Shown: positions 1 to 64,000 of the stretch, piece by piece
Layout of the letters: the number at the start of each line of letters is the position of its first letter
Numbering within the stretch: the first letter of the stretch is position 1
Assembly: GCF_001598255.1 (NCBI RefSeq)
Contig: NZ_BCYP01000033.1
Coordinates: 62,001 to 126,000 of the forward strand
Source of the DNA: Mitsuaria chitosanitabida ATCC BAA-476 = NBRC 102408
Lineage (GTDB): Bacteria > Pseudomonadota > Gammaproteobacteria > Burkholderiales > Burkholderiaceae_C
Direction: 5' to 3'
Length of the DNA stretch: 64,000 nt
The notes under the pieces: model-generated
Told to the model about the DNA's origin: nothing
Seen by the model: only the letters and a program-made list of their open reading frames with translations
The model's database searches: none
Position numbers and translations under genes: made by a program

Positions 1-1142
1 TAGTTGCGCTGCGCGCCCATCAGGTTGACCAGCTCGCCGGTGATGTCGACGTTGGACTGTTCCAGCGCGCCCGCCGACAGCTTGGCCGCCGTGCCCGCGC
101 CGGGGCGCGAGTACAGCGCCACGCCGCTCTCGGCGCTCGTGGTCCAGCTGGTGTCGCTGATGGGCTTGAGGCCCGACTCGTTGGCGAAGGTGGCCAGCGC
201 CAGCGTGCCCACGGTCTGCTTCTGGTTGTTGCTGTAGCTGGCGATCAGCGAGCCGTCCTCCGACAGCGTCGTGCCCGTCAGCGTGCCGGCGGCGTAGCCG
301 TTGGTCTCGTTGGTGCGGGTGGTCGTGTCGCCGGCGAACTGCGTCAGGCCGGTGTAGTCGATGCTCATCGAGATCGGGGCCGCGCCGTTGGTGGGCGTGG
401 CGGTGAGCGTCACGGCCGGCAGCGCCGTCAGCTGGCCCTGCGCGTCGAAGGTCATCGTCGCGCCCACGCCGGTCGGCGCCGCGCCGTCGAAGCTGTAGTA
501 CGCGCTGACCGCGCCCATGCCGGTCTTGACGAAGTACTGGGTGACGCTGTGCTTGGTGCCCAGCGAGTCGTAGACCGTCGAGGTGATCGAGCTGTTGAAG
601 CTGCGCGGATCGTCCTTGTCGAAGGTGGCCACGGCCGGCACGGTCCAGTCGGCGCTGAGGTTGCCGTTGTAGGTCAGCTTGTCGCTGGGCTGGGCCGGGA
701 TCTGGCCGGTGGCCACCTTCAGGTCGCCGAAGGCGCCCAGGCCGCCGCCCTGCACCGGACGGCCGTTGGCGTCCAGCTGCGCGGCGTAGCCCTGCGCCTT
801 GCGGCCCAGGCTGTCGACGACGAAGCCGTCCTTGTCGACGTTGAACAGGCCCACGCGCGTGAAGACGGTCTGGCCCGAGGTGTCGCGCACGGCGAAGAAG
901 CCGCGGCCCTGGATCATCGCGTCCATGCCGCGGCCGGTGTTGAACAGGCCGCCGCCGTTCTCGATGCTCTGCGTGGTCGAGCCCACCTCGACGCCGGTCG
1001 GGTTGTTGCCCGCGTACATGGCGGAGAAGTTGCTGCGGCTGGACTTGTAGCCGTAGGTGCCGGAGTTGGCGATGTTGTTGCTGATGGTCTCCAGGCTGGC
1101 GTTGACCGCGTTGATGCCCGAACGTGCGATTTCGAAACTCAT
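1..1142 (-). CDS. flgE: flagellar hook protein FlgE (3' end outside window)
   Basis: FlgE polymerises into the hook joining rod and filament. The start is the ATG whose complement lies at 1140-1142, preceded by a GGAGG ribosome binding site. The N-terminus reads MSFEIARSGINAVNASLETI, followed by SNNIANSGTYGYK, the rod/hook/HAP signature shared by axial proteins. Near the left edge the sequence reads LEQSNVDITGELVNLM, the conserved C-terminal helix motif, so only about 30 residues are missing. About 380 codons are present, consistent with a hook protein of just over 400 residues. It is last in the visible flgB-C-D-E run, and flgF-L presumably continue to the left, as in lateral flagellar loci. 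Confidence 0.93.
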   Translation of the reverse strand, partial: MSFEIARSGINAVNASLETISNNIANSGTYGYKSSRSNFSAMYAGNNPTGVEVGSTTQSIENGGGLFNTGRGMDAMIQGRGFFAVRDTSGQTVFTRVGLFNVDKDGFVVDSLGRKAQGYAAQLDANGRPVQGGGLGAFGDLKVATGQIPAQPSDKLTYNGNLSADWTVPAVATFDKDDPRSFNSSITSTVYDSLGTKHSVTQYFVKTGMGAVSAYYSFDGAAPTGVGATMTFDAQGQLTALPAVTLTATPTNGAAPISMSIDYTGLTQFAGDTTTRTNETNGYAAGTLTGTTLSEDGSLIASYSNNQKQTVGTLALATFANESGLKPISDTSWTTSAESGVALYSRPGAGTAAKLSAGALEQSNVDITGELVNLMGAQRN

Positions 1143-1210
1143 GGGGGCCTCCGAAGGCGTTGGAATCTGGGAACTGGAAGAACTCGGGGAATCGGGGAAG
1201 CGTCGGTCCG

Positions 1211-1864
1211 TCAGGACGTCGCGCGGCCCTTGAACTGAGTGATGGCCTGGCTGGACACCTCGCCCAGGCCGGCCATCTGCAGCATCACGTTGCCGTCGGC
1301 GGACAGGCGCACGCCGTTCAGGCGGGCGACCGCCTCCACCGCGACCGATCGCTTGTCGCCGGCCTCGAACTTCAGCGTGTACTGGCCGTCGCCCAGGCCC
1401 AGCTTGGCCGGGTCCAGGGTGAAGCGCTGCTCGCCCTTGCCCTGCGCGCCCAGGTCGATGCGCTGCTCCTTGCCGTCGCTGCCGGTGACGACCAGCGTGT
1501 TGGCCGGGCTGCTCGAATCCAGCGTGTAGCGCAGCTCCACGGGCGTGCCCGACAGCTGGACCTGCGACACCGCGGCCTGCAGCGTCGAGCCGACCTGCGC
1601 GCCCAGCGTCATCAGCTGCAGGCTGGCCAGCATGCTGGCGTTGGTCTGGCCCTGCGAGGTCAGCTTCTGCATGGACTCGACCTGGCTGAGCTGCGTGAGC
1701 TGGCTGACGAACTGCGAGGGATCCTGCGGGGACAGCGGATCCTGGTTCTTGATCTGCGCCACCAGCAGCGTGGTGAACAGGTTGCTCAGGCTGCCGTTGG
1801 AGGCGATGTTGTCGGTGCTCGTGCTGCTGCCCGAGCTCGTGTTGTTGTTGACGGTCGTGGTCAT
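1211..1864 (-). CDS. flgD: flagellar hook assembly scaffold FlgD
   Basis: FlgD is the transient cap that promotes hook subunit polymerisation. The 217-residue product has a Ser/Thr/Asn-rich N-terminus, then the typical FlgD core with LLVAQIKNQDPLSPQDPSQF at about 33-52 and a following QLTQLSQVESMQK stretch. The C-terminal half is the beta-rich FLG/tudor-like portion. Length is usual for the family. It lies 31 bp downstream of flgC and 68 bp upstream of flgE on the same strand, so it is part of the flgBCDE transcription unit. Confidence 0.95.
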   Translation of the reverse strand: MTTTVNNNTSSGSSTSTDNIASNGSLSNLFTTLLVAQIKNQDPLSPQDPSQFVSQLTQLSQVESMQKLTSQGQTNASMLASLQLMTLGAQVGSTLQAAVSQVQLSGTPVELRYTLDSSSPANTLVVTGSDGKEQRIDLGAQGKGEQRFTLDPAKLGLGDGQYTLKFEAGDKRSVAVEAVARLNGVRLSADGNVMLQMAGLGEVSSQAITQFKGRATS

Positions 1865-1895
1865 GGCGGGGTCCTCGGCGTTCGCTTCAGGCGTT

Positions 1896-2321
1896 TCAGG
1901 CGTCGCCCAGACGCAGCAGGGACTGCTGCATGGACTTCACACGGGAGAGCACCTCGACGTTGGTCTCGAAGGCGCGCGAGGCCGACAACATGTCGGTCAT
2001 CTCGGCCACCGGATTGACGTTGGGGTAATAGACCTCGCCGTTCTCGTTGGCGAGCGGGTTCTCGGGCTCGTAGGCCTTGCGCAGCGGCTCCTGGCTCTCG
2101 ACCACGTCCAGCACCTGCACGCGCGAGCCGGCGAGCTGCTGCTCGCCCAGGCCCTCGCGCGCGGCCAGCGCGGCGAAGACCGGCTTGCGGGCGTGATAGG
2201 TCGCGGCCTCGCTGCCCGACGCGGATTGCGCGTTGGCCAGGTTGCTGGCGATGGTGTTCAGGCGCACGGTCTGCGCGGACATCGCCGAGCCGGCGATCTG
2301 GCTGATCTGCTTGAAGGACAT
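1896..2321 (-). CDS. flgC: proximal rod protein FlgC
   Basis: FlgC forms part of the proximal rod through the periplasm. The 141-residue product starts MSFKQISQIAGSAMSAQTVR and continues LNTIASNLANAQS, the conserved N-terminal helix of rod proteins. It ends with the C-terminal motif around EMTDMLSASRAFETNVEVLS, which packs in the D0 helical bundle. The length matches other FlgC proteins. The gene is 29 bp after flgB and 31 bp before flgD. Confidence 0.95.
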   Translation of the reverse strand: MSFKQISQIAGSAMSAQTVRLNTIASNLANAQSASGSEAATYHARKPVFAALAAREGLGEQQLAGSRVQVLDVVESQEPLRKAYEPENPLANENGEVYYPNVNPVAEMTDMLSASRAFETNVEVLSRVKSMQQSLLRLGDA

Positions 2322-2350
2322 GGGGATCGCTCCTGGTGTCGTCGCTGCGG

Positions 2351-2737
2351 TTACTGGCCGGCGATGGCCTTGGCCACGCCCTTGAGCTTCATGTTCACGA
2401 AGGTCAGGCTGGTCTGGAAATCGAGCGCGTTCTGCGCGAAGGCGGCCTGCTCCACGCCCAGCTCGACGGTGTTGCCGTCCTGCGCGGGGTGGTAGGGCAC
2501 GCGGTACAGCGCGTCCTGCGCGCCGGTGTCCAGCGGCAGCTCGCCGTCGAAGCCGTCGCCCGATCCGTCACCGTTTCCGAGGGCGGAGCGCAGCGACGCG
2601 GCAAAATCGATGTCCCGCGCCTGGTATCCCGGCGTGCTGACGTTGGCGATGTTGGAGGCGAGGACCTTGGTCCGCTCCGCGCGCAGACGCAGCGCGTCGT
2701 CATGCACCCCGGCCGCCTTGCTGAAATCGATGCTCAT
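2351..2737 (-). CDS. flgB: proximal rod protein FlgB
   Basis: FlgB is a proximal rod subunit exported by the flagellar type III apparatus. The 128-residue product reads MSIDFSKAAGVHDDALRLRA, then VLASNIANVSTPGYQARDIDF, which contains the axial-protein signature ANVxTPGYxxRDxDF. The C-terminus (ALDFQTSLTFVNMKLKGVAKA) is the expected D0 helix. It heads the flgBCDE unit. The ATG (complement at 2735-2737) overlaps the likely flgA start on the opposite strand, so its promoter must lie in or beyond the flgA 5' coding region. Confidence 0.95.
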   Translation of the reverse strand: MSIDFSKAAGVHDDALRLRAERTKVLASNIANVSTPGYQARDIDFAASLRSALGNGDGSGDGFDGELPLDTGAQDALYRVPYHPAQDGNTVELGVEQAAFAQNALDFQTSLTFVNMKLKGVAKAIAGQ

Positions 2738-3518
2738 GCGCGACTCCCTTCCTTCCTTCGTTTCCGTGTTCCTGCCGAAGACCGCTCGCGCGGTCTCAGC
2801 GCTGTGTCTGATGACCGGTCTGACGGGCGCGGCCCTGGCCGCGACCGCCCCCGGTCAGGCGCCCGCCGCGTCGCGCGCCACCGGCGCCGACGCGCTCGAG
2901 GCGCAGGTGATGGACGCGGCCCGCGCCGCGCTGCTGGACCAGGCCCAGCAGAGCGGCCTGATCGCGCCCGAGGTTCAACTCACGCAGCCCGCCGCCCGCG
3001 CCCGCCCGACCTGCCCGGCCGGCTGGGACGTCGCGCTGCAGGACAGCCGCAGCCTGCTGCGGCTGCGCCTGGTGGCCCGCTGCGCCGACGACGCCGCGCG
3101 CGTGCCGCCGCAGGACTTCCTGCTGCGCGCCACGCTCAGCGCGGAGGTCCTGGTGGTGACCCAGCCGGTGGCCAGCGGTCAGCCGGTCACCGAGGACGCG
3201 CTGCAGCTGCAGCGCCGCGACATCAGCCAGACGCCCGACGCGCTGTCCACGCTGGAGCCCGGCCAGGCCGCGCGCAGCACGCTGCGCGTCGGCCAGTTGC
3301 TGCAGAAGCGGCTGCTGGCCGCGGCCCTCGTGATCAGGCGCGGCGACGCCGTGCGCATCCAGGCCTCGCGCGGCGGCGTCAGCGTGGAAGGCGCGGGCGA
3401 GGCGCTGGACAGCGGCGCGCGCCAGGCGCTGATCCGCGTGCGCAACAGCGCCAGCGGCCGCGTGATCCAGGCGCGTGTGCTCGAGCCCGGTCTGGTCGAA
3501 CCCGCCGAGCTGCGCTGA
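2736..3518 (+). CDS. flgA: P-ring assembly chaperone FlgA
   Basis: FlgA is a periplasmic chaperone for P-ring (FlgI) assembly. With the ATG at 2736 the product is 260 residues and begins with a signal peptide (basic n-region, then ALCLMTGLTGAALAATA). In-frame alternatives are ATG 2730, GTG 2766 and ATG 2811; no clear ribosome binding site decides, though GTG 2766 also gives a compact signal peptide. The SAF/chaperone core is at the C-terminal half (VTQPVASGQPVTEDALQLQ ... GQLLQKRLLAAALVIRRGD ... GRVIQARVLEPG). It is the only plus-strand flagellar gene left of fliM and converges with the glucosaminidase gene. Confidence 0.88.
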   Translation: MRDSLPSFVSVFLPKTARAVSALCLMTGLTGAALAATAPGQAPAASRATGADALEAQVMDAARAALLDQAQQSGLIAPEVQLTQPAARARPTCPAGWDVALQDSRSLLRLRLVARCADDAARVPPQDFLLRATLSAEVLVVTQPVASGQPVTEDALQLQRRDISQTPDALSTLEPGQAARSTLRVGQLLQKRLLAAALVIRRGDAVRIQASRGGVSVEGAGEALDSGARQALIRVRNSASGRVIQARVLEPGLVEPAELR

Positions 3519-3619
3519 GGCGCGCGCGAGACCGGCCGACGGCGCGACCGGCACGCCATGGACAGCCCGGGCGCCCCGGGCGCTCAAGGTCATGGCCCGG
3601 AGCCGCTCGCGCCGCGCGT

Positions 3620-4429
3620 TCATTTCGACGCTCCCTGCACCCGCGCGGCGACGCGCGCGAGTTTCTCCGCATAGGCCGGATCGGTGGCGTAGCCACCGCG
3701 TTGCAGCGCGGTGCCGTAGGCGCGCGCGTCGCTGCCGACGTTGAGCGCCCCCTGATAGCGCGGGCTCGTGCCGATCAGGCGGGCCAGGTCGTCGAAGGAC
3801 TGGGCCGGCGACGCGTAGGCGCGGAAGGCCTCGCTGCGCGCGACGGGCACGCCCTGCTCGACCTCGGTCGTCATCGCCTGCGCGACGGCGCCGTTCCAGC
3901 CGGTGGCCTTGATGCCGAAGTAGTTGTGGCTGGGCGTGCCGTCCGCCGCGCGCAGGGGCGACTTGCCCCAACCGGTCTCCAGCGCCGCCTGCGCGGTCAG
4001 CACCTCGGGCGCGACGCCCAGCTTGGCGCCGGCCTGGCGCGCCAGCGGCAGCGTCTGGTCGATGAAGGCCTGGCGCTGCTCGTCGCTGACACCGCCGTCG
4101 ACGACGCCGGCACCGCCGACGCCCCCCAGACCCTCGAGACCCAGCCCGTCCACGCCGAACGCGGACATCGCCTGCTGGCGTCCCCAGGCGCCCTCGGGGC
4201 TCAGCGCGGCGCTGCCGCCCACGGCACCGGAGGTGCCGCCGTCGCCTTGCTCGATGTAGCGCACGACCTCGCGATTCAGTTGCTGGAACAGCGCATCGAA
4301 GCGCTCCGCGCCCGCGCCGTTGCCCTGCACCGCGCGGCCATTCGCTCCACCGGCGCCGCTCATGCCGCCCAGCGCGGGGAACTCCCCGGCGCCGCGGCCG
4401 AAGCCGAATTCAGCGCTGCTCATAGACAT
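3620..4429 (-). CDS. flagellum-associated N-acetylglucosaminidase (FlgJ C-terminal-like, GH73)
   Basis: This probably hydrolyses peptidoglycan so the rod can pass the wall. The 269-residue product has a Gly-rich N-terminal 110 residues with no convincing rod-cap domain, then a GH73/FlgJ-type muramidase domain at about 117-265. The catalytic glutamate is E151 in AQAALETGWGKS, followed by NYFGIKATGWNG and a C-terminal YAEKLARVAARV. Canonical FlgJ joins a rod-binding domain to this enzyme; here only the enzyme is recognisable. It is the last gene of the fliE-to-here run and overlaps flgN by 20 bp. No signal peptide is visible, so export through the flagellar apparatus is inferred. It could be called flgJ by automated annotation. 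Confidence 0.8.
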   Translation of the reverse strand: MSMSSAEFGFGRGAGEFPALGGMSGAGGANGRAVQGNGAGAERFDALFQQLNREVVRYIEQGDGGTSGAVGGSAALSPEGAWGRQQAMSAFGVDGLGLEGLGGVGGAGVVDGGVSDEQRQAFIDQTLPLARQAGAKLGVAPEVLTAQAALETGWGKSPLRAADGTPSHNYFGIKATGWNGAVAQAMTTEVEQGVPVARSEAFRAYASPAQSFDDLARLIGTSPRYQGALNVGSDARAYGTALQRGGYATDPAYAEKLARVAARVQGASK

Positions 4430-4943
4430 GCTCCTCGCGGCCCAGCAACTGCTGCATCAGCGCCTGCTGCTCCGAGATCAGCTGCGCGTTGCGCAGGTTC
4501 AGCGCCTTGCATTCGCTCAGCGCCTGGTCGAGCGCGCGACGCAGGGCGGCCAGGGGCGCGGCGCTGGTGTCGGGCAGCTTCTCGATCAGCGTGCGCAGGT
4601 CCGGGCGCGCCTGGCGGCCCAGCAGCGCGACCAGCAGTTCACGGCGGCGCGCGCGCTGCGCGTCGAGCTCGGCGGCCTGCGTCAGGATGGCGGAGGACAG
4701 CTCGCTGATCGCCTCGGCCTGGTGGCTCAGCGCGGCGTGGAACTGGCGCTGCAGCAGCTCGCGCAGCGCGCCGTAGCCCTGCAGGTCCTCGGTCAGGCCG
4801 GCGTGCAGCTGGCGGATCATCTCGGCCGCGCTGCCGATGGCATGCGCGCGCTGGCGAGCGCCATCGGCGGTCAGCGTGGACGCGGCGCCCTGGGTGGCGG
4901 CCTTGGCCTTGCCCGCCTTCGACGCGGTCAGCAGCGCGCTCAC
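4410..4943 (-). CDS. flgN: FlgN-like flagellar export chaperone
   Basis: FlgN-type chaperones escort hook-filament junction proteins FlgK and FlgL to the export gate. The 177-residue product is almost entirely helical, with many Leu/Gln/Arg residues and a segment ELLVALLGRQARPDLRTLIE followed by CKALNLRNAQLISEQQAL, matching the FlgN C-terminal pattern. Identification rests on this pattern and on its place between flgM (4-bp ATGA overlap) and the glucosaminidase gene (20-bp overlap). In lateral flagellar loci flgN and flgM are likewise neighbours. Confidence 0.75.
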   Translation of the reverse strand: MSALLTASKAGKAKAATQGAASTLTADGARQRAHAIGSAAEMIRQLHAGLTEDLQGYGALRELLQRQFHAALSHQAEAISELSSAILTQAAELDAQRARRRELLVALLGRQARPDLRTLIEKLPDTSAAPLAALRRALDQALSECKALNLRNAQLISEQQALMQQLLGREEHVYEQR

Positions 4944-5227
4944 GAGCGGCCTCCATGGAAGCGCTGGATCAACTGCGCCAGACGGTTCGCGTCGAAGCGG
5001 ATCTCGCCCTTGGCCAGCGCGTCGCGCAGCGCGGCGACCTTGGTCTGGTCGACGTCGGGCATCGCGGCCAGGTCGGCCTGCGCGGGCTTGAGCAGATCGG
5101 TCTCCAGCGCGGCGGCCTGCAGCGCGGGGCTGGCGGTGGCGCCGCCCGCGGCGCGATCGATGGACTCCACCTGCGCGGAGGACGCGCCGGTGACGGGATT
5201 CAGCGGGCCGGAGGACGTGATCTTCAT
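4940..5227 (-). CDS. flgM: anti-sigma-28 factor FlgM
   Basis: FlgM binds FliA (sigma-28) and blocks late flagellar transcription until it is exported through the finished hook. The start chosen (complement of cat at 5225-5227) follows an AAGGGTGA ribosome binding site and gives 95 residues beginning MKITSSGPLNPVTG. The C-terminal VAALRDALAKGEIRFDANRL followed by AQLIQRFH is the FlgM sigma-binding helix pattern. It is 37 bp downstream of motB and overlaps flgN. Its sigma target fliA lies in the same gene run, an arrangement in which sigma and anti-sigma would share a transcript. Confidence 0.88.
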   Translation of the reverse strand: MKITSSGPLNPVTGASSAQVESIDRAAGGATASPALQAAALETDLLKPAQADLAAMPDVDQTKVAALRDALAKGEIRFDANRLAQLIQRFHGGRS

Positions 5228-5264
5228 TCGTTCACCCTTGGATCTGGTGCGCATGCGGGGCCTC

Positions 5265-6356
5265 TCAACGCGAGGCCGCCGGCACGGCGGGCGGGGCGGC
5301 GGGCCGGTCCGCGACGGCGGACGCGGCGGTCGCGGAGGACGGAGCGACGGTCTTCGCCGGCGCGGTCGCGGGCTTGGCGGTGTTCGGGGTGCCGGACGCG
5401 GCACGGGCCGGCGCCAGCGCGCCGCGGAGCTGCTCGGCCGGATCCGGCGCGGGATCGCGCAGGCCGGCCGGGCCGTACAGCGCGGCGATGGTCTGGGCCT
5501 GCGCGCTGGTCAGCAGCATCAGCTCGATGCGGCGGTTCACCGCGGCGGTCGGATGCAGCACGTCCAGCGGCGCGGCGTCGGCCATGCCGCTGACCTGCAG
5601 CACGCTGGACTCGGGCATGCCGCCGGCCAGCAGCTCATGCCGCGCGGCCATGGCGCGATGGCTGGACAGCGCCCAGTTGGTGAAGGCGCCGGGGCCCTTG
5701 TCCTGGTAGGCGGTCGCGTCGGTGTGACCGACGATGAGCAGCTGGTTGCGGATCTCCGCCAGCAGCGGGCCCAGCTTGCGCAGCAGCGCGCGCAGCGGCG
5801 CGGCCGGCTGCGCGCTGCCGCGCTCGAACATGCCGCTGGCCTCGGTGTCGTGCAGTTGCAGGCGCAGGCCCTGCGGCGTCACCGCCGTGCGCAGATGGCC
5901 TTGCAGGCCCTCCTCCGCGGCCAGGCCGGCGATGCGGCGCGCCAGCGCCTGCAGCTGCTCGGGCGAATCCAGGCTGGGGCGGCCGACGCGCGCGTCGGTC
6001 GAGCCGTGCTGCGGGTCGCCCGCGCTGAGCTCCTCGCTGCGGGCCGGCACCGGGTGGCGCTCGATCATGCTGCCGCGCGAGCCCGCCGCCAGCGAGTTGG
6101 TCAGGCCCTGGCCGTCCTCGATCAGGTTGGCCCCGGCGTTCTGCAGCACGACCTGCATGCGCTCCGAGTTGCGCGAGGCCAGCAGCCACAGCACCAGGAA
6201 CAGGCACAGCAGCGCCAGGCAGAAGTCGGCGAAGGCGACCTTCCAGGCGCCGCCGTGGCCCTCGTCGTCATGACGGCGCGAGGACCGCTTGACGATGGTG
6301 GGGTGGGCGTCGCCGCGGATGGGGCGGCCGCCGCTGGTCGCGAGTTCAGGCTGCAC
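5265..6356 (-). CDS. motB: flagellar motor stator protein MotB (LafU type)
   Basis: MotB anchors the stator to peptidoglycan and provides the ion-binding aspartate. The 363-residue product has one transmembrane helix at about 38-60 (WKVAFADFCLALLCLFLVLW) with D44 as the ion-binding residue. An OmpA-like peptidoglycan-binding domain at about 170-290 includes LLIVGHTDATAYQ and SSHRAMAARHELL. The C-terminal 70 residues are an Ala/Pro-rich tail of unknown role. It overlaps motA by 11 bp. Order fliA-motA-motB equals lafS-lafT-lafU of lateral systems. Proton rather than sodium coupling is likely for this class but is inference. Confidence 0.93.
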   Translation of the reverse strand: MQPELATSGGRPIRGDAHPTIVKRSSRRHDDEGHGGAWKVAFADFCLALLCLFLVLWLLASRNSERMQVVLQNAGANLIEDGQGLTNSLAAGSRGSMIERHPVPARSEELSAGDPQHGSTDARVGRPSLDSPEQLQALARRIAGLAAEEGLQGHLRTAVTPQGLRLQLHDTEASGMFERGSAQPAAPLRALLRKLGPLLAEIRNQLLIVGHTDATAYQDKGPGAFTNWALSSHRAMAARHELLAGGMPESSVLQVSGMADAAPLDVLHPTAAVNRRIELMLLTSAQAQTIAALYGPAGLRDPAPDPAEQLRGALAPARAASGTPNTAKPATAPAKTVAPSSATAASAVADRPAAPPAVPAASR

Positions 6357-7266
6357 GACGCTCCCCTTGATCGCCCGGACGGCGGCGCGTGCCGGCGTCG
6401 TCGCCGTTGCCGTTCAGCGCGTCGATCCAGCCCTCCAGCTGCGCGAAGCTGGGCTTGATGTTGAGCTGCACCAGGCGGCGGCCCGCGTCGATGGCCAGCA
6501 GCGGCGGCTTGCCCGCCACGTGCGTGACCAGCACGACCTTGACCGACTCCAGCGAGGCGAGCTCCGCGTGCACCAGCTGCTTCATCATGTTGGACAGCGG
6601 GTCCATCACGCCGTAGCAGAAGAAGATGCCGATGAAGGTACCGACCATCGCGGCCGCGACCATCACCGCGATCTCGCCGGTGCCCGCGCCCTCGGCGACG
6701 TGGTTCATCGCCATCACGATGCCCAGCACCGCGGCCAGGATGCCGAAGCCCGGCATCGCCTCGGCGATCTTGTGCAGCGACTTGGACGGCTGCATCAGCT
6801 CGTCGTGGATGGCCTCGAGCTCCTGCTCCAGCACGCCCTCGAGCTCATGCGCGTTGATCTTGCCCATCGCCATCAGGCGGAAGTTGTCGACGATGAAGTG
6901 CAGCAGCTTGCTGTTCTGCAGGATCAGCGGATAGCGCTGGAACAGCGGGCTCTCGTGCGGCGCCTCGACGTGCGCGTCCAGGGCCTTCAGGCCGCCCGCC
7001 GCGGCCTGCAGCAGCTCGTACATCAGCAGCAGCAGCTGGCGCTGGAACTCCTGGCCGTGGCTGTTGCGGCGCACCAGCTTGCGCAGCTGCAGCAGCATCT
7101 CCGACAGCACGTGGCCCGGGTTGCCCAGCACGATGGCGCCCACGGCGGCGCCCACGATGATCAGCAGCTCCACCGGCTGCCAGATCACCTTGAACGAGCC
7201 GCCATGGATCATGAAGCCGCCGAAGACGCAGCCCAGCACGATGAGGATTCCGACGAGAGGTTGCAT
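6346..7266 (-). CDS. motA: flagellar motor stator protein MotA (LafT type)
   Basis: MotA forms the stator ion channel with MotB and contacts FliG. The 306-residue product has four transmembrane segments, two near the N-terminus (LVGILIVLGCVFGGFMIHGG and WQPVELLIIVGAAVGAIVLG) and two at about 165-215 (MPGFGILAAVLGIVMAMNHV, then VAAAMVGTFIGIFFCYGVMD). The large cytoplasmic loop between helices 2 and 3 carries the family pattern around RYPLILQNSKLLHFIVDNFR. Size is typical. It follows fliA by 16 bp. Confidence 0.95.
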   Translation of the reverse strand: MQPLVGILIVLGCVFGGFMIHGGSFKVIWQPVELLIIVGAAVGAIVLGNPGHVLSEMLLQLRKLVRRNSHGQEFQRQLLLLMYELLQAAAGGLKALDAHVEAPHESPLFQRYPLILQNSKLLHFIVDNFRLMAMGKINAHELEGVLEQELEAIHDELMQPSKSLHKIAEAMPGFGILAAVLGIVMAMNHVAEGAGTGEIAVMVAAAMVGTFIGIFFCYGVMDPLSNMMKQLVHAELASLESVKVVLVTHVAGKPPLLAIDAGRRLVQLNIKPSFAQLEGWIDALNGNGDDAGTRRRPGDQGERRAA

Positions 7267-7282
7267 GTCCGTTCTCCGGCGC

Positions 7283-7996
7283 TCAGGCCTGCTGCAGGAA
7301 GGCGCGCATCTTGGCGAGCGCGGCCTTGTTGATCTGGGAGACGCGCGCCTCGGTGAGATCGAGCACGGCGGCGATCTCCTTGAGGCTGGCGTCGAATTCG
7401 TAATAGAGCTGGATGACCTTCTGCTCGCGCTCGTTCAGCGCGGACAGCGCCTGCGCGATCGAGCGCGTCACCATCAGCTGCGCCTCCGGGCTGCGGTGGT
7501 CGCTGGGCAGTTGCGCCAGCTCCTCCACCAGCTCGTCGAAGCTGGCCAGCTCCTCGGCCACCTCGGCCTGCAGGAAGTCCTGGTACTGCTGCGGCGTGAG
7601 CTTCAGGTGCGCCAGCACCTCGGCCTCGGCCGGCTCCCGGCCCAGCTGGCGCGTGAGCGCGCGCAGCGCGTCGCGCTGGCGGTGGCTTTCCTGGCGCACC
7701 GTGCGCGGACGCCAGTCCTGGCGGCGCAGCTCGTCGAGGATGGCGCCGCGCACGCGCAGCGCGGCGAAGGCGCCGAAGCCCGCGTCCGGCATGCCGTAGC
7801 GGCGCAGCGCCTCCAGCAGGCCCATCAGGCCGATCTGCTCCATGTCCTCGCGGTCCATCACCGCGCTGGCCTGCGCCGACAGCTGCCGCACCACGCGCTT
7901 GACCAGCGGCGCGTACTCGCGCAGCGTGCGCTGCTCGAGGTCGGCACCGAGTCCGGCGGAGGCGACGGCGCCCCATTCGGCGTAGGCGTGCTGCAT
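7283..7996 (-). CDS. fliA: flagellar sigma factor FliA (sigma-28, LafS type)
   Basis: This alternative sigma factor directs transcription of late flagellar genes such as flagellin and is held inactive by FlgM. The 237-residue product has region 2 (LVKRVVRQLSAQASAVMDRE, then DMEQIGLMGLLEALRRYG), region 3, and a region 4 helix-turn-helix at about 185-230 (LNEREQKVIQLYYEFDASLK, then EIAAVLDLTEARVSQI). The length matches FliA. It lies 12 bp after fliL and 16 bp before motA. In Vibrio and Aeromonas the lateral system has its own sigma, LafS, in exactly this slot, so this gene is probably dedicated to this locus. Confidence 0.94.
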   Translation of the reverse strand: MQHAYAEWGAVASAGLGADLEQRTLREYAPLVKRVVRQLSAQASAVMDREDMEQIGLMGLLEALRRYGMPDAGFGAFAALRVRGAILDELRRQDWRPRTVRQESHRQRDALRALTRQLGREPAEAEVLAHLKLTPQQYQDFLQAEVAEELASFDELVEELAQLPSDHRSPEAQLMVTRSIAQALSALNEREQKVIQLYYEFDASLKEIAAVLDLTEARVSQINKAALAKMRAFLQQA

Positions 7997-8008
7997 GGCG
8001 CGTCCCGC

Positions 8009-8500
8009 TTATTCGATGATCAGCTTGCCGATGAGCGCCTCGGCGAACGGCGCTTCGCGCCGGTCCACCGCATAGCTCTCGGCATAGGCCTTGTTGAGCA
8101 GCCGGGCGAAGTCCTCGACGCTCATGGCCTGCGCGCCCTCGACCGTGTAGGCCGACAGCGCCTTGACCGCCACCGTGCGCAGCAGCGGCAGGTGGTCCTT
8201 GGTGCGCTTCTCCTGGTCGGGCAGCGTCTTGAAGACGATGTCCACGGCCATGTAGTGCGACACCGCCGAGCCGTTGGGCCCGCGCAGCATCACCAGCACC
8301 TTGTCCAGGGTCACGTACTTGTAGTCGGGCGCGGGCTTGCCATCGTCCTTGGCCGGGGCCTTGGCCGCCTCCTTGCCGTCCGCGCCCTTGGCGGTCGCGG
8401 CCTGGTCGTGCTGCATCCACCACAGCGCGCCACCGGCGACGCCCGCGGCGAGCACCACCACCGTCGCGACGATGGCGATCAGCTTGACCTTGCTCTTCAT
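8009..8500 (-). CDS. fliL: flagellar basal body-associated protein FliL (LafF type)
   Basis: FliL is a single-pass inner-membrane protein that surrounds and stabilises stators. The 163-residue product starts MKSKVKLIAIVATVVVLAAG (signal-anchor helix to about residue 29), then a charged Lys/Ala linker and the FliL periplasmic domain (YKYVTLDKVLVML ... AVDIVFKTL ... HLPLLRTVAVKALS). It overlaps fliK by 4 bp (ATGA) and precedes fliA by 12 bp. This corresponds to lafF in the order fliK-fliL-fliA of lateral loci. Confidence 0.88.
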   Translation of the reverse strand: MKSKVKLIAIVATVVVLAAGVAGGALWWMQHDQAATAKGADGKEAAKAPAKDDGKPAPDYKYVTLDKVLVMLRGPNGSAVSHYMAVDIVFKTLPDQEKRTKDHLPLLRTVAVKALSAYTVEGAQAMSVEDFARLLNKAYAESYAVDRREAPFAEALIGKLIIE

Positions 8501-9813
8501 CGCATGTTCCTCGTGTTGCCGTCCAGCGCGTCGGCGAAGGCCAACGCGCCGGAACCGGCGGTGTCGTTGTCGTCGCCGAGCGCGCGGCCCGGCTGGCGCT
8601 GCGCCTCGCGCTGCTGGCCGCCGCTGCCCGGCTGACCCGCCGCGCCGTCGCGGCCGCGGCCGTCACCGGCCGCCTGCGCGCCCGTGGCGACTTGCACCGA
8701 GACCTCGCCCGCGTGGCGCTGCACCAGCTCGTGGCGCAACGGCTCGGCGATCTGGCGCAGCTGCTGACGGACCTCGTCATGGCTGGCGGACAGCTGCACC
8801 TGCAGCGCCCCGCCCTGCTGACGGATGTCGATCTCGATGCGGCCCAGCTGCGGCGGCTCCAGGTGCAGGCGCGCGCTGTCGCTGCGCTGCGCGATCTGGA
8901 CCTGCAGCCGATCGCCCAGCGCCTGCATCAGCGGCTGCTGCCAGGCGTCGCGCGACGCGGGCAGCGCGAGCGTGGGTGCCGGGCCGGTGCCCGCGGCGGG
9001 CGCGGACGGGGCCGGCGTCATCGCGGCCATCAGGTCGGCGCTCCAGCGCTGCAGCCCCTGCCAGGCGCCGTCGGCATTGGCGGAGGTCGCGGTGGTCGCG
9101 GGCGTGTCGTTCGCGGCGACGCCTTGCGCCTGCAGCGACAACAGCCGCGCCGGATCGGTCGCCATCGCGGACGCGGTCGAGGGCTGCGCCATCGCGGCGG
9201 CGGCCGGGCTCGAGCCGTCCGTCGTCGCGGCCGGCGCCGGCGGCATGGCCGTCGGCAGCAGCGTCGGCATCAGCATCGACATCAGCGTCACGGGCGTCGA
9301 TCCGGCCGGCGGTTGCTCGTCGTCATGGGGCTTGGCGGTCGCGTCGCGCTCGCCGTCGGCGCCCTCGCCCACCGCGCCGACCACGCCCAGCGCGGCCGCC
9401 TCGGTGCCGGCGACGCTGCCCGGCGCGCGGCCCAGGAGGCCGTCCAGCGCCTGCATCAGCGCGGCGTCGAGCACGTCGACCGGCTCGGCCGGCGTCGGTT
9501 CATCGGTGGGGACGGCGTTCGCGGCCTCGTCCGCCGGCGCCATCAGGCGGGCAAAGGGGCCAGCCTGGGCGGACCTGGCGTCGCTCGCGCCGGCGCCGTT
9601 CGCACCGTTCGTCCCGTTCGTGGTTGCCTTCGAGGCATTGCGCCCCGCGTCCTGTCCGCCCTTGGCGGAGGACGTCGGATCCGCGTCCTCGACGAGCGCG
9701 CCGGCGGCGGTCGCGTCGTCGCGCGCCGCGCGGGCGCTCGTGCGGGTATCGGTGGGGGCCTTGGCCACGGGCTGGGCCAGCGCGTTCGCGCGCGGGGTCG
9801 TCGTCATCGTCAT
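8497..9813 (-). CDS. fliK: flagellar hook-length control protein FliK (LafE type)
   Basis: FliK measures the hook and triggers the export-specificity switch in FlhB. The start chosen (complement of cat 9811-9813) overlaps the fliT stop as ATGA and gives 438 residues. The first 300 are Ala/Thr/Pro-rich low-complexity sequence, usual for the FliK ruler. The C-terminal Flg_hook domain at about 315-400 has LQVQIAQRSDSARLHLEPPQ, then LGRIEIDIRQQGGALQVQLS and PLRHELVQRHAGEVSVQV. A second FliK-like gene lies near flagellin at 33.8 kb. Confidence 0.9.
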   Translation of the reverse strand: MTMTTTPRANALAQPVAKAPTDTRTSARAARDDATAAGALVEDADPTSSAKGGQDAGRNASKATTNGTNGANGAGASDARSAQAGPFARLMAPADEAANAVPTDEPTPAEPVDVLDAALMQALDGLLGRAPGSVAGTEAAALGVVGAVGEGADGERDATAKPHDDEQPPAGSTPVTLMSMLMPTLLPTAMPPAPAATTDGSSPAAAAMAQPSTASAMATDPARLLSLQAQGVAANDTPATTATSANADGAWQGLQRWSADLMAAMTPAPSAPAAGTGPAPTLALPASRDAWQQPLMQALGDRLQVQIAQRSDSARLHLEPPQLGRIEIDIRQQGGALQVQLSASHDEVRQQLRQIAEPLRHELVQRHAGEVSVQVATGAQAAGDGRGRDGAAGQPGSGGQQREAQRQPGRALGDDNDTAGSGALAFADALDGNTRNMR

Positions 9814-10133
9814 GCTTGCGCCTCCAAGCCCCAGTCCTGGCTTTCCGCGTAGGCGGACCAGCCTTGGCGCTGCTGCTGCATCTGGTCCAGGGTCTGGCGG
9901 ACGCGGTCCAGCTCGCGCTCGCACTCGCCGCGCACCTGCGCGTGCAGGCGGCGCAGCTGCTGCAGCGCGCCGCGCTCGCCGGGGCTCAGCCGGGAGGCGT
10001 CCAGGGTGCCCAGCAGCTGCGCCAGTTCGACGTCGGTGCGGGCGACGGAGGTCCAGTTGCGCGACGCGCAGGCGTCGCGCAGGCGCTCGCCCAGCATCTG
10101 CAGGCGGGCGGTGATCGGGGAGGAGGCCGGCAT
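9810..10133 (-). CDS. fliT: FliT-like flagellar chaperone (LafD type)
   Basis: FliT-class proteins chaperone the filament cap FliD. The 107-residue, highly charged helical product (MPASSPITARLQMLGERLRD ... QLLGTLDASRLSPGERGALQ ... ELDRVRQTLDQMQQQRQ) has the FliT length and heptad-like pattern but no strong motif. Assignment leans on position: between fliS (13 bp upstream) and fliK (4-bp overlap), exactly where lafD sits in lateral clusters. Confidence 0.7.
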   Translation of the reverse strand: MPASSPITARLQMLGERLRDACASRNWTSVARTDVELAQLLGTLDASRLSPGERGALQQLRRLHAQVRGECERELDRVRQTLDQMQQQRQGWSAYAESQDWGLEAQA

Positions 10134-10146
10134 CGCGCGTCCCTCC

Positions 10147-10533
10147 TCAGGCCTTGCGGGCGAGCACGCCCTGCCAGCCGCCGCGGATCTGCGTCAGCAG
10201 GCCGCGGACCTCGTCCACCGGCGCGACGTCCAGGTCCACGCCGGCGCGGTACAGCCGCTCGGCGCAGTAGTCGTACAGCCGCGCCAGGTTGGCGACGACC
10301 TCGCCGCCGGCCTCCAGGTCGAGCGCGCTCGACAGGCCGTTGATGATCGCGACGCACTTCTCCAGGCTGGCCGCCTTGAGCTCGAAACGGCGCGCCTCGA
10401 TGTGGGCGCGGGCGCGGGCCAGCTCGTCGAGCAGGCCGTCCATCAGCACCAGCACCAGCTGGAGCGGCGAGGCCTGCGCGGTCTGCGCATGCAGGTTGAC
10501 GGTCTGGTAGCTCTGGTAGGCGTCGTGACTCAT
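10147..10533 (-). CDS. fliS: flagellin chaperone FliS (LafC type)
   Basis: FliS binds the flagellin C-terminus and prevents premature polymerisation in the cytosol. The 128-residue product starts MSHDAYQSYQTVNLHAQTAQ, then ASPLQLVLVLMDGLLDELAR, the diagnostic FliS pattern (Y-Y, then SPxxLxxxLydG). The rest is the four-helix bundle, with CVAIINGLSSALDLEAGGEV and LYDYCAERLYRA. It lies 25 bp after fliD and 13 bp before fliT. Confidence 0.94.
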   Translation of the reverse strand: MSHDAYQSYQTVNLHAQTAQASPLQLVLVLMDGLLDELARARAHIEARRFELKAASLEKCVAIINGLSSALDLEAGGEVVANLARLYDYCAERLYRAGVDLDVAPVDEVRGLLTQIRGGWQGVLARKA

Positions 10534-10558
10534 CGGTGGCGGGTCGTCTTCCCGGCCG

Positions 10559-11917
10559 TCAGGCCGAGACGGCGTCGAACATGCTGCCTGTGCCCGACAG
10601 TTGCGACTGCAGGTTCTGCAGCTGCGTGAACTGTTGGAGGTAGCGCTGGTACGCCTGGTTGTATTGGTCCGTCAGGCGGGCCTGACGGTCGTTGAGACTC
10701 TTCTGCTGCGCCTGGATCGAGGTCTGGCGCTGCTTGATCTGGCCGCTGGAGCTGTTGGTCCAGCTGTCGGCCAGCTTGTCGAGCGCGCCCAGCACGCCCG
10801 AGGACCCGCTCAGCGCGGTGGAGCCCATCACCTTGTCCAGCGCGTCCGGCGTCGCCGTCAGCGCCTTGGCCAGCTTGGTGCTGTCCAGGCTCAGCGAGCC
10901 GTCGCGGGAGACGCTCACGCCCAGCGTGCGCAGGTTGCTGCCGCCGTAGTCCGCGCGCAGCAGGTTGCCGATGCGGTCGCGCATGGCGCGCACGCCGGCG
11001 TCGCTGGCGAAGGCGCCGTTGGCGGTGCCGTCCTTGCCGACCACGGTCAGGCTGTCCAGCGCCTTCTCCAGCGTGTTGTACGCGTCGACGAAGTTCTGCA
11101 GCTTGGTCTGGGTGGCGCTGTCGTCGCGGGCGACGTTCAGGGTCACGGGCGCGTCGCCGGCGTTCTGGACCTTCTTCAGCGTGACGGTCACGCCCTGGAT
11201 CGCCGTGACGGTGTTGCTGCTCTGCTGCAGGCGCACGCCGGTGCCCTGCGCGCCCAGCCAGACCACCGCGTCCTGCGCGCCGACCAGCTCCTTGCGCTTG
11301 GTCGTGTCGTCCAGCGCGGTCTTGAGCGGGCCCGACAGGCCGGAGGTGTCGATGGTCAGCTTGCCGCCGGCGCCGCTGACGCCGGAGCTCAGCATCAGCT
11401 GCGTGGCGCCGCCCACGGTCACGACCATGGCGGTGGCGCTGCCCTTGGCGGCGGTGTTGATGGCGCGGGCGATCTCGGTCTGCGACAGCGTGCCGTCGCC
11501 GTCGGCGTCGGCGCTGGCCAGGTCGACGTTGAAGCTCGTGCCGTTGGCCAGCTGGATGGACATGCTGCCCGGGCCGGCCGGCACCGCCGGCAGGTCCTGG
11601 AAGGCGACCTGGTGCGTGGTCGCCAGCTGCTCGACGAACAGCGGCGTGCTGGTCGGCTGCGCGCCCGAGGTCGCCGTCGCGGTCATGGTGGACGTGTCGC
11701 TGGGCGTGGCGCTGTACTGCGTCACGCTCTGGCCCGGCTTGGACGACAGCGCGGCCATGGCCGTCTTGAAGGCGCTCAGCGCGCTCTGCAGCTGGGTCAG
11801 TCCGGTCGACGCGGTCTGGGCCGCCTTGGTCTGGGCGTCCAGCAGGGTCTGCGCCGGCTGGACATAGGCGGTGGCCAGGTTGGTGGCGGTCGAGGTCGGA
11901 TCGAAACTAGTGGCCAT
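10559..11917 (-). CDS. fliD: flagellar filament cap protein FliD (LafB type)
   Basis: FliD caps the filament and folds incoming flagellin. The start (complement of cat 11915-11917) follows a GGAGGAGC ribosome binding site and gives 452 residues. The FliD_N region is at about 1-115 and the FliD_C region at about 220-440 (LQNFVDAYNTLEKALDSL ... LGVSVSRDGSLSLDSTKLAK ... YQRYLQQFTQLQNLQSQL, then SGTGSMFDAVSA). Residues 137-148 read DADGDGTLSQTE, which fits the 12-residue EF-hand calcium loop at every ligand position; this is unusual for FliD. It lies 107 bp after fliJ, the largest gap in the long minus-strand run. Confidence 0.93.
   Translation of the reverse strand: MATSFDPTSTATNLATAYVQPAQTLLDAQTKAAQTASTGLTQLQSALSAFKTAMAALSSKPGQSVTQYSATPSDTSTMTATATSGAQPTSTPLFVEQLATTHQVAFQDLPAVPAGPGSMSIQLANGTSFNVDLASADADGDGTLSQTEIARAINTAAKGSATAMVVTVGGATQLMLSSGVSGAGGKLTIDTSGLSGPLKTALDDTTKRKELVGAQDAVVWLGAQGTGVRLQQSSNTVTAIQGVTVTLKKVQNAGDAPVTLNVARDDSATQTKLQNFVDAYNTLEKALDSLTVVGKDGTANGAFASDAGVRAMRDRIGNLLRADYGGSNLRTLGVSVSRDGSLSLDSTKLAKALTATPDALDKVMGSTALSGSSGVLGALDKLADSWTNSSSGQIKQRQTSIQAQQKSLNDRQARLTDQYNQAYQRYLQQFTQLQNLQSQLSGTGSMFDAVSA
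11474..11509 (-). other. EF-hand-like calcium-binding loop in fliD
   Basis: This stretch encodes fliD residues 137-148, DADGDGTLSQTE, with Asp at loop positions 1, 3 and 5, Gly at 6, Leu at 8 and Glu at 12, the exact EF-hand loop consensus. It sits where ordinary FliD proteins have the strand-turn before the AxAIN helix (here IARAINTAA). Whether it binds calcium is inference from the pattern; a partner EF-hand is not seen. Confidence 0.5.
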
Positions 11918-12024
11918 GACGGGCTCCTCCAGGGATTCCAGGGTTGGGACTTCCCTGGTGGAAGACGACCGGCAGCGGCCGGGACTTAAGGCGGCCGGAC
12001 GAACGGGCGAGCAGGCGGGCGCGA

Positions 12025-12534
12025 TCAGCCATGGCGACCCCGCGTCGTGTTCAGGGCGACCAGCGCCCCGAAGGCACTCAGCCCGCCGAAGGCGCTGTCG
12101 TTGCGGGCGCTCGGCGCCTGGCTGGCGATCTCGTCCTGGCCCTTCTGCTCGCGGCGGGCCTGCTCGACGCGGGCCTTGGCGTCCGCGCGCTCGACCAGCT
12201 GACGCAGGGTCTCCTGCTTGCGGGCGGCGGCCAGGGTCTCGGCGCGGACCACTTCCAGCTCGGCCTGGCCGCGGGCCAGTTCCTCGCGCTGGCGGTCGGC
12301 CCAGCCCAGCATGGCCTGCTTGTAGGCGGCGCTGTTCTGCGCCAGGCCGGGCAGCTGCGCGCCGGCCAGCGTGGCGTGGGCGCCCAGCGCCTCCAGCCGG
12401 TCGACCGTGCCCTGCACGCGGCGGCACAGCTGCTGCTGCGCGACGAGCCGGGCCTGCTGGCGGTCCAGCTGCAGCTGCTGCAGCTCGGCCAGGCGGCCGA
12501 GCTGGCGGCGCAGGGTGTTCTTGTCGGCGCTCAT
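12025..12534 (-). CDS. fliJ: flagellar export protein FliJ
   Basis: FliJ is the coiled-coil stalk of the export ATPase complex and links FliI to FlhA. The start chosen (complement of cat at 12532-12534) overlaps the fliI stop as ATGA and gives 169 residues. The first 125 residues form a continuous Gln/Ala/Arg/Leu-rich coiled coil (LGRLAELQQLQLDRQQARLV ... RQREELARGQAELEVVRAET), followed by a short disordered tail. A long forward reading frame through fliI in the same phase is not real. Confidence 0.85.
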   Translation of the reverse strand: MSADKNTLRRQLGRLAELQQLQLDRQQARLVAQQQLCRRVQGTVDRLEALGAHATLAGAQLPGLAQNSAAYKQAMLGWADRQREELARGQAELEVVRAETLAAARKQETLRQLVERADAKARVEQARREQKGQDEIASQAPSARNDSAFGGLSAFGALVALNTTRGRHG

Positions 12535-13850
12535 GCCAGCAGCTCCCGGAGTCGTTCCTGTGTCTGCGCCAGCGGCGCGCCCTCGTGGGTGCCCTGGTGC
12601 AGGAAGTGCTCGATGCGCGGCCACAGCGCGACGGCGCGGTCGGTGGCCGGATCGGCGCCGGGCACGTAGGCGCCCAGCGGCATCAGCTCGCGCACCTGCT
12701 CGAAGCGGGCCATCAGCTGCTTGAGCTCGCGCGCCTGCTGCTGCTGGGGCCGGTCGGCCACCAGCGCCATGCAGCGGCTGATGGACTGGGCCACGTCGAT
12801 GGCGGGGTAGTGGCCGCGCTCGGCCAGCGCCCGGGACAGCACGATGTGGCCGTCCAGGATGGCGCGGGCGGTGTCGACCACCGGATCCTGCTGGTCGTCG
12901 CCCTCGGCCAGGACCGTGTAGATGGCGCTCATGCTGCCCTCGCCCTCCCCGTTGCCGGCGCTCTCGACGAGCTCCGGCAGCAGGCTGAAGACCGACGGCG
13001 GATAGCCGCGGGTGGCGGGCGGCTCGCCCAGCGCCAGCGCGACCTCGCGCCGCGCCATGGCGTAGCGGGTCAGCGAGTCCACCAGCAGCAGCACGTGCTG
13101 GCCCTGGTCGCGGTAATGGGCGGCGATGCTGTGGCACAGCTCGGTGGCGCGCAGGCGCATCAGCGGCGACTCGTCCGCCGGGGCGACCACGACGATGGCG
13201 CGGGACAGGCCCTCGGCGCCCAGCGACAGGTCGATGAACTCGCGCACCTCGCGGCCGCGCTCGCCGATCAGGCCGACGACGACCACGTCCGCGACGGTGT
13301 TGCGGGTGATCAGGCCCAGCAGCACGCTCTTGCCCACGCCGGAGCCGGCCATCAGACCGACGCGCTGGCCGCGGCCCAGCGTCAGCAGGCCGTTGATCGC
13401 GCGCACGCCGACGTCCAGGGGTTCCTCGACCGGCTTCTTGCGCAGCGGATTGACCTTGGGCGGGACCATCTGCAGCGGCTGGTCGCCACCGAGACGGCCC
13501 AGGCCGTCGATGGGTTCGCCCAGGCCGTTGACGATGCGGCCCAGCCACTGCGGGCCGATCATCAGCGAGGAGCGCTCCGGCGCCGGCAGCACGCGGGCGC
13601 CGGCGGCCAGGCCGTCGGGCTTCTTGAAGGGCATCAGGTAGGCGACCTGGTCGCGGAAGCCCACGACCTGCGCGGCCAGCCATTCGCCGGTCGCGCCGTC
13701 GCCCTGGGCCTCGATCAGGCAGCGCTGGCCCGTGCGCAGCGTGCAGCCGGACGCTTCCAGCAGCAGGCCGGACGCGCCGACGAGGCGGCCGGTGGGCGTG
13801 GCCACCGGCACGTCGCCGAGCTCGACACGACGCAGCGCGTTGCTGATCAC
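12531..13850 (-). CDS. fliI: flagellum-specific export ATPase FliI
   Basis: FliI is the F1-beta-like ATPase that powers or readies substrate unfolding at the flagellar export gate. The 439-residue product has Walker A at 169-175 (GSGVGKS in RVGLMAGSGVGKSVLLGL), Walker B around HVLLLVDSLTRYAMARREV, and the T3SS-ATPase signature PPATRGYPPSVFSLLPELVE. Length and order fliH-fliI-fliJ are canonical, with 4-bp overlaps at both ends. Confidence 0.97.
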   Translation of the reverse strand: MISNALRRVELGDVPVATPTGRLVGASGLLLEASGCTLRTGQRCLIEAQGDGATGEWLAAQVVGFRDQVAYLMPFKKPDGLAAGARVLPAPERSSLMIGPQWLGRIVNGLGEPIDGLGRLGGDQPLQMVPPKVNPLRKKPVEEPLDVGVRAINGLLTLGRGQRVGLMAGSGVGKSVLLGLITRNTVADVVVVGLIGERGREVREFIDLSLGAEGLSRAIVVVAPADESPLMRLRATELCHSIAAHYRDQGQHVLLLVDSLTRYAMARREVALALGEPPATRGYPPSVFSLLPELVESAGNGEGEGSMSAIYTVLAEGDDQQDPVVDTARAILDGHIVLSRALAERGHYPAIDVAQSISRCMALVADRPQQQQARELKQLMARFEQVRELMPLGAYVPGADPATDRAVALWPRIEHFLHQGTHEGAPLAQTQERLRELLA

Positions 13851-14602
13851 GGCGCGACCTCCCCGTCGGTGGCGGTCGCGGCGTTCGAGACGGTCGCGGC
13901 GGCCACGGGGTCAGGGCTTGCCTGACCGTCGATCGTCGTCTCCGGCATCAGCTGGCCGCGGACCTGCGCCATCGTGGCGGTCAGGCGCTGACGGCAGCCG
14001 GCGTCGGCCTCGCGGCCGCCGGCGAGCACGCGGCACTCGCCCGGCTCCAGCGCGGCGTCGGCGCGCAGCGTCCATTCCTTGACGCGCTCCGGCCCCAGTT
14101 CCAGCAGGCGCTGGCGGTCCTCGGGATTCAGGAAGACCTCGACGCCGTCGTGCGAGGGCGGCATCGAGGACAGGGTCTCGTCGACCAGCGCCATCAACTG
14201 CGAGGGGCGCAGCGTCAGCTCGGCGCGGATGACCTGGCGCGCGACGCGCTCGACCAGCTCGACCACCTCGCGGCGCATGGCCGACTGGTAGTCCTGCTGC
14301 AGCTGGCACAGGTGGCTCAGCAAGGTGTCGACGGCGGCGACCGGGCTGGTCAGCAGCGCCCTGGCGTCCTCGCGGCCGGCGGCCAGGCCCTCGGCGTGGC
14401 CGGCCGCCTCGGCGGCGGCGCGGGCCTCGTCGGTGCCGGTGCCCAGACCGCTCGCGTAGCCTTCCTCGTAGCCCTTGGCCAGGCCTTCCTGGAAGCCTTG
14501 CGCCAGGCTGGCCTGCAGCTGCGCGCCGCTCTGGCCGTCCAGGGCGGCGGCGCGGCCGACTTGCGCCAGCGGCGGGAAGCGGTGCGGGCGCAGCGTCTTC
14601 AT
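13847..14602 (-). CDS. fliH: flagellar assembly protein FliH
   Basis: FliH is the peripheral stalk and regulator of FliI. The start at 14602 (ATGA overlap with the fliG stop) gives 251 residues. A GxxxG-rich helix at about 35-80 (QGFQEGLAKGYEEGYASGLG and HAEGLAAGRED) is the FliH hallmark. The C-terminal domain follows (EVVELVERVARQVIRAELTL ... FLNPEDRQRLLELG ... DAALEPGECRVLAGGREADA). It lies between fliG and fliI with overlaps on both sides. Confidence 0.92.
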   Translation of the reverse strand: MKTLRPHRFPPLAQVGRAAALDGQSGAQLQASLAQGFQEGLAKGYEEGYASGLGTGTDEARAAAEAAGHAEGLAAGREDARALLTSPVAAVDTLLSHLCQLQQDYQSAMRREVVELVERVARQVIRAELTLRPSQLMALVDETLSSMPPSHDGVEVFLNPEDRQRLLELGPERVKEWTLRADAALEPGECRVLAGGREADAGCRQRLTATMAQVRGQLMPETTIDGQASPDPVAAATVSNAATATDGEVAP

Positions 14603-15636
14603 TCGACGACGTCCTCGGCGAACAGCTGGACCTGGATCTCGCCGGCGTCGGCCAGGGCCTTGACCTGGGCCATGATCTCGGCGCGCGCCTGCTCGACGCG
14701 GCTCAGCGGCATCGGGCCGCCGCGACGCATCAGGTCCTCGAAGCTCTGCGCCTGGCGGCGCGGCATCGCGGCCAGCAGCGCATCGCGCACCGGCGGCTCG
14801 GCGCCCTTGAGCGCGACCGCCCACAGCTCCATCGGGACTTCCTCGATGAGGCGGGTGAGCGTGGCCTCGCTCTGGCGCGACAGCATGAAGAACTCGTACA
14901 TCGAGGTCTCGATCTCGGCGACCACCGCGGCGTCGTGCGCGCGCAGCAGCTCCACCATCTCCTGGCGCTGGCCGGGCAGACGGTTCAGGATCTCGGCGAC
15001 CTGCTTGACGCCCTCGACCGCGGCGCCCTGCTGGCCCAGGCCGGACAGGCAGCGCTCGACCAGCTCCTCGAGCTCCGCCAGCAGCTCGGCGTCGACCTCC
15101 GACAGGCGGGCCATCTGCAGCAGCACGCGGTCGCGGCCGCCGGCGGCGCCCTCGGGCAGCGCGGCCAGGACCTCGCTGGCGAGCGTGCTCGGCAGGAAGG
15201 CCAGGAACACGGCCTGCATGCGCTGGTGCTCATGGCTGATCTGCTCGGCCAGCCACTTGGGCGAGGCCCACTGCAGGCGCTGCATCTTGGGACGGATGGC
15301 GTCGCCGTAGATGCTGTTGAGCACGCTGGACGCGATCTGGCCGCCCAGGGCCAGGTCCAGCGAGCGCTTGAGGTAGCTGCGCGACGCGCCGTGCACGCCG
15401 CTCTGCTCGCGGTAGTCGTCGAAGAAGCCTTGCAGGGCCGTCTTCACCCAGTCCACCTTGATGCCCGACAGGCGCGACATCACCTGCGTGACGTCCAGCA
15501 GCTCCTCGCGCGACAGGCAGCGAAGCACGGCGGCCGCGGGCTCCTCGCCCATGCTCAGCAGCACGATGGCGGCACGCTCGACCGGACTCAGCGACGCGGC
15601 GCTGCCGGGCGGAATGAAATCACTCGCTTCGGCCAT
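14599..15636 (-). CDS. fliG: flagellar motor switch protein FliG
   Basis: FliG is the rotor protein contacted by MotA. The 345-residue product has the N-terminal FliF-binding domain (VERAAIVLLSMGEEPAAAVL), the middle domain (LKRSLDLALGGQIASSVLNS), and the C-terminal torque domain (AVALKGAEPPVRDALLAAMP). By ungapped alignment from memory with E. coli FliG, the charged torque-helix positions K264, R281 and D288 are kept as K277, R294 and D301, while D289 and R297 are replaced by L302 and P310. It overlaps fliF by 17 bp. Confidence 0.94.
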   Translation of the reverse strand: MAEASDFIPPGSAASLSPVERAAIVLLSMGEEPAAAVLRCLSREELLDVTQVMSRLSGIKVDWVKTALQGFFDDYREQSGVHGASRSYLKRSLDLALGGQIASSVLNSIYGDAIRPKMQRLQWASPKWLAEQISHEHQRMQAVFLAFLPSTLASEVLAALPEGAAGGRDRVLLQMARLSEVDAELLAELEELVERCLSGLGQQGAAVEGVKQVAEILNRLPGQRQEMVELLRAHDAAVVAEIETSMYEFFMLSRQSEATLTRLIEEVPMELWAVALKGAEPPVRDALLAAMPRRQAQSFEDLMRRGGPMPLSRVEQARAEIMAQVKALADAGEIQVQLFAEDVVE

Positions 15637-17440
15637 TTTTCTTCTGCACCCATTGCTTGACGACTTCCGCCACCCGCTCCGGCTCCTTGGCCGCGAGCAC
15701 CTTCAGGTGGTCCACCAGCACGTCCACCGGGGATCCCGGGGGCGGCAGCTCAAAGTTCTCCAGCAGCGGCGTCACGGCGGAGCCGGACTGCTGCACCGCG
15801 GCGGGCGCGCCGGCCAGGCCGGGCAGGCCCAGCGCCGGACCGCTGTCCGCGCCGAGCGCGGGCGCCGCGGCGGCCGCGCCACCGCTGCCCGGCAGCGGCT
15901 CCAGCGGCGTGATCTCGGGCGCGCCGGGGCGGCGCTCGGTCGCGCGGCTCGCGGCCTTGCGACCGCCCATGCCCAGCGCGTGCTGGCCCATGCGCAGCAG
16001 CGGACGCGCCAGCAGGAAGTAGCCCAGCACCGCGGCCAGCGCGTAGGCGCCCCAACCGCCGAACTCGACGAGCGTGTCGCGCTGCTGGTACCAGGGCTCG
16101 GCGATCGGCGCCTGCGGGAAGGCCAGCGTCGAGACGCTCAGCTTGTCGCCACGGTTCGTGTCCATGCCCAGGCCGCCGTTGATCAGGCGTTCGATCTTGG
16201 CGACGTCGGCCGGCGACCAGTCCTTCGCGCCACCGGGCGCGGCGGCGGTGTTCAGCAGCACGGCCACGCTCAGGCGCTCCAGGCGGCCGCGGCTCTTCTT
16301 CACCTGCGTGATCGAGCGGTCGTAGGCGTACTGGCGCGTCGAGGCGTTCTTGCGCGCGGTGTTGCTGTTGCCGTTGGCCGCGGCGTTGGGGTCCTCGCCC
16401 TGCGCGGCGGAGGCCGCGGCGGCGGCCAGCGCGGCCGGCGGACGGTTGCTCAGCGAGCCCGGCACGCCCAGCGCGATGCGCTCGCGGTCCTGCTCCTCGC
16501 GCATGGCCTCGTTGGTCAGCTTGGGCGCGTCGCCGTACTGCTCGCGGGTCTCCTGCACGCGGTCGTTGTTGACGTCGGCGGTGACGCTGAGGCGATAGTT
16601 CTGCTCGCCCAGCACCGGGGCCAGCAGCTCGTGCACGTTGCGGCGCACCTCGTCCTGGATGCGGCGCTGGGCTTCGTTGCCCTGGGCGCCACCGTCGAAG
16701 CCCTCGCTCATGTCGACGCGGGCCGACAGCAGGTTGCCCTGCTGGTCGACCAGGCTCACGCGGGCCGGCTCCAGATTGGCCACCGAACCGGCGACCAGGT
16801 TGATCGCCGCGGCGATCTGCTCGTTGTTGAGCGAGCGACCCGGCTTGAGCGTCAGCACCACCGAGGCGGAGCTCTTCTGGCCGTCGTTCAGCACGAACGA
16901 GCTGCTCTTGGCGATGGACAGGTGGACGCGGGCCGACTCGACGGCGTCCAGCGCCATCATGCTCTGCGCGAGTTCGCCCTCCAGGCCGCGACGGAAGCGG
17001 ATGTCCTGCACGAACTGGCTCACGCCCAGCGGGTCGTTCTTGTCCATCAGCTCCAGGCCGGCGGGCAGCTTGGCGACCACGCCCTTGGCGGCGAGCAGCA
17101 TGCGCGCGCGACCCAGCTCGGCCTCGGGCACCAGCACCTGGCCGCTGTCCGGATGAAGGCGATAGCCGATGTGCTCGGCGTCCAGCACCGACAGCACGTC
17201 GGCGGTCGGCACGTGCTCGCGCTGACCGAAGACGGGCTTGTAGCCGGCCTGGTCGCGCCACAGCAGCGTCAGCACCAGGGCCGTCCCCACGGCGGCCAGC
17301 ACCAGCAGCGGCGCGGCGCCGCGCAGTCCGGCGCCGGCGGCCGGCGCGGCCTGGCCCAGGCCGCTGAGCAGGCCGCCCAGGCGGCGACGCCAGGCGGGCT
17401 GCTCGGCGTTGCCGCCGGAGAGGGTTTGCAGATCGTTCAT
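15620..17440 (-). CDS. fliF: flagellar MS-ring protein FliF
   Basis: FliF builds the MS ring in the inner membrane. The 606-residue product has a first transmembrane helix at about 45-65 (LLVLAAVGTALVLTLLW), ring-building motifs 1 and 2 including YRLHPDSGQVLVPEAELGRA and QSMMALDAVESARVHLSIAK, and a second membrane helix at about 465-490 (WGAYALAAVLGYFLLARPLL). The acidic C-terminal tail that binds FliG follows (PVDVLVDHLKVLAAKEPERV, then AEVVKQWVQ). It lies 19 bp after fliE and overlaps fliG. Confidence 0.97.
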   Translation of the reverse strand: MNDLQTLSGGNAEQPAWRRRLGGLLSGLGQAAPAAGAGLRGAAPLLVLAAVGTALVLTLLWRDQAGYKPVFGQREHVPTADVLSVLDAEHIGYRLHPDSGQVLVPEAELGRARMLLAAKGVVAKLPAGLELMDKNDPLGVSQFVQDIRFRRGLEGELAQSMMALDAVESARVHLSIAKSSSFVLNDGQKSSASVVLTLKPGRSLNNEQIAAAINLVAGSVANLEPARVSLVDQQGNLLSARVDMSEGFDGGAQGNEAQRRIQDEVRRNVHELLAPVLGEQNYRLSVTADVNNDRVQETREQYGDAPKLTNEAMREEQDRERIALGVPGSLSNRPPAALAAAAASAAQGEDPNAAANGNSNTARKNASTRQYAYDRSITQVKKSRGRLERLSVAVLLNTAAAPGGAKDWSPADVAKIERLINGGLGMDTNRGDKLSVSTLAFPQAPIAEPWYQQRDTLVEFGGWGAYALAAVLGYFLLARPLLRMGQHALGMGGRKAASRATERRPGAPEITPLEPLPGSGGAAAAAPALGADSGPALGLPGLAGAPAAVQQSGSAVTPLLENFELPPPGSPVDVLVDHLKVLAAKEPERVAEVVKQWVQKKNGRSE

Positions 17441-17459
17441 CGCGTGTTTCCCGGGGGCC

Positions 17460-17795
17460 TCAGAGCTGCAGCTTGATCAGCTCGTCCACGGCGCCGACCA
17501 CCTTGTTCCGCACCTGCATCAGCATGGAGAAGGACAGGCCCGCTTCCTGGCTGGCCAGCATGGCGCCGACCAGGTCGTCGCTCTCGCCGCGCTCGACCGC
17601 CTCCATGCGCGCGGCGGCGTCCTGATCGCGGTCGTCCACGCGGCGCAGCATCTGCTCGAAAGCAGGCATGGATGGGTTATCGCCCGCACCATGCGCCATG
17701 GACTGCGCGTCGCGCTGCAGACGTACGGCGTCCTGGTTCAGCAGCGATTCCATGGCCGATTGGCCGATGGCCGAATTGAGCGTCGTGACCGACAT
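17460..17795 (-). CDS. fliE: flagellar hook-basal body junction protein FliE
   Basis: FliE joins the MS ring to the rod and is exported early. The 111-residue product has the conserved C-terminal half: LVGAMLASQEAGLSFSMLMQ, then VRNKVVGAVDELIKLQL, which matches FliE ending in VRNKxxxAYxEIMxMQV. It heads the minus-strand run of 17 flagellar genes and is divergent from fliM across a 1.1-kb gap. The transcription start must lie in that gap. Confidence 0.93.
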   Translation of the reverse strand: MSVTTLNSAIGQSAMESLLNQDAVRLQRDAQSMAHGAGDNPSMPAFEQMLRRVDDRDQDAAARMEAVERGESDDLVGAMLASQEAGLSFSMLMQVRNKVVGAVDELIKLQL

Positions 17796-18926
17796 TCCTG
17801 GGCTCCCGAGCGTTGGCCGGCACGACTCGGGTTTTCCCGATCTGTCGTCCCGGCGACTGTTTCAGACTTCTCTGACCGATGCATCGGCGGCCCCTCCCAT
17901 TACCTCAGGTTAATGGCTCAGAACCAGCCGTCATTTCATGAATCCCCTGATTCAGAAGATTCGATGAGAACCTCAATGTCGCCGCTTAATTTGACGCGCA
18001 TTCGTTGCGCGTATTTTCTCCGCGACATATTCGACGGTATTTACAGACAGTTTCAACCACCGATATTCAGGCGAAGCGAATCCCTCGCGCCGAGTTTTCA
18101 TAAACTCGGTAGCGATACCAACGCGACGACAACGCGTGAATGTCGGAAACCCCCTGGAGCGCCGCGGCTGCGCAGCCGCGCGGAACTCCAGGCGCCGCCA
18201 GGATCAGGCGGCACCGATGCGGGTCAGGGGGTGAAAAGCTGTCGGCGAATGACCATGTCCGTCCTCTCTGATGCAAGTGGCTTGCAGGGGCGGGCATCAC
18301 CTCGGCGGGAGCCGAGCAGGTCACAACAGGCCCGGGTGGGGCCTGGCAGGCGAGTGCCTAGGAACCGCGCGTCACGCAGCCCACAGACTCAGGTCTGGCA
18401 ACCCCGCTATCGTGATCCGGCGCTCCTTCATGAAGCGCGTCGGATGGTAGACCGGAGGCTTTGCGACCCCGACTTTCGTTCGGGTGTGCCCTGATGTGTC
18501 GGACTGTAGACGGTGTGTTCGTCCGCAACAAGAACCAATTGTGCACTGCGTCAAGGCAGGTTTCAGCGCCGTGAAGAAGTTCACGGTACGCGACACGAAA
18601 CCTCCGCCGGACCGGACGCTGTGCGCCCGATCTGTATCGGTATTGATAAAGATGAAAAATAAAATACCTGCGGCTTGCCGGGATATGACGACGCGCCACT
18701 TCGGGGACTTAAATCGCTTTCCTGGTGCGCGTGCGATTCGCGACTCGTTGTTTGTGATTTATTCCTCCGACCGCTAACGTACACGTTTCCAATGCTGGTC
18801 TAAATCGCCATCGATTCCTAGAATTCGCGGGTTATGGCTGATTTCCTCATGACATTTGGATGACCTGCATCCGGAGCGTCGCCGGAAACGGCCCGACCCA
18901 CCCGATCACCCCTCACCGGATCCACG
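17796..18926. other. 1.1-kb non-coding divergent control region between fliE and fliM
   Basis: No convincing gene is seen. Parts (about 17900-18060 and 18480-18870) are clearly more AT-rich than the surrounding genes. The region contains a long hairpin at 18154-18191 and must hold promoters for the two divergent flagellar operons. In known lateral systems a LafK-type sigma-54 activator gene lies next to fliE; none is found here. No site with good sigma-54 (GG-N10-GC) or sigma-28 spacing could be pinned down by eye. Short reading frames here (for example 18484-18777) have no coding character. Confidence 0.6.
18154..18191. repeat. long inverted repeat / hairpin
   Basis: Outer arms CTGGAG (18154-18159) and CTCCAG (18186-18191) flank a perfect 18-bp palindrome CGCGGCTGCGCAGCCGCG at 18163-18180. 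It could form a 38-nt hairpin in RNA or be a protein-binding palindrome. No T-run follows, so a classical intrinsic terminator is unlikely. Confidence 0.6.
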
Positions 18927-19994
18927 ATGACCCCATCGTCCCGCCCCACCCCGCCCGCCCGGCCTGTCGCGCTCGACACGCGCACCCTGGGTCGGCCGGT
19001 GCATCTGCTGCCCCAGGTCGCGCTGCGCCTGCGCGAGGCGCTGCAGCGCGCGCTGGTCCAGCCGTGGAACCGCCGCTATCACAGCCGCTATGAACTGCAG
19101 GCGCTGACGCTGCGGCCCTTCGCCGCCGGCCAGGACGCCGCGGCCCTCGCGCCGTCGGGCGTGGCACCGCGCTGGCTGCGGGCCAACGGTCCCGCCGGCC
19201 CGCTGGCCTGCCGCATCGACCGGCCGCTGGTGCTGGGGCTGATGGCGCGCCGCCTGGGCCTGGGCGCCGACACGGCCCTGGCCACCGCCGACACGCCGCC
19301 CACCGCCACCGAGGACCGCCTGCTGCACCTGCTGGCCGGCCAGTTCGCGGGTCTGAGCCTGCAATGGCTGGCGCTGGCCGCGCGTCCCGAGGACGAGGCC
19401 GAGCAAGACCTGACCCCGCTGGTCGACCTGCCGGCGCTGCAATCCGGTCCGCTGCCCACGCTGAACGACGCCTGGACGCTGACGGTGGCCATGCGCGACA
19501 TGACGCCCGCCCTGCCCCCGGCGATGCCGGCGAACGCCTCCTTCAAGCCGGAGCCCGCCGCGGCCGAGCCGGAGGCCGATGGCGCCTACGAACAGGCCGA
19601 TCCCGCCGCGACGCCGTCCGGCCCGGTCACGGCCGACGCGTCGACCGCCGCGCCGGTGGCGTCGCCCGCGCAAGACATGACTCTCAGCCTGATCCTGGAC
19701 GGCGCCTACCTGCAGCCCCTGCTGCGCCGCCTGTCCGAGCAGCACCGCCCGGCGCGGTCCGGCTCGGCGGTGGGCGCGCCCCCGCTGACGCGCCGACTGA
19801 CGCTGACGCTGCAGGCGCGGCTGCTGGAGCGCGAGCTGGACCTGGGATCCGTGCTCGACCTGGCGCCGGGCGCGCTGATCCCGATCCGACTGGCCGACGC
19901 GACCGTGATGGTCGAGGGCTCGGCGCTGATGAGCGCGGCCGTGGCCGAGCACCAGGGCAAGTTGTGCCTGACCTCTTTCCAAGACCTGGAGTGA
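18927..19994 (+). CDS. fliM: divergent flagellar motor switch protein FliM (lateral type)
   Basis: FliM is a C-ring component. The 355-residue product begins MTPSSRPTPPARPVALDTRT and lacks the N-terminal CheY-P-binding motif (consensus LSQxEIDALL) seen in chemotactic FliM. The middle region (about 40-170) is only weakly FliM/CheC-like without a clear GGxG motif, a Pro/Ala-rich linker spans about 190-255, and a SpoA (FliM/FliN C-terminal) domain occupies about 285-350 (LLERELDLGSVLDLAPGALI, then PIRLADATVMVEGSALM). It heads fliM-N-P-Q-R-flhB-flhA, the gene order of lateral flagellar export operons. A FliM/HrcQ-like label is possible, but context favours FliM. Confidence 0.78.
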   Translation: MTPSSRPTPPARPVALDTRTLGRPVHLLPQVALRLREALQRALVQPWNRRYHSRYELQALTLRPFAAGQDAAALAPSGVAPRWLRANGPAGPLACRIDRPLVLGLMARRLGLGADTALATADTPPTATEDRLLHLLAGQFAGLSLQWLALAARPEDEAEQDLTPLVDLPALQSGPLPTLNDAWTLTVAMRDMTPALPPAMPANASFKPEPAAAEPEADGAYEQADPAATPSGPVTADASTAAPVASPAQDMTLSLILDGAYLQPLLRRLSEQHRPARSGSAVGAPPLTRRLTLTLQARLLERELDLGSVLDLAPGALIPIRLADATVMVEGSALMSAAVAEHQGKLCLTSFQDLE

Positions 19995-19997
19995 TTG

Positions 19998-20339
19998 ATG
20001 ATGAGCGATACCGATCTGATCGCGGGCCTGCTGGATGAACCGGTGCAGGACGTTCCGGTGATCGAGCCCAAGCCGGCCGGCCGCGACCTGCCCGCGCTGA
20101 TGCGCAAGATCCCCGTGACGCTGACGCTGGAGGTCGGCGAGGCGCGTCTGTCGCTGCACGACCTGGCGCAGCTGCAGGCCGACAGCGTCGTCGAGCTGGA
20201 CACCCTGGCCGGCGCGCCGCTGATCATCAAGGTCAACGGCACGCCCATCGGCCATGCGGAGGTCGTGGTGAGCGGCGACAGCCACGCGCTGCGCGTGCTG
20301 GACATCGACGGCCTGGACCTGGACCGGCTGGGCTCATGA
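19998..20339 (+). CDS. fliN: flagellar motor switch protein FliN
   Basis: FliN is the C-ring SpoA-domain protein. From the ATG at 19998 (a second ATG follows at 20001) the product has 113 residues, with the SpoA domain at about 38-112: LMRKIPVTLTLEVGEARLSL, then LQADSVVELDTLAGAPLIIK and VNGTPIGHAEVVVSGDSHAL. It starts 3 bp after fliM and overlaps fliP by 4 bp. Confidence 0.92.
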   Translation: MMSDTDLIAGLLDEPVQDVPVIEPKPAGRDLPALMRKIPVTLTLEVGEARLSLHDLAQLQADSVVELDTLAGAPLIIKVNGTPIGHAEVVVSGDSHALRVLDIDGLDLDRLGS

Positions 20340-21169
20340 GGTCCCGGATCGCCGCCACGCGCCCTGACGAGGCGGATCCGCGCGTCGCGCGGGCGCGCGC
20401 TCGCCCGAGCGCGCTGCCGGGGCGCGCCTTGACGCGCGTCGCGGCATTCGCGCTCCCGGCGTTGCTGGCCGTGGCCACCGGCCCGGCCCAGGCGGCGATC
20501 CGCATCGCCGGCGCCGGCGCGGGCGGCGGCGACTTCACGCTCAAGACGCAGGTCCTGGTCATCATGACCCTGCTCGGGCTGCTGCCCGTGCTGGTGCTCA
20601 TGATGACGAGCTTCACCCGCTTCGTGATCGTGCTCTCCCTGCTGCGCCAGGCGCTGGGCCTGCAGCAGGGCCTGCCCAACCGGCTGGTGACCGGCGTCGC
20701 CCTGATCCTGACCATCCTGGTGATGAAGCCCATCGGGACGCAGATCTGGGAGCAGGCCATGCAGCCCTACGACAACGACAAGATCACGCTGGTGCAGGCG
20801 CTGCAGATCGCGGAGAAGCCGATCTCGCGCTTCATGCTGGCGCAGACCAGCAAGAGCGCGCTGGCGCAGATCGCGCAGCTGGCCGGTGAGACGAACGTGG
20901 CCAAGCCCGAGGAGCACAGCTTCCCGGTGAAGCTGGCGGCCTTCACGCTGTCGGAGCTCAAGACCGCGTTCCAGATCGGCTGCATGCTGTTCATCCCCTT
21001 CCTGGTGATCGACCTGGTGGTGTCCTCGGTGCTGATGGCGATGGGCATGATGATGCTGTCGCCGCTGGTGATCTCGCTCCCCCTGAAGCTGCTGCTGTTC
21101 GTGCTGGTCGACGGCTGGACGCTGACCGTCAACACCCTGATCTCCAGCGTGCGCGGGGTGGCGGGATGA
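20336..21169 (+). CDS. fliP: flagellar export gate protein FliP
   Basis: FliP forms the core of the export gate with FliQ and FliR. The 277-residue product has a long basic N-terminus and a cleavable-type signal (VAAFALPALLAVATGPAQAA). The family core follows: VLVLMMTSFTRFVIVLSLLR, QALGLQQGLPNRLVTGVALI and a C-terminal AFQIGCMLFIPFLVIDLVVS, then MAMGMMMLSPLVISLPLKLL. It overlaps fliN and fliQ by 4 bp each. No fliO gene precedes it, as in lateral systems. Confidence 0.97.
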   Translation: MRSRIAATRPDEADPRVARARARPSALPGRALTRVAAFALPALLAVATGPAQAAIRIAGAGAGGGDFTLKTQVLVIMTLLGLLPVLVLMMTSFTRFVIVLSLLRQALGLQQGLPNRLVTGVALILTILVMKPIGTQIWEQAMQPYDNDKITLVQALQIAEKPISRFMLAQTSKSALAQIAQLAGETNVAKPEEHSFPVKLAAFTLSELKTAFQIGCMLFIPFLVIDLVVSSVLMAMGMMMLSPLVISLPLKLLLFVLVDGWTLTVNTLISSVRGVAG

Positions 21170-21435
21170 CGCCGGAGATCGCCACCGACCTGATCGGCGA
21201 GAGCCTGCACCTGACCATGCTGCTGGTGCTGGTGCTGATCCTCCCCGGGCTGGTGGTGGGCCTGCTGGTCGCGCTGTTCCAGGCGGCGACGCAGATCAAC
21301 GAGCAGACGCTGGCCTTCCTCCCCCGCCTGATGGTGACGCTGCTGGTGCTGGGCATCGCGGGCCGCTGGATGGTGGGCCTGCTGATGGACTTCTGCGTCT
21401 CGATCTTCGAGCGCGCGGCGCAGCTCGTCACCTAG
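21166..21435 (+). CDS. fliQ: flagellar export gate protein FliQ
   Basis: FliQ is a small two-helix gate subunit. The 89-residue product has transmembrane segments at about 16-38 (LTMLLVLVLILPGLVVGLLV) and 50-75, with the conserved FQAATQINEQTLAFLPRL between them. It overlaps fliP by 4 bp and ends 9 bp before fliR. Confidence 0.96.
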   Translation: MTPEIATDLIGESLHLTMLLVLVLILPGLVVGLLVALFQAATQINEQTLAFLPRLMVTLLVLGIAGRWMVGLLMDFCVSIFERAAQLVT

Positions 21436-21444
21436 GGCCGCATC

Positions 21445-22245
21445 GTGGAGATCGACTTCAGCCAGCTGACGCTGTGGCTCAGCGCGCTGTGGTGGCCCTT
21501 CTGCCGCGTCGTGGCGATGCTGTCGGCGGCCCCCACCATCGGCGACGCCGGCATGCCGGTGTCCGCGCGCGTGCTGCTGTCGCTGGTGCTGGCCGTGGTG
21601 CTGATGCCGGTCTCGCAGTCGACGGCGCTGCACATCGACATCTTCTCGATGCAGGGCGTGCTGGCCGCGGCCGAGCAGGCCGTGCTGGGCCTGGCCATGG
21701 GCCTGACCTTCCACCTGGCGATGGCCGTCATCGGCGTGCTGGGCTTCCTGCTGTCCTCGCAGCTGGGCCTGGCGATGGCGGTGCTGAACGATCCGATCAA
21801 CGGCAGCTCCTCCGACGTGGTGGGCGCGCTGCTGAACGTGCTGTGCGTGCTGGCCTTCTTCTCGATGGACGGCCATCTGCTGTTCACCGCCGTGCTCGGC
21901 GAGAGCTTCCGCGCCTGGCCCATCGGCGCGGGACTGTCCCTGCTCACGCTGCAGAACCTGGTCTACAACCTCGCCTGGGTCTTCTCCGCCGCGCTGCTGC
22001 TGGCGCTGCCCGTGGTGGCCGCGACGCTGGTGGTGCAGCTGGGCATGGGCTTCCTCAACCGCGTGGCCCCGGCGCTGAACCTGTTCTCGCTGGGCTACTC
22101 GCTGGTGACGCTGTTCGGGCTGTTCATGCTCACGCAGGTGCTGGCGCACGTGCCGGAGCACTACCTGCGCATGACGCAGCAGCTGCTGCGCACGCTGGAG
22201 CAAGGCATGCGCGGCGTGCCCGGACCGGGAGGCGCGCATGGCTGA
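21445..22245 (+). CDS. fliR: flagellar export gate protein FliR
   Basis: FliR is a multi-pass export gate subunit. The start is a GTG at 21445; the 266-residue product reads MEIDFSQLTLWLSALWWPFC, then RVVAMLSAAPTIGDAGMPVS, the FliR N-terminal pattern. Six or so hydrophobic helices follow, including GLAMGLTFHLAMAVIGVLGF and FLNRVAPALNLFSLGYSLVT. It lies 9 bp after fliQ and overlaps flhB by 8 bp. Confidence 0.95.
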   Translation: MEIDFSQLTLWLSALWWPFCRVVAMLSAAPTIGDAGMPVSARVLLSLVLAVVLMPVSQSTALHIDIFSMQGVLAAAEQAVLGLAMGLTFHLAMAVIGVLGFLLSSQLGLAMAVLNDPINGSSSDVVGALLNVLCVLAFFSMDGHLLFTAVLGESFRAWPIGAGLSLLTLQNLVYNLAWVFSAALLLALPVVAATLVVQLGMGFLNRVAPALNLFSLGYSLVTLFGLFMLTQVLAHVPEHYLRMTQQLLRTLEQGMRGVPGPGGAHG

Positions 22246-23386
22246 GTCCGACAGCGCCGACAAGACCGAGAAGCCGTCAGAGCAGAAGCTGCGCAAGGCC
22301 CGCGAGCAGGGCCAGGTCGCGCGCAGCAAGGACATCGGCGCGGCGATCGGGCTCTTCGCGGGCCTGAAGCTGCTGACCCTGATCGCGCCCATGTACCTCG
22401 AGGACTTCGGGCGGCTGTTCCGGCTGGCGCTCGCGCCGATGGACGGTCCCGACGCGCTGGCCGGCCTGGACGGACTGTGGGGCGAGGCGGCGCTGGCTTC
22501 CCTGTGGCTGCTGGCCAAGCTGCTGATGCCGCTGCTGGCGCTGCCGGCGGCGGTGATCGTCGCGACGCAGCTGGGCGGCGGCCTCGTGTTCACGACCAGC
22601 CTGTGGGCGCCCAAGTTCTCGCGCCTGAACCCGATGTCCAACCTGGGCCGCTTCTTCACGACCAAGCATTACAGCGAGCTCGCCGCGACGCTGCTCAAGA
22701 CGGGCGGCGTGCTGGTCGTGCTCTATTGGGTGACGACGAGCTTCGCCGCGCAGTACGTGCAGCTGCAGGCCATGAGCCTGCCCGACGCGCTGTCGCAGGC
22801 CGCGGCGCTGGTGATGGACGCGCTGCTGACGCTGGCCGCGGTGCTGATGGCCTATGCGCTGGTGGACGTGCCGCTGCAGCGCCTGCTCTTCCTGCGCCAG
22901 CAGCGCATGAGCAAGCAGGAAGTCAAGGAAGAGCACAAGCAGAACGAAGGCCGTCCCGAGGTCCGCCAGCGCATCCGGCAGCTGCAGCAGCAGCTGGCCA
23001 GGCGCAGCGTGCGCAAGGCCGTGCCCGAGGCGGACGTGGTCATCGTCAACCCCGAGCACTACGCCGTCGCGCTGCGCTACGACAGCCACAAGGCCGAGGC
23101 GCCCTACGTCGTCGCCAAGGGCGTGGACGAGATGGCGATGTACATCCGGTCGCTCGCGCGCGAGCACCGCGTGCAGCTGCTGGAGCTGCCGCCGCTGGCG
23201 CGCGCGCTCTACAACACCTCGCAGGTGCAGCAGCAGATTCCCGCCTCGCTGTACCAGGCGGTGGCGCAGGTGCTGAGCTACGTCATGCAGCTGAAGGCCT
23301 TCCAGGCCGGCCGTCGTCCGACTGAACCGAGCCTGGCGGCCGACCTGCCGGTGCCGCGACATCTCTCCGATCCGGAGTCCCCATGA
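22238..23386 (+). CDS. flhB: flagellar export switch protein FlhB
   Basis: FlhB sets substrate specificity of the export apparatus through autocleavage between Asn and Pro. The 382-residue product starts with the conserved DKTEKPSEQKLRKAREQGQV, has four membrane helices, and a cytoplasmic domain with MSKQEVKEEHKQNEGRPEVR. The cleavage motif is NPEH (residues 271-274, bases 23048-23059) in place of the usual NPTH; Asn, Pro and His are retained. It overlaps fliR by 8 bp and flhA by 4 bp. Confidence 0.96.
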   Translation: MAESDSADKTEKPSEQKLRKAREQGQVARSKDIGAAIGLFAGLKLLTLIAPMYLEDFGRLFRLALAPMDGPDALAGLDGLWGEAALASLWLLAKLLMPLLALPAAVIVATQLGGGLVFTTSLWAPKFSRLNPMSNLGRFFTTKHYSELAATLLKTGGVLVVLYWVTTSFAAQYVQLQAMSLPDALSQAAALVMDALLTLAAVLMAYALVDVPLQRLLFLRQQRMSKQEVKEEHKQNEGRPEVRQRIRQLQQQLARRSVRKAVPEADVVIVNPEHYAVALRYDSHKAEAPYVVAKGVDEMAMYIRSLAREHRVQLLELPPLARALYNTSQVQQQIPASLYQAVAQVLSYVMQLKAFQAGRRPTEPSLAADLPVPRHLSDPESP

Positions 23387-25515
23387 AGACCAAGACCCCT
23401 TCCCCGTCGACCGCGTCCGCCTCCGGGCTCGCGCGCCTGGGCGCGCAGCTGCGCGACCTGCGCGTGGCGGCGCCGCTGTTCCTGCTGGCGATCCTGGCGA
23501 TGGTGATCCTGCCGCTGCCGCCGGTGCTGCTGGACGTGCTGTTCACCTTCAACATCGTGCTGGCGCTGGTGGTGATCCTGGTCAGCGTGAACAGCAAGCG
23601 GCCGCTGGACTTCTCGATCTTCCCCAGCGTGATCCTGGCGACGACGCTGATGCGGCTGTCGCTGAACGTTGCGTCGACGCGGGTGGTGCTGCTGCACGGC
23701 CATGAGGGGACGCATGCCGCGGGCAAAGTGATCGAGGCCTTCGGCAACGTGGTCATCGGCGGCAACTTCATCGTCGGCCTGGTGGTCTTCGTGATCCTGA
23801 TGGTGGTGAACTTCATCGTCGTCACCAAGGGCGCGGAGCGGATCTCCGAGGTCTCGGCGCGCTTCACGCTGGACGCGCTGCCCGGCAAGCAGATGGCCAT
23901 CGACGCCGACCTGAACGCCGGCCTGATCAACCAGGAGCAGGCGCAGAAGCGGCGGCAGGAGGTCGGCACCGAGGCCGACTTCTACGGCGCGATGGACGGC
24001 GCGAGCAAGTTCGTGCGCGGCGACGCGATCGCGTCCATCCTGATCCTGATCATCAACCTGGTGGGCGGTGTCGCGATCGGCGCCTTCATGCACGGCGTGA
24101 GCCTGGGCGAGGCCATCCGCCAGTACGGCCTGCTGACCATCGGCGACGGCCTGGTCGCGCAGATCCCGGCGCTGCTGCTGTCGGCCGCCGCGGCCATCAT
24201 CGTGACGCGGGTCAGCGACTCGGGCGAGTTCGAGCAGCAGGTCAGCGAGCAGATGCTGGCCTCGCCGCAGGTGCTGTACAGCGCGGCCGGCGTGATGCTG
24301 GTGCTGGCGCTGATCCCCGGCATGCCGTGGATGGCCTTCAGCGCCTTCGCGGTGGCGCTGGCCTACGCGGCCTGGCGCATGGGCGATCGCGCGCGGGACC
24401 GCGTCAAGCCCGCCGACCCGATCGAGGGCGCGATCCTCGCGGCCACGCCGCCGGAGATCGACTGGCGCGCGCTGCCCGTGGTGGAGGCGGTGTCGGTGAC
24501 GCTGGGCTACAAGCTGGTGGGCCTGATCGACCCGGCGCAGGGCGAGCCGCTGCGCACGCGGGTGCGCGGCATGCGGCAGTCGATGAGCGAGACGCTGGGC
24601 GTGCTGCTGCCGACGCTGTCGGTGCGGGACGATCTGTCGCTCAAGCCGAACCAGTACTCGATCTCGCTGAGCGGCGCGATCGTGGCGCAGGCCGAGGTCT
24701 ATCCCGATCGCCTGATGGCGATCGCCTCGGGTCAGGTCTGGGGCGACCTGGACGGCATCCCGGGCTTCGATCCCGCCTACGCGATGCCGGTGACCTGGAT
24801 CGAGACCGAGCACAAGGCGCACGCGCTGGGCCTGGGCTACCAGGTGGTGGACGTGGCGAGCGTGGTCGCGACGCACGTGTCCAAGGTGCTGCGCGAGCAG
24901 TTGCCGGAGCTGCTGAAGTTCGACGACGTCTCGGCGCTGCTGGAGCGGCTGAACGCGATCGCGCCCAAGCTGGGCGGCGCGCTGGACAAGGCCTTCACGC
25001 ATGCGCAGCTGCTGAAGGTGATGCGGCTGCTGCTGACCGAGAACGTCGCGGTGAAGGACATCCAGACCATCGCGTCGACGCTGGTGGAGAACGCCGAGGC
25101 GACCAAGGATCCGGTGCTGCTGGCCGCCGAGGTGCGCTGCGCGCTGAAGCGGCAGATCGTGGCGCAGCTGCAGGGGCCGCAGGGAGCCCTGGGCGCGCTG
25201 AAGGTGTTCAACCTCGGGAGCGAGCTGGAGAACCATCTGCTGAATGCGCTGAATCAGGCGCGCGCGGGTGGGGCGAAGGTGCAGCTGGACAGCTACCCGG
25301 TGGATCCGCAGCTGCTGTCGCAGCTGCAGCAGCACATGCCGGGCGCGCGGGATCAGATGAAGTCGCTGGGGACCGCGCCGGCGCTGCTGGTCATGCCGCA
25401 GGTGCGGCCGCTGCTGGCGCGCTACGCGCGGCTCTTCGCGCCGGGGCTTTCGGTGCTCTCGTACAACGAGGTGCCGGATCAGAAGGAGATCGCGGTCGTG
25501 GGGACTCTGGGCTAA
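23383..25515 (+). CDS. flhA: flagellar export gate protein FlhA
   Basis: FlhA is the export gate with a large cytosolic ring that docks chaperone-substrate complexes. The 710-residue product has about eight N-terminal membrane helices and the FHIPEP family core LRLSLNVASTRVVLLHG, then VVTKGAERISEVSARFTLDA and LPGKQMAIDADLNAGLINQE. The C-terminal half is the soluble nonameric domain. Length is normal. It is the last gene of the fliMNPQR-flhBA operon. Downstream repeats at 25533-25673 may act in termination. Confidence 0.97.
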   Translation: MKTKTPSPSTASASGLARLGAQLRDLRVAAPLFLLAILAMVILPLPPVLLDVLFTFNIVLALVVILVSVNSKRPLDFSIFPSVILATTLMRLSLNVASTRVVLLHGHEGTHAAGKVIEAFGNVVIGGNFIVGLVVFVILMVVNFIVVTKGAERISEVSARFTLDALPGKQMAIDADLNAGLINQEQAQKRRQEVGTEADFYGAMDGASKFVRGDAIASILILIINLVGGVAIGAFMHGVSLGEAIRQYGLLTIGDGLVAQIPALLLSAAAAIIVTRVSDSGEFEQQVSEQMLASPQVLYSAAGVMLVLALIPGMPWMAFSAFAVALAYAAWRMGDRARDRVKPADPIEGAILAATPPEIDWRALPVVEAVSVTLGYKLVGLIDPAQGEPLRTRVRGMRQSMSETLGVLLPTLSVRDDLSLKPNQYSISLSGAIVAQAEVYPDRLMAIASGQVWGDLDGIPGFDPAYAMPVTWIETEHKAHALGLGYQVVDVASVVATHVSKVLREQLPELLKFDDVSALLERLNAIAPKLGGALDKAFTHAQLLKVMRLLLTENVAVKDIQTIASTLVENAEATKDPVLLAAEVRCALKRQIVAQLQGPQGALGALKVFNLGSELENHLLNALNQARAGGAKVQLDSYPVDPQLLSQLQQHMPGARDQMKSLGTAPALLVMPQVRPLLARYARLFAPGLSVLSYNEVPDQKEIAVVGTLG

Positions 25516-25532
25516 GCCCTCGGTCCCTCAGC

Positions 25533-25571
25533 CCCCTCGCCCGCTGCGCGGGAGAGGGCGGGGGGTGAGGG
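25533..25571 (+). repeat. REP-like palindromic element, left pair copy 1
   Basis: A GC-rich palindromic element, CCCCTCGCCCGCTGCGCGGG then AGAGGGCGGGGGGTGAGGG. It is inverted relative to the copy at 25635-25673 and closely resembles the pair at 33030-33147. Elements of this type (core CCCTCTCCCGC...GCGGGAGAGGG) are common extragenic repeats in proteobacteria. It follows the flhA stop by 17 bp. Confidence 0.8.
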
Positions 25572-25634
25572 CCGTCGCAGGCTGCGGAGCGTGAATCGCA
25601 GGCGGGCGAACAGCCAGGCTCTGGTGTGCCACGG

Positions 25635-25673
25635 CCCTCACCCCAACCCCTCTCCCGCGCAGCGGGCGAGGGG
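25635..25673 (-). repeat. REP-like palindromic element, left pair copy 2
   Basis: An inverted copy of the element at 25533-25571, reading CCCTCACCCCAACCCCTCTC then CCGCGCAGCGGGCGAGGGG on the plus strand. Together the two arms could fold into a large hairpin with a loop of about 63 nt. Confidence 0.8.
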
Positions 25674-25689
25674 CAAGCCACGCGGACAG

Positions 25690-25717
25690 GCGATGGGCGA
25701 TGGGCGATGGGCGAGGG
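25690..25717 (+). repeat. 7-bp tandem repeat (GCGATGG)
   Basis: Three perfect consecutive GCGATGG units (25690-25710) and a fourth degenerate unit (GCGAGGG). It lies in the non-coding gap between flhA and the PEP-CTERM gene, next to the REP-like pair. Copy number may vary by slippage. Confidence 0.7.
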
Positions 25718-25844
25718 GCAAGGCGCGCGCCAGGTCCCTCTGAAGCGCTTCGTTCTCGCGTGATGCCTTGTGTTCGGGGCTCCGGGGCCTAGAGTCCAGG
25801 TGGGCTCTCGCTGTCTTCCCGCGGCCGGGGCCAGGGAGAGTCCC

Positions 25845-26444
25845 ATGAAGCGCATCCTGACCATCGCCGGCTTCGCGCTGGCCACCTTGCTCGCGCCGAC
25901 CCCGGCGCGGGCCGCCTCCGCGGTCACCGGCGCGGTGAACTACGACGCGGCGACCAAGCTCTACACCTACACCTACACGGTCGACGCGAGCGCGCTCTCG
26001 TCGCAGGGCTACGTGGAGTTCGCCATCCGCGAGAACCTCCAGGCCAACTGGTCGGGGCCGATGCCCAGCCGCTGGACGCAACCCGACGGCTTCGGCTTCG
26101 TGATCCTCGCCGGCGGGGCGCCTCCGCCGCTGTCGATCTCGGGCTCGTACTGGTCGTGGATCAGCACCGAGGCCAACGCCACGTTCGTGGGGAATCTGGT
26201 GTTCTCCTTCTCGACGACGCGCGGCGTGAGCACCGACCCGGCCAACAACTTCTTCCTGTTCACCGGGGGCGGCACCAGCGGCCCGCCGGGCTACGAGGGC
26301 TTCGTCGACTTCGGCCACATCGTCGGTCCGTCGCTCGTCGACATCCCCGCGCCGACCTTCGTGCCGGAGCCCGGGACCGGCCTGCTGTGGTCGGTCGGGC
26401 TGCTGCCGGTGCTGTGGGCGGTGGGGAGAAGGCGGATCAGCTGA
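25845..26444 (+). CDS. PEP-CTERM domain secreted protein
   Basis: The ATG at 25845 follows an AGGGAGAG ribosome binding site; 199 residues. An N-terminal signal peptide (MKRILTIAGFALATLLAPTP, cleaving after ARAA) leads to a Gly/Ser/Thr/aromatic-rich beta-type body of unknown function. The C-terminus is a PEP-CTERM sorting signal: VPEPGTGLLWSVGLLPVLWA followed by VGRRR (motif, hydrophobic helix, basic end). Such proteins are processed by exosortase EpsH/XrtA-type enzymes and are usually surface or matrix proteins; no exosortase is in this window. It lies alone between the REP-like repeats and the next gene. Confidence 0.85.
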   Translation: MKRILTIAGFALATLLAPTPARAASAVTGAVNYDAATKLYTYTYTVDASALSSQGYVEFAIRENLQANWSGPMPSRWTQPDGFGFVILAGGAPPPLSISGSYWSWISTEANATFVGNLVFSFSTTRGVSTDPANNFFLFTGGGTSGPPGYEGFVDFGHIVGPSLVDIPAPTFVPEPGTGLLWSVGLLPVLWAVGRRRIS

Positions 26445-26544
26445 GGCGCGCGGGTGGGGCGCGCGGATCGAGCGCGCTAGGATGCGGCGCTCGTGCCAGC
26501 CGTGCGCCAGCCCTTCCTGATCTCCCATCGAATCGGAGTTGACG

Positions 26545-27012
26545 ATGCGCAAACCCACCCGCGCCCTGCCCTTCCTCCTGGCCGGCGCGATGCTGCTGGC
26601 CGGCGCCGCCCATGCGGCGCCCGACGCCCGCGACCTCAAGCAGGAGGAAGCCAACCGCTCGCTGGTGGTCGACTTCTACGACCGCTTCTTCAACAAGCAC
26701 GACGTGAGCGCCGCGAGCGTGGTCGCCGACAGCTACAGGCAGCACAACCCCGAGGTCCCCGACGGCAAGGCGCCGTTCGTGTCCTTCTTCAGCGGCTTCT
26801 TCAAGGAGCACCCGAAGACCAGCTCGAGGATCGTGCGCACCGCCACCTCGGGAGACCTGGTCTATCTGCATGTGCATTTCCGCGCCGAACCCACCGACCG
26901 CGGCTCCGCGGTCGTCGACATCTTCCGCGTCGAGAAGGGTCGGATCGTCGAGCACTGGGACGTCGTCCAGGACGTGCCCGAGAAGGCGGCGAACAAGAAC
27001 ACGATGTTCTGA
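26545..27012 (+). CDS. secreted SnoaL/NTF2-like protein
   Basis: The ATG at 26545 follows a CGGAG ribosome binding site (an in-frame TTG at 26539 is less likely); 155 residues. A signal peptide (LPFLLAGAMLLAGAAHAA) precedes a domain with NTF2/SnoaL-like cystatin-fold features: NRSLVVDFYDRFFNKHDVSA, YRQHNPEVPDGKAPFVSFFS and FRVEKGRIVEHWDVVQDVPE. This resembles predicted SnoaL-like polyketide cyclase family proteins found as periplasmic hypothetical proteins. The catalytic role is unknown. It stands 100 bp after the PEP-CTERM gene, on the same strand. Confidence 0.75.
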   Translation: MRKPTRALPFLLAGAMLLAGAAHAAPDARDLKQEEANRSLVVDFYDRFFNKHDVSAASVVADSYRQHNPEVPDGKAPFVSFFSGFFKEHPKTSSRIVRTATSGDLVYLHVHFRAEPTDRGSAVVDIFRVEKGRIVEHWDVVQDVPEKAANKNTMF

Positions 27013-27179
27013 TCCACCCACGGCACCCGCGCGTGCCGCGATCCGGAAGCTCGTCGGGACGACGGGCTCCGGCGTCTGGCGACGCGCCGGGTCGGCCTCT
27101 GGCCTCGGGCCGGTGGCGGCGCCGTGCCACCGCTTGTCGCGTCAGCGACACCGCGCGATCCCACGGTAGGTAGATACCC

Positions 27180-27195
27180 GAAGTCGTACGACTTC
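27180..27195. promoter_or_regulatory. 16-bp perfect palindrome, possible GntR-family operator
   Basis: GAAGTCGTACGACTTC is a perfect palindrome containing a GT...AC pair around the centre, as in FadR-subfamily GntR operators. It is 99 bp upstream of the kdgD start and 17 bp before the first LacI-type site. Assignment to a GntR regulator is inference. Confidence 0.5.
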
Positions 27196-27211
27196 TTCTT
27201 GAATCGAGTCA

Positions 27212-27227
27212 TTGGTATCGCTACCAT
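27212..27227. promoter_or_regulatory. LacI-type operator, site 1
   Basis: TTGGTATCGCTACCAT is a near-perfect inverted repeat with the central CG typical of LacI/GalR-family operators (TGGTANCGNTACCA). Its centre is 25 bp from site 2, so the sites would lie on roughly similar DNA faces. Confidence 0.6.
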
Positions 27228-27236
27228 CAATTCCGA

Positions 27237-27252
27237 TTGGTACCGCTACCAA
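27237..27252. promoter_or_regulatory. LacI-type operator, site 2
   Basis: TTGGTACCGCTACCAA is a LacI/GalR-like operator differing from site 1 at the centre and last base. It lies 41 bp upstream of the kdgD start and probably overlaps or follows the promoter, so repression in the absence of a hexarate-derived inducer is the likely mode. Confidence 0.6.
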
Positions 27253-27293
27253 CACGTTCACCGCCACGATTCCTCCCGGAGACAAGTCCCGCC

Positions 27294-28208
27294 ATGACCT
27301 CGCCCCAAGACCTGAAGACCACCATCTCCCACGGCCTGCTGTCCTTCCCGCTGACCGACTTCGACAGCCAGCTGAACTTCGCGCCCAAGCCTTACGCCGA
27401 GCGCCTCGAGTGGCTGATGCCCTATGGCGCCACCGCCCTGTTCGCCGCCGGCGGCACGGGGGAGTTCTTCTCGCTCGAGCCCAAGGAGTTCAGCGAGATC
27501 ATCAAGGTCGCCGTCGAGACCTGCAAAGGCAAGATGCCCATCATCGCGGGCGCCGGTGGCCCCACCCGCGTCGCCATCCAGTACGCGCAGGAAGCCGAGC
27601 GCCTCGGCGCCCAGGGTGTGCTGCTGCTGCCGCACTACCTGACCGAAGCCTCGCAGGAAGGCCTGGTCGCCCACGTCCAGGCCGTGTGCAAGAGCGTCAA
27701 GTTCGGCGTGATCGTCTACAACCGCGGCGCCTGCCGCCTGACGCCGGAATCGCTGCTCAAGCTGGCCGACACCTGCCCCAACCTGATCGGCTTCAAGGAC
27801 GGCATCGGCGACATCGAATCCTTCGTCTCCATCCGCCAGCAACTGGGTGACCGCTTCAGCTACCTGGGCGGCCTGCCCACCGCCGAGGTCTTCGCCGGCG
27901 CCTACCGCGCCATGGGCTGCCCGGTGTACTCGTCCGCCGTCTTCAACTTCATCCCGAAGACCGCCATCGACTTCTACAACGCCCACGCCGCCGGCGACAC
28001 CGCCACCACCGACCGCCTGATCCAGGAGTTCTTCCTGCCCTACATCGCCCTGCGCAACAAGGGCCACGGCTACGCGGTCTCCATCGTCAAGGCCGGCGCC
28101 ACCCTGATCGGCCACACCGCCGGTCCGGTCCGCCCGCCGCTGTCCGACCTCAAGCCCGCCGAGGTCGACGAGCTGGGCGCGCTGATCTCCAAGCTGGGTC
28201 CGCAGTAA
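27294..28208 (+). CDS. kdgD: 5-dehydro-4-deoxyglucarate dehydratase (KdgD)
   Basis: KdgD dehydrates and decarboxylates 5-dehydro-4-deoxy-D-glucarate to 2,5-dioxopentanoate (2-oxoglutarate semialdehyde) and CO2. The ATG at 27294 follows a GGAGAC Shine-Dalgarno-like stretch; 304 residues. It is a DapA/NAL-superfamily barrel: [17 protein letters not shown] (substrate-binding GGTGE motif), catalytic Tyr in [13 protein letters not shown], and Schiff-base Lys in [10 protein letters not shown]. It opens the hexarate operon and is preceded by three candidate operators. Confidence 0.94.
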
Positions 28209-28351
28209 GCGATCCCGGGGACGCAAGACCTGGCCCCGCGCCCGGCGTCGCGTCCCCTCCCCTTCAGAAGGCCGATGGCCACGGCGATCGGCGGCAGCCG
28301 GCGCGGGCGTCCAGCACGACCTGCGCGCACAGAGCGACGAGAGAGCAGTCC

Positions 28352-29791
28352 ATGTTCAAGAACCTGATCAACGGCGAGTGGGTCGAAGGCCCGCGCGTTT
28401 CCCGCAACATCAACCCCAGCGACACGCGCGACGTGGTCGGCGAGTACGCCCAGGCCGACGTGGCCCAGACCCGCGACGCCATCGCCGCCGCGCGCGCCGC
28501 CTTCGGCAAGTGGAGCCTGTCCACGCCGCAGCAGCGCTTCGACATCCTCGACGCCGCCGGCAACGAAGTGCTGGCCCGCCGCGCCGAGCTCGGCGACCTG
28601 CTCGCCCGCGAGGAAGGCAAGACCCTGCCCGAGGCGATCGGCGAGGTCGTGCGCGCCGGCAACATCTTCAAGTTCTTCGCCGGCGAGGCGCTGCGCGTCG
28701 GCGGCGAGACGATCCCGTCCGTGCGCCCCGGCGTCGGCGTCGAGGTCACCCGCGAGCCCATCGGCGTCGTCGGCCTGATCACGCCCTGGAACTTCCCCAT
28801 CGCCATCCCCACCTGGAAGCTCGCGCCCGCGCTGGCCTTCGGCAACACCGTCGTGCTCAAGCCGGCCGACCTGGTGCCCGGTTCCGCCTGGGCCCTGGCC
28901 GACATCCTCAAGCGCGCCGGTCTGCCGGACGGCGTGCTCAACCTGGTGATGGGTCGCGGCTCCGAAGTCGGTGCCGAGCTGCTCGAGAACCGCGGCGTCG
29001 ACGCGATCAGCTTCACCGGCAGCGTCGGGACCGGCCAGCGCGTCGCGGCCGCCGCCGTCGCGCGCGGCGCGAAATTCCAGCTGGAGATGGGCGGCAAGAA
29101 TCCGTTCGTCGTGCTGGACGACGCCGACCTGGACGTGGCCGTCGCGGCCGCCGTCAACAGCGGCTTCTTCTCGACCGGCCAGCGCTGCACCGCCTCCTCG
29201 CGCCTGATCGTCACCGAAGGCATCCACGACCGCTTCATCGACGCGGTCGTCGCCAAGATGAAGACGCTCAAGGTCGACGACGCCCGCAAGGCCGGCACCG
29301 ACATCGGCCCCGTGGTCGACGAGCGCCAGCTGGCGCAGGACCTGGAGTACATCGCCATCGCCAAGGCCGAGGGCGCGACCCTGGCCGCCGGCGGCGAGGC
29401 GCTGCCGACCAACTCGGCGGGCGCGCCCGGCTTCTATCTGACGCCGGCGCTGTTCACCGAGACCGCGGCCTCCATGCGCATCAACCAGGAAGAGGTCTTC
29501 GGCCCCGTGGTCAGCGTGATCCGCGCCAAGGACTACGACGAAGCGCTGGCCCTGGCCAACGACACGCCCTTCGGCCTGGCCACCGGCATCGCCACCACCT
29601 CGCTCAAGCACGCGACGCACTTCAAGCGCCACGCGCAGGCCGGCATGGTGATGGTCAACCTGCCGACCGCGGGCGTCGATTACCACGTGCCTTTCGGCGG
29701 CCGCAAGTCGTCCAGCTACGGCCCGCGCGAGCAAGGCCGCTATGCCGCCGAGTTCTACACGACGGTGAAGACCGCCTACACCCAGGCGTGA
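28352..29791 (+). CDS. 2,5-dioxovalerate (2-oxoglutarate semialdehyde) dehydrogenase
   Basis: This would oxidise 2-oxoglutarate semialdehyde to 2-oxoglutarate with NAD(P)+, the last step of the KdgD pathway. The 479-residue aldehyde dehydrogenase has VVGLITPWNFPIAIPTWKLA, FTGSVGTGQRVA (nucleotide site), LEMGGKNPFVVLDDADLDVA (catalytic Glu) and the cysteine nucleophile in FFSTGQRCTASSRL. Length fits the semialdehyde dehydrogenase class. It begins 143 bp after kdgD. Substrate choice is inferred from the operon; the sequence alone only gives the family. Confidence 0.9.
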   Translation: MFKNLINGEWVEGPRVSRNINPSDTRDVVGEYAQADVAQTRDAIAAARAAFGKWSLSTPQQRFDILDAAGNEVLARRAELGDLLAREEGKTLPEAIGEVVRAGNIFKFFAGEALRVGGETIPSVRPGVGVEVTREPIGVVGLITPWNFPIAIPTWKLAPALAFGNTVVLKPADLVPGSAWALADILKRAGLPDGVLNLVMGRGSEVGAELLENRGVDAISFTGSVGTGQRVAAAAVARGAKFQLEMGGKNPFVVLDDADLDVAVAAAVNSGFFSTGQRCTASSRLIVTEGIHDRFIDAVVAKMKTLKVDDARKAGTDIGPVVDERQLAQDLEYIAIAKAEGATLAAGGEALPTNSAGAPGFYLTPALFTETAASMRINQEEVFGPVVSVIRAKDYDEALALANDTPFGLATGIATTSLKHATHFKRHAQAGMVMVNLPTAGVDYHVPFGGRKSSSYGPREQGRYAAEFYTTVKTAYTQA

Positions 29792-29936
29792 TGCGAGCCT
29801 GATGCAGACCTGATGCAGAACTGACCACGAGTCCGATCGCGCGCATGATCCGGGTCCAGGCCCGGATCGAGATGCGCGACGGACACGACGGGCCCTGGGG
29901 CGCCCGCCGTTCGCTGACATGGAAGCCGGCTGGAGA

Positions 29937-29952
29937 TCTCCGCATGCGGAGA
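29937..29952. promoter_or_regulatory. 16-bp perfect palindrome upstream of the hexarate transporter gene
   Basis: TCTCCGCATGCGGAGA, flanked by GGAGA and CTCC, which extends the symmetry. It lies 41 bp upstream of the MFS transporter start in the 200-bp gap after the dehydrogenase gene. It may be an operator or an mRNA hairpin; no T-run follows. Confidence 0.4.
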
Positions 29953-29992
29953 CTCCCAAGAGACCGGCCCTCGATTTCGATCCGGAGACAAC

Positions 29993-31360
29993 ATGCAGTT
30001 ATCCCTTTCCTCCTCCGCCGCCGGCACCGCCGGCCGCGTGCGCTACGGCGTGCTGGCGATGATCTTCATCGTCACCGTCCTGAACTACGCCGACCGCGCC
30101 ACGGTCGGCGTCGCCGGTCCCGTCCTGTCCAAGGAACTGGGCATCGACGCGGTCCAGATGGGCTTCATCTTCTCGGCCTTCAGCTGGTCCTACGTGCTGG
30201 GCCAGTTGCCCGGCGGCTGGCTGCTGGACAAGTTCGGCGCCAAGCAGGTCTATGCCTGGAGCATCCTGCTGTGGTCGCTGTTCACCATGCTGCAGGGCTC
30301 GGTCCATTACATGGGCATGGATTCGATGCTCTTCGGCCTGCCGCTGGCGGTGAGCGCGCTCTTCCTCATGCGCCTGATGGTCGGCCTGGCCGAGTCGCCC
30401 TCCTTCCCCGCCAACGGCCGCATGGTCGCCGCCTGGTTCCCGGTGAAGGAACGCGGCACCGCATCGGCGATCTTCAACTCGGCGCAGTACTTCGCCACCG
30501 TGCTGTTCGCGCCGATCATGGCGTGGATCGTCCATGCGGTGGGCTGGTCCGAGGTCTTCTACTTCATGGGCGGCCTGGGCATCGTGATGAGCGTCATCTG
30601 GATGCGCACCATGCACAACAGCCCGGCCGAGCATCCCTCCGTCTCCGCCGCCGAGCGCGAGCACATCGAGGTCGGCGGCGCGCTGCTGTCCGGCAACGCG
30701 AAGTCCGGCAAGGCGGACAAGAAGGACGCGGGTCCCAAGCTCGCCTATCTGAAGCAGCTGCTGGGCAACCGCATGATGCTGGGCGTCTACATCGCGCAGT
30801 ACTGCGTGAACGTCCTGACCTACTTCTTCCTGACCTGGTTCCCGATCTACCTGGTCAAGGAGCGCGGCATGTCGCTGCTCAACGCCGGCTTCGTCGCGGC
30901 GCTGCCCGCGATCTGCGGCTTCGCCGGCGGCGTGCTCGGTGGGGTGATCTCCGACTGGTTGCTGCGTCGCGGCCACTCGCTGACCTTCGCCCGCAAGGTG
31001 CCCATCGTGATCGGCATGCTGCTGTCGACCTCGATGATCGCGTGCAACTACGTGGGCATCGAGGCCGTGGTGGTCGGCATCATGGCGCTGGCCTTCTTCG
31101 GCAAGGGCCTGGGCGCGCTGGGCTGGGCGGTGATGTCGGACACCTCGCCCAAGGAGATCGCGGGCCTGTCGGGCGCGCTGTTCAACACCTTCGGCAACGT
31201 GGCCGGCATCGTGACGCCCATCGTCATCGGCTACATCGTGCAGACGACGCACTCGTTCAACGGCGCGCTGGTCTTCGTCGGCGCCCACGCGCTGGTCGCG
31301 GTGCTGAGCTATCTGCTCATCGTCGGCGAGATCAAGCGCGTCGAGCTCAAGCCGGTCTGA
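29993..31360 (+). CDS. MFS transporter, glucarate/galactarate:H+ symporter family (GudP/GarP-like)
   Basis: It probably imports galactarate and/or glucarate. The 455-residue product is an anion:cation symporter-type MFS protein with 12 predicted helices. It has the family signature [20 protein letters not shown] near the N-terminus, then [40 protein letters not shown] and [21 protein letters not shown] lysine-rich central loop ([12 protein letters not shown]) separates the halves. It lies between the semialdehyde dehydrogenase and garD, which supports the substrate. GudP and GarP cannot be told apart by eye. Confidence 0.88.
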
Positions 31361-31421
31361 CCGGCTCGCGCGTCGCGCAAGTCCTGACCCTCCCCAGGTT
31401 GATCCGACCCAGGAACCTCCC

Positions 31422-33005
31422 ATGATCTCCTCCCCGCTGACCATCCAGATGCACGAGGCCGACAACGTGGCCATCGTCGCCAACGACGGCGGACTGCCCG
31501 AAGGCACGGTGCTGCCCTCCGGCCTGGTGCTGCGCAACCACGTGCCGCAAGGCCACAAGGTCGCGCTCGTGGACCTGCCGGCCGACGCGGCCGTGCTCCG
31601 CTACAACGTGCCCATCGGCTACGCGCTGCAGGCCATCCCGGCCGGCAGCTGGGTGCACGAGCGCCTGCTGCGCATGCCGCCGGCGCGCGAGCTCGAGGGC
31701 CTGCCCATCGCCACGGTGAAGGCGCCGGTGATGGCGCCGCTGGAGGGCTACACCTTCGAGGGCTACCGCAATGCCGACGGCTCGGTGGGCACGCGCAACA
31801 TCCTGGCCATCACGCAGACGGTGCAATGCGTGTCGGGCGTGGTGGAGTTCGCCGTCGAGCGCATCAAGCAGGAGCTGCTGCCGAAGTACCCCAACGTCGA
31901 CGACGTCGTCGGTCTGGAACACAGCTACGGCTGCGGCGTCGCGATCGACGCGCCGGACGCGGTGATTCCGATCCGCACGGTGCGCAACATCAGCCTCAAC
32001 CCCAACTTCGGCGGCGAGGTCATGGTGGTGAGCCTGGGCTGCGAGAAGCTGCAGCCCGAGCGCCTGATGCCGCCGGGCTCCATCCCGATCGCGGATCAAC
32101 GCGGCGAGCCCACGGTGACCGATGCGGCCGCGGCCGGCGGCCTCGACGTCGTGTGCCTGCAGGACGCGCAGCACGTGGGCTTCATGTCCATGATCGAGTC
32201 GGTGATGCGGCAGGCCAAGGTCCATCTGGAGCGCCTGAACGCGCGCCGTCGCGAGACGGTGCCCGCGTCGGAGCTGGTGGTGGGCGTGCAGTGCGGCGGC
32301 AGCGACGCCTTCTCCGGCGTGACGGCCAATCCGGCGGTGGGCTTCTGCGCCGACCTGCTGGTGCGGGCGGGCGCGACGGTGATGTTCAGCGAGAACACCG
32401 AGGTGCGGGACGGCATCGCGCAGCTGACGTCTCGCGCGTCCTCGCCGGAAGTCGCGGACGCGATGATCCGCGAGATGGCCTGGTACGACGAGTATCTGAA
32501 GCGCGGCAGCGTGGACCGCAGCGCCAACACCACGCCGGGCAACAAGAAGGGCGGACTGTCCAACATCGTCGAGAAGGCGATGGGCTCGATCGTGAAGAGC
32601 GGCAGCTCGGCGATCTCCGGGGTGCTGTCGCCGGGGGACAAGCTGCGCCGCGATCAGCGCGGGCTGATCTACGCGGCGACGCCGGCGAGCGACTTCATCT
32701 GCGGCACGCTGCAGCTGGCCGCGGGGATGAACCTGCATGTCTTCACGACGGGCCGGGGCACGCCCTACGGCCTGGCGGAGTGCCCGGTGATCAAGGTGGC
32801 GACGCGCAGCGACCTGGCGCGCCGCTGGCATGACCTGATGGACATCAACGCCGGCGAGATTGCCGACGGGGAGAAGTCCATCCAGGAAGCGGGTTGGGAG
32901 ATGTTCCGGTTGATGCTCGACGTCGCCTCCGGGCGGCGCACCTGGGCGGAACGGCATGGGCTGCACAACGCGCTGGTGTTGTTCAATCCGGCGCCGGTGA
33001 CTTGA
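31422..33005 (+). CDS. garD: galactarate dehydratase (GarD)
   Basis: GarD dehydrates galactarate to 5-dehydro-4-deoxy-D-glucarate, feeding KdgD. The 527-residue product belongs to the UxaA/altronate-galactarate dehydratase family: an N-terminal SAF-like domain ([20 protein letters not shown], then [20 protein letters not shown]), and a C-terminal domain with [60 protein letters not shown] and [20 protein letters not shown]. Length is typical for GarD. It ends the operon; a REP-like pair follows. Confidence 0.95.
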
Positions 33006-33029
33006 CGGGTCTGCGACGACCCCGAAAGA

Positions 33030-33067
33030 CCCTCTCCCCTGCCCTCTCCCGCAAGCGGGCGAGGGAG
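33030..33067 (-). repeat. REP-like palindromic element, right pair copy 1
   Basis: A GC-rich palindromic element (CCCTCTCCCCTGCCCTCTCC then CGCAAGCGGGCGAGGGAG) 24 bp after garD. It is inverted relative to the copy at 33111-33147 and related to the left pair at 25533-25673. Confidence 0.8.
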
Positions 33068-33110
33068 TCGTGGAGCTCGCTGTCTTCGGTTGATCTCGGT
33101 GCAGGTTCAC

Positions 33111-33147
33111 TCCCTCTCCCGCTTGCGGGAGAGGGCGGGGGTGAGGG
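33111..33147 (+). repeat. REP-like palindromic element, right pair copy 2
   Basis: TCCCTCTCCCGCTTGCGGGA then GAGGGCGGGGGTGAGGG, the inverted partner of 33030-33067. The pair lies between the convergent garD and PAS-protein genes and may help termination from both sides. Confidence 0.8.
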
Positions 33148-33173
33148 TCTTCGGGCGCTGATGAACCCACGCC

Positions 33174-33761
33174 TCACGGCGCGGCCATCACCTGCCTGAA
33201 CGACTGATCCAGGATCTCCGCCACCAAGTCCAGCAACTGCGAGACGTCGTCGCTCGGCAGCAAGTCGGCGGCCGGCGCCGTCGCGTCGTGCGCGCCCAGC
33301 AGCGCATGGAACGGCGTGCAGCCCAGCGCCGACGGCGAGAAGTTCTCCCCCAGATACCGATCGTCATAAGGCGCGACCGGCCGCGCGGTCAGATCGACCA
33401 TCGTGCCCAGCATCCGCTGCACATTGCCGCGATGGTCGCGCGCCACCACCCGCCCCCGCGACAGCACCGTCCGGTAACCCGAACCGTTGCTCCGCAGCCG
33501 GAATCGCTGCTCATAGCTGTCGGTGAAGCCGTCGAAATGCGCCCTCAGCGACAGCATCATCGGCTCGAGGTCCTCCGGATGGACGCGGCAGCGCCAGAAC
33601 GCGGTGCTGTCCGGCTGCTCCGGATGCGGGAAGCCCAGGTGCTCCTTCCAGCGCGGCGAGTAATGCACCAGCTCCAGCGGCGGATTCAGGTCCCAGACGC
33701 CGAAGGCGCCCTGCTCGACCGCCATCCGCCAGGTCCGGACTTCGTGATGACGGATCCCCAT
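33174..33761 (-). CDS. PAS/PAC domain protein of unknown output
   Basis: The 195-residue product carries one PAS_3/PAC-type sensor domain at about 12-130: AFGVWDLNPPLELVHYSPRW, then KEHLGFPHPEQPDSTAFWRC, RVHPEDLEPMMLSLRAHFDG and a PAC strand region [20 protein letters not shown]. The last 60 residues have no recognised domain, and no kinase, GGDEF, EAL or DNA-binding output is present. It may act by binding a partner protein. It is separated by 81 bp from the FliK-like gene on the same strand. Confidence 0.75.
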   Translation of the reverse strand: MGIRHHEVRTWRMAVEQGAFGVWDLNPPLELVHYSPRWKEHLGFPHPEQPDSTAFWRCRVHPEDLEPMMLSLRAHFDGFTDSYEQRFRLRSNGSGYRTVLSRGRVVARDHRGNVQRMLGTMVDLTARPVAPYDDRYLGENFSPSALGCTPFHALLGAHDATAPAADLLPSDDVSQLLDLVAEILDQSFRQVMAAP

Positions 33762-33842
33762 GGCGGGTGATCTTGCGCGAGGCCCCGGGGGTGGTCAATG
33801 TGGCATGCCCCCACGAACGGGGAATAGTGCCCGCGCGCCCGT

Positions 33843-34844
33843 TCAGGCGAGCGCCGCCACCAGTTCCGCCGCCGCGGCCAGCAGGTCCGGCGCCGATCGC
33901 ATCGGCGGGAACGGGTCCACCGGCACCCACAGCGGCTGGCGCCGCCAGCTCAGGCGCTTGAGCCGGAAGCCCGCCCGCACCAGCGCCGCCAGCACGCGCG
34001 GCAGCTCGGCGCGCAGGGCCGTGAGCACGGCCTCGTGCTCGGCCAGCACGGTGATGGCCAGCGCGGCGCGCGAGCCCTGCAGCTGCAGGGCGACGGCCTC
34101 GCCCCGCCAGCGCAGCAGCACGCTCAGCGCGGGTTCGTCGTTCGGCAAGGTGCCCCCCGGCGATGACGAAGCCCCCTCCTCCGGCGGATGCCGATCCGCT
34201 GACGGGGTCGTGGGGCGATCCACCCGGACCCAGTACGGCAGCGGCAGCAGCCACAGCGGCTCTCCGGTCGGTCCGGCCGGCACCTGGCCATGGGCCAGCG
34301 CGATCGTCCAGGCGGAGACCAGCGCGGCGGGGGTGCGCACCGACGCGGCCTCCAGCATGGGCGTGCTCAGCAGTTGGCGGCGCCATTGCGCCAGGTCGGC
34401 GCGCAAGGCCGACAGCTGCCCCCAGGCGCTGGGCGCGACGCCGCTCCCGTTGCCGCCGTTCCCCGCGCCGGACGAGGTCCAGGCCCTCGACACCGACTCG
34501 CCGGCCGCGCGGCGTTCCATCACTTCCAGCTCCAGCCTCGGCGACACCGTGCGCACGCGCAGCAGCAACTGGTCACCGGGCTGCAGGTCGTCCAGCGGCG
34601 GCTCGATCAGCGTCAGCACCTGGCCGCTGTCCAGCGACTCCAGGCGCCAGCCGGCCTCCGGCGCGCCGGGCATGGGGCCGCCGGCCAGGCGCAGCACGCT
34701 GCCCGGCACCAGACCGGGGAGATCGCGCAGCACCGGCTGCAGCCGCGTCGTCGCGGTCACCGCGCCGACGGCGCCGCCGCTCGCGCCGGAGCCGATCGCC
34801 CCGATCGCGCTCACGCCGCCCGATGTCGATCCGGAAGCCGCCAT
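33843..34844 (-). CDS. FliK C-terminal-like (hook-length control related) protein
   Basis: The ATG at 34844 (a GTG at 34856 is also possible) gives 333 residues. The N-terminal half is Ala/Gly-rich with a beta-rich segment (LPGLVPGSVLRLAGG ... DDLQPGDQLLLRVRTVSPRL). The C-terminal region at about 245-310 has a Flg_hook-like pattern, ALSVLLRWRGEAVALQLQGS, then LAITVLAEHEAVLTALRAEL and AALVRAGFRLKRLSWRR, as in FliK-family proteins that lie near flagellin or flagellar genes. Its role is unproven; it could be a second hook-length or export-linked protein. It is 172 bp downstream of flagellin, beyond a terminator. Confidence 0.5.
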   Translation of the reverse strand: MAASGSTSGGVSAIGAIGSGASGGAVGAVTATTRLQPVLRDLPGLVPGSVLRLAGGPMPGAPEAGWRLESLDSGQVLTLIEPPLDDLQPGDQLLLRVRTVSPRLELEVMERRAAGESVSRAWTSSGAGNGGNGSGVAPSAWGQLSALRADLAQWRRQLLSTPMLEAASVRTPAALVSAWTIALAHGQVPAGPTGEPLWLLPLPYWVRVDRPTTPSADRHPPEEGASSSPGGTLPNDEPALSVLLRWRGEAVALQLQGSRAALAITVLAEHEAVLTALRAELPRVLAALVRAGFRLKRLSWRRQPLWVPVDPFPPMRSAPDLLAAAAELVAALA

Positions 34845-34932
34845 GTCCCTCGCCACCTCCGCATGCGCTGCCGGAGCATCTCCGGCGGCCCGCCGGGCGC
34901 GTGGCGCTCGGCGGGCGGAATTCCCAAAGAGA

Positions 34933-34958
34933 AAGGCCGGACGTCGCCGCCCGGCCTT
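34933..34958 (-). terminator. intrinsic terminator of the flagellin gene
   Basis: AAGGCCGG / CCGGCCTT arms with a 10-nt loop, followed on the minus strand by TTCTCTTT. It lies 71 bp downstream of the flagellin stop. Confidence 0.7.
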
Positions 34959-35028
34959 GCCGTGTCGATGCCCACCGGAAGCCCGGCGCGCGCGAGGCGC
35001 CCGGGGCTCCGGGGTCGATCGCGGACGA

Positions 35029-35907
35029 TCAGCCCAGCAGGGACATGACCAGGCCGGACATGCTGTTGGACTGCTTCAGCATGGCGGTGCCCGATTGCAT
35101 CAGCATCTGCTTGGTGGTCATCGTCGACGATTCGGCGGCGAAGTCCGTGTCCATGATCCGGCCCTTGGCGGCGGACGTGTTGGTGCTCATGTTCTGCAGG
35201 TTGTTGTAGACATGGTCCAGACGGTTGGCGGCGGCACCGAAGGTGGCGCGCAGTTCACCGACCTTGTCGATCGCGGTGCCGATGGTGGTCAGCAGCGTGT
35301 TGGCGGTGGCCGACAGTTCGGTACCGGCGGCCGGGGTGGCGGCGTACTGGGTCGAGATCGCGGCCAGCGAGGTCGTCAGGGCGGTCAGCTGCGTGCTGGC
35401 GTTCACCGACATCGTTTCGCCGGCGGAGGCGCCGATCTGGAAGTTCATCGCGGCGGACATCTTGCCCAGCGTGCCGTCGATGGTCGTGCCGTTCGAGAAC
35501 AGCTGCGTGCCGCCGAAGGACGTGTTCTTGACGATGTTGGTCAGCTCGGTGCCCAGCGCGTCGTACTCGCCCTGCATGGCGGTCTTGTCGGTGGCGGTCG
35601 AGGAGGCCGAGAAGGCTTCCGTGGCCAGGTCCTTCATGCGCAGCAGGATGTTGCTGACTTCATTCAGGGCGCCTTCACCGGTCTGCAGCATCGAGATGCC
35701 GTTCTGGGTGTTGCGCTGGGCCACGGCCATGCCGCGGGTCTGGGAGTCCAGACGCGTGGCGATCTGCAGGCCGGCGGCGTCGTCCATCGCGCTGTTGACG
35801 CGGTAGCCGGTACCCAGGCGGGTCATCGAGGTGGCCAGGCTCTTTTGCGTCGAGCTCAGCGAGTTCTGGGTCGACAGGGCCGCGGCATTGGTGTGCAGGC
35901 TCAACAT
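35029..35907 (-). CDS. flagellin (LafA-like)
   Basis: This is the filament subunit. The start at 35907 follows a TAGGAGC ribosome binding site and gives 292 residues. The N-terminal D0/D1 helices are MLSLHTNAAALSTQNSLSST, then MTRLGTGYRVNSAMDDAAGL and QIATRLDSQTRGMAVAQRNT. The C-terminal helices are RLDHVYNNLQNMSTNTSAAK, then SSTMTTKQMLMQSGTAMLKQ and SNSMSGLVMSLLG. The central variable part is short (about 70-90 residues), as in lateral flagellins. It is the only flagellin in the window and lies about 9.5 kb from flhA. It is probably transcribed by the sigma-28 factor encoded at 7283-7996. Confidence 0.95.
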   Translation of the reverse strand: MLSLHTNAAALSTQNSLSSTQKSLATSMTRLGTGYRVNSAMDDAAGLQIATRLDSQTRGMAVAQRNTQNGISMLQTGEGALNEVSNILLRMKDLATEAFSASSTATDKTAMQGEYDALGTELTNIVKNTSFGGTQLFSNGTTIDGTLGKMSAAMNFQIGASAGETMSVNASTQLTALTTSLAAISTQYAATPAAGTELSATANTLLTTIGTAIDKVGELRATFGAAANRLDHVYNNLQNMSTNTSAAKGRIMDTDFAAESSTMTTKQMLMQSGTAMLKQSNSMSGLVMSLLG

Positions 35908-36006
35908 GGTGTTCGCTCCTAGAGAGTGGTCAAGCGCCTTCGCGCTTCGTTGGTCGGGGCATTCAGCTGCCCTCACCAGCACAAGACGACCTCCCGCCGG
36001 ATCGAC

Positions 36007-36033
36007 TTAAATCGCCGCGGCAAAAAAAGTTTC
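36007..36033 (-). promoter_or_regulatory. possible sigma-28-like promoter of flagellin
   Basis: On the minus strand, GAAACTTT is followed 9 nt later by GGCGATTT, loosely resembling the sigma-28 boxes TAAAGTTT and GCCGATAA, but the spacer is 2 nt shorter than the usual 11. It lies about 100 bp upstream of the start codon in an otherwise GC-rich gap. This is a weak match. Confidence 0.25.
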
Positions 36034-36083
36034 GCCGGCGCGTGGCCGGCGATTCCCTGGGGCCCGGACCGGGGTCCGTGCGA

Positions 36084-37430
36084 TCAGCGCGCGTCGTACA
36101 GGTAGCGCCGCGTCAAGGGGACCGGGGCCGGCCCGCCGTCGCGCTTGCTGGCCAGGATCTGGTACAGGCCCAGCTCGCCGTTCTCGAACTCCAGCGCCGA
36201 CGCCGCCATGTAGAGCCGCCAGATCCGGTAGTGCGCCTCGTCGACGTACTGCAGCGCCTGCTCATGGTGCTGCTCCAGCTTCGCCACCCAGGCCCGCAGG
36301 GTGCGCGCGTAATGCATGCGCAGGCCCTCCAGGTCGTGGAGCTCGAACTTCTGCTGCTCCATCACCCGCGTCACGTTGCTGACCCGGTCCAGTTCCCCGT
36401 CCGGGAACACGTAGCGGTTGATGAACTTGGACGACAGCGCCTGCCCCCAGCCGTCCTCCTCGTGGGTGATGCCGTGGTTCAGGAAGAGCCCGCCCGGCTT
36501 GAGCAGCCGGTGCACGCTACCGAAGTAGGTCGGCAGGTTCTTCAGCCCGACGTGCTCGAACATGCCGACGCTGGAGATCTTGTCGAACTGGCCCTGCATG
36601 TCGCGGTAGTCGCACAGGCGCACCTCCACCTGCCCCTGCAGGCCAGCGGCGGCGATGCGTTCCCGCGCCAGGTCCAGCTGCCGCTGGGACAGCGTGATGC
36701 CGACGGCCTTCACCCCGTAATGGCGTGCCGCGTGCATCACCAGTGCCCCCCAGCCGCAGCCCACGTCCAGCAGTTCCTCGCCCGGCTGCAGACGCAGCTT
36801 GCGGCAGATGTGGTCCAGCTTGGCCCACTGCGCCTGGGCCAGCGGCGTGTCCTCGGTCTCGTAGTAGGCGCAGGAATAGACCATCGCCGGGTCCAGCCAC
36901 AGGGCGTAGAAGTCGTTGGACAGGTCGTAATGGAAGGCGATGGCCGCCTTGTTCTCGGCCCGCGTGTGGCCGCGCACCTGGCCCGAGCGCAGCTCCGCAT
37001 CGCCGGCGCCGGGCGGCGGCGCCAGCAGCCGCACGGCCAGCCGCAGCCGGTCGCTCCAGGACAGGGTCAGCTCGGGGAGGTGGTCCTTGAGCTGCAGGGC
37101 GGCGAAGAAGTCGCCTTCCACGTCGATCTGCTGGGTGAAGTAGGCCTCGGCGAAGCGCAACGGATCCCGGCCCAGCAGCAGCTTGCGCAGGGCCGCCGGA
37201 TCGTTGAGCACCAGCGTGAAGTCGGGCGCCACGCCCGGCGCCGCCTCGCGGCCCAGGCAGGTCTGCCAGTGGCCCAGCCGCAGGCCCATGCGGCCCGGGT
37301 AGGCGGAGAACAGCCGCTGCAGCAAGGTCAGGCCGGCGGGCGGCAGCGGAGGCGTGCCCGCGGCGCTGGCGATCGCCTCGGCGGCGCGGGCGGCCGACGG
37401 CGACGTGGGGGACATCAGTTCCTGATCCAT
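36084..37430 (-). CDS. cfa: cyclopropane-fatty-acyl-phospholipid synthase family methyltransferase
   Basis: This SAM-dependent enzyme adds a methylene to unsaturated acyl chains of membrane phospholipids. The ATG at 37430 gives 448 residues; frame extension further upstream is not coding. An N-terminal lipid-binding region (FTLVLNDPAALRKLLLGRDP, then LRFAEAYFTQQIDVEGDFFA) precedes the methyltransferase domain: AIAFHYDLSNDFYALWLDPA, SAM motif LLDVGCGWGALVMHAA, EHVGLKNLPTYF and GWGQALSSKFINRYVFPDGE. Length fits Cfa/mycolic-acid cyclopropane synthase family proteins. It is divergent from acnA with a 362-bp gap. Confidence 0.93.
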   Translation of the reverse strand: MDQELMSPTSPSAARAAEAIASAAGTPPLPPAGLTLLQRLFSAYPGRMGLRLGHWQTCLGREAAPGVAPDFTLVLNDPAALRKLLLGRDPLRFAEAYFTQQIDVEGDFFAALQLKDHLPELTLSWSDRLRLAVRLLAPPPGAGDAELRSGQVRGHTRAENKAAIAFHYDLSNDFYALWLDPAMVYSCAYYETEDTPLAQAQWAKLDHICRKLRLQPGEELLDVGCGWGALVMHAARHYGVKAVGITLSQRQLDLARERIAAAGLQGQVEVRLCDYRDMQGQFDKISSVGMFEHVGLKNLPTYFGSVHRLLKPGGLFLNHGITHEEDGWGQALSSKFINRYVFPDGELDRVSNVTRVMEQQKFELHDLEGLRMHYARTLRAWVAKLEQHHEQALQYVDEAHYRIWRLYMAASALEFENGELGLYQILASKRDGGPAPVPLTRRYLYDAR

Positions 37431-37792
37431 GCAAGTCCTCGTCCGGAAGGGTCGAAAGCATGTGGGTCGGAAGCGGCGGAGGGTCAGTTCTTGCTCGCCA
37501 GCGGTCTGGCGGGACCTTGACCTGACGCCGGCGGCCCGGAGTCTTGAGGGCATATTAGCCACGCGCCCCGCCCTTTGGGGGCGGCCCCGGCCACCGGCCC
37601 CGCCCGGACAGGGGACTTTGGGCGACAGGCGCAAGCGACGTGCCCGGCCGGCCCGTTGCGCGCTCGCACGTCTCGCCCAAACGAGTCATCACAAGGCGGC
37701 CCGCCAGGGCCACAATCGGCCCCGATCCGGCCTCGCGAACAGACCGTGAACAGAGCGCGAAGGGGCCGCGAACAAAAAGCCAAGGAGTAGCC
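37431..37792. other. divergent intergenic region between cfa and acnA
   Basis: A 362-bp GC-rich spacer holding the promoters of both genes. Apart from a CAAGGAG ribosome binding site at 37781-37787 for acnA, no convincing regulatory palindrome or promoter hexamers could be assigned. Reading frames through it are extensions of the two flanking genes and look non-coding. Confidence 0.5.
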
Positions 37793-40513
<2,721 letters not shown>

Positions 40514-40565
40514 TCGCGTCGGCCGGAAACGGCCGGCCTCGGGGAACGGCCGGCCCCCAACGACA

Positions 40566-40595
40566 AAGGGCGCTGACCTCGCGGTCAGCGCCCTT
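40566..40595. terminator. bidirectional terminator between acnA and the CsgG-like gene
   Basis: A perfect 13-bp stem (AAGGGCGCTGACC / GGTCAGCGCCCTT) with loop TCGC, placed between convergent genes. The A-rich left flank and TT-containing right flank give short U-tracts in both directions. Confidence 0.75.
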
Positions 40596-40615
40596 GTTCA
40601 TGGAGGCGGGGGCGA

Positions 40616-41581
40616 TTACTTGCCGGTGCCGCTGTTGTTGGTCGGCGGCGTCGACGTGGTCGTGGCCTTCTTGGGCGCCGACTTGGCGGCCGGCTTCGGC
40701 GCCGGCTTGGTCGCGGTGGTCGCGGCCTTGCCGTCGACTTCCTGCGACGCGGCGGTGGAACCGCCCTGCACGCCCAGACGGCCGCCGGTGCCCAGGCCGC
40801 CCTTGACGGTCTGCGCCTTGTAGTTGCGCAGCGCCTTGACCATCTGGTTGTAAGAGTCCGCGAAGGCGGTCACGATGACCTTGCCGGCCGGGGTCTTGCC
40901 GTAGGCGCCACCCGCGACGGCGGCGTTGCCGAAGAAGCTCGCGCCGCCGATGCCGAAGTCGAAGTTCTTGGCCGTGCCTTCGGCCGCCGAGATCTGCACG
41001 CCCGAGCGGTTGTCCACCAGCAGCAGCGTGGTCGAGGCCTCGTTCTGGCTGATGTTGGCCGCCACCGCGGTCAGCAGGCCGATCGCGCCGGTGCCGATGC
41101 CGCCGCCACCGCCGCCGGTCTTGCCGGCGAACTGGATCTCGGGGCTCATCGTGTAGTCGGCGGCGACCATCTGGCCCTGGCCGAAGTTGCTGCCGGCGCG
41201 GGTCTCGCCCGACTGCATCAGGGCGCGCTCGCGCTCCATGTTGGCGAAGGCGCGGCCGCGCTCGACGATGACGAAGCAGTTGGACTGCTGGACCATCAGG
41301 CGCAGGACCGGCAGGGTGGAACCCAGCTGGCGCTCGCGCAGCTGCGCCCACCACGGGGCGTTGGTGTCCTCGAAGATCGCCAGCGTGCCCAGCGTCTCGT
41401 CGCAATGCTCGAGCTGGCTGTTCTTGTTCTCGGCCGTCGCGCCGCCGGCGGCGCCGGACACGGTGCCCTTGTTGTCACCCATGGTCGGCGCGGTGGCCAT
41501 GCAAGCGGTCAGCAGCAGCGGGGACAGCAGGAGAGCGGACTTCAGCGCGGAGCTGGCGAGACGGGCGGGAGTGGCAAGCAT
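40616..41581 (-). CDS. CsgG/HfaB-family outer-membrane lipoprotein
   Basis: The 321-residue product has a lipoprotein signal peptide with lipobox LLLTAC (acylated C27). A CsgG-like body follows: SQLEHCDETLGTLAIFEDTN, QLGSTLPVLRLMVQQSNCFV, IVERGRAFANMERERALMQS and DYTMSPEIQFAGKTGGGGGG, then TTLLLVDNRSGVQISAAEGT. The last 50 residues are an Ala/Lys/Pro/Thr-rich tail. CsgG forms the curli secretion pore and HfaB takes part in holdfast attachment; neither csgA/B/E/F nor hfa genes are nearby, so the exported partner is unknown. Related orphan lipoproteins occur in many betaproteobacteria. Confidence 0.82.
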   Translation of the reverse strand: MLATPARLASSALKSALLLSPLLLTACMATAPTMGDNKGTVSGAAGGATAENKNSQLEHCDETLGTLAIFEDTNAPWWAQLRERQLGSTLPVLRLMVQQSNCFVIVERGRAFANMERERALMQSGETRAGSNFGQGQMVAADYTMSPEIQFAGKTGGGGGGIGTGAIGLLTAVAANISQNEASTTLLLVDNRSGVQISAAEGTAKNFDFGIGGASFFGNAAVAGGAYGKTPAGKVIVTAFADSYNQMVKALRNYKAQTVKGGLGTGGRLGVQGGSTAASQEVDGKAATTATKPAPKPAAKSAPKKATTTSTPPTNNSGTGK

Positions 41582-41737
41582 GGAATCCTCCAGTTTTTAT
41601 CGGAACGGGCGAGAGAAGCCGGACCGGTCAGAGACCTGGCCGGAACGGCCGGGGGGAGCGGGGTCGTCGTGTCGGGGCGCGCCGGATCGGGGACGGAGCC
41701 GAGGGGGTGCGCGACGCGAAGCGGGGGCGGTCCGGGA

Positions 41738-42124
41738 TCAGTCGGCCGGCGTCGCGGGGGCGATGCCGTAATAGCCGCCGACCGGTTGGCCGTGCGGGTT
41801 GCCGATCCAGACGTTGGTGCCGAAGACGTCGGCGCAGCCGCCCCAGGCGATCTCCAGGGCGCGGGGGTCTTCGTTGCGGGTCTGCGCGTAGAGCGAGACG
41901 GTGCTGTCGGAGGGACCGATCGTGTAGCAGACACGGGCCCAGACGGCGCGGGGGGCGGAGGAAATGACCGGGGCGGAGCCCTCGGTGTCACCGTCGGAGG
42001 CCTTGGCGACCCACTTGGTGCCCCGGGTCGGACCCGGGTTGTACGTGAACACGTACGGGACTTGGGCGATCGCGGCGATCGACGCGGCGAGCAGTCCGGC
42101 TGCCATCAGGCCTCTGGCCATCAT
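41738..42124 (-). CDS. small secreted protein of unknown function
   Basis: The ATG at 42124 follows an AGGGGGAG ribosome binding site with an A7 spacer; 128 residues. A signal peptide (MARGLMAAGLLAASIAAIAQ) precedes a body rich in Gly, Ala, Trp and Tyr (VPYVFTYNPGPTRGTKWVAK ... VWARVCYTIGPSDSTVSLYA ... WGGCADVFGTNVWIGNPHGQ). Two cysteines could form a disulphide. No family is recognised. It lies upstream of the CsgG-like lipoprotein on the same strand with a 156-bp gap, so joint function is possible but unproven. Confidence 0.6.
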   Translation of the reverse strand: MMARGLMAAGLLAASIAAIAQVPYVFTYNPGPTRGTKWVAKASDGDTEGSAPVISSAPRAVWARVCYTIGPSDSTVSLYAQTRNEDPRALEIAWGGCADVFGTNVWIGNPHGQPVGGYYGIAPATPAD

Positions 42125-42507
42125 TTTTTTACTCCCCCTGCATGATTCTGAGATCAAAGGATGGCGCGGATTGTTCTGTGGCGCATCGGAAAAAGCGAGG
42201 CCCCCATCGTGGTGGATGCCACGGAACCCTAGACGGAGGGATGGCGCGCGGTGCGCTCTTGAGGCTGCCCGGCACGCAGGCCGCACGAGACGCCGTACGG
42301 CATGGCCTGACCCCGCGATCGCGAGCAACGGCGCGGCATGGCAGGGAGCGGCGGGAGGGCCGATGGGCAGCGGGATCCCCGCGTCCCGCGGGGAAGCGAG
42401 GGATCCTCCCGGATCCCTGCGGCGGTCAGGGACTTGGCGCGGCGCGCCCCGCGCACCGGCCTGCCCCGACGGGCATGACTTAGGTCATGAAGTGTTGCGG
42501 GGAGGTC
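42125..42507. other. intergenic region with GC-rich stem-loops
   Basis: A 383-bp gap between the small secreted-protein gene and ribE. No gene is seen. Two perfect stems occur: CCCCGCG/CGCGGGG at 42377-42393 and AGGGATCC/GGATCCCT at 42399-42418. They may help end ribE transcription, although no T-run follows. No FMN riboswitch-like sequence is apparent. Confidence 0.4.
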
Positions 42508-43197
42508 TCAATCGAGGCCGACATCCAGGCCCCGCTCCTTCGCGAAGAGCCGCAGCGCGGGCAGCAGCGCGCCGATCTTCTCGGCCACGGCGTCGCGCAC
42601 CGTGTCCACCACGACCTGCGTCTGACGCTCGATCTCGATGTGCACCTGCGCGCCCACGCCCTTCTCGCCGAAGGTCGTCATGCGCAGGGTCTCGGGGATC
42701 AGCCAGACCTCGAACCAGCCCGAGCCGTCGGCCTCGCGGCCGGCCTCCGCCACGGTGAGGCTGGCGCCGTTCACCGCGATGTAGCCCTTGGCGAAGATGT
42801 AGCGCATCCACGGGGCCGGGACGGCGAAGCGGATCACGTGGTTGTTGGCCGGCTGGCGCAGCGAGGCGATGGTCGCCATGAAGTCGACATGGCCCGACAG
42901 CGGGTGGCCGCCGATCTCCGCGCCGTCCTTGGCCGCGCGCTCGACGTTGATGCGGCCGCCCTGCGCCAGGCCGCCCAGCGTGGTCAGGTTCAGACTCTGC
43001 TGCATGACGTCGAAGTCGGCCTGCGTGTCGCCCTGGAGCGCGGTGACCGTCAGGCACACGCCGTCGCAGGCGACGCTCGCGCCGATCTCCAGGTCCTGGC
43101 AGAAGCCCTCGGGGAAGTCCAGCGTGAAGCTGCGCAGCCCCTCCTTGTCGGTGATCCGCGCGACGCTGGCGATGCCTTGGACGATGCCGGTGAACAT
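42508..43197 (-). CDS. ribE: riboflavin synthase, alpha subunit family
   Basis: This enzyme dismutates two 6,7-dimethyl-8-ribityllumazine molecules to riboflavin. The 229-residue product has two lumazine-binding barrels: barrel 1 begins MFTGIVQGIASV and contains CDGVCLTVTAL; barrel 2 contains GGHPLSGHVDFMATI, AKGYIAVNGASLTVAEAG and a C-terminal tail. It is about 15-20 residues longer than E. coli RibC. It lies only 19 bp from the arsC/yffB-like gene on the same strand, so no FMN riboswitch fits between them. Confidence 0.9.
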   Translation of the reverse strand: MFTGIVQGIASVARITDKEGLRSFTLDFPEGFCQDLEIGASVACDGVCLTVTALQGDTQADFDVMQQSLNLTTLGGLAQGGRINVERAAKDGAEIGGHPLSGHVDFMATIASLRQPANNHVIRFAVPAPWMRYIFAKGYIAVNGASLTVAEAGREADGSGWFEVWLIPETLRMTTFGEKGVGAQVHIEIERQTQVVVDTVRDAVAEKIGALLPALRLFAKERGLDVGLD

Positions 43198-43216
43198 GAT
43201 GGGATCCTCCTGACGA

Positions 43217-43564
43217 TCAGACGTGCGACGCGAACAGCTCGGGCGAGAAGCCCAGCGACAGGCGGCCGTCCGCCCACTCCACCACCGGGCGCTTGATCAC
43301 GCTGGGCTGCTCGACCATCAGCGCCGCGGCGCTGGCGGCATCGGTGACGCCGGCCTTGGTCGCGTCGTCCAGCTTGCGCCAGGTCGTGCCGGCGCGGTTC
43401 AGGACCTTGTCCCAGCCCAGCTCGTTCATCCAGCCCGGCAGCTTGTCTGCGGGCACGCCCTGCTTCTTGTAATCGTGGAACTGGTAGGCGAGGCCTTGGT
43501 CGTCGAGCCAGGTGCGGGCGCGCTTGACGGTGTCGCAGTTGGGGATGCCGTAGACGGTGATCAT
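43217..43564 (-). CDS. ArsC/Spx family reductase (YffB-like)
   Basis: The 115-residue product is a thioredoxin-fold ArsC-family protein: [20 protein letters not shown] with a single cysteine (C10), then [39 protein letters not shown] and [20 protein letters not shown]. These features match the YffB subgroup, proposed to be glutathione-dependent thiol reductases, rather than true arsenate reductases with extra cysteines. The start is set by [10 protein letters not shown] and is divergent from aat by 51 bp. Confidence 0.88.
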
Positions 43565-43615
43565 GGGAGTCGGGACAGAGTCGGGGACAGCGGGATGCGA
43601 AGGCGGCACGCTACC

Positions 43616-44377
43616 ATGAAGCGGATGATTCCCTGGCTCGACGACGACTCCCTGGACTTCCCGCCGACGCGGCGCGCGCTGGGCCCGCGCAGCGACGCGC
43701 CGGGCCTGCTGGCCGCCGGCGGCGATCTGCGCCCCGCCCGGCTGCGCGCGGCCTACGCCCACGGCATCTTTCCCTGGTACGGCGAGGGCCAGCCCATCCT
43801 CTGGTGGACCACCGACCCGCGCATGGTGCTGCGCACCGAGGACTTCAAGCTGTCGCGCTCGCTGCGCAAGACGATCGCGAAGTTCATGCGCACGCCCGGC
43901 TGCGAGATCCGCGTGGACGCCGCCACCGAGACCGTGCTGCGCGCCTGCGCCAGCACGCCGCGCGACGGCCAGGACGGCACCTGGATCGTCCCGGAGATGC
44001 AGCAGGCCTACCTGCAGCTCGCGCGCGAGGGGACCGTCCACAGCGTCGAGACCTGGATGGACGGCGAGCTCGCCGGCGGGCTGTACGGCGTCAACCTGGG
44101 CCGGATGTTCTTCGGCGAGTCCATGTTCATGCGCAGGACCGACGCCTCCAAGATCGCGCTGGCCGCGCTGATCTGCCTGTGCCGCGAGTTCGGCATCCCC
44201 TGGATCGACTGCCAGCAGCAGACCCGGCACCTGGCCTCGCTGGGCGCGGCACCTGTCACGCGGACCGCGTTCGAGGCCCATCTGGCCGCGCACACGGGCC
44301 TGCAGGCGCCGGGGGATTGGACCTATCATCCGCGCCTATGGGCCCACCTGGGCCTCACCGACGCCGCCCCACCGTGA
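43616..44377 (+). CDS. aat: leucyl/phenylalanyl-tRNA--protein transferase (Aat)
   Basis: Aat adds Leu or Phe to N-terminal Arg/Lys of proteins, marking them for ClpSAP degradation. Starts at 43616 (253 residues) or ATG 43625. Motifs: [80 protein letters not shown] and [16 protein letters not shown], all diagnostic for Aat. It overlaps the following bpt gene (GTGA), so the two N-end-rule enzymes are translationally linked. Confidence 0.95.
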
Positions 44378-45108
44378 CGCACCCCAAGGAACTCCCGCTG
44401 GCCGAGCTGCAGTTCTATGCGACCGCGCCCTACCCCTGCAGCTACCTCACCGATCGCCAGGCGCGATCGCAGGTCGCCACGCCCAGCCACCTGATCCACG
44501 CCGACGCCTACTCGAGCCTGGTGGCGGCCGGCTTCCGGCGCAGCGGCATGTTCACTTACCGGCCCTACTGCGACGGATGCAAGGCCTGCGTGCCGATGCG
44601 CATCCCCGTGGCGGAGTTCCGTCCCAACCGCAGCCAGCGCCGCGCCTGGGCCCAGCACGCCGACCTGCAGGCCCGCGTCATGCGCCTGGGCTACAGCGAC
44701 GAGCATTACCAGCTCTACCTGCGCTATCAGGCCGGCCGGCATTCGGGCGGCGGCATGGACCACGACAGCGTCGACCAGTACACCCAGTTCCTGCTGCAGA
44801 GCCGCGTGAACTCGCGGCTGGTCGAGTTCCGCGACGCGGCCGGGGCGCTGAAGATGGTGTCCATCCTGGACATCCTGGGCGACGGGCTGTCGGCGGTCTA
44901 CACCTTCTACGAGCCCGAGGCCGGCGCCAGCTACGGCACCTACAACGTGCTGTGGCAACTGCGCCAGACGGAGGACCTGGGCCTGCCGCGCCTGTATCTG
45001 GGCTACTGGATCGCGCAGAGCGACAAGATGGCCTACAAGGCGCGCTTCCTGCCGCACGAGCTGCTCCGGGAGGGGCAGTGGGAACGCGTCGATCCCCGAC
45101 AGACTTGA
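44374..45108 (+). CDS. bpt: aspartate/glutamate leucyltransferase (Bpt)
   Basis: Bpt (ATE1-like) transfers Leu to N-terminal Asp/Glu. The preferred start is the GTG at 44374 overlapping the aat stop, giving 244 residues that begin [20 protein letters not shown], which matches other Bpt N-termini; an in-frame ATG at 44338 would add 12 non-conserved residues. Other motifs are [40 protein letters not shown] (zinc/active-site cysteines) and [20 protein letters not shown]. It forms an operon with aat. Confidence 0.94.
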
Positions 45109-45245
45109 GCTTTCGCAAGGCGCGCGCCGGCCGACGACGCCGCCTGTGAACCGCTTCACGGCGCATGGCGCGCGGACGCCGCGCGCCGCGGCGCGACACC
45201 CACACAGGGCGCTCCAACACTCGACATCTCGTCCGGGAGCGTCCC

Positions 45246-45599
45246 ATGAGCTTCTTCCGTGCCGCCGCGGCGGCCCCCCTGCTGATCACGCTGGCCGGCG
45301 GCGCCGCGGCCCAGGCCGGCGCCTCCGCCGCCCCTTCCGCGTCCCTGTCCGCGATGGACTCGACGATGCCGACGGGTCTCGGGGGCGTCCGCCACCGCCT
45401 CGCCTCGGCGCCCCGGCTGATGCTGCTGCCCGCCGCCGATCGCCTCGCGACGGATGCCTTCACCACCGCCCTTCTGCGCGGCGCGCAGGCGCGTCGCCCG
45501 GAGTTCCCGCTCGCGCTGACCACCCAGATCGGCGCCACGCGTCTGGCGGTGTCGCCGGGCGGCAAGGGGCTGCGGGTCCGCCTCACCCGCGCGTTCTGA
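45246..45599 (+). CDS. small secreted protein of unknown function
   Basis: The ATG at 45246 follows a CGGGAGCG ribosome binding site; 117 residues. A probable signal peptide (MSFFRAAAAAPLLITLAGGA, then AAQAG) leads to an Ala/Leu/Arg-rich body without a recognised domain. Coding bias resembles neighbours. It lies 137 bp after bpt and may be monocistronic, followed by a long hairpin. It is a weak call and could be non-coding. Confidence 0.4.
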   Translation: MSFFRAAAAAPLLITLAGGAAAQAGASAAPSASLSAMDSTMPTGLGGVRHRLASAPRLMLLPAADRLATDAFTTALLRGAQARRPEFPLALTTQIGATRLAVSPGGKGLRVRLTRAF

Positions 45600-45645
45600 T
45601 GCCCCTCGCGGACGCGCGCCCGCGGGCAAACATTGGTCCCACATT

Positions 45646-45685
45646 GGTTTTCTCTGACAAAGCACCCGGTGCTTCAGAGAAAACC
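45646..45685. repeat. 40-nt hairpin upstream of the chitinases
   Basis: Outer arms GGTTTTCTCTG and CAGAGAAAACC (11 bp, perfect) enclose inner arms AAGCAC/GTGCTT with a CCG loop. It could terminate the preceding gene (45246-45599), although the downstream sequence is not a clear T-run, or be a protein-binding site. Confidence 0.6.
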
Positions 45686-45781
45686 TCATTTGCGCCTCAA
45701 CTGACGCCATTTGACGGTTACAGCGACATCATTACGGGGAGTTACTTGATGTCCGAGGGTTAACCTGAATGAACTGGACTC

Positions 45782-45808
45782 TAGTGGTATCTACATTGCA
45801 TACCACTA
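45782..45808. promoter_or_regulatory. inverted repeat, candidate operator for the chitinase genes
   Basis: Arms TAGTGGTAT (45782-45790) and ATACCACTA (45800-45808) form a perfect 9-bp inverted repeat separated by 9 bp. Half-sites containing AGTGGT resemble those bound by GntR-type GlcNAc-responsive regulators (DasR/NagR), but the spacing differs, so the link is only suggestive. It lies 443 bp upstream of the first chitinase start. Confidence 0.45.
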
Positions 45809-46250
45809 TGAGATCACTCGCGGTACCGATCTCCTAGCCGCAGCGGGCGACCGCCGGAACCCCGGCGCACACACGACCCGCGGACAGCACGTCGATCGCG
45901 AGGAATGACTTCCATGCCTGCACGCGCCTTCTCCCGGACCGCCCGCCGCGCCCTGCGCGCGCCCTGCCGTCTCGCGCCGATCCCGGCCCCATCGCTCCCG
46001 GCCGCGCCCACCCACCCCGACAGGTCCCCCGTCCCCGAATGGCCGGCGTGATGTCTCCGCGTCCGGCCGCGTTGGCCGGCTGACGTCCGTCCGGCCACCG
46101 GCCGGACAGCGTCACCGGCGCCTTTTCTTCCCCTCGAGCCCTGCCCCGCCGCGCTGCCTCCGCAGCCGCGGCGTGGCATCGCTCAGCCCTGCGGTCCGCC
46201 GCGCGGCCCCCTCGTCCCACAAGAGCCACAACACATCAAGGAGATCCCCC

Positions 46251-48884
46251 ATGAGAGTCCGCCCCCACGCGCACCCCGCCTGGCCCCTGTTGCTGCCGCT
46301 GGTCGTGCCGCTCGCGCTGGCCCTGGCCTGCGGTTCGGCCACCGCCTACGACTGCAGCGGCGTGTCCGACTGGAACGCCGCGACCGCCTACGGCGGCGCG
46401 TCCGTCGTGAAGCAGAACGGCACCGCCTATCAGGCCAAGTGGTGGACCCAGAACAATGCGCCGGCGACCAACTCCGGGCAGTGGGACGTGTGGAAGGTGC
46501 TCGGCGCCTGCGACACGGGCGGTGGCGGCGGGACGAATCAGGCGCCGACGGTGTCGCTGAGCGCGCCGTCGGCGGGCACCAGCCCGACGGCGGGTGACGT
46601 GGTCACGCTGTCGGCCAACGCGGCGGACAGCGACGGCACGGTCGCCAAGGTCGGCTTCTACGTGAACGGGGCGCTGGTCGCCGAGGACACGACCGCGCCC
46701 TTCAGCGTGAGCTGGACGGCCACTGCCGGCGTGGCCGACATCACCGCCCGCGCCACCGACGACAAGGGCGCCACCACCACCAGCGCCGCGGTGCGCATCA
46801 CCGTGCAGGGCCAGGTCACCGGCGACGAGCGCTGCCGGCCCGAGGGCCTGCTCACCACGGCCGGCACCGCGCCCGCCTACTGCAAGGTCTACGACGACCA
46901 GGGCCGCGAGAAGATGGGCGCCGACAAGCCGCGCCGCATCATCGGCTACTTCACCAGCTGGCGCACCGGCAAGACCGGCCAGCCGGCCTTCCTCGCGCAT
47001 CAGATCCCGTGGTCGCAGGTGACCCACATCAACTACGCGTTCGCGCATGTGGATGCGGCCAACAAGCTCTCGGTCGGCGACACCGCCGATGCCGCCAATC
47101 CCGCCACCGGCCTGACCTGGCCCGGCGTGGCCGGCGCGGAGATGGATCCGGCCTATGCCTACAAGGGCCACTTCAACCTGCTGAACAAGCTCAAGAAGCA
47201 GTACCCCAACGTGAAGACGCTGGTGTCCGTCGGCGGCTGGGCCGAGACGGGCGGCTTCTACACGATGACGACCAACGCGGACGGGTCGACCAACACCGCC
47301 GGCATCAACGCCTTCGCCGATTCGGCCGTGGTCTTCCTGCGCCAGTACGGCTTCGACGGCGTCGACATCGACTACGAGTACCCCACCAGCATGAAGGACG
47401 CCGGCAATCCGGTGGACTTCGCCATCAGCAACGCGCGCCGGGCCGCGCTGATGAAGAACTACGTGGTGCTGATGCGCACGCTGCGCGCCAAGCTCGACGC
47501 GGCCAGCCAGGCCGACCAGCGCCACTACCTGCTCACGATCGCGGCGCCCTCCTCCGGCTATCTGCTGCGCGGGATGGAGGCCTTCCAGGTCACGCAATAC
47601 CTGGACTACGTGAACATCATGAGCTACGACCTTCACGGCGCCTGGAACCAGTTCGTCGGGCCGAACGCGGCGCTCTTCGACGACGGGAAGGACGCGGAGC
47701 TCACGGCCTGGAACTACTACTCCAGCAGCCAGTACGCCCGCATCGGCTACCTCAACACCGACTGGGCCTACCACTACTTCCGCGGCGCGATGCCGGCGGG
47801 CCGCATCAACATCGGCGTGCCCTACTACACCCGCGGCTGGCAGGGCGTGACGGGCGGCACCAACGGCCTGTGGGGCCAGGCCGCGCTGCCCGACCAGAGC
47901 AAGTGCCCGCCCGGAACCGGCGGCGGCACGGTGCAGAAGTGCGGCGCCGGCGCGGTCGGCATCGACAACCTGTGGCATGACCTGGACGTGGCCAGCAAGG
48001 AAGTGCCGGCCGGCTCCAACCCGCTGTGGCACACGATGAACCTGGCCTCGGGACGCCCGGGCAGCTACCTGGCCGCCTACGGCCTGAACCCGGCGACGAA
48101 TCCGGCCGACCAGCTCACCGGCACCTACGTCCGCAACTATGACGCGACGCTGGTCGCGCCCTGGCTGTGGAACGCGCAGAAGAAGGTCTTCCTGAGCATC
48201 GAGGACGAGCAGTCCCTGGGCGTGAAGGCGCAGTACGTCGCGGACCGCGGCATCGGCGGCGTCATGTTCTGGGAGTTCGCGGGCGACTATGCCTTCGACA
48301 CCGCGCGCAACGAGTACTTCATCGGCAACACGCTGACCGCCCTGCTCTACAACAAGCTCAAGACCGCGCCGGCCTACGGCAATCGCCTCACGTCCGCGAC
48401 GCTGCCGGCGGAGACCCTGGACATCGGCTTCGCGCTGGCCGGCTTCGCGCTGGGCGACAGCAACTACCCGATCACGCCCAAGCTCACGCTGACCAACAAC
48501 AGCACGCAGACGCTGCCGGGCGGCGCCGAGTTCCAGTTCGACGTCCCGACCGCGATCCCCTCGACGGTGACGGACCAGAGCGGCTTCGGGCTGACGGTGA
48601 TCAGCAACGGCTCGAACCCGTCCGGCAACAACGTCGGCGGCCTGAAGAGCGACTTCCACCGCGCCAGCTTCAAGCTGCCCAGCTGGCAAAGCCTGGCCCC
48701 CGGCGCGAGCGTCACGCTGACCATCAACTACTACCTGCCCATGCCCATGCCCAGCAACTGGACCGTGACCTTCAACGGTCGCAGCTACGCGCTGGCGCAG
48801 GAAGCGCGCCGCGGCGGCGTGCCGGCCGCGGCGGCGGCCAAGGCCTCGACGGCCAAGGCGGCCACCACGGCCGTGCGCAAGTGA
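46251..48884 (+). CDS. secreted GH18 chitinase with CBM5/12, Ig-like and C-terminal ChiC domains
   Basis: This endo/exo-acting chitinase would cleave beta-1,4-GlcNAc chains outside the cell. The ATG at 46251 follows AAGGAG; 877 residues. Order: signal peptide (1-33), CBM5/12 chitin-binding module (about 34-88, YDCSGVSDWNAATAYGG ... YQAKWWTQNNAP ... WDVWKVLGAC), Gly linker, bacterial Ig/PKD-like domain (about 97-185), GH18 barrel (about 215-690) with KTLVSVGGWAE and catalytic motif DGVDIDYE (general acid E376), MSYDLHGAWN and GVMFWEFAGDY, then a ChiC-type C-terminal domain (about 705-850). The second chitinase starts 46 bp later. Confidence 0.95.
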   Translation: MRVRPHAHPAWPLLLPLVVPLALALACGSATAYDCSGVSDWNAATAYGGASVVKQNGTAYQAKWWTQNNAPATNSGQWDVWKVLGACDTGGGGGTNQAPTVSLSAPSAGTSPTAGDVVTLSANAADSDGTVAKVGFYVNGALVAEDTTAPFSVSWTATAGVADITARATDDKGATTTSAAVRITVQGQVTGDERCRPEGLLTTAGTAPAYCKVYDDQGREKMGADKPRRIIGYFTSWRTGKTGQPAFLAHQIPWSQVTHINYAFAHVDAANKLSVGDTADAANPATGLTWPGVAGAEMDPAYAYKGHFNLLNKLKKQYPNVKTLVSVGGWAETGGFYTMTTNADGSTNTAGINAFADSAVVFLRQYGFDGVDIDYEYPTSMKDAGNPVDFAISNARRAALMKNYVVLMRTLRAKLDAASQADQRHYLLTIAAPSSGYLLRGMEAFQVTQYLDYVNIMSYDLHGAWNQFVGPNAALFDDGKDAELTAWNYYSSSQYARIGYLNTDWAYHYFRGAMPAGRINIGVPYYTRGWQGVTGGTNGLWGQAALPDQSKCPPGTGGGTVQKCGAGAVGIDNLWHDLDVASKEVPAGSNPLWHTMNLASGRPGSYLAAYGLNPATNPADQLTGTYVRNYDATLVAPWLWNAQKKVFLSIEDEQSLGVKAQYVADRGIGGVMFWEFAGDYAFDTARNEYFIGNTLTALLYNKLKTAPAYGNRLTSATLPAETLDIGFALAGFALGDSNYPITPKLTLTNNSTQTLPGGAEFQFDVPTAIPSTVTDQSGFGLTVISNGSNPSGNNVGGLKSDFHRASFKLPSWQSLAPGASVTLTINYYLPMPMPSNWTVTFNGRSYALAQEARRGGVPAAAAAKASTAKAATTAVRK

Positions 48885-48930
48885 TCCCGAAGACCTCCCA
48901 CCCACCAACCCCGACAACCAGGAGCTCGAC

Positions 48931-50970
48931 ATGACGAACCGATTGGCTCGCCTGCGCTGGATCGCGCTGGCCGCCGCGATGACGGCCGGCAGCGCCCACG
49001 CCTACGACTGCAGCGCCGTCCCCGAATGGAGCGCGTCGGCGGTCTACACCGCCAACATGCTCGCCAAGCAGAACAACACCGCGTACCAGGCCAAGTGGTG
49101 GACGCAGAACAACTCGCCCGCGACCAACGCGGGCCAGTGGGATGTGTGGAAGTCGCTGGGCGCCTGCGACACCGGCGGCGGCAACGACACCACGCCGCCC
49201 ACCGTGCCGAGCGGCCTGACCGCCAGCGGCGCCACCACGACCAGCATCACGCTGAGCTGGGCGGCGTCGACCGACGCGGGCAGCGGCGTCGCCAACTACG
49301 AGCTGCTGCGCGGCGGCGCCTTGATCGCCTCGCCGACCGCGACGACCTACACCGACGGCGGCCTGAGCGCGGCCACCTCGTACAGCTACCAGGTGCGCGC
49401 GAAGGACAAGGCCGGCAACGTCTCGGCGCTGAGCGCCGCGCTGCTGACCAGCACCGCCAACGGCAACTGCGCCTCGGCCCCCGCCACCCCGGCCGGGCTG
49501 AGCGCGCCGTCCAAGTCCTCGACCGGCGTCAGCCTGAGCTGGAGCGCCGTCGCCGCGGGCCCGAACTGCACGGTGCAGTACCGCGTCAACCAGGGCACGA
49601 CGCAGGTCTCGCAGGGCGCGGCCACCACGGCCAGCGTCGGCGGCCTGACGCCGGACACCAGCTACACCTTCACGGTGAGCGCCTTCAACCAGGCGGGCAG
49701 CTCGCAGCCCTCCGCGCCGCTCACGGTCAAGACCGACCCGCAGGGCACGGGCGGCGACAAGGTGGTGCTGGGCTACTTCGCGCAGTGGGGCATCTACGGC
49801 CGCAACTACCACGTGAAGAACATCGACACCAGCGGCTCGGCGGCCCAGCTCACGCACATCAACTACGCCTTCGGCAACGTGCGCAACAACCGCTGCGAAG
49901 TGGGCAAGGTGATCCCGAGCAACGAGAGCACCGGGGAAGGCGGCGACGCCTTCGCCGACTACAGCAAGGCCTACGGCGCGGACCTGAGCGTCGACGGCAA
50001 GGCCGACACCTGGGACCAGCCGCTGCGCGGCAGCTGGAACCAGCTCAAGAAGCTCAAGGCCAAGTACCCGAAGCTGAAGGTGCTGATCTCGCTGGGCGGC
50101 TGGACCTGGTCGCGCGGCTTCTCCAGCGCGGCGCGTCCGGAGAACCGGGTGGCCTTCGTGCAGAGCTGCGTGGACGCCTACATCAAGGGCAACCTGCCGG
50201 TGTCCGACGGCGCGGGCGGCACGGCCGCGGCGGCCGGCGTGTTCGACGGCATCGATCTGGACTGGGAGTACCCCAACGCCTGCGGCCTGGCCTGCGGCCA
50301 GCCGGAGGACCGGGCCAACTTCACCGCGCTGCTGGCGGAGTTCCGCAAGCAGCTGGACGCGGTGCGGCCGGGCCTGCTGCTGTCGATCGCGTCGGGCGCG
50401 GGGGTCGACAAGATCCGCCAGTACGACCCGGACCAGGTGCACCCCTACCTGGACTTCATCAACGTCATGACCTACGACTTCCACGGCGGCTGGGACACCA
50501 TCACCGGTTTCCACTCCGCCCTGTACCCGCCGGCGAACGACCCGTCCACCGGCGACGTGAAGAAGTACAACACCAACGACGCGATGCAGGCCTTCCTGGA
50601 CAAGGGCGTGCCGGCCAAGAAGCTCAACGTGGGCATCGGCTTCTACGGCCGCGGCTGGACCAACGTCCCGAACGTCAACAACGGGCTGTACCAGACCGGC
50701 ACGCCGGCCCCGGGCACCTACGAGGCGGGCAACGAGGACTACAAGGTCCTGAAGAACCTGCAGGGCTACACCAGCCGCGTGGACGACGTGAGCAAGGCCC
50801 AGTGGATCTTCAACGGCACGACCTTCTGGAGCTTCGACACGCCGGCGACCATCGCCGTCAAGATGGCCTACGTGAAGTCCAAGGGCTTCGGCGGCGCCTT
50901 CTTCTGGGAGTTCTCCGGCGACGATCCGCAAGGCTCCCTGGCCAAGGCGGTCGGGACCGGACTGAAGTGA
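48931..50970 (+). CDS. secreted GH18 chitinase with CBM5/12 and two fibronectin type III domains
   Basis: The ATG at 48931 follows an AGGAGC ribosome binding site; 679 residues. Order: signal peptide (1-24), CBM5/12 (about 25-80, closely like that of the upstream chitinase), fibronectin III domain 1 (about 88-172, VPSGLTASGATTTSITLSWA), fibronectin III domain 2 (about 182-268, TPAGLSAPSKSSTGVSLSWS), and a GH18 barrel (about 275-679) with KVLISLGGWTWS, catalytic motif DGIDLDWE (general acid E446), NVMTYDFHGGWD and GAFFWEFSGDD. It likely forms one transcription unit with the preceding chitinase. The GH18 part is of the Streptomyces ChiC / Bacillus ChiD-like bacterial type. Confidence 0.95.
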   Translation: MTNRLARLRWIALAAAMTAGSAHAYDCSAVPEWSASAVYTANMLAKQNNTAYQAKWWTQNNSPATNAGQWDVWKSLGACDTGGGNDTTPPTVPSGLTASGATTTSITLSWAASTDAGSGVANYELLRGGALIASPTATTYTDGGLSAATSYSYQVRAKDKAGNVSALSAALLTSTANGNCASAPATPAGLSAPSKSSTGVSLSWSAVAAGPNCTVQYRVNQGTTQVSQGAATTASVGGLTPDTSYTFTVSAFNQAGSSQPSAPLTVKTDPQGTGGDKVVLGYFAQWGIYGRNYHVKNIDTSGSAAQLTHINYAFGNVRNNRCEVGKVIPSNESTGEGGDAFADYSKAYGADLSVDGKADTWDQPLRGSWNQLKKLKAKYPKLKVLISLGGWTWSRGFSSAARPENRVAFVQSCVDAYIKGNLPVSDGAGGTAAAAGVFDGIDLDWEYPNACGLACGQPEDRANFTALLAEFRKQLDAVRPGLLLSIASGAGVDKIRQYDPDQVHPYLDFINVMTYDFHGGWDTITGFHSALYPPANDPSTGDVKKYNTNDAMQAFLDKGVPAKKLNVGIGFYGRGWTNVPNVNNGLYQTGTPAPGTYEAGNEDYKVLKNLQGYTSRVDDVSKAQWIFNGTTFWSFDTPATIAVKMAYVKSKGFGGAFFWEFSGDDPQGSLAKAVGTGLK

Positions 50971-51110
50971 GGCAACGTCTCGCGCGTTGAGCGCGTTGAG
51001 CGCGAGGTCGTGAGGCGGGGCCGTCGATCGGTCCGGCCCTCACGGCCTGGCGTCCTGGCGACCTCGTCAGCCCAAGGCCTCGCGCCCGGTGATCCGGCGC
51101 GAGGCCTTTC

Positions 51111-51674
51111 TCATGCCGACGCGGCGGTCAGCGCCCAGCGTCCGAGATCGACATGGCGCGACTGGCCTTGCAGGCTGTCGATGAGGTGGAAGTCGGCCGC
51201 GTCCCAGCCGGGAACGATGAACGGCTTCGGCTCGATCGGCGTGTTGTCGTAGAAGAGCGTGAGGTGCGGCGTGAATTGCGGATCGGTCCGCAGGCCCGCG
51301 GCGCGCAGGCACTCGCCGAGCGCGGCCCGCAGGGCGCGGACCTCGTCGAGACAGCGTCCACCGCTGAGCACCAGCGGCAGGTTGCGCGGCTTGCGGCGGA
51401 AGCTGAGCAGCTCGTCGAAATCGAGGCGCAGCGGCGCATGCCGCAGCGTGTCCGCGGCGCCTTCCGCGAGTCGGCGGACCTCGGCCATGGTGTCGGCCTC
51501 GTCGTTCTGATCGTCGTACCAACCGAGGTGGTGCAGCGTCACATGCAGGCGTTCCGCCCGGCTCGGGCGCACGCGCAGGCCGAAGCGATGGGCGATCTCG
51601 TCGGACACGCCGCTCAGGCGCATCGCCGTCGCCGGGTCGGGCCGCAGACAGAAGAACAGGGCGTGAACGGTCAC
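51111..51674 (-). CDS. thpR: 2'-5' RNA ligase / cyclic phosphodiesterase family protein (ThpR-like)
   Basis: ThpR proteins act on 2',3'-cyclic phosphate RNA ends. The start is probably a GTG at 51674; 187 residues. The two HxTx catalytic motifs are present: HVTLHHLG near residue 44 and HLTLFYD near residue 137. It is monocistronic, converging with the second chitinase. The cellular substrate is unknown. Confidence 0.85.
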   Translation of the reverse strand: MTVHALFFCLRPDPATAMRLSGVSDEIAHRFGLRVRPSRAERLHVTLHHLGWYDDQNDEADTMAEVRRLAEGAADTLRHAPLRLDFDELLSFRRKPRNLPLVLSGGRCLDEVRALRAALGECLRAAGLRTDPQFTPHLTLFYDNTPIEPKPFIVPGWDAADFHLIDSLQGQSRHVDLGRWALTAASA

Positions 51675-51745
51675 GGGCGCGCTCCGAGTTCCGGTTCAGC
51701 GTTCAGCGCTCAGCATGGCATGTCGCGTGCGCCGTGATCAGTGGC

Positions 51746-51964
51746 TCATTCGGCTTCCGAGGCGCGGCGCTCGCCCTGCTTCATCAGGTCCTCGACCTGC
51801 TTGCCGACCGCCTCGGGCCGCGGCAACGCGCCGTCGGTCGACGCGCCCGAGCCCGCGGCGGACGCGGCCGCGGGGGGCTTGATCGCCTGCATCTGATGCT
51901 TGGCGCTGAACATCACGATGGCCAGCACGATCACGAGTCCGAGGATGGAAAGGGCGCTGCGCAT
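51746..51964 (-). CDS. small single-pass membrane protein
   Basis: The ATG at 51964 gives 72 residues: one N-terminal transmembrane helix (ALSILGLVIVLAIVMFSAKH) and an Ala/Ser-rich, then charged tail (VGKQVEDLMKQGERRASEAE). No family is recognised, but the hydropathy and codon pattern support a real gene. It lies 71 bp upstream of thpR on the same strand. Confidence 0.6.
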   Translation of the reverse strand: MRSALSILGLVIVLAIVMFSAKHQMQAIKPPAAASAAGSGASTDGALPRPEAVGKQVEDLMKQGERRASEAE

Positions 51965-52150
51965 GAGGGGCTCCGGATGACGAATCGAATGGCACGGAGG
52001 ATAACGGCCGCGCCGCGGACAGGGCGACTCAAGCAAGGAGTCGCGCCGGTCAAAACGTGGCAGGACACCGGTGAATCGCACTCGTGTGCGTCGTGGTCAG
52101 GAAGGAACGGCGAGCGAAGAATCAGGGCTTCATCACAGACGGAGGCCCTC

Positions 52151-52366
52151 ATGCCTGCACCGACCGCAGAACTCTCCCCCCGCCACCGCATCGAGTTGCC
52201 GAAGGAACTGCGCAGCTCCCTGAACTGGAAACCAGGCCAGAAGCTGATGCTCATTCCGCACAAGAACGGTGTCTTCGTCGGGCCGCTGATCTCCCCTCAG
52301 GAGATCGCCGGCATCGGCAGGGGTGCCAACACCGAGGGCTATCGTGATCGCTCCGACCGCTACTAG
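52151..52366 (+). CDS. AbrB/MazE-like antitoxin
   Basis: The 71-residue product contains a short swapped-hairpin AbrB/SpoVT-like domain (RHRIELPKELRSSLNWKPGQ, then KLMLIPHKNGVFVGPL) followed by an acidic/polar C-terminal tail expected to bind the toxin. An ACGGAGG ribosome binding site precedes it. The following PIN-domain gene overlaps its 3' end, the normal arrangement for VapBC-type modules. Base use is slightly less GC-rich than neighbours, hinting at acquisition. Confidence 0.78.
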   Translation: MPAPTAELSPRHRIELPKELRSSLNWKPGQKLMLIPHKNGVFVGPLISPQEIAGIGRGANTEGYRDRSDRY

Positions 52367-52874
52367 CGCCTCGATCGATGACGCCGCGCCGGCATCGATC
52401 GTGATCGACACCTCGGCGTGGATCGAATGGATCGCGGACTCCGAGCTCGGTCGCCTCCTTGCGCCTCGCCTGGTTCGACCTGAGCAGTGCATCGTCCCGA
52501 CGATGGTTCAGCTGGAGTTGTCGAAGTGGGCGCGGCGCGAGTTGAGCGAAGAGCAGCACGACCGCATTCTTCAACTGATGCAGCGCTGTCAGATCGAGCT
52601 CCTGGATACCGAGACCGCTCTGCTGGCCGCCTCAGCCAATGCGGCGTACAAGCTGGCCACCGCTGATGCCGTCATCTATGCGACGGCCTTGCGCCTAGGT
52701 GTCCAGGTCCTCACTTGCGATGCTCATTTCAAGGAACTGCCAGCGGTCGTCTTCCACCCTAAACGTCCAGATCCACGGCTGAGCCTGCCGGCAACATGTG
52801 AGCCACACGGACATTGGGAAGGCTGGCCCAAGTCGAGGCCCGCCGTCTCATGCACGGCGAGATCGCCGGCCTGA
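52323..52874 (+). CDS. PIN-domain ribonuclease toxin (VapC-like)
   Basis: This is probably a sequence-specific RNase inhibited by the upstream antitoxin. A GTG start at 52323 gives 183 residues and overlaps the antitoxin by 44 bp; a GTG at 52344 is an alternative. The PIN acidic residues are visible: Asp in SIVIDTSAWIEW, Glu in PTMVQLELSKWARR, and Asp in ATADAVIYATALRLG, then TCDAHF. The last 35-40 residues extend beyond the usual PIN length and may be a read-through tail of no function. Confidence 0.8.
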   Translation: MPTPRAIVIAPTATSASIDDAAPASIVIDTSAWIEWIADSELGRLLAPRLVRPEQCIVPTMVQLELSKWARRELSEEQHDRILQLMQRCQIELLDTETALLAASANAAYKLATADAVIYATALRLGVQVLTCDAHFKELPAVVFHPKRPDPRLSLPATCEPHGHWEGWPKSRPAVSCTARSPA

Positions 52875-52960
52875 GGCCTTCTCCCCGCTGCCTCTGCCCT
52901 GGCGCACCCAGCGAAGGCGATCTTGGGATCGTGGTGCGAGACCGATCTCCAAACGCAAAC

Positions 52961-52980
52961 AAGGGGCCCTCGGGCCCCTT
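52961..52980 (-). terminator. intrinsic terminator downstream of guaA
   Basis: AAGGGGCC / GGCCCCTT arms with a CTCG loop, followed on the minus strand by GTTTGCGTTT. It lies 26 bp beyond the guaA stop. Confidence 0.75.
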
Positions 52981-53005
52981 GCTCATCTCATCGCGACTGC
53001 GATGC

Positions 53006-54610
<1,605 letters not shown>

Positions 54611-54673
54611 GGTCTTGTCTTGCGGATGCTTGGTAATCGGAAATCTGGGCGGCGGAAATCAGGTCGCCGGACG

Positions 54674-57488
<2,815 letters not shown>

Positions 57489-57554
57489 GAGAAGCCGGGC
57501 GCTACACTCGCCGACGCCGGTAAATCCCACCGCAAAAAGAGCATTCCCCACGCC

Positions 57555-58064
57555 ATGACGCTTCTTCGACACTCGCGCCTCACGACCGGTCTGCTGTGCG
57601 CGCTCGCGCTGCTGGCGCTGACCCCGTCGGCGCAGGCGCAATGGAAATGGCGCGACGCCGACGGCCGCGTCCAGTACAGCGACCGTCCGCCCCCGCCCAA
57701 CGTGACCGACAAGGACATCCTGCAGCGTCCCTCCAACGTGCAGCGCCCCACCGTGTCCCCCGCGGCGGCCGCGGCGATGGGCGCCTCGGCCCCCGCCTCC
57801 GCCGCGTCGGCGCCGGGCAAGGCCGCGAGCGAGGCCTCCTCGCGCGAGAAGCTCGAGCGCGAACGCAAGGCCGCCGAGGAGAAGCAACGCACCGAGGCGA
57901 TGGCCGAGAACTGCCGCAACTCGCAGAACCGCATGCGCGTGCTTGAGTCCGGCGTGCGCCTGCGCAGCGGCACGCAGACCGGCGAGTCCCAGCCCATGAC
58001 CGAGCAGATGCGCCAGGACGAGATCCGCCAGATGCAATCGGTGATCAGCGCGAACTGCAAGTAA
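57555..58064 (+). CDS. DUF4124 domain secreted protein
   Basis: The 169-residue product has a signal peptide (LLCALALLALTPSAQAQ) followed directly by a DUF4124 domain (WKWRDADGRVQYSDRPPPPN), a common N-terminal module in betaproteobacterial envelope proteins. An Ala/Ser-rich linker and a charged coiled coil (about 95-125, REKLERERKAAEEKQRTEAM) follow, and two cysteines (in NCRNSQ and NCK) near the C-terminus. Function is unknown. It is divergent from guaB with a 98-bp spacer. Confidence 0.85.
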   Translation: MTLLRHSRLTTGLLCALALLALTPSAQAQWKWRDADGRVQYSDRPPPPNVTDKDILQRPSNVQRPTVSPAAAAAMGASAPASAASAPGKAASEASSREKLERERKAAEEKQRTEAMAENCRNSQNRMRVLESGVRLRSGTQTGESQPMTEQMRQDEIRQMQSVISANCK

Positions 58065-58104
58065 GGCGACGAGCGCCCGGGCATCGACGTGATGCCCACG
58101 TGAG

Positions 58105-58129
58105 AACGGCGACCCCAGGGGTCGCCGTT
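58105..58129. terminator. bidirectional terminator between the DUF4124 gene and rnfH
   Basis: An 11-bp stem (AACGGCGACCC / GGGTCGCCGTT) with a 3-nt loop, followed on the plus strand by TCGCTTTC. It lies between convergent genes. Confidence 0.7.
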
Positions 58130-58160
58130 TCGCTTTCAGGGGGAGCGCCGGGACGCGCGC

Positions 58161-58517
58161 TCAGGCCTTGAGGCCGAGTGGCCGATGGCGCGTGACGATG
58201 CGCCGGCCGGTGTCCTTGTAGCGCTGCCGGCGCGCTTCCTTGGGATCGACCGTCAGCGGCCGGAAGATCTCGACCCGGTCGAGCTCGCGCAGCGGCGTGT
58301 CCAGCGGCTTCATGCGGCCCCAGATGCCGGCCTTGAGCGTGTCGATCGCGGCGGGCTCGAACCACCGGCTGGCCACCAGCGCCTGGCGCAGCGTGGCACC
58401 GGTGGGCAGGCTCAGGCACTGCTCGCGCAGCTCGCCCGCGACCGGACTCCAGAAGATCTCGATGCGCAGGACGTCCGCGCCGGACGGGTCGGTCGCCTCG
58501 GGTTCAGCGGGGGCCAT
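58161..58517 (-). CDS. rnfH: RnfH family ubiquitin-like protein
   Basis: RnfH is a small beta-grasp protein of uncertain role, consistently encoded beside ratA and smpB. The 118-residue product has the RnfH pattern LRIEIFWSPVAGELREQCLS, TLRQALVASRW, AGIWGRMKPLDTPLRELDRV and EIFRPLTVDPKEARRQRY. It overlaps ratA by 14 bp on the same strand. Confidence 0.9.
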   Translation of the reverse strand: MAPAEPEATDPSGADVLRIEIFWSPVAGELREQCLSLPTGATLRQALVASRWFEPAAIDTLKAGIWGRMKPLDTPLRELDRVEIFRPLTVDPKEARRQRYKDTGRRIVTRHRPLGLKA

Positions 58518-58968
58518 AGACCTGTTCCGCCCGCTTCACGAAGGTGTCGACGAAGGTGTTGGCGATGCGGTCGAAGACCGGGCTGACGACGGCCTCCAGC
58601 GCGAAGCTCGAGAACGCATAGCGCAGCTCGAACTCGATCTTGCAGGCCTGCGGCTCGGCGCCGGGCGGCGTGCCGGGGCGGTTCAGCGGCAGGAACTGCC
58701 AGTCGCCGTCCAGCATCGAGAACGGGCCGTCGACCAGCTCCATGCGGACGCGGCGATCGGTCTCGTGGCTGTTGCGGGTGGTGAAGGCGTGGCGCAGGCC
58801 CGCGTAGGAGAGCGACAGCTTGGCGGTCATGCCGTCGTCGTGGCGCTCCAGGACCTCCGCGGCCGAGCACCAGGGGAGGAACTCCGGGTAGCGCTCGACC
58901 TGGGTGACCAGCTCGTACATCTCCCGCGGGGAATACCAGAGGAGGACTGTCTTCCGGACTTGCTTCAT
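58504..58968 (-). CDS. ratA: RatA / coenzyme Q-binding START-domain protein
   Basis: The 154-residue product is a START/polyketide-cyclase-like protein: VRKTVLLWYSPREMYELVTQ, then VERYPEFLPWCSAAEVLERH and a C-terminal AEQVYGPR. E. coli RatA was reported to block 70S ribosome assembly, while eukaryotic and other bacterial relatives (COQ10) bind ubiquinone; the latter role is plausible here. It is divergent from smpB (126-bp spacer), and the ratA-rnfH-smpB grouping is widely conserved. Confidence 0.92.
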   Translation of the reverse strand: MKQVRKTVLLWYSPREMYELVTQVERYPEFLPWCSAAEVLERHDDGMTAKLSLSYAGLRHAFTTRNSHETDRRVRMELVDGPFSMLDGDWQFLPLNRPGTPPGAEPQACKIEFELRYAFSSFALEAVVSPVFDRIANTFVDTFVKRAEQVYGPR

Positions 58969-59094
58969 GGTGCTTCTTAGAATGGCGGGATTGTAGGCGG
59001 CCCGTTCGACCCCATCTGGTCGGTCGCCCCGCCGTCATCCGGGCGAGGCTCGCACGAGTCCGGCGAGCCCGCCCCACGCAGAAGAACACGCATC

Positions 59095-59559
59095 ATGTCC
59101 ATCGCAGAAAACCGCCGCGCCCGATTCGAGTACCACATCGAGGAGCAGTACGAGGCCGGCCTGGTCCTGGAAGGCTGGGAGGTGAAGGCCATCCGCGCCG
59201 GCCAGGTGCAGCTGCCCGACGGCTACGTGGTGATCCGGGACGGCGAGCTCTTCCTGATCGGCTGCCGCATCAATCCGCTGCGCACCGCGTCCACCCACGT
59301 GCACCCGCAGGCCGACCGCACGAAGAAGCTGCTGATGAGCCGCGCCGACATTCGTCGCTTGATCGGCAAGGTCGAGCAGCGCGGCTTCACGCTGATCCCG
59401 CTGGACCTGCACTACAAGGGCGGCCGGGTGAAGGCGCAGATCGCGCTGGCCAAGGGCAAGGCGCAGCACGACAAGCGCGAGACCGAGAAGAAGCGCGACT
59501 GGGAACGCGAGAAGGGCCGCCTGATGCGGCACAAGGTCTCGGGCCCCGCGAAGGACTGA
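59095..59559 (+). CDS. smpB: SsrA-binding protein SmpB
   Basis: SmpB carries tmRNA to stalled ribosomes for trans-translation. The 154-residue product has [20 protein letters not shown], then [20 protein letters not shown] (SmpB core), [20 protein letters not shown] and the basic C-terminal helix [20 protein letters not shown] ending RLMRHK. Length is typical. No tmRNA gene was recognised nearby. Confidence 0.97.
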
Positions 59560-59620
59560 GGCCCCCGTCGGGCCTCGTCGACGCCCCCTCGCGCAGCCGG
59601 CCCGGGCCGGCGATCCGGCC

Positions 59621-60832
59621 TCAGCCCGCGAGCGCCCCCAGCGCCTGCTCGATGTCCGCGCGCAGGTCCTCGACTTCTTCCAGCCCGATCGCGAAGCGGA
59701 CCAGCGAGCCGCCCTCCTCCGGCGTCCACGGCAGCCCCAGCGAGCGGCTGCGGCTGAGGTCGTAAGGCACGACCAGGCTCATCGGCCCCGCCCACGAGTA
59801 GCCGATCCCGAAACAGCGCAGCGCGTCGACGAAGGCGTCGACGCGTCGCTGGTCATAGGCCGGCTTGAACACCACCGAGAACAGACAGCCCGCCGCGTCG
59901 GGGCTCACCTGGCGCCAGTAGGCATGGCCCGGCGAGTCCGCGAGCGCCGGGTGCAGCACGCGCGCGACCTCCGGCCGGTCCGCCATCCAGCGCGCGAGCA
60001 CCCGCGTCGCCGCGTCCTGCGCGCGATAGCGCAGCGAGATGCTGGGCAGACCACGCAGGACCATCTCGACGTCGTTCTGGCCCAGGCCGTAGCCGAGGAA
60101 CTCGTGCATCTCGACCAGCCGGCGATTCAGCGCCGCGTCGCGCGTGCAGACCGCGCCCATCAGCAGGTCCGCGCCGCCGGAGGGGAACTTGGTCAGCGCA
60201 TGCATGGCGATGTCCGCGCCCAGTCCCGGGGCCAGCGCGGGCGCGACCTCGAAAGGATTGAAGGCGATGCCGCCGCCCCAGGTGTCGTCGATCGCGGTCA
60301 GGACGCCGCGCGCACGGCAGGCCCGCAGCAGACCGACCAGATCGGGGAACTCCAGCGTGATCGAGCCGGCGGCCTCCAGCCACACGAGCCTGGTGCGCTC
60401 GCCCAGCAGCGCCGCGAAGGCGGTGGCGTCGAGCGGATCGTAGAAGCGGTGCGTGATGCCGAGTCGGCTCAGCAGCCCGGTGGTGACGTAGCGGTTCTGG
60501 CCGTAGACGTTGTCGGGCAGCAGGACCTCGTCGCCCGGCTGGAGTAAGGCCATGCTGGTCAGCGTCACGGCCGACACGCCGCTGGGCGTGAGCACGCAAT
60601 GCTCGGCGTGCTCCAGCGTCGCGATGCGCGCGGCCAAGGTGTAGGTGGTCGGCGTGCCGGGCAGACCGTAGCGGTAGCTGATGCCATCGCGCGGTCGCGG
60701 CGCGTGCAGCTCGGCGGTGCTGCTGAACAGCACGGTCGAGGCCTTCATGACCGGCACGGGCACGGCGTCCCAGCCCTCGGGCGCGCGGAAGGGATGGTGG
60801 ATCAGGTCGGTGGCGATGCCGCGCTGGGTCAC
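59621..60832 (-). CDS. PLP-dependent Cys/Met metabolism enzyme (cystathionine beta-lyase family)
   Basis: The preferred start is a GTG at 60832 preceded by GAGGA, giving 403 residues beginning MTQRGIATDLIHHPFRAPEG. It is a Cys/Met-metabolism fold-type I enzyme: YRYGLPGTPTTYTLAARIAT, GVSAVTLTSMALLQPGDEVL, TAIDDTWGGGIAFNPF, and the PLP lysine in MHALTKFPSGGADLLMG. Features favour MetC-type cystathionine beta-lyase, which gives homocysteine, pyruvate and ammonia, but gamma-synthase or lyase activity cannot be excluded. It is divergent from the SGNH hydrolase gene. Confidence 0.85.
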   Translation of the reverse strand: MTQRGIATDLIHHPFRAPEGWDAVPVPVMKASTVLFSSTAELHAPRPRDGISYRYGLPGTPTTYTLAARIATLEHAEHCVLTPSGVSAVTLTSMALLQPGDEVLLPDNVYGQNRYVTTGLLSRLGITHRFYDPLDATAFAALLGERTRLVWLEAAGSITLEFPDLVGLLRACRARGVLTAIDDTWGGGIAFNPFEVAPALAPGLGADIAMHALTKFPSGGADLLMGAVCTRDAALNRRLVEMHEFLGYGLGQNDVEMVLRGLPSISLRYRAQDAATRVLARWMADRPEVARVLHPALADSPGHAYWRQVSPDAAGCLFSVVFKPAYDQRRVDAFVDALRCFGIGYSWAGPMSLVVPYDLSRSRSLGLPWTPEEGGSLVRFAIGLEEVEDLRADIEQALGALAG

Positions 60833-60980
60833 GGGAAGTCCTCGGGGATCTTGGGGGTGCGGCGATTCTCCGCCAGCCTCATCTTTTCCGAATCGGAACA
60901 GATGCTTGGACCCCGCGCGGTCTTCCCAGCCGGCACGCGCTTGGCGAGAGTGCGTCATCGTTGCTCTCCGATCACGACCC

Positions 60981-62381
60981 ATGACCTGCTCTCCCCTTTC
61001 CGCCCTGCGCGCCGCCGCGCGTGCCACCGCGCTGATGGGCGCCATCGCCCTGCCGTCGCTGCCCTCGTGGGCCGCCGACCTGCCCGCCGGCATGGCACCG
61101 GCGGTCAAGACGGGCACGGCCGCCGCGACCTCCCCGATCACTGCGATCGACGCAGCCACCGTGATCGCCGCGCCGCCGCCGGCCTCCTCCGCCACAGGCA
61201 CCGCCTGGTCCCCCAGCTGGATCGCGCCGCCGCAAGCGCTGTGGTCCGGCGATTTCGCGCTGCCGACGCTGGTGCCCTTCCAGTTCCGCGACCAGACCGT
61301 GCGGCAATCGCTGCGGCTGAGCGTGGGCGGTGAGCGCTTGCGCGTGGAGTTCAGCAACGAGTACGGCAGCACCCCGCTGCGCATCGATGCCGCGACGGTC
61401 GCCCGACCCGCGGCAGCCGCCGGTGCCGGCGCGGGCATCACCGCGGACTCGCTGCGGCCGCTGCGCTTCGGCGGCGCCACCTCGGTCGCGGTTCCGCCCG
61501 GTGCCCGGGTCGTCAGCGATCCGGTCGACCTGCCGGTGCGGGCACTCGAACGCCTGTCGATCTCGCTGTACCTGCCGGGACCGGTCGCCCCCTCGACCTT
61601 CCATTGGGAGGGTCGGGACACCGCCTACGTCGCCGCGGGCAGGCACGTGGCCGACACCGTCTGGCCCGACGGGGGCGAGACCATGAGCCCTCGTGTCTTC
61701 CTCGCCGGCGTGCGCGTCGAACGGCACGCGCCGCCCGCGACCGTGGTGGCGATCGGCGACTCGATCACCGATGGCAACGGCTCGACGCCCGGCACCGATC
61801 GGCGCTGGCCGGACCGACTGGCCGAGCGGCTCGCGCCACGCGGCGTCGCGGTGCTGAACGCGGGCATCTCCGGCGGCCGGCTGCTCAGCGACGGCATGGG
61901 GCCCTCGGCCCTGGCACGCCTGCAGCGCGACGTCCTGGGCCAACCCGGCATCCGTGCCGTGATCGTGCTGCTGGGGACCAACGACATCGGCTACCCGCGG
62001 GGCCCCTTCTCGCCGGACGAGACGCCCATGACCGCCGAACGCCTGATCGCCGGACTGCGTCTGCTGATCGAGCAGTCCCACGCGGCCAACGTGCGGGTGA
62101 TCGGCGGCACCATTCCGCCGAACGAGCAGTCGCTCGCGGGCACGCCCTTCGAGGGCCACCACAGCGCCGCGAAGGACCGTGTGCGGCAGGACGTGAACCG
62201 CTGGATCCGCACGTCGGGCGCCTTCGACGGCGTGGTCGATGTCGACGCCTTGCTGCGCGATCCGAAGCGGCCGTCGCGGCTGGCGCCGGCCTGGGACTCG
62301 GGCGACCACCTGCATCCGGGCGATGCCGGGTATGCGGCGATGGCCGATGCCATCGACCTCGCCCGGCTGCTCGGGGAGTGA
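60981..62381 (+). CDS. secreted SGNH/GDSL hydrolase
   Basis: The ATG at 60981 gives 466 residues with a signal peptide (ALMGAIALPSLPSWAA), a beta-rich N-terminal region (about 75-235), and an SGNH hydrolase domain (about 250-460). Catalytic blocks are GDSITDGNG (Ser), LNAGISGGR (Gly), LLGTNDIG (Asn) and SGDHLHPGDAGY (Asp-His). It may be an esterase or deacetylase on carbohydrate; in a chitinolytic genome action on acetylated polysaccharide is conceivable but is inference. Confidence 0.88.
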   Translation: MTCSPLSALRAAARATALMGAIALPSLPSWAADLPAGMAPAVKTGTAAATSPITAIDAATVIAAPPPASSATGTAWSPSWIAPPQALWSGDFALPTLVPFQFRDQTVRQSLRLSVGGERLRVEFSNEYGSTPLRIDAATVARPAAAAGAGAGITADSLRPLRFGGATSVAVPPGARVVSDPVDLPVRALERLSISLYLPGPVAPSTFHWEGRDTAYVAAGRHVADTVWPDGGETMSPRVFLAGVRVERHAPPATVVAIGDSITDGNGSTPGTDRRWPDRLAERLAPRGVAVLNAGISGGRLLSDGMGPSALARLQRDVLGQPGIRAVIVLLGTNDIGYPRGPFSPDETPMTAERLIAGLRLLIEQSHAANVRVIGGTIPPNEQSLAGTPFEGHHSAAKDRVRQDVNRWIRTSGAFDGVVDVDALLRDPKRPSRLAPAWDSGDHLHPGDAGYAAMADAIDLARLLGE

Positions 62382-62434
62382 GCGTCGAGCCGCCCCGCGC
62401 GGCGAGGCGCATCGCATCGCGGGCCCCAAAAGCA

Positions 62435-62458
62435 AAGGACGCGCCGAGGCGCGTCCTT
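62435..62458. terminator. bidirectional terminator between the SGNH hydrolase gene and rimO
   Basis: A perfect 10-bp stem (AAGGACGCGC / GCGCGTCCTT) with CGAG loop between convergent genes; short A-rich and T-containing flanks on either side. Confidence 0.7.
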
Positions 62459-62495
62459 GTCGTGGCCAGTTCGGTCCGAGGACCGACACCGTCGA

Positions 62496-63905
62496 TCAGA
62501 TCGGCAGCGCGATCAGGTCATGGCCCTCGGCGCCGACGATGCGGGCGCGGGTGAACTCGCCCACGCGCAGTTGCTTGCTGGCCTTCTCCGGCGGCAGCAG
62601 TCGGACAGTGCCGTCGATCTCGGGGGCGTCCGCGTAGGAACGGCCCACGCCGCCCTTGCGGCCCAGCGCCGGCGCCGAGTCCACGAGCACCTGCATGGTC
62701 GCGCCGATGCGGCGCTGCAGCTTGGCGATCGAGACCTCCTCGGCCACGGCCATGAAGCGGGCGCGGCGCTCCTCGCGGACCTCGTCGGGCAGCGCGCCTT
62801 CCAGCGCGTTCGCCGGCGCGCCCTCGATCGGCGAATAGGCGAAGCAGCCGGCGCGATCGATCTGGGCCTCGCGCATGAAGTCCAGCAGGTACTGGAACTC
62901 GGCCTCGGTCTCGCCGGGGAAGCCGGCGATGAAGGTCGAGCGGATGACCAGCTCGGGGCAGATCTCGCGCCAGCGCTGGATGCGCTCGAGGTTCTTCTCG
63001 CCGTTGGCCGGGCGCTTCATGCGCTTCTGCACGTCCGGATGCGCGTGCTGGAACGGGACGTCGAGGTACGGAAGGATCAGGCCCTCGGCCATCATCGGGA
63101 CGATCTCGTCGACGTGCGGGTACGGGTAGACGTAGTGCAGACGAACCCAGGCGCCGTAGGGCTTGGCGATCTCGCCGAGCTGGGCGACCAGATCGAACAT
63201 GCGGGTCTTGACCGGCTTGCCGTCCCAGAAGCCGGTGCGGTACTTGATGTCGACGCCGTAGGCGGAGGTGTCCTGGCTGATGACCAGCAGCTCCTTCACG
63301 CCGGACTCGAACAGCGCCTTGGCTTCCGACAGCACGTCGCCGATGGGGCGGGAGACCAGGTCGCCGCGCATGCTCGGGATGATGCAGAAGCTGCAGCGGT
63401 GGTTGCAGCCCTCGGAGATCTTCAGGTAGGCGTAGTGCTTGGGCGTCAGCTTGATGCCTGCGACGCCGCGGGCCTCGGGGACGAGGTCGATGAAGGGGTC
63501 GTGCGGCTTGGGGACGTGGGTGTGAACGGCGTCCATCACCTCCTGCGTCGCATGCGGGCCGGTGACGGCCAGGACGCTGGGATGGATCTCGCGGACCATG
63601 TTGTCCGTCGTGGGGCCGGCCTTGGCGCCGAGGCAGCCGGTGACGATGACCTTGCCGTTCTCGGCCAGGGCCTCACCGATGGTGTCCAGCGATTCCTTGA
63701 CGGCGTCGTCGATGAAGCCGCAGGTGTTGACGATCACCAGGTCCGCGCCGGCGAAGGTCTTGGACGTCTCGTAGCCCTCGGCGCGCAGCTGCGTGAGGAT
63801 CAGTTCGGAGTCGGTGAGCGCCTTGGGGCAGCCGAGCGAGACGAAGCCGATCTTGGGAGCGGCGGCCTTCTTGTCGGCGGAGAGGTCGTAAGTCGTTGAT
63901 TCCAT
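62496..63905 (-). CDS. rimO: ribosomal protein S12 methylthiotransferase RimO
   Basis: RimO is a radical-SAM enzyme that adds a methylthio group to the conserved aspartate of ribosomal protein S12. The ATG at 63905 gives 469 residues. Order: N-terminal MTTase domain with cluster cysteines ([40 protein letters not shown]), radical-SAM motif CNHRCSFC in [20 protein letters not shown], and a C-terminal TRAM domain ending [16 protein letters not shown]. RimO rather than MiaB is supported by the [10 protein letters not shown] motif and the IPSMRG sequence after the radical-SAM cysteines. Confidence 0.96.
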
Positions 63906-64000
63906 TTGAATTCCGCCGGAAGGCCTGGCTGGGAGCTGGGGCGGCATTCTACGTCAGCCGCTCAAAACGGAGGCGGCAGGATGCCGCATCCCCCCCGATC

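What the first reader, a model, noticed from the sequence alone, without database searches (positions are those of the whole stretch)
1..25515. A lateral (Laf/Flag-2)-type flagellar locus in a probable betaproteobacterium
The order fliD-S-T-K-L-fliA-motA-motB is the laf B-C-D-E-F-S-T-U order. fliMNPQR-flhBA without fliO, a dedicated sigma-28, dedicated stators and a LafA-like flagellin also match lateral systems known from Vibrio, Aeromonas and E. coli Flag-2. In most Burkholderiales the primary flagellar genes are arranged otherwise (flgM/flgN near flgA, fliOPQR, motAB elsewhere). This suggests a complete second, transferable flagellar system.
Basis: partly seen in the sequence, partly recalled or inferred. 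Interest (0 to 1): 0.7.

Follow-up and report, generated by a model that had tools for sequence, protein, structure and literature searches.

The report
Second flagellum behind c-di-GMP riboswitch
A Roseateles bacterium carries a second flagellum of the "lateral" kind used for moving over surfaces, and where other bacteria keep the switch protein for it, this one has an RNA sensor for the signal molecule cyclic di-GMP, so the choice between crawling and settling may be wired directly into the messenger RNA.

Summary
The window carries most of a second, intact flagellar gene set of the lateral (Laf/Flag-2) lineage, in a Roseateles genome. flgE-L continue left of the window; the lateral-type flagellin lies at 35029-36006, outside the stated range. 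A primary set, with FlhC and a CheY-binding FliM, lies on another contig. FlhA and FliF trees place the window proteins with E. coli Flag-2 and Vibrio lateral proteins.
The kind is known: B. dolosa has a described system, and that paper names a Roseateles LafA homologue. What looks new is the control region. The fliE-fliM gap, which holds lafK in 8 of 8 gammaproteobacterial lateral loci, has none here. It holds a c-di-GMP-I riboswitch (18394-18500, minus; 60 bits, cut-off 35) leading the fliE operon. The riboswitch is there in 22 of 24 lateral loci read in this family, 0 of 3 other betaproteobacterial and 0 of 8 gammaproteobacterial loci. In 19 of 22 a covarying hairpin with tail UUGUGRCC, complementary to the aptamer's 5' strand, follows. 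Best model: c-di-GMP switches the lateral flagellum off in the mRNA leader. Ligand, target and direction are inferred. "Transferable" was not shown.

The parts
1..1142 (-). flgE, 3' end runs left of the window (402 aa in all)
   Evidence: gene model; no family scan
1211..1864 (-). flgD
   Evidence: Pfam FlgD 62 bits
1896..2321 (-). flgC
   Evidence: place, and 74% identity to E. coli Flag-2 FlgC
2351..2737 (-). flgB
   Evidence: Flg_bb_rod 32.2 bits
2676..3518 (+). flgA (start uncertain, divergent from flgB)
   Evidence: translation; 27% hit between flgB and flgM of E. coli Flag-2
3620..4429 (-). FlgJ-type muramidase as a separate gene
   Evidence: Glucosaminidase 110.9 bits
4410..4943 (-). 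flgN
   Evidence: place and translation; 27% hit overlapping E. coli Flag-2 flgN
4940..5227 (-). flgM (anti-sigma-28)
   Evidence: translation, place
5265..6356 (-). motB/lafU
   Evidence: best NCBIfam model is LafU (195.7 bits, below its cut-off of 383)
6346..7266 (-). motA/lafT
   Evidence: TIGR03818 350.5 bits, above cut-off
7283..7996 (-). fliA/lafS sigma-28
   Evidence: TIGR02479 221.9 bits, above cut-off
8009..8500 (-). fliL
   Evidence: 25.2 bits, cut-off 24.6
8497..9924 (-). fliK (start uncertain)
   Evidence: Flg_hook 54.9 bits
9810..10133 (-). fliT
   Evidence: just under cut-off
10147..10533 (-). fliS
   Evidence: 116.6 bits
10559..11989 (-). fliD (start uncertain)
   Evidence: FliD_C 154 bits
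12025..12525 (-). fliJ
   Evidence: 31.3 bits
12531..13850 (-). fliI ATPase
13847..14824 (-). fliH (start uncertain, model overlaps fliG)
14599..15636 (-). fliG
15620..17440 (-). fliF MS ring
   Evidence: tree
17460..17795 (-). fliE, first gene of the operon
17796..18926 (.). control region between divergent fliE and fliM; the place of lafK in gammaproteobacterial lateral loci, without lafK here
18319..18326 (-). tail TTGTGACC, complementary to the aptamer 5' strand
18327..18345 (-). covarying 7-bp hairpin of the proposed expression platform
18394..18500 (-). c-di-GMP-I (GEMM-I) riboswitch aptamer, RF01051
   Evidence: 60 bits, cut-off 35, E 3e-9
18503..18508 (-). -10-like element TACAGT
18526..18531 (-). 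-35-like element TTGTTG, 17-nt spacer
18571..18584 (.). CRP-like palindrome GTGA-N6-TCAC at fixed distance from the promoter
18927..19994 (+). fliM, lateral type, no N-terminal CheY-binding motif
19995..20339 (+). fliN
20336..21169 (+). fliP
21166..21435 (+). fliQ
   Evidence: place; 55% to E. coli Flag-2
21445..22245 (+). fliR
   Evidence: place; 38% to E. coli Flag-2
22238..23386 (+). flhB
   Evidence: just under the equivalog cut-off
23383..25515 (+). flhA
   Evidence: tree
33174..33794 (-). PAS-domain protein next to the lateral flagellin
   Evidence: also in G002, G009 and G013
33843..35075 (-). second FliK-like protein next to the lateral flagellin
   Evidence: Flg_hook 20.5 bits, cut-off 29.8
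35029..36006 (-). lateral-type flagellin (lafA); true start probably about 33 codons in
   Evidence: best NCBIfam model LafA_2, 334.7 bits against a cut-off of 365; close relatives in 9 of 15 congeners

Best explanation
The locus encodes a second flagellum of the lateral (Laf/Flag-2) lineage with its own export gate, basal body, hook, sigma-28, anti-sigma, stators and flagellin, beside a separate primary flagellum that has FlhC. Its early operon (fliEFGHIJ, and probably fliDSTKL-fliA-motAB behind it) is transcribed from a promoter just upstream of a c-di-GMP-I riboswitch that sits where gammaproteobacterial relatives keep the LafK activator gene. At low c-di-GMP the UGUGRCC tail of a downstream hairpin pairs with the aptamer's 5' strand (GGGCACA) and transcription runs through. 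At high c-di-GMP the aptamer closes on its ligand, frees the tail, and the hairpin stops transcription, so the lateral flagellum is not made in biofilm conditions. Shown by sequence: gene set, lineage, riboswitch family match, its place and conservation, hairpin covariation. Inferred: ligand, promoter, that it acts on fliE, the off direction and termination.
For: Second set: FlhA and FliF each occur twice, and there are six flagellin/FlgL-type matches. The other set is on C34; FlhC, CheZ, a CheY-type receiver, MotA, FlhB, an FlhF-type GTPase and a sigma-28-type factor were scanned, and its FliM begins with LSQDEVDALL a few residues in. Lineage: FlhA tree, 117 rows, lateral clade of 24 with SH-aLRT 100 (quick method, no bootstrap); FliF tree, 41 rows, 100/100. 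FlhA is 59% identical to E. coli Flag-2 and 58% to V. campbellii lateral, 44-46% to its own primary FlhA. lafK: in 8 of 8 gammaproteobacterial lateral loci, in 0 of 27 betaproteobacterial loci whose fliE-fliM slot was read. Riboswitch; in 9 of 9 Roseateles lateral loci whose slot is held and 13 of 15 further family loci; 0 of 8 gammaproteobacterial, 0 of 3 other betaproteobacterial. The genome shows only two such riboswitches in 5.8 Mb. Expression platform: hairpin of 7-9 bp in 19 of 22, 16 different stems, each followed by TTGTGRCC. Aptamer variant GGCACAC, complementary to that tail: 9 of 9 Roseateles lateral aptamers, 0 of 21 other Roseateles GEMM-I examined (TGTGACC within 250 nt downstream: 9 of 9 and 1 of 21). 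With two aptamer-core pairs forced, or the tail helix forced, the folds differ by a mean of 1.6 kcal/mol, range -1.8 to 4.4. Precedent: in C. difficile a class-I riboswitch stops the flgB flagellar operon when c-di-GMP binds (PMC6200980, passages).
Against: No expression or binding data. The hairpin tail is not a U-run, and the consensus scan found no terminator on the riboswitch strand and no consensus promoter there. The tail helix is nearly invariant, so covariation neither supports nor refutes it. 3 of 22 loci (G062, G117, G221) have the aptamer without the hairpin-tail motif, and 2 of 24 family loci have no riboswitch. G013, a tenth Roseateles with lateral FlhA and flagellin, shows neither a lateral FliF nor a lateral-type riboswitch in its assembly; its contig ends within fliM. 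About 600 nt between aptamer and fliE are poorly conserved and unexplained. In 12 of 19 leaders the unconstrained minimum-energy fold is lower than both forced folds. A LafK-like activator working from elsewhere is not excluded: 11 sigma-54-activator matches, the best 44% over 309 residues and one 53% over 217. Other GEMM-I of the genus mostly lie before secreted-protein or transporter-like genes (my reading of translations), where an on-switch would be as likely.
Confidence: 0.68

Rival explanations
1. Same locus and riboswitch, but the riboswitch is an on-switch: raised c-di-GMP on surfaces turns the lateral flagellum on.
For: The tail is not a classical terminator tail. Lateral flagella are surface organelles, and c-di-GMP rises on surfaces (general knowledge).
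Against: In vibrios c-di-GMP and swarming are inversely related (general knowledge). The C. difficile flagellar class-I riboswitch is off. The aptamer fold competes with the tail helix next to the hairpin.
Confidence: 0.25
2. An ordinary lateral system in which the riboswitch matters little: the operon is governed by FlhDC, a CRP-type regulator, a sigma-54 activator encoded elsewhere and LafS, and the aptamer is a remnant or serves a separate short RNA.
For: A CRP-like site at a fixed distance from the promoter in 11 of 22 loci, and also upstream of 5 of 21 other Roseateles GEMM-I. A long unexplained leader. G108 and G213 have a two-component system in the slot and no riboswitch. Eleven sigma-54-activator matches in the genome.
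Against: The aptamer core is near-invariant in 22 loci while the flanking leader has drifted, and downstream hairpin stems covary, so selection acts on it.
Confidence: 0.15
3. The locus is a primary betaproteobacterial flagellum with an unusual order.
For: None beyond shared gene content.
Against: Trees and a separate primary set.
Confidence: 0.01
4. The locus is a decaying or transferred island without function.
For: Patchy presence: 9 of 15 other Roseateles; 18 of 299 family genomes. Flanks mostly differ between subclades. G013 lacks a lateral FliF in its assembly. Three of the nine congeners' flagellin matches contain a TGA, probably upstream of the true start; not examined.
Against: No internal stops in the window's gene models. 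dN/dS 0.105-0.403 in 14 of 14 comparisons of 7 genes. Lateral flagellin and lateral FlhA co-occur in the same 9 of 15 congeners.
Confidence: 0.05

Closest known systems
Flag-2 of Enterobacterales (De Maayer 2020, PMC6993521: abstract and section 6 read)
   Same: fliMNPQR-flhBA and divergent fliEFGHIJ; flgNM/A-L; fliD-S-T, sigma-28, motAB; Enterobacterales FlhA is sister to the betaproteobacterial lateral FlhA in the tree, SH-aLRT 83
   Different: No lafK in the locus. fliDSTKL-fliA-motAB sits between fliJ and flgM, not in the cluster with lafWZA. Flagellin detached. A c-di-GMP-I riboswitch leads fliE.
Vibrio lateral system (V. campbellii L047, Vibrio sp. HA2012 L057)
   Same: Same order of the fliD-S-K-sigma28-motA-motB block and of the two export/basal-body blocks
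   Different: Vibrio has lafK and a further gene between fliE and fliM, and no GEMM riboswitch in the stretches read.
Putative lateral flagella of Burkholderia dolosa (PMC5773237: passages and sections 17 and 22 read)
   Same: Betaproteobacterial lateral system without fliO or its own FlhDC; the paper names a LafA homologue in Roseateles (printed 'Roseatales')
   Different: Three separate regions there, one near-continuous cluster here. The word lafK does not occur in that paper's main text, and the sections read do not speak of a riboswitch.
Cdi-1-3 class-I c-di-GMP riboswitch before the C. difficile flgB operon (PMC6200980, passages)
   Same: Same aptamer class, long leader, leads an early flagellar operon
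   Different: Primary flagellum of a Firmicute; common descent of the two arrangements was not tested and is unlikely.

Membership tests
Lateral (Laf/Flag-2) flagellar lineage | Export and basal-body proteins group with known lateral proteins | tested here: met
   FlhA SH-aLRT 100, FliF 100/100; FliI by identity only
Lateral (Laf/Flag-2) flagellar lineage | Second set in a genome with a separate primary set | tested here: met
Lateral (Laf/Flag-2) flagellar lineage | Dedicated sigma-28 and stators in fliD-S-T-K-L-fliA-motAB order | tested here: met
Lateral (Laf/Flag-2) flagellar lineage | Lateral-type flagellin LafA | tested here: inconclusive
   Best model LafA_2 but 334.7 bits under a cut-off of 365
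Flag-2 sensu stricto (39 conserved proteins) | LafK between lfiM and lfiE | tested here: not met
   elsewhere in the genome 11 sigma-54-activator matches, none clearly orthologous
Lateral (Laf/Flag-2) flagellar lineage | Filaments on the cell side, swarming | not testable with these tools
   needs microscopy
c-di-GMP-I riboswitch (RF01051) | Score above Rfam's gathering threshold, full-length match | tested here: met
   60 bits against 35, positions 1-87 of 87
c-di-GMP-I riboswitch (RF01051) | Binds c-di-GMP and controls the downstream gene | not testable with these tools
   in-line probing and reporters needed

The most novel reading that the evidence does not exclude
The fliE-fliM gap of lateral flagellar loci is an exchangeable regulatory slot: LafK in gammaproteobacteria, a two-component system in one genus of this family, and in most of this family's lateral loci a c-di-GMP-sensing mRNA leader that replaces the protein master regulator, so that the cell's second flagellum is gated directly by the second messenger.
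Probability: 0.47. Interest if true: 0.72.

Novelty: new variant of a known kind. Interest (0 to 1): 0.56.

Why it matters
Lateral flagella and c-di-GMP both bear on the step from swimming to surface life, but in the studied vibrios the link runs through layers of proteins (general knowledge). Here the sensor appears to sit in the leader of the early lateral operon, so one RNA assay would test it. Over the 35 loci whose slot was read, 8 have lafK, 22 the riboswitch, 5 neither and none both. That would be a clear case of a protein master regulator exchanged for a riboswitch while the machine it controls stayed the same.

Tried and rejected
Primary-flagellum reading: rejected by trees and the second set. 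LafK elsewhere in the genome: sixteen matches, 11 of them activators and 5 receiver domains only; none clearly orthologous, none excluded. Sigma-54 and sigma-28 pattern scans of the fliE-fliM gap gave only scattered weak matches. A scan for the flagellin start failed with my pattern in 9 of 9 loci and gave nothing. Intrinsic terminator by consensus scan: none on the riboswitch strand. Covariation support for the tail helix: not available. A first regex look at 30 riboswitches missed 14, so it was redone by coordinates. Papers: ten searches. Judged from titles and abstract starts of what was listed (1 of 1, 12 of 12, 1 of 1, 15 of 924, 5 of 5, 10 of 15), none reports a riboswitch on a lateral flagellar operon; that does not prove it is not in print. 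Loss against transfer was not settled: no species tree was compared, and mobile elements were not searched for.
Full report
What is there. The window is C33:62001-126000 of a 5.82-Mb, 56-contig genome. The genus is Roseateles: relative G001's contig C2 has the length (644016) of R. terrae NZ_JACHXO010000002.1, which holds the same match. Family scans, translation and tblastn give a divergent pair of blocks. On the minus strand from 17795 leftwards: fliEFGHIJ-DSTKL-fliA-motAB-flgM-flgN-muramidase-flgBCDE, continuing outside the window to flgL at C33:55469 and a 381-aa protein without Pfam or NCBIfam match at C33:54223. That protein has 24-25% hits in Vibrio sp. HA2012 (L057, beside flgL) and V. 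hepatarius (L060), so I read it as LafW-like by place. On the plus strand from 18927: fliMNPQR-flhB-flhA. A lateral-type flagellin with a FliK-like and a PAS protein lies at 33174-36006.

Second set and lineage. FlhA and FliF each occur twice. tblastn places flgB-C-D-E-F-G-H-I-K, a muramidase, fliD, fliS, fliF, fliG, fliI, fliN-P-Q-R, flhB, flhA, fliA, motA and motB on contig C34, and three flagellins and one FlgL-like match lie there. FlhC, CheZ, a CheY-type receiver, MotA, FlhB, an FlhF-type GTPase and a sigma-28-type factor were confirmed by Pfam; FlhD was not scanned. FliM with LSQDEVDALL, and a short membrane protein in the fliO place, were read from translations. In a 117-row FlhA tree (quick method, no bootstrap; one duplicate row dropped) the window protein lies in a lateral clade of 24 rows (SH-aLRT 100) with E. 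coli Flag-2 and Vibrio lateral FlhA. The betaproteobacterial members form one subclade of 16 (100). The lateral clade sits among gammaproteobacterial rows in the midpoint-rooted drawing, and the genome's other FlhA sits with same-family primaries. The two deep outgroups have long branches and their place is unsure. A 41-row FliF tree, whose primaries are relatives plus E. coli K-12, splits lateral from primary at 100/100. FliI is 65% identical to E. coli Flag-2, 60% to V. campbellii lateral and 53% to its own primary. The window FliM lacks the CheY-binding motif (motif recalled), as do E. coli Flag-2 and V. campbellii lateral FliM; that this makes it CheY-blind is inference.

Distribution. Of 15 other Roseateles genomes, 9 have lateral FlhA (86-92% identity), and the same 9 have the lateral flagellin (71-93%). 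In 3 of these 9 the flagellin match contains a TGA, probably upstream of the true start; this was not examined. G013, one of the 9, has no lateral FliF match and no lateral-type riboswitch in its assembly, and its flhA contig ends within fliM: a gap or a real loss. In a sample of 299 family genomes, 18 have lateral FlhA at E <= 1e-190 (12 of 141 genera). Genes right of the cluster are shared by the window, G002 and, as far as their contigs reach, G009 and G013. In the other carriers' stretches only the flagellin, the FliK-like gene (G006), one gene in G015 and a 38% match in G012 were found. No left-flank gene matched in the carriers, but the stretches reach only a few kb to that side. No tRNA is in the window.

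The control region. Gammaproteobacterial lateral loci carry lafK between fliE and fliM: 8 of 8, E. coli, Enterobacter, Rosenbergiella, three Vibrio, Endozoicomonas, Stutzerimonas (three of them supplied the queries). None of 27 betaproteobacterial loci with a readable slot does: 9 Roseateles, 15 other family loci, Chromobacterium, Massilia, Pandoraea. G013 and the Rhodoferax locus L053 end inside the block and were not counted. In the window the slot holds 1.13 kb in which I recognise no gene. Elsewhere in the genome 11 sigma-54 activators match LafK, none clearly an orthologue, so a LafK acting from afar is not excluded. Aligning nine Roseateles showed a block far more conserved than its surroundings. 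Rfam names it c-di-GMP-I riboswitch, 18394-18500 minus, 60 bits against a cut-off of 35, the only Rfam hit in the window.

How general. The riboswitch stands in the fliE leader on fliE's strand in 9 of 9 Roseateles loci whose slot is held and 13 of 15 further family loci. Counted inside the 299-genome sample it is 16 of the 18 lateral carriers. In G155 the contig breaks near fliM, but a fliM piece, the riboswitch, fliE and fliF are on one contig. The two exceptions, G108 and G213 (one genus), have instead a histidine kinase and a response regulator in the slot (read from translations; no family scan). It is absent from Chromobacterium, Massilia and Pandoraea and from 8 gammaproteobacterial lateral loci. 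The own genome's only other match is on C30, so none is on the primary contig C34. Methylibium L052 and G075 are the same contig, and L051 and G001 the same genome; each was counted once.

Anatomy of the leader. A -10-like TACAGT stands directly before the aptamer in 18 of 22 loci. In 8 of 9 Roseateles a TTGTTG lies 17 nt further up. A GTGA-N6-TCAC palindrome, CRP-like by recall, stands at the same distance within 1 nt in 11 of 22 (9 Roseateles, G022, G212), and somewhere in the 130 nt upstream of 5 of 21 other Roseateles GEMM-I. Behind the aptamer 19 of 22 loci have a 7-9-bp hairpin in 16 different sequences, directly followed by TTGTGRCC (at random places in the same leaders 9.6% reach 7 bp, a control that includes the hairpins themselves). 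The consensus fold pairs that tail with the aptamer's GGGCACA. Rfam's consensus and 21 of 21 other Roseateles GEMM-I examined, of 23 found, lack the ACA form. 9 of 9 Roseateles lateral aptamers have it, and all 22 family aptamers were retrieved with a pattern containing it. TGTGACC downstream was also found in 1 of the 21 others. Aptamer core and tail helix exclude each other by position. Forced folds (two core pairs, or six tail pairs) differ by 1.6 kcal/mol on average, the tail form being lower in 16 of 19, while in 12 of 19 the free fold is lower than both. This is what a ligand-driven switch needs, but it is not proof.

Mechanism. Shown: gene set, lineage, selection, aptamer, place, hairpin. 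Inferred: c-di-GMP as the ligand (family membership), promoter, control of the fliE operon (place and strand), off direction (C. difficile precedent, PMC6200980 passages; general knowledge of vibrios), stop at the hairpin. I put about 0.95 on the lateral lineage, 0.95 on a real riboswitch, 0.85 on control of fliE and 0.65 on off. On checking, the odds of the boldest reading went from 0.50 to 0.47, for the unexcluded distant LafK and for G013.

What is known. Lateral systems in betaproteobacteria are in print: B. dolosa (PMC5773237, passages and sections 17 and 22), which names a Roseateles LafA homologue and suggests regulators shared with the polar system. Frequent lack of FliO in lateral operons is in print (PMC12248157, passages). 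Flag-2 architecture including lafK: PMC6993521, abstract and section 6. A class-I c-di-GMP riboswitch on a flagellar operon is known in C. difficile. The combination found here did not appear in the listings, which cover open-licence papers only and of which 75 and 96 were seen in part. Hence: new variant of a known kind.

Noticed in passing
27237-33005: Genes for dihydrodipicolinate-synthase-like, aldehyde dehydrogenase, MFS transporter and galactarate/altronate dehydratase proteins lie between flhA and the lateral flagellin. G009 and G013 share all four; G002 shares only the dehydratase.
   Followed up: partly
35029-36006: In five congeners with the lateral cluster (G001, G003, G008, G012, G015) the lateral flagellin is not beside it but far away or on another contig.
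   Followed up: partly
L280 and L281, between fliM and fliE: Two genomes of one genus carry a histidine kinase and a response regulator in the slot where others have lafK or the riboswitch.
   Followed up: partly
L246 (G000:C30:180261-180362): The genome's only other c-di-GMP-I riboswitch, near a contig end; congeners have GEMM-I mostly before secreted-protein or transporter-like genes, 5 of 21 with a CRP-like site upstream.
   Followed up: partly
3620-4429: The muramidase half of FlgJ is a separate gene next to flgN, while the rod half (137 aa) stays between flgI and flgK at C33:57853.
   Followed up: no
L003:12223-13368: A 381-aa protein after flgL with no Pfam or NCBIfam match, with weak (24-25%) matches in two Vibrio lateral loci; perhaps LafW.
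   Followed up: partly
G001-G015: 15 of 15 congeners have at least one further FlhA/SctV paralogue at 32-48% identity, likely injectisomes or relatives of them; the window's genome shows none beyond its two FlhA.
   Followed up: no
G013: Carries lateral FlhA and flagellin but no lateral FliF match in its assembly.
   Followed up: no
40616-41596: CsgG-type protein on the minus strand; a gene at this place matches one in G002 and G015.
   Followed up: no
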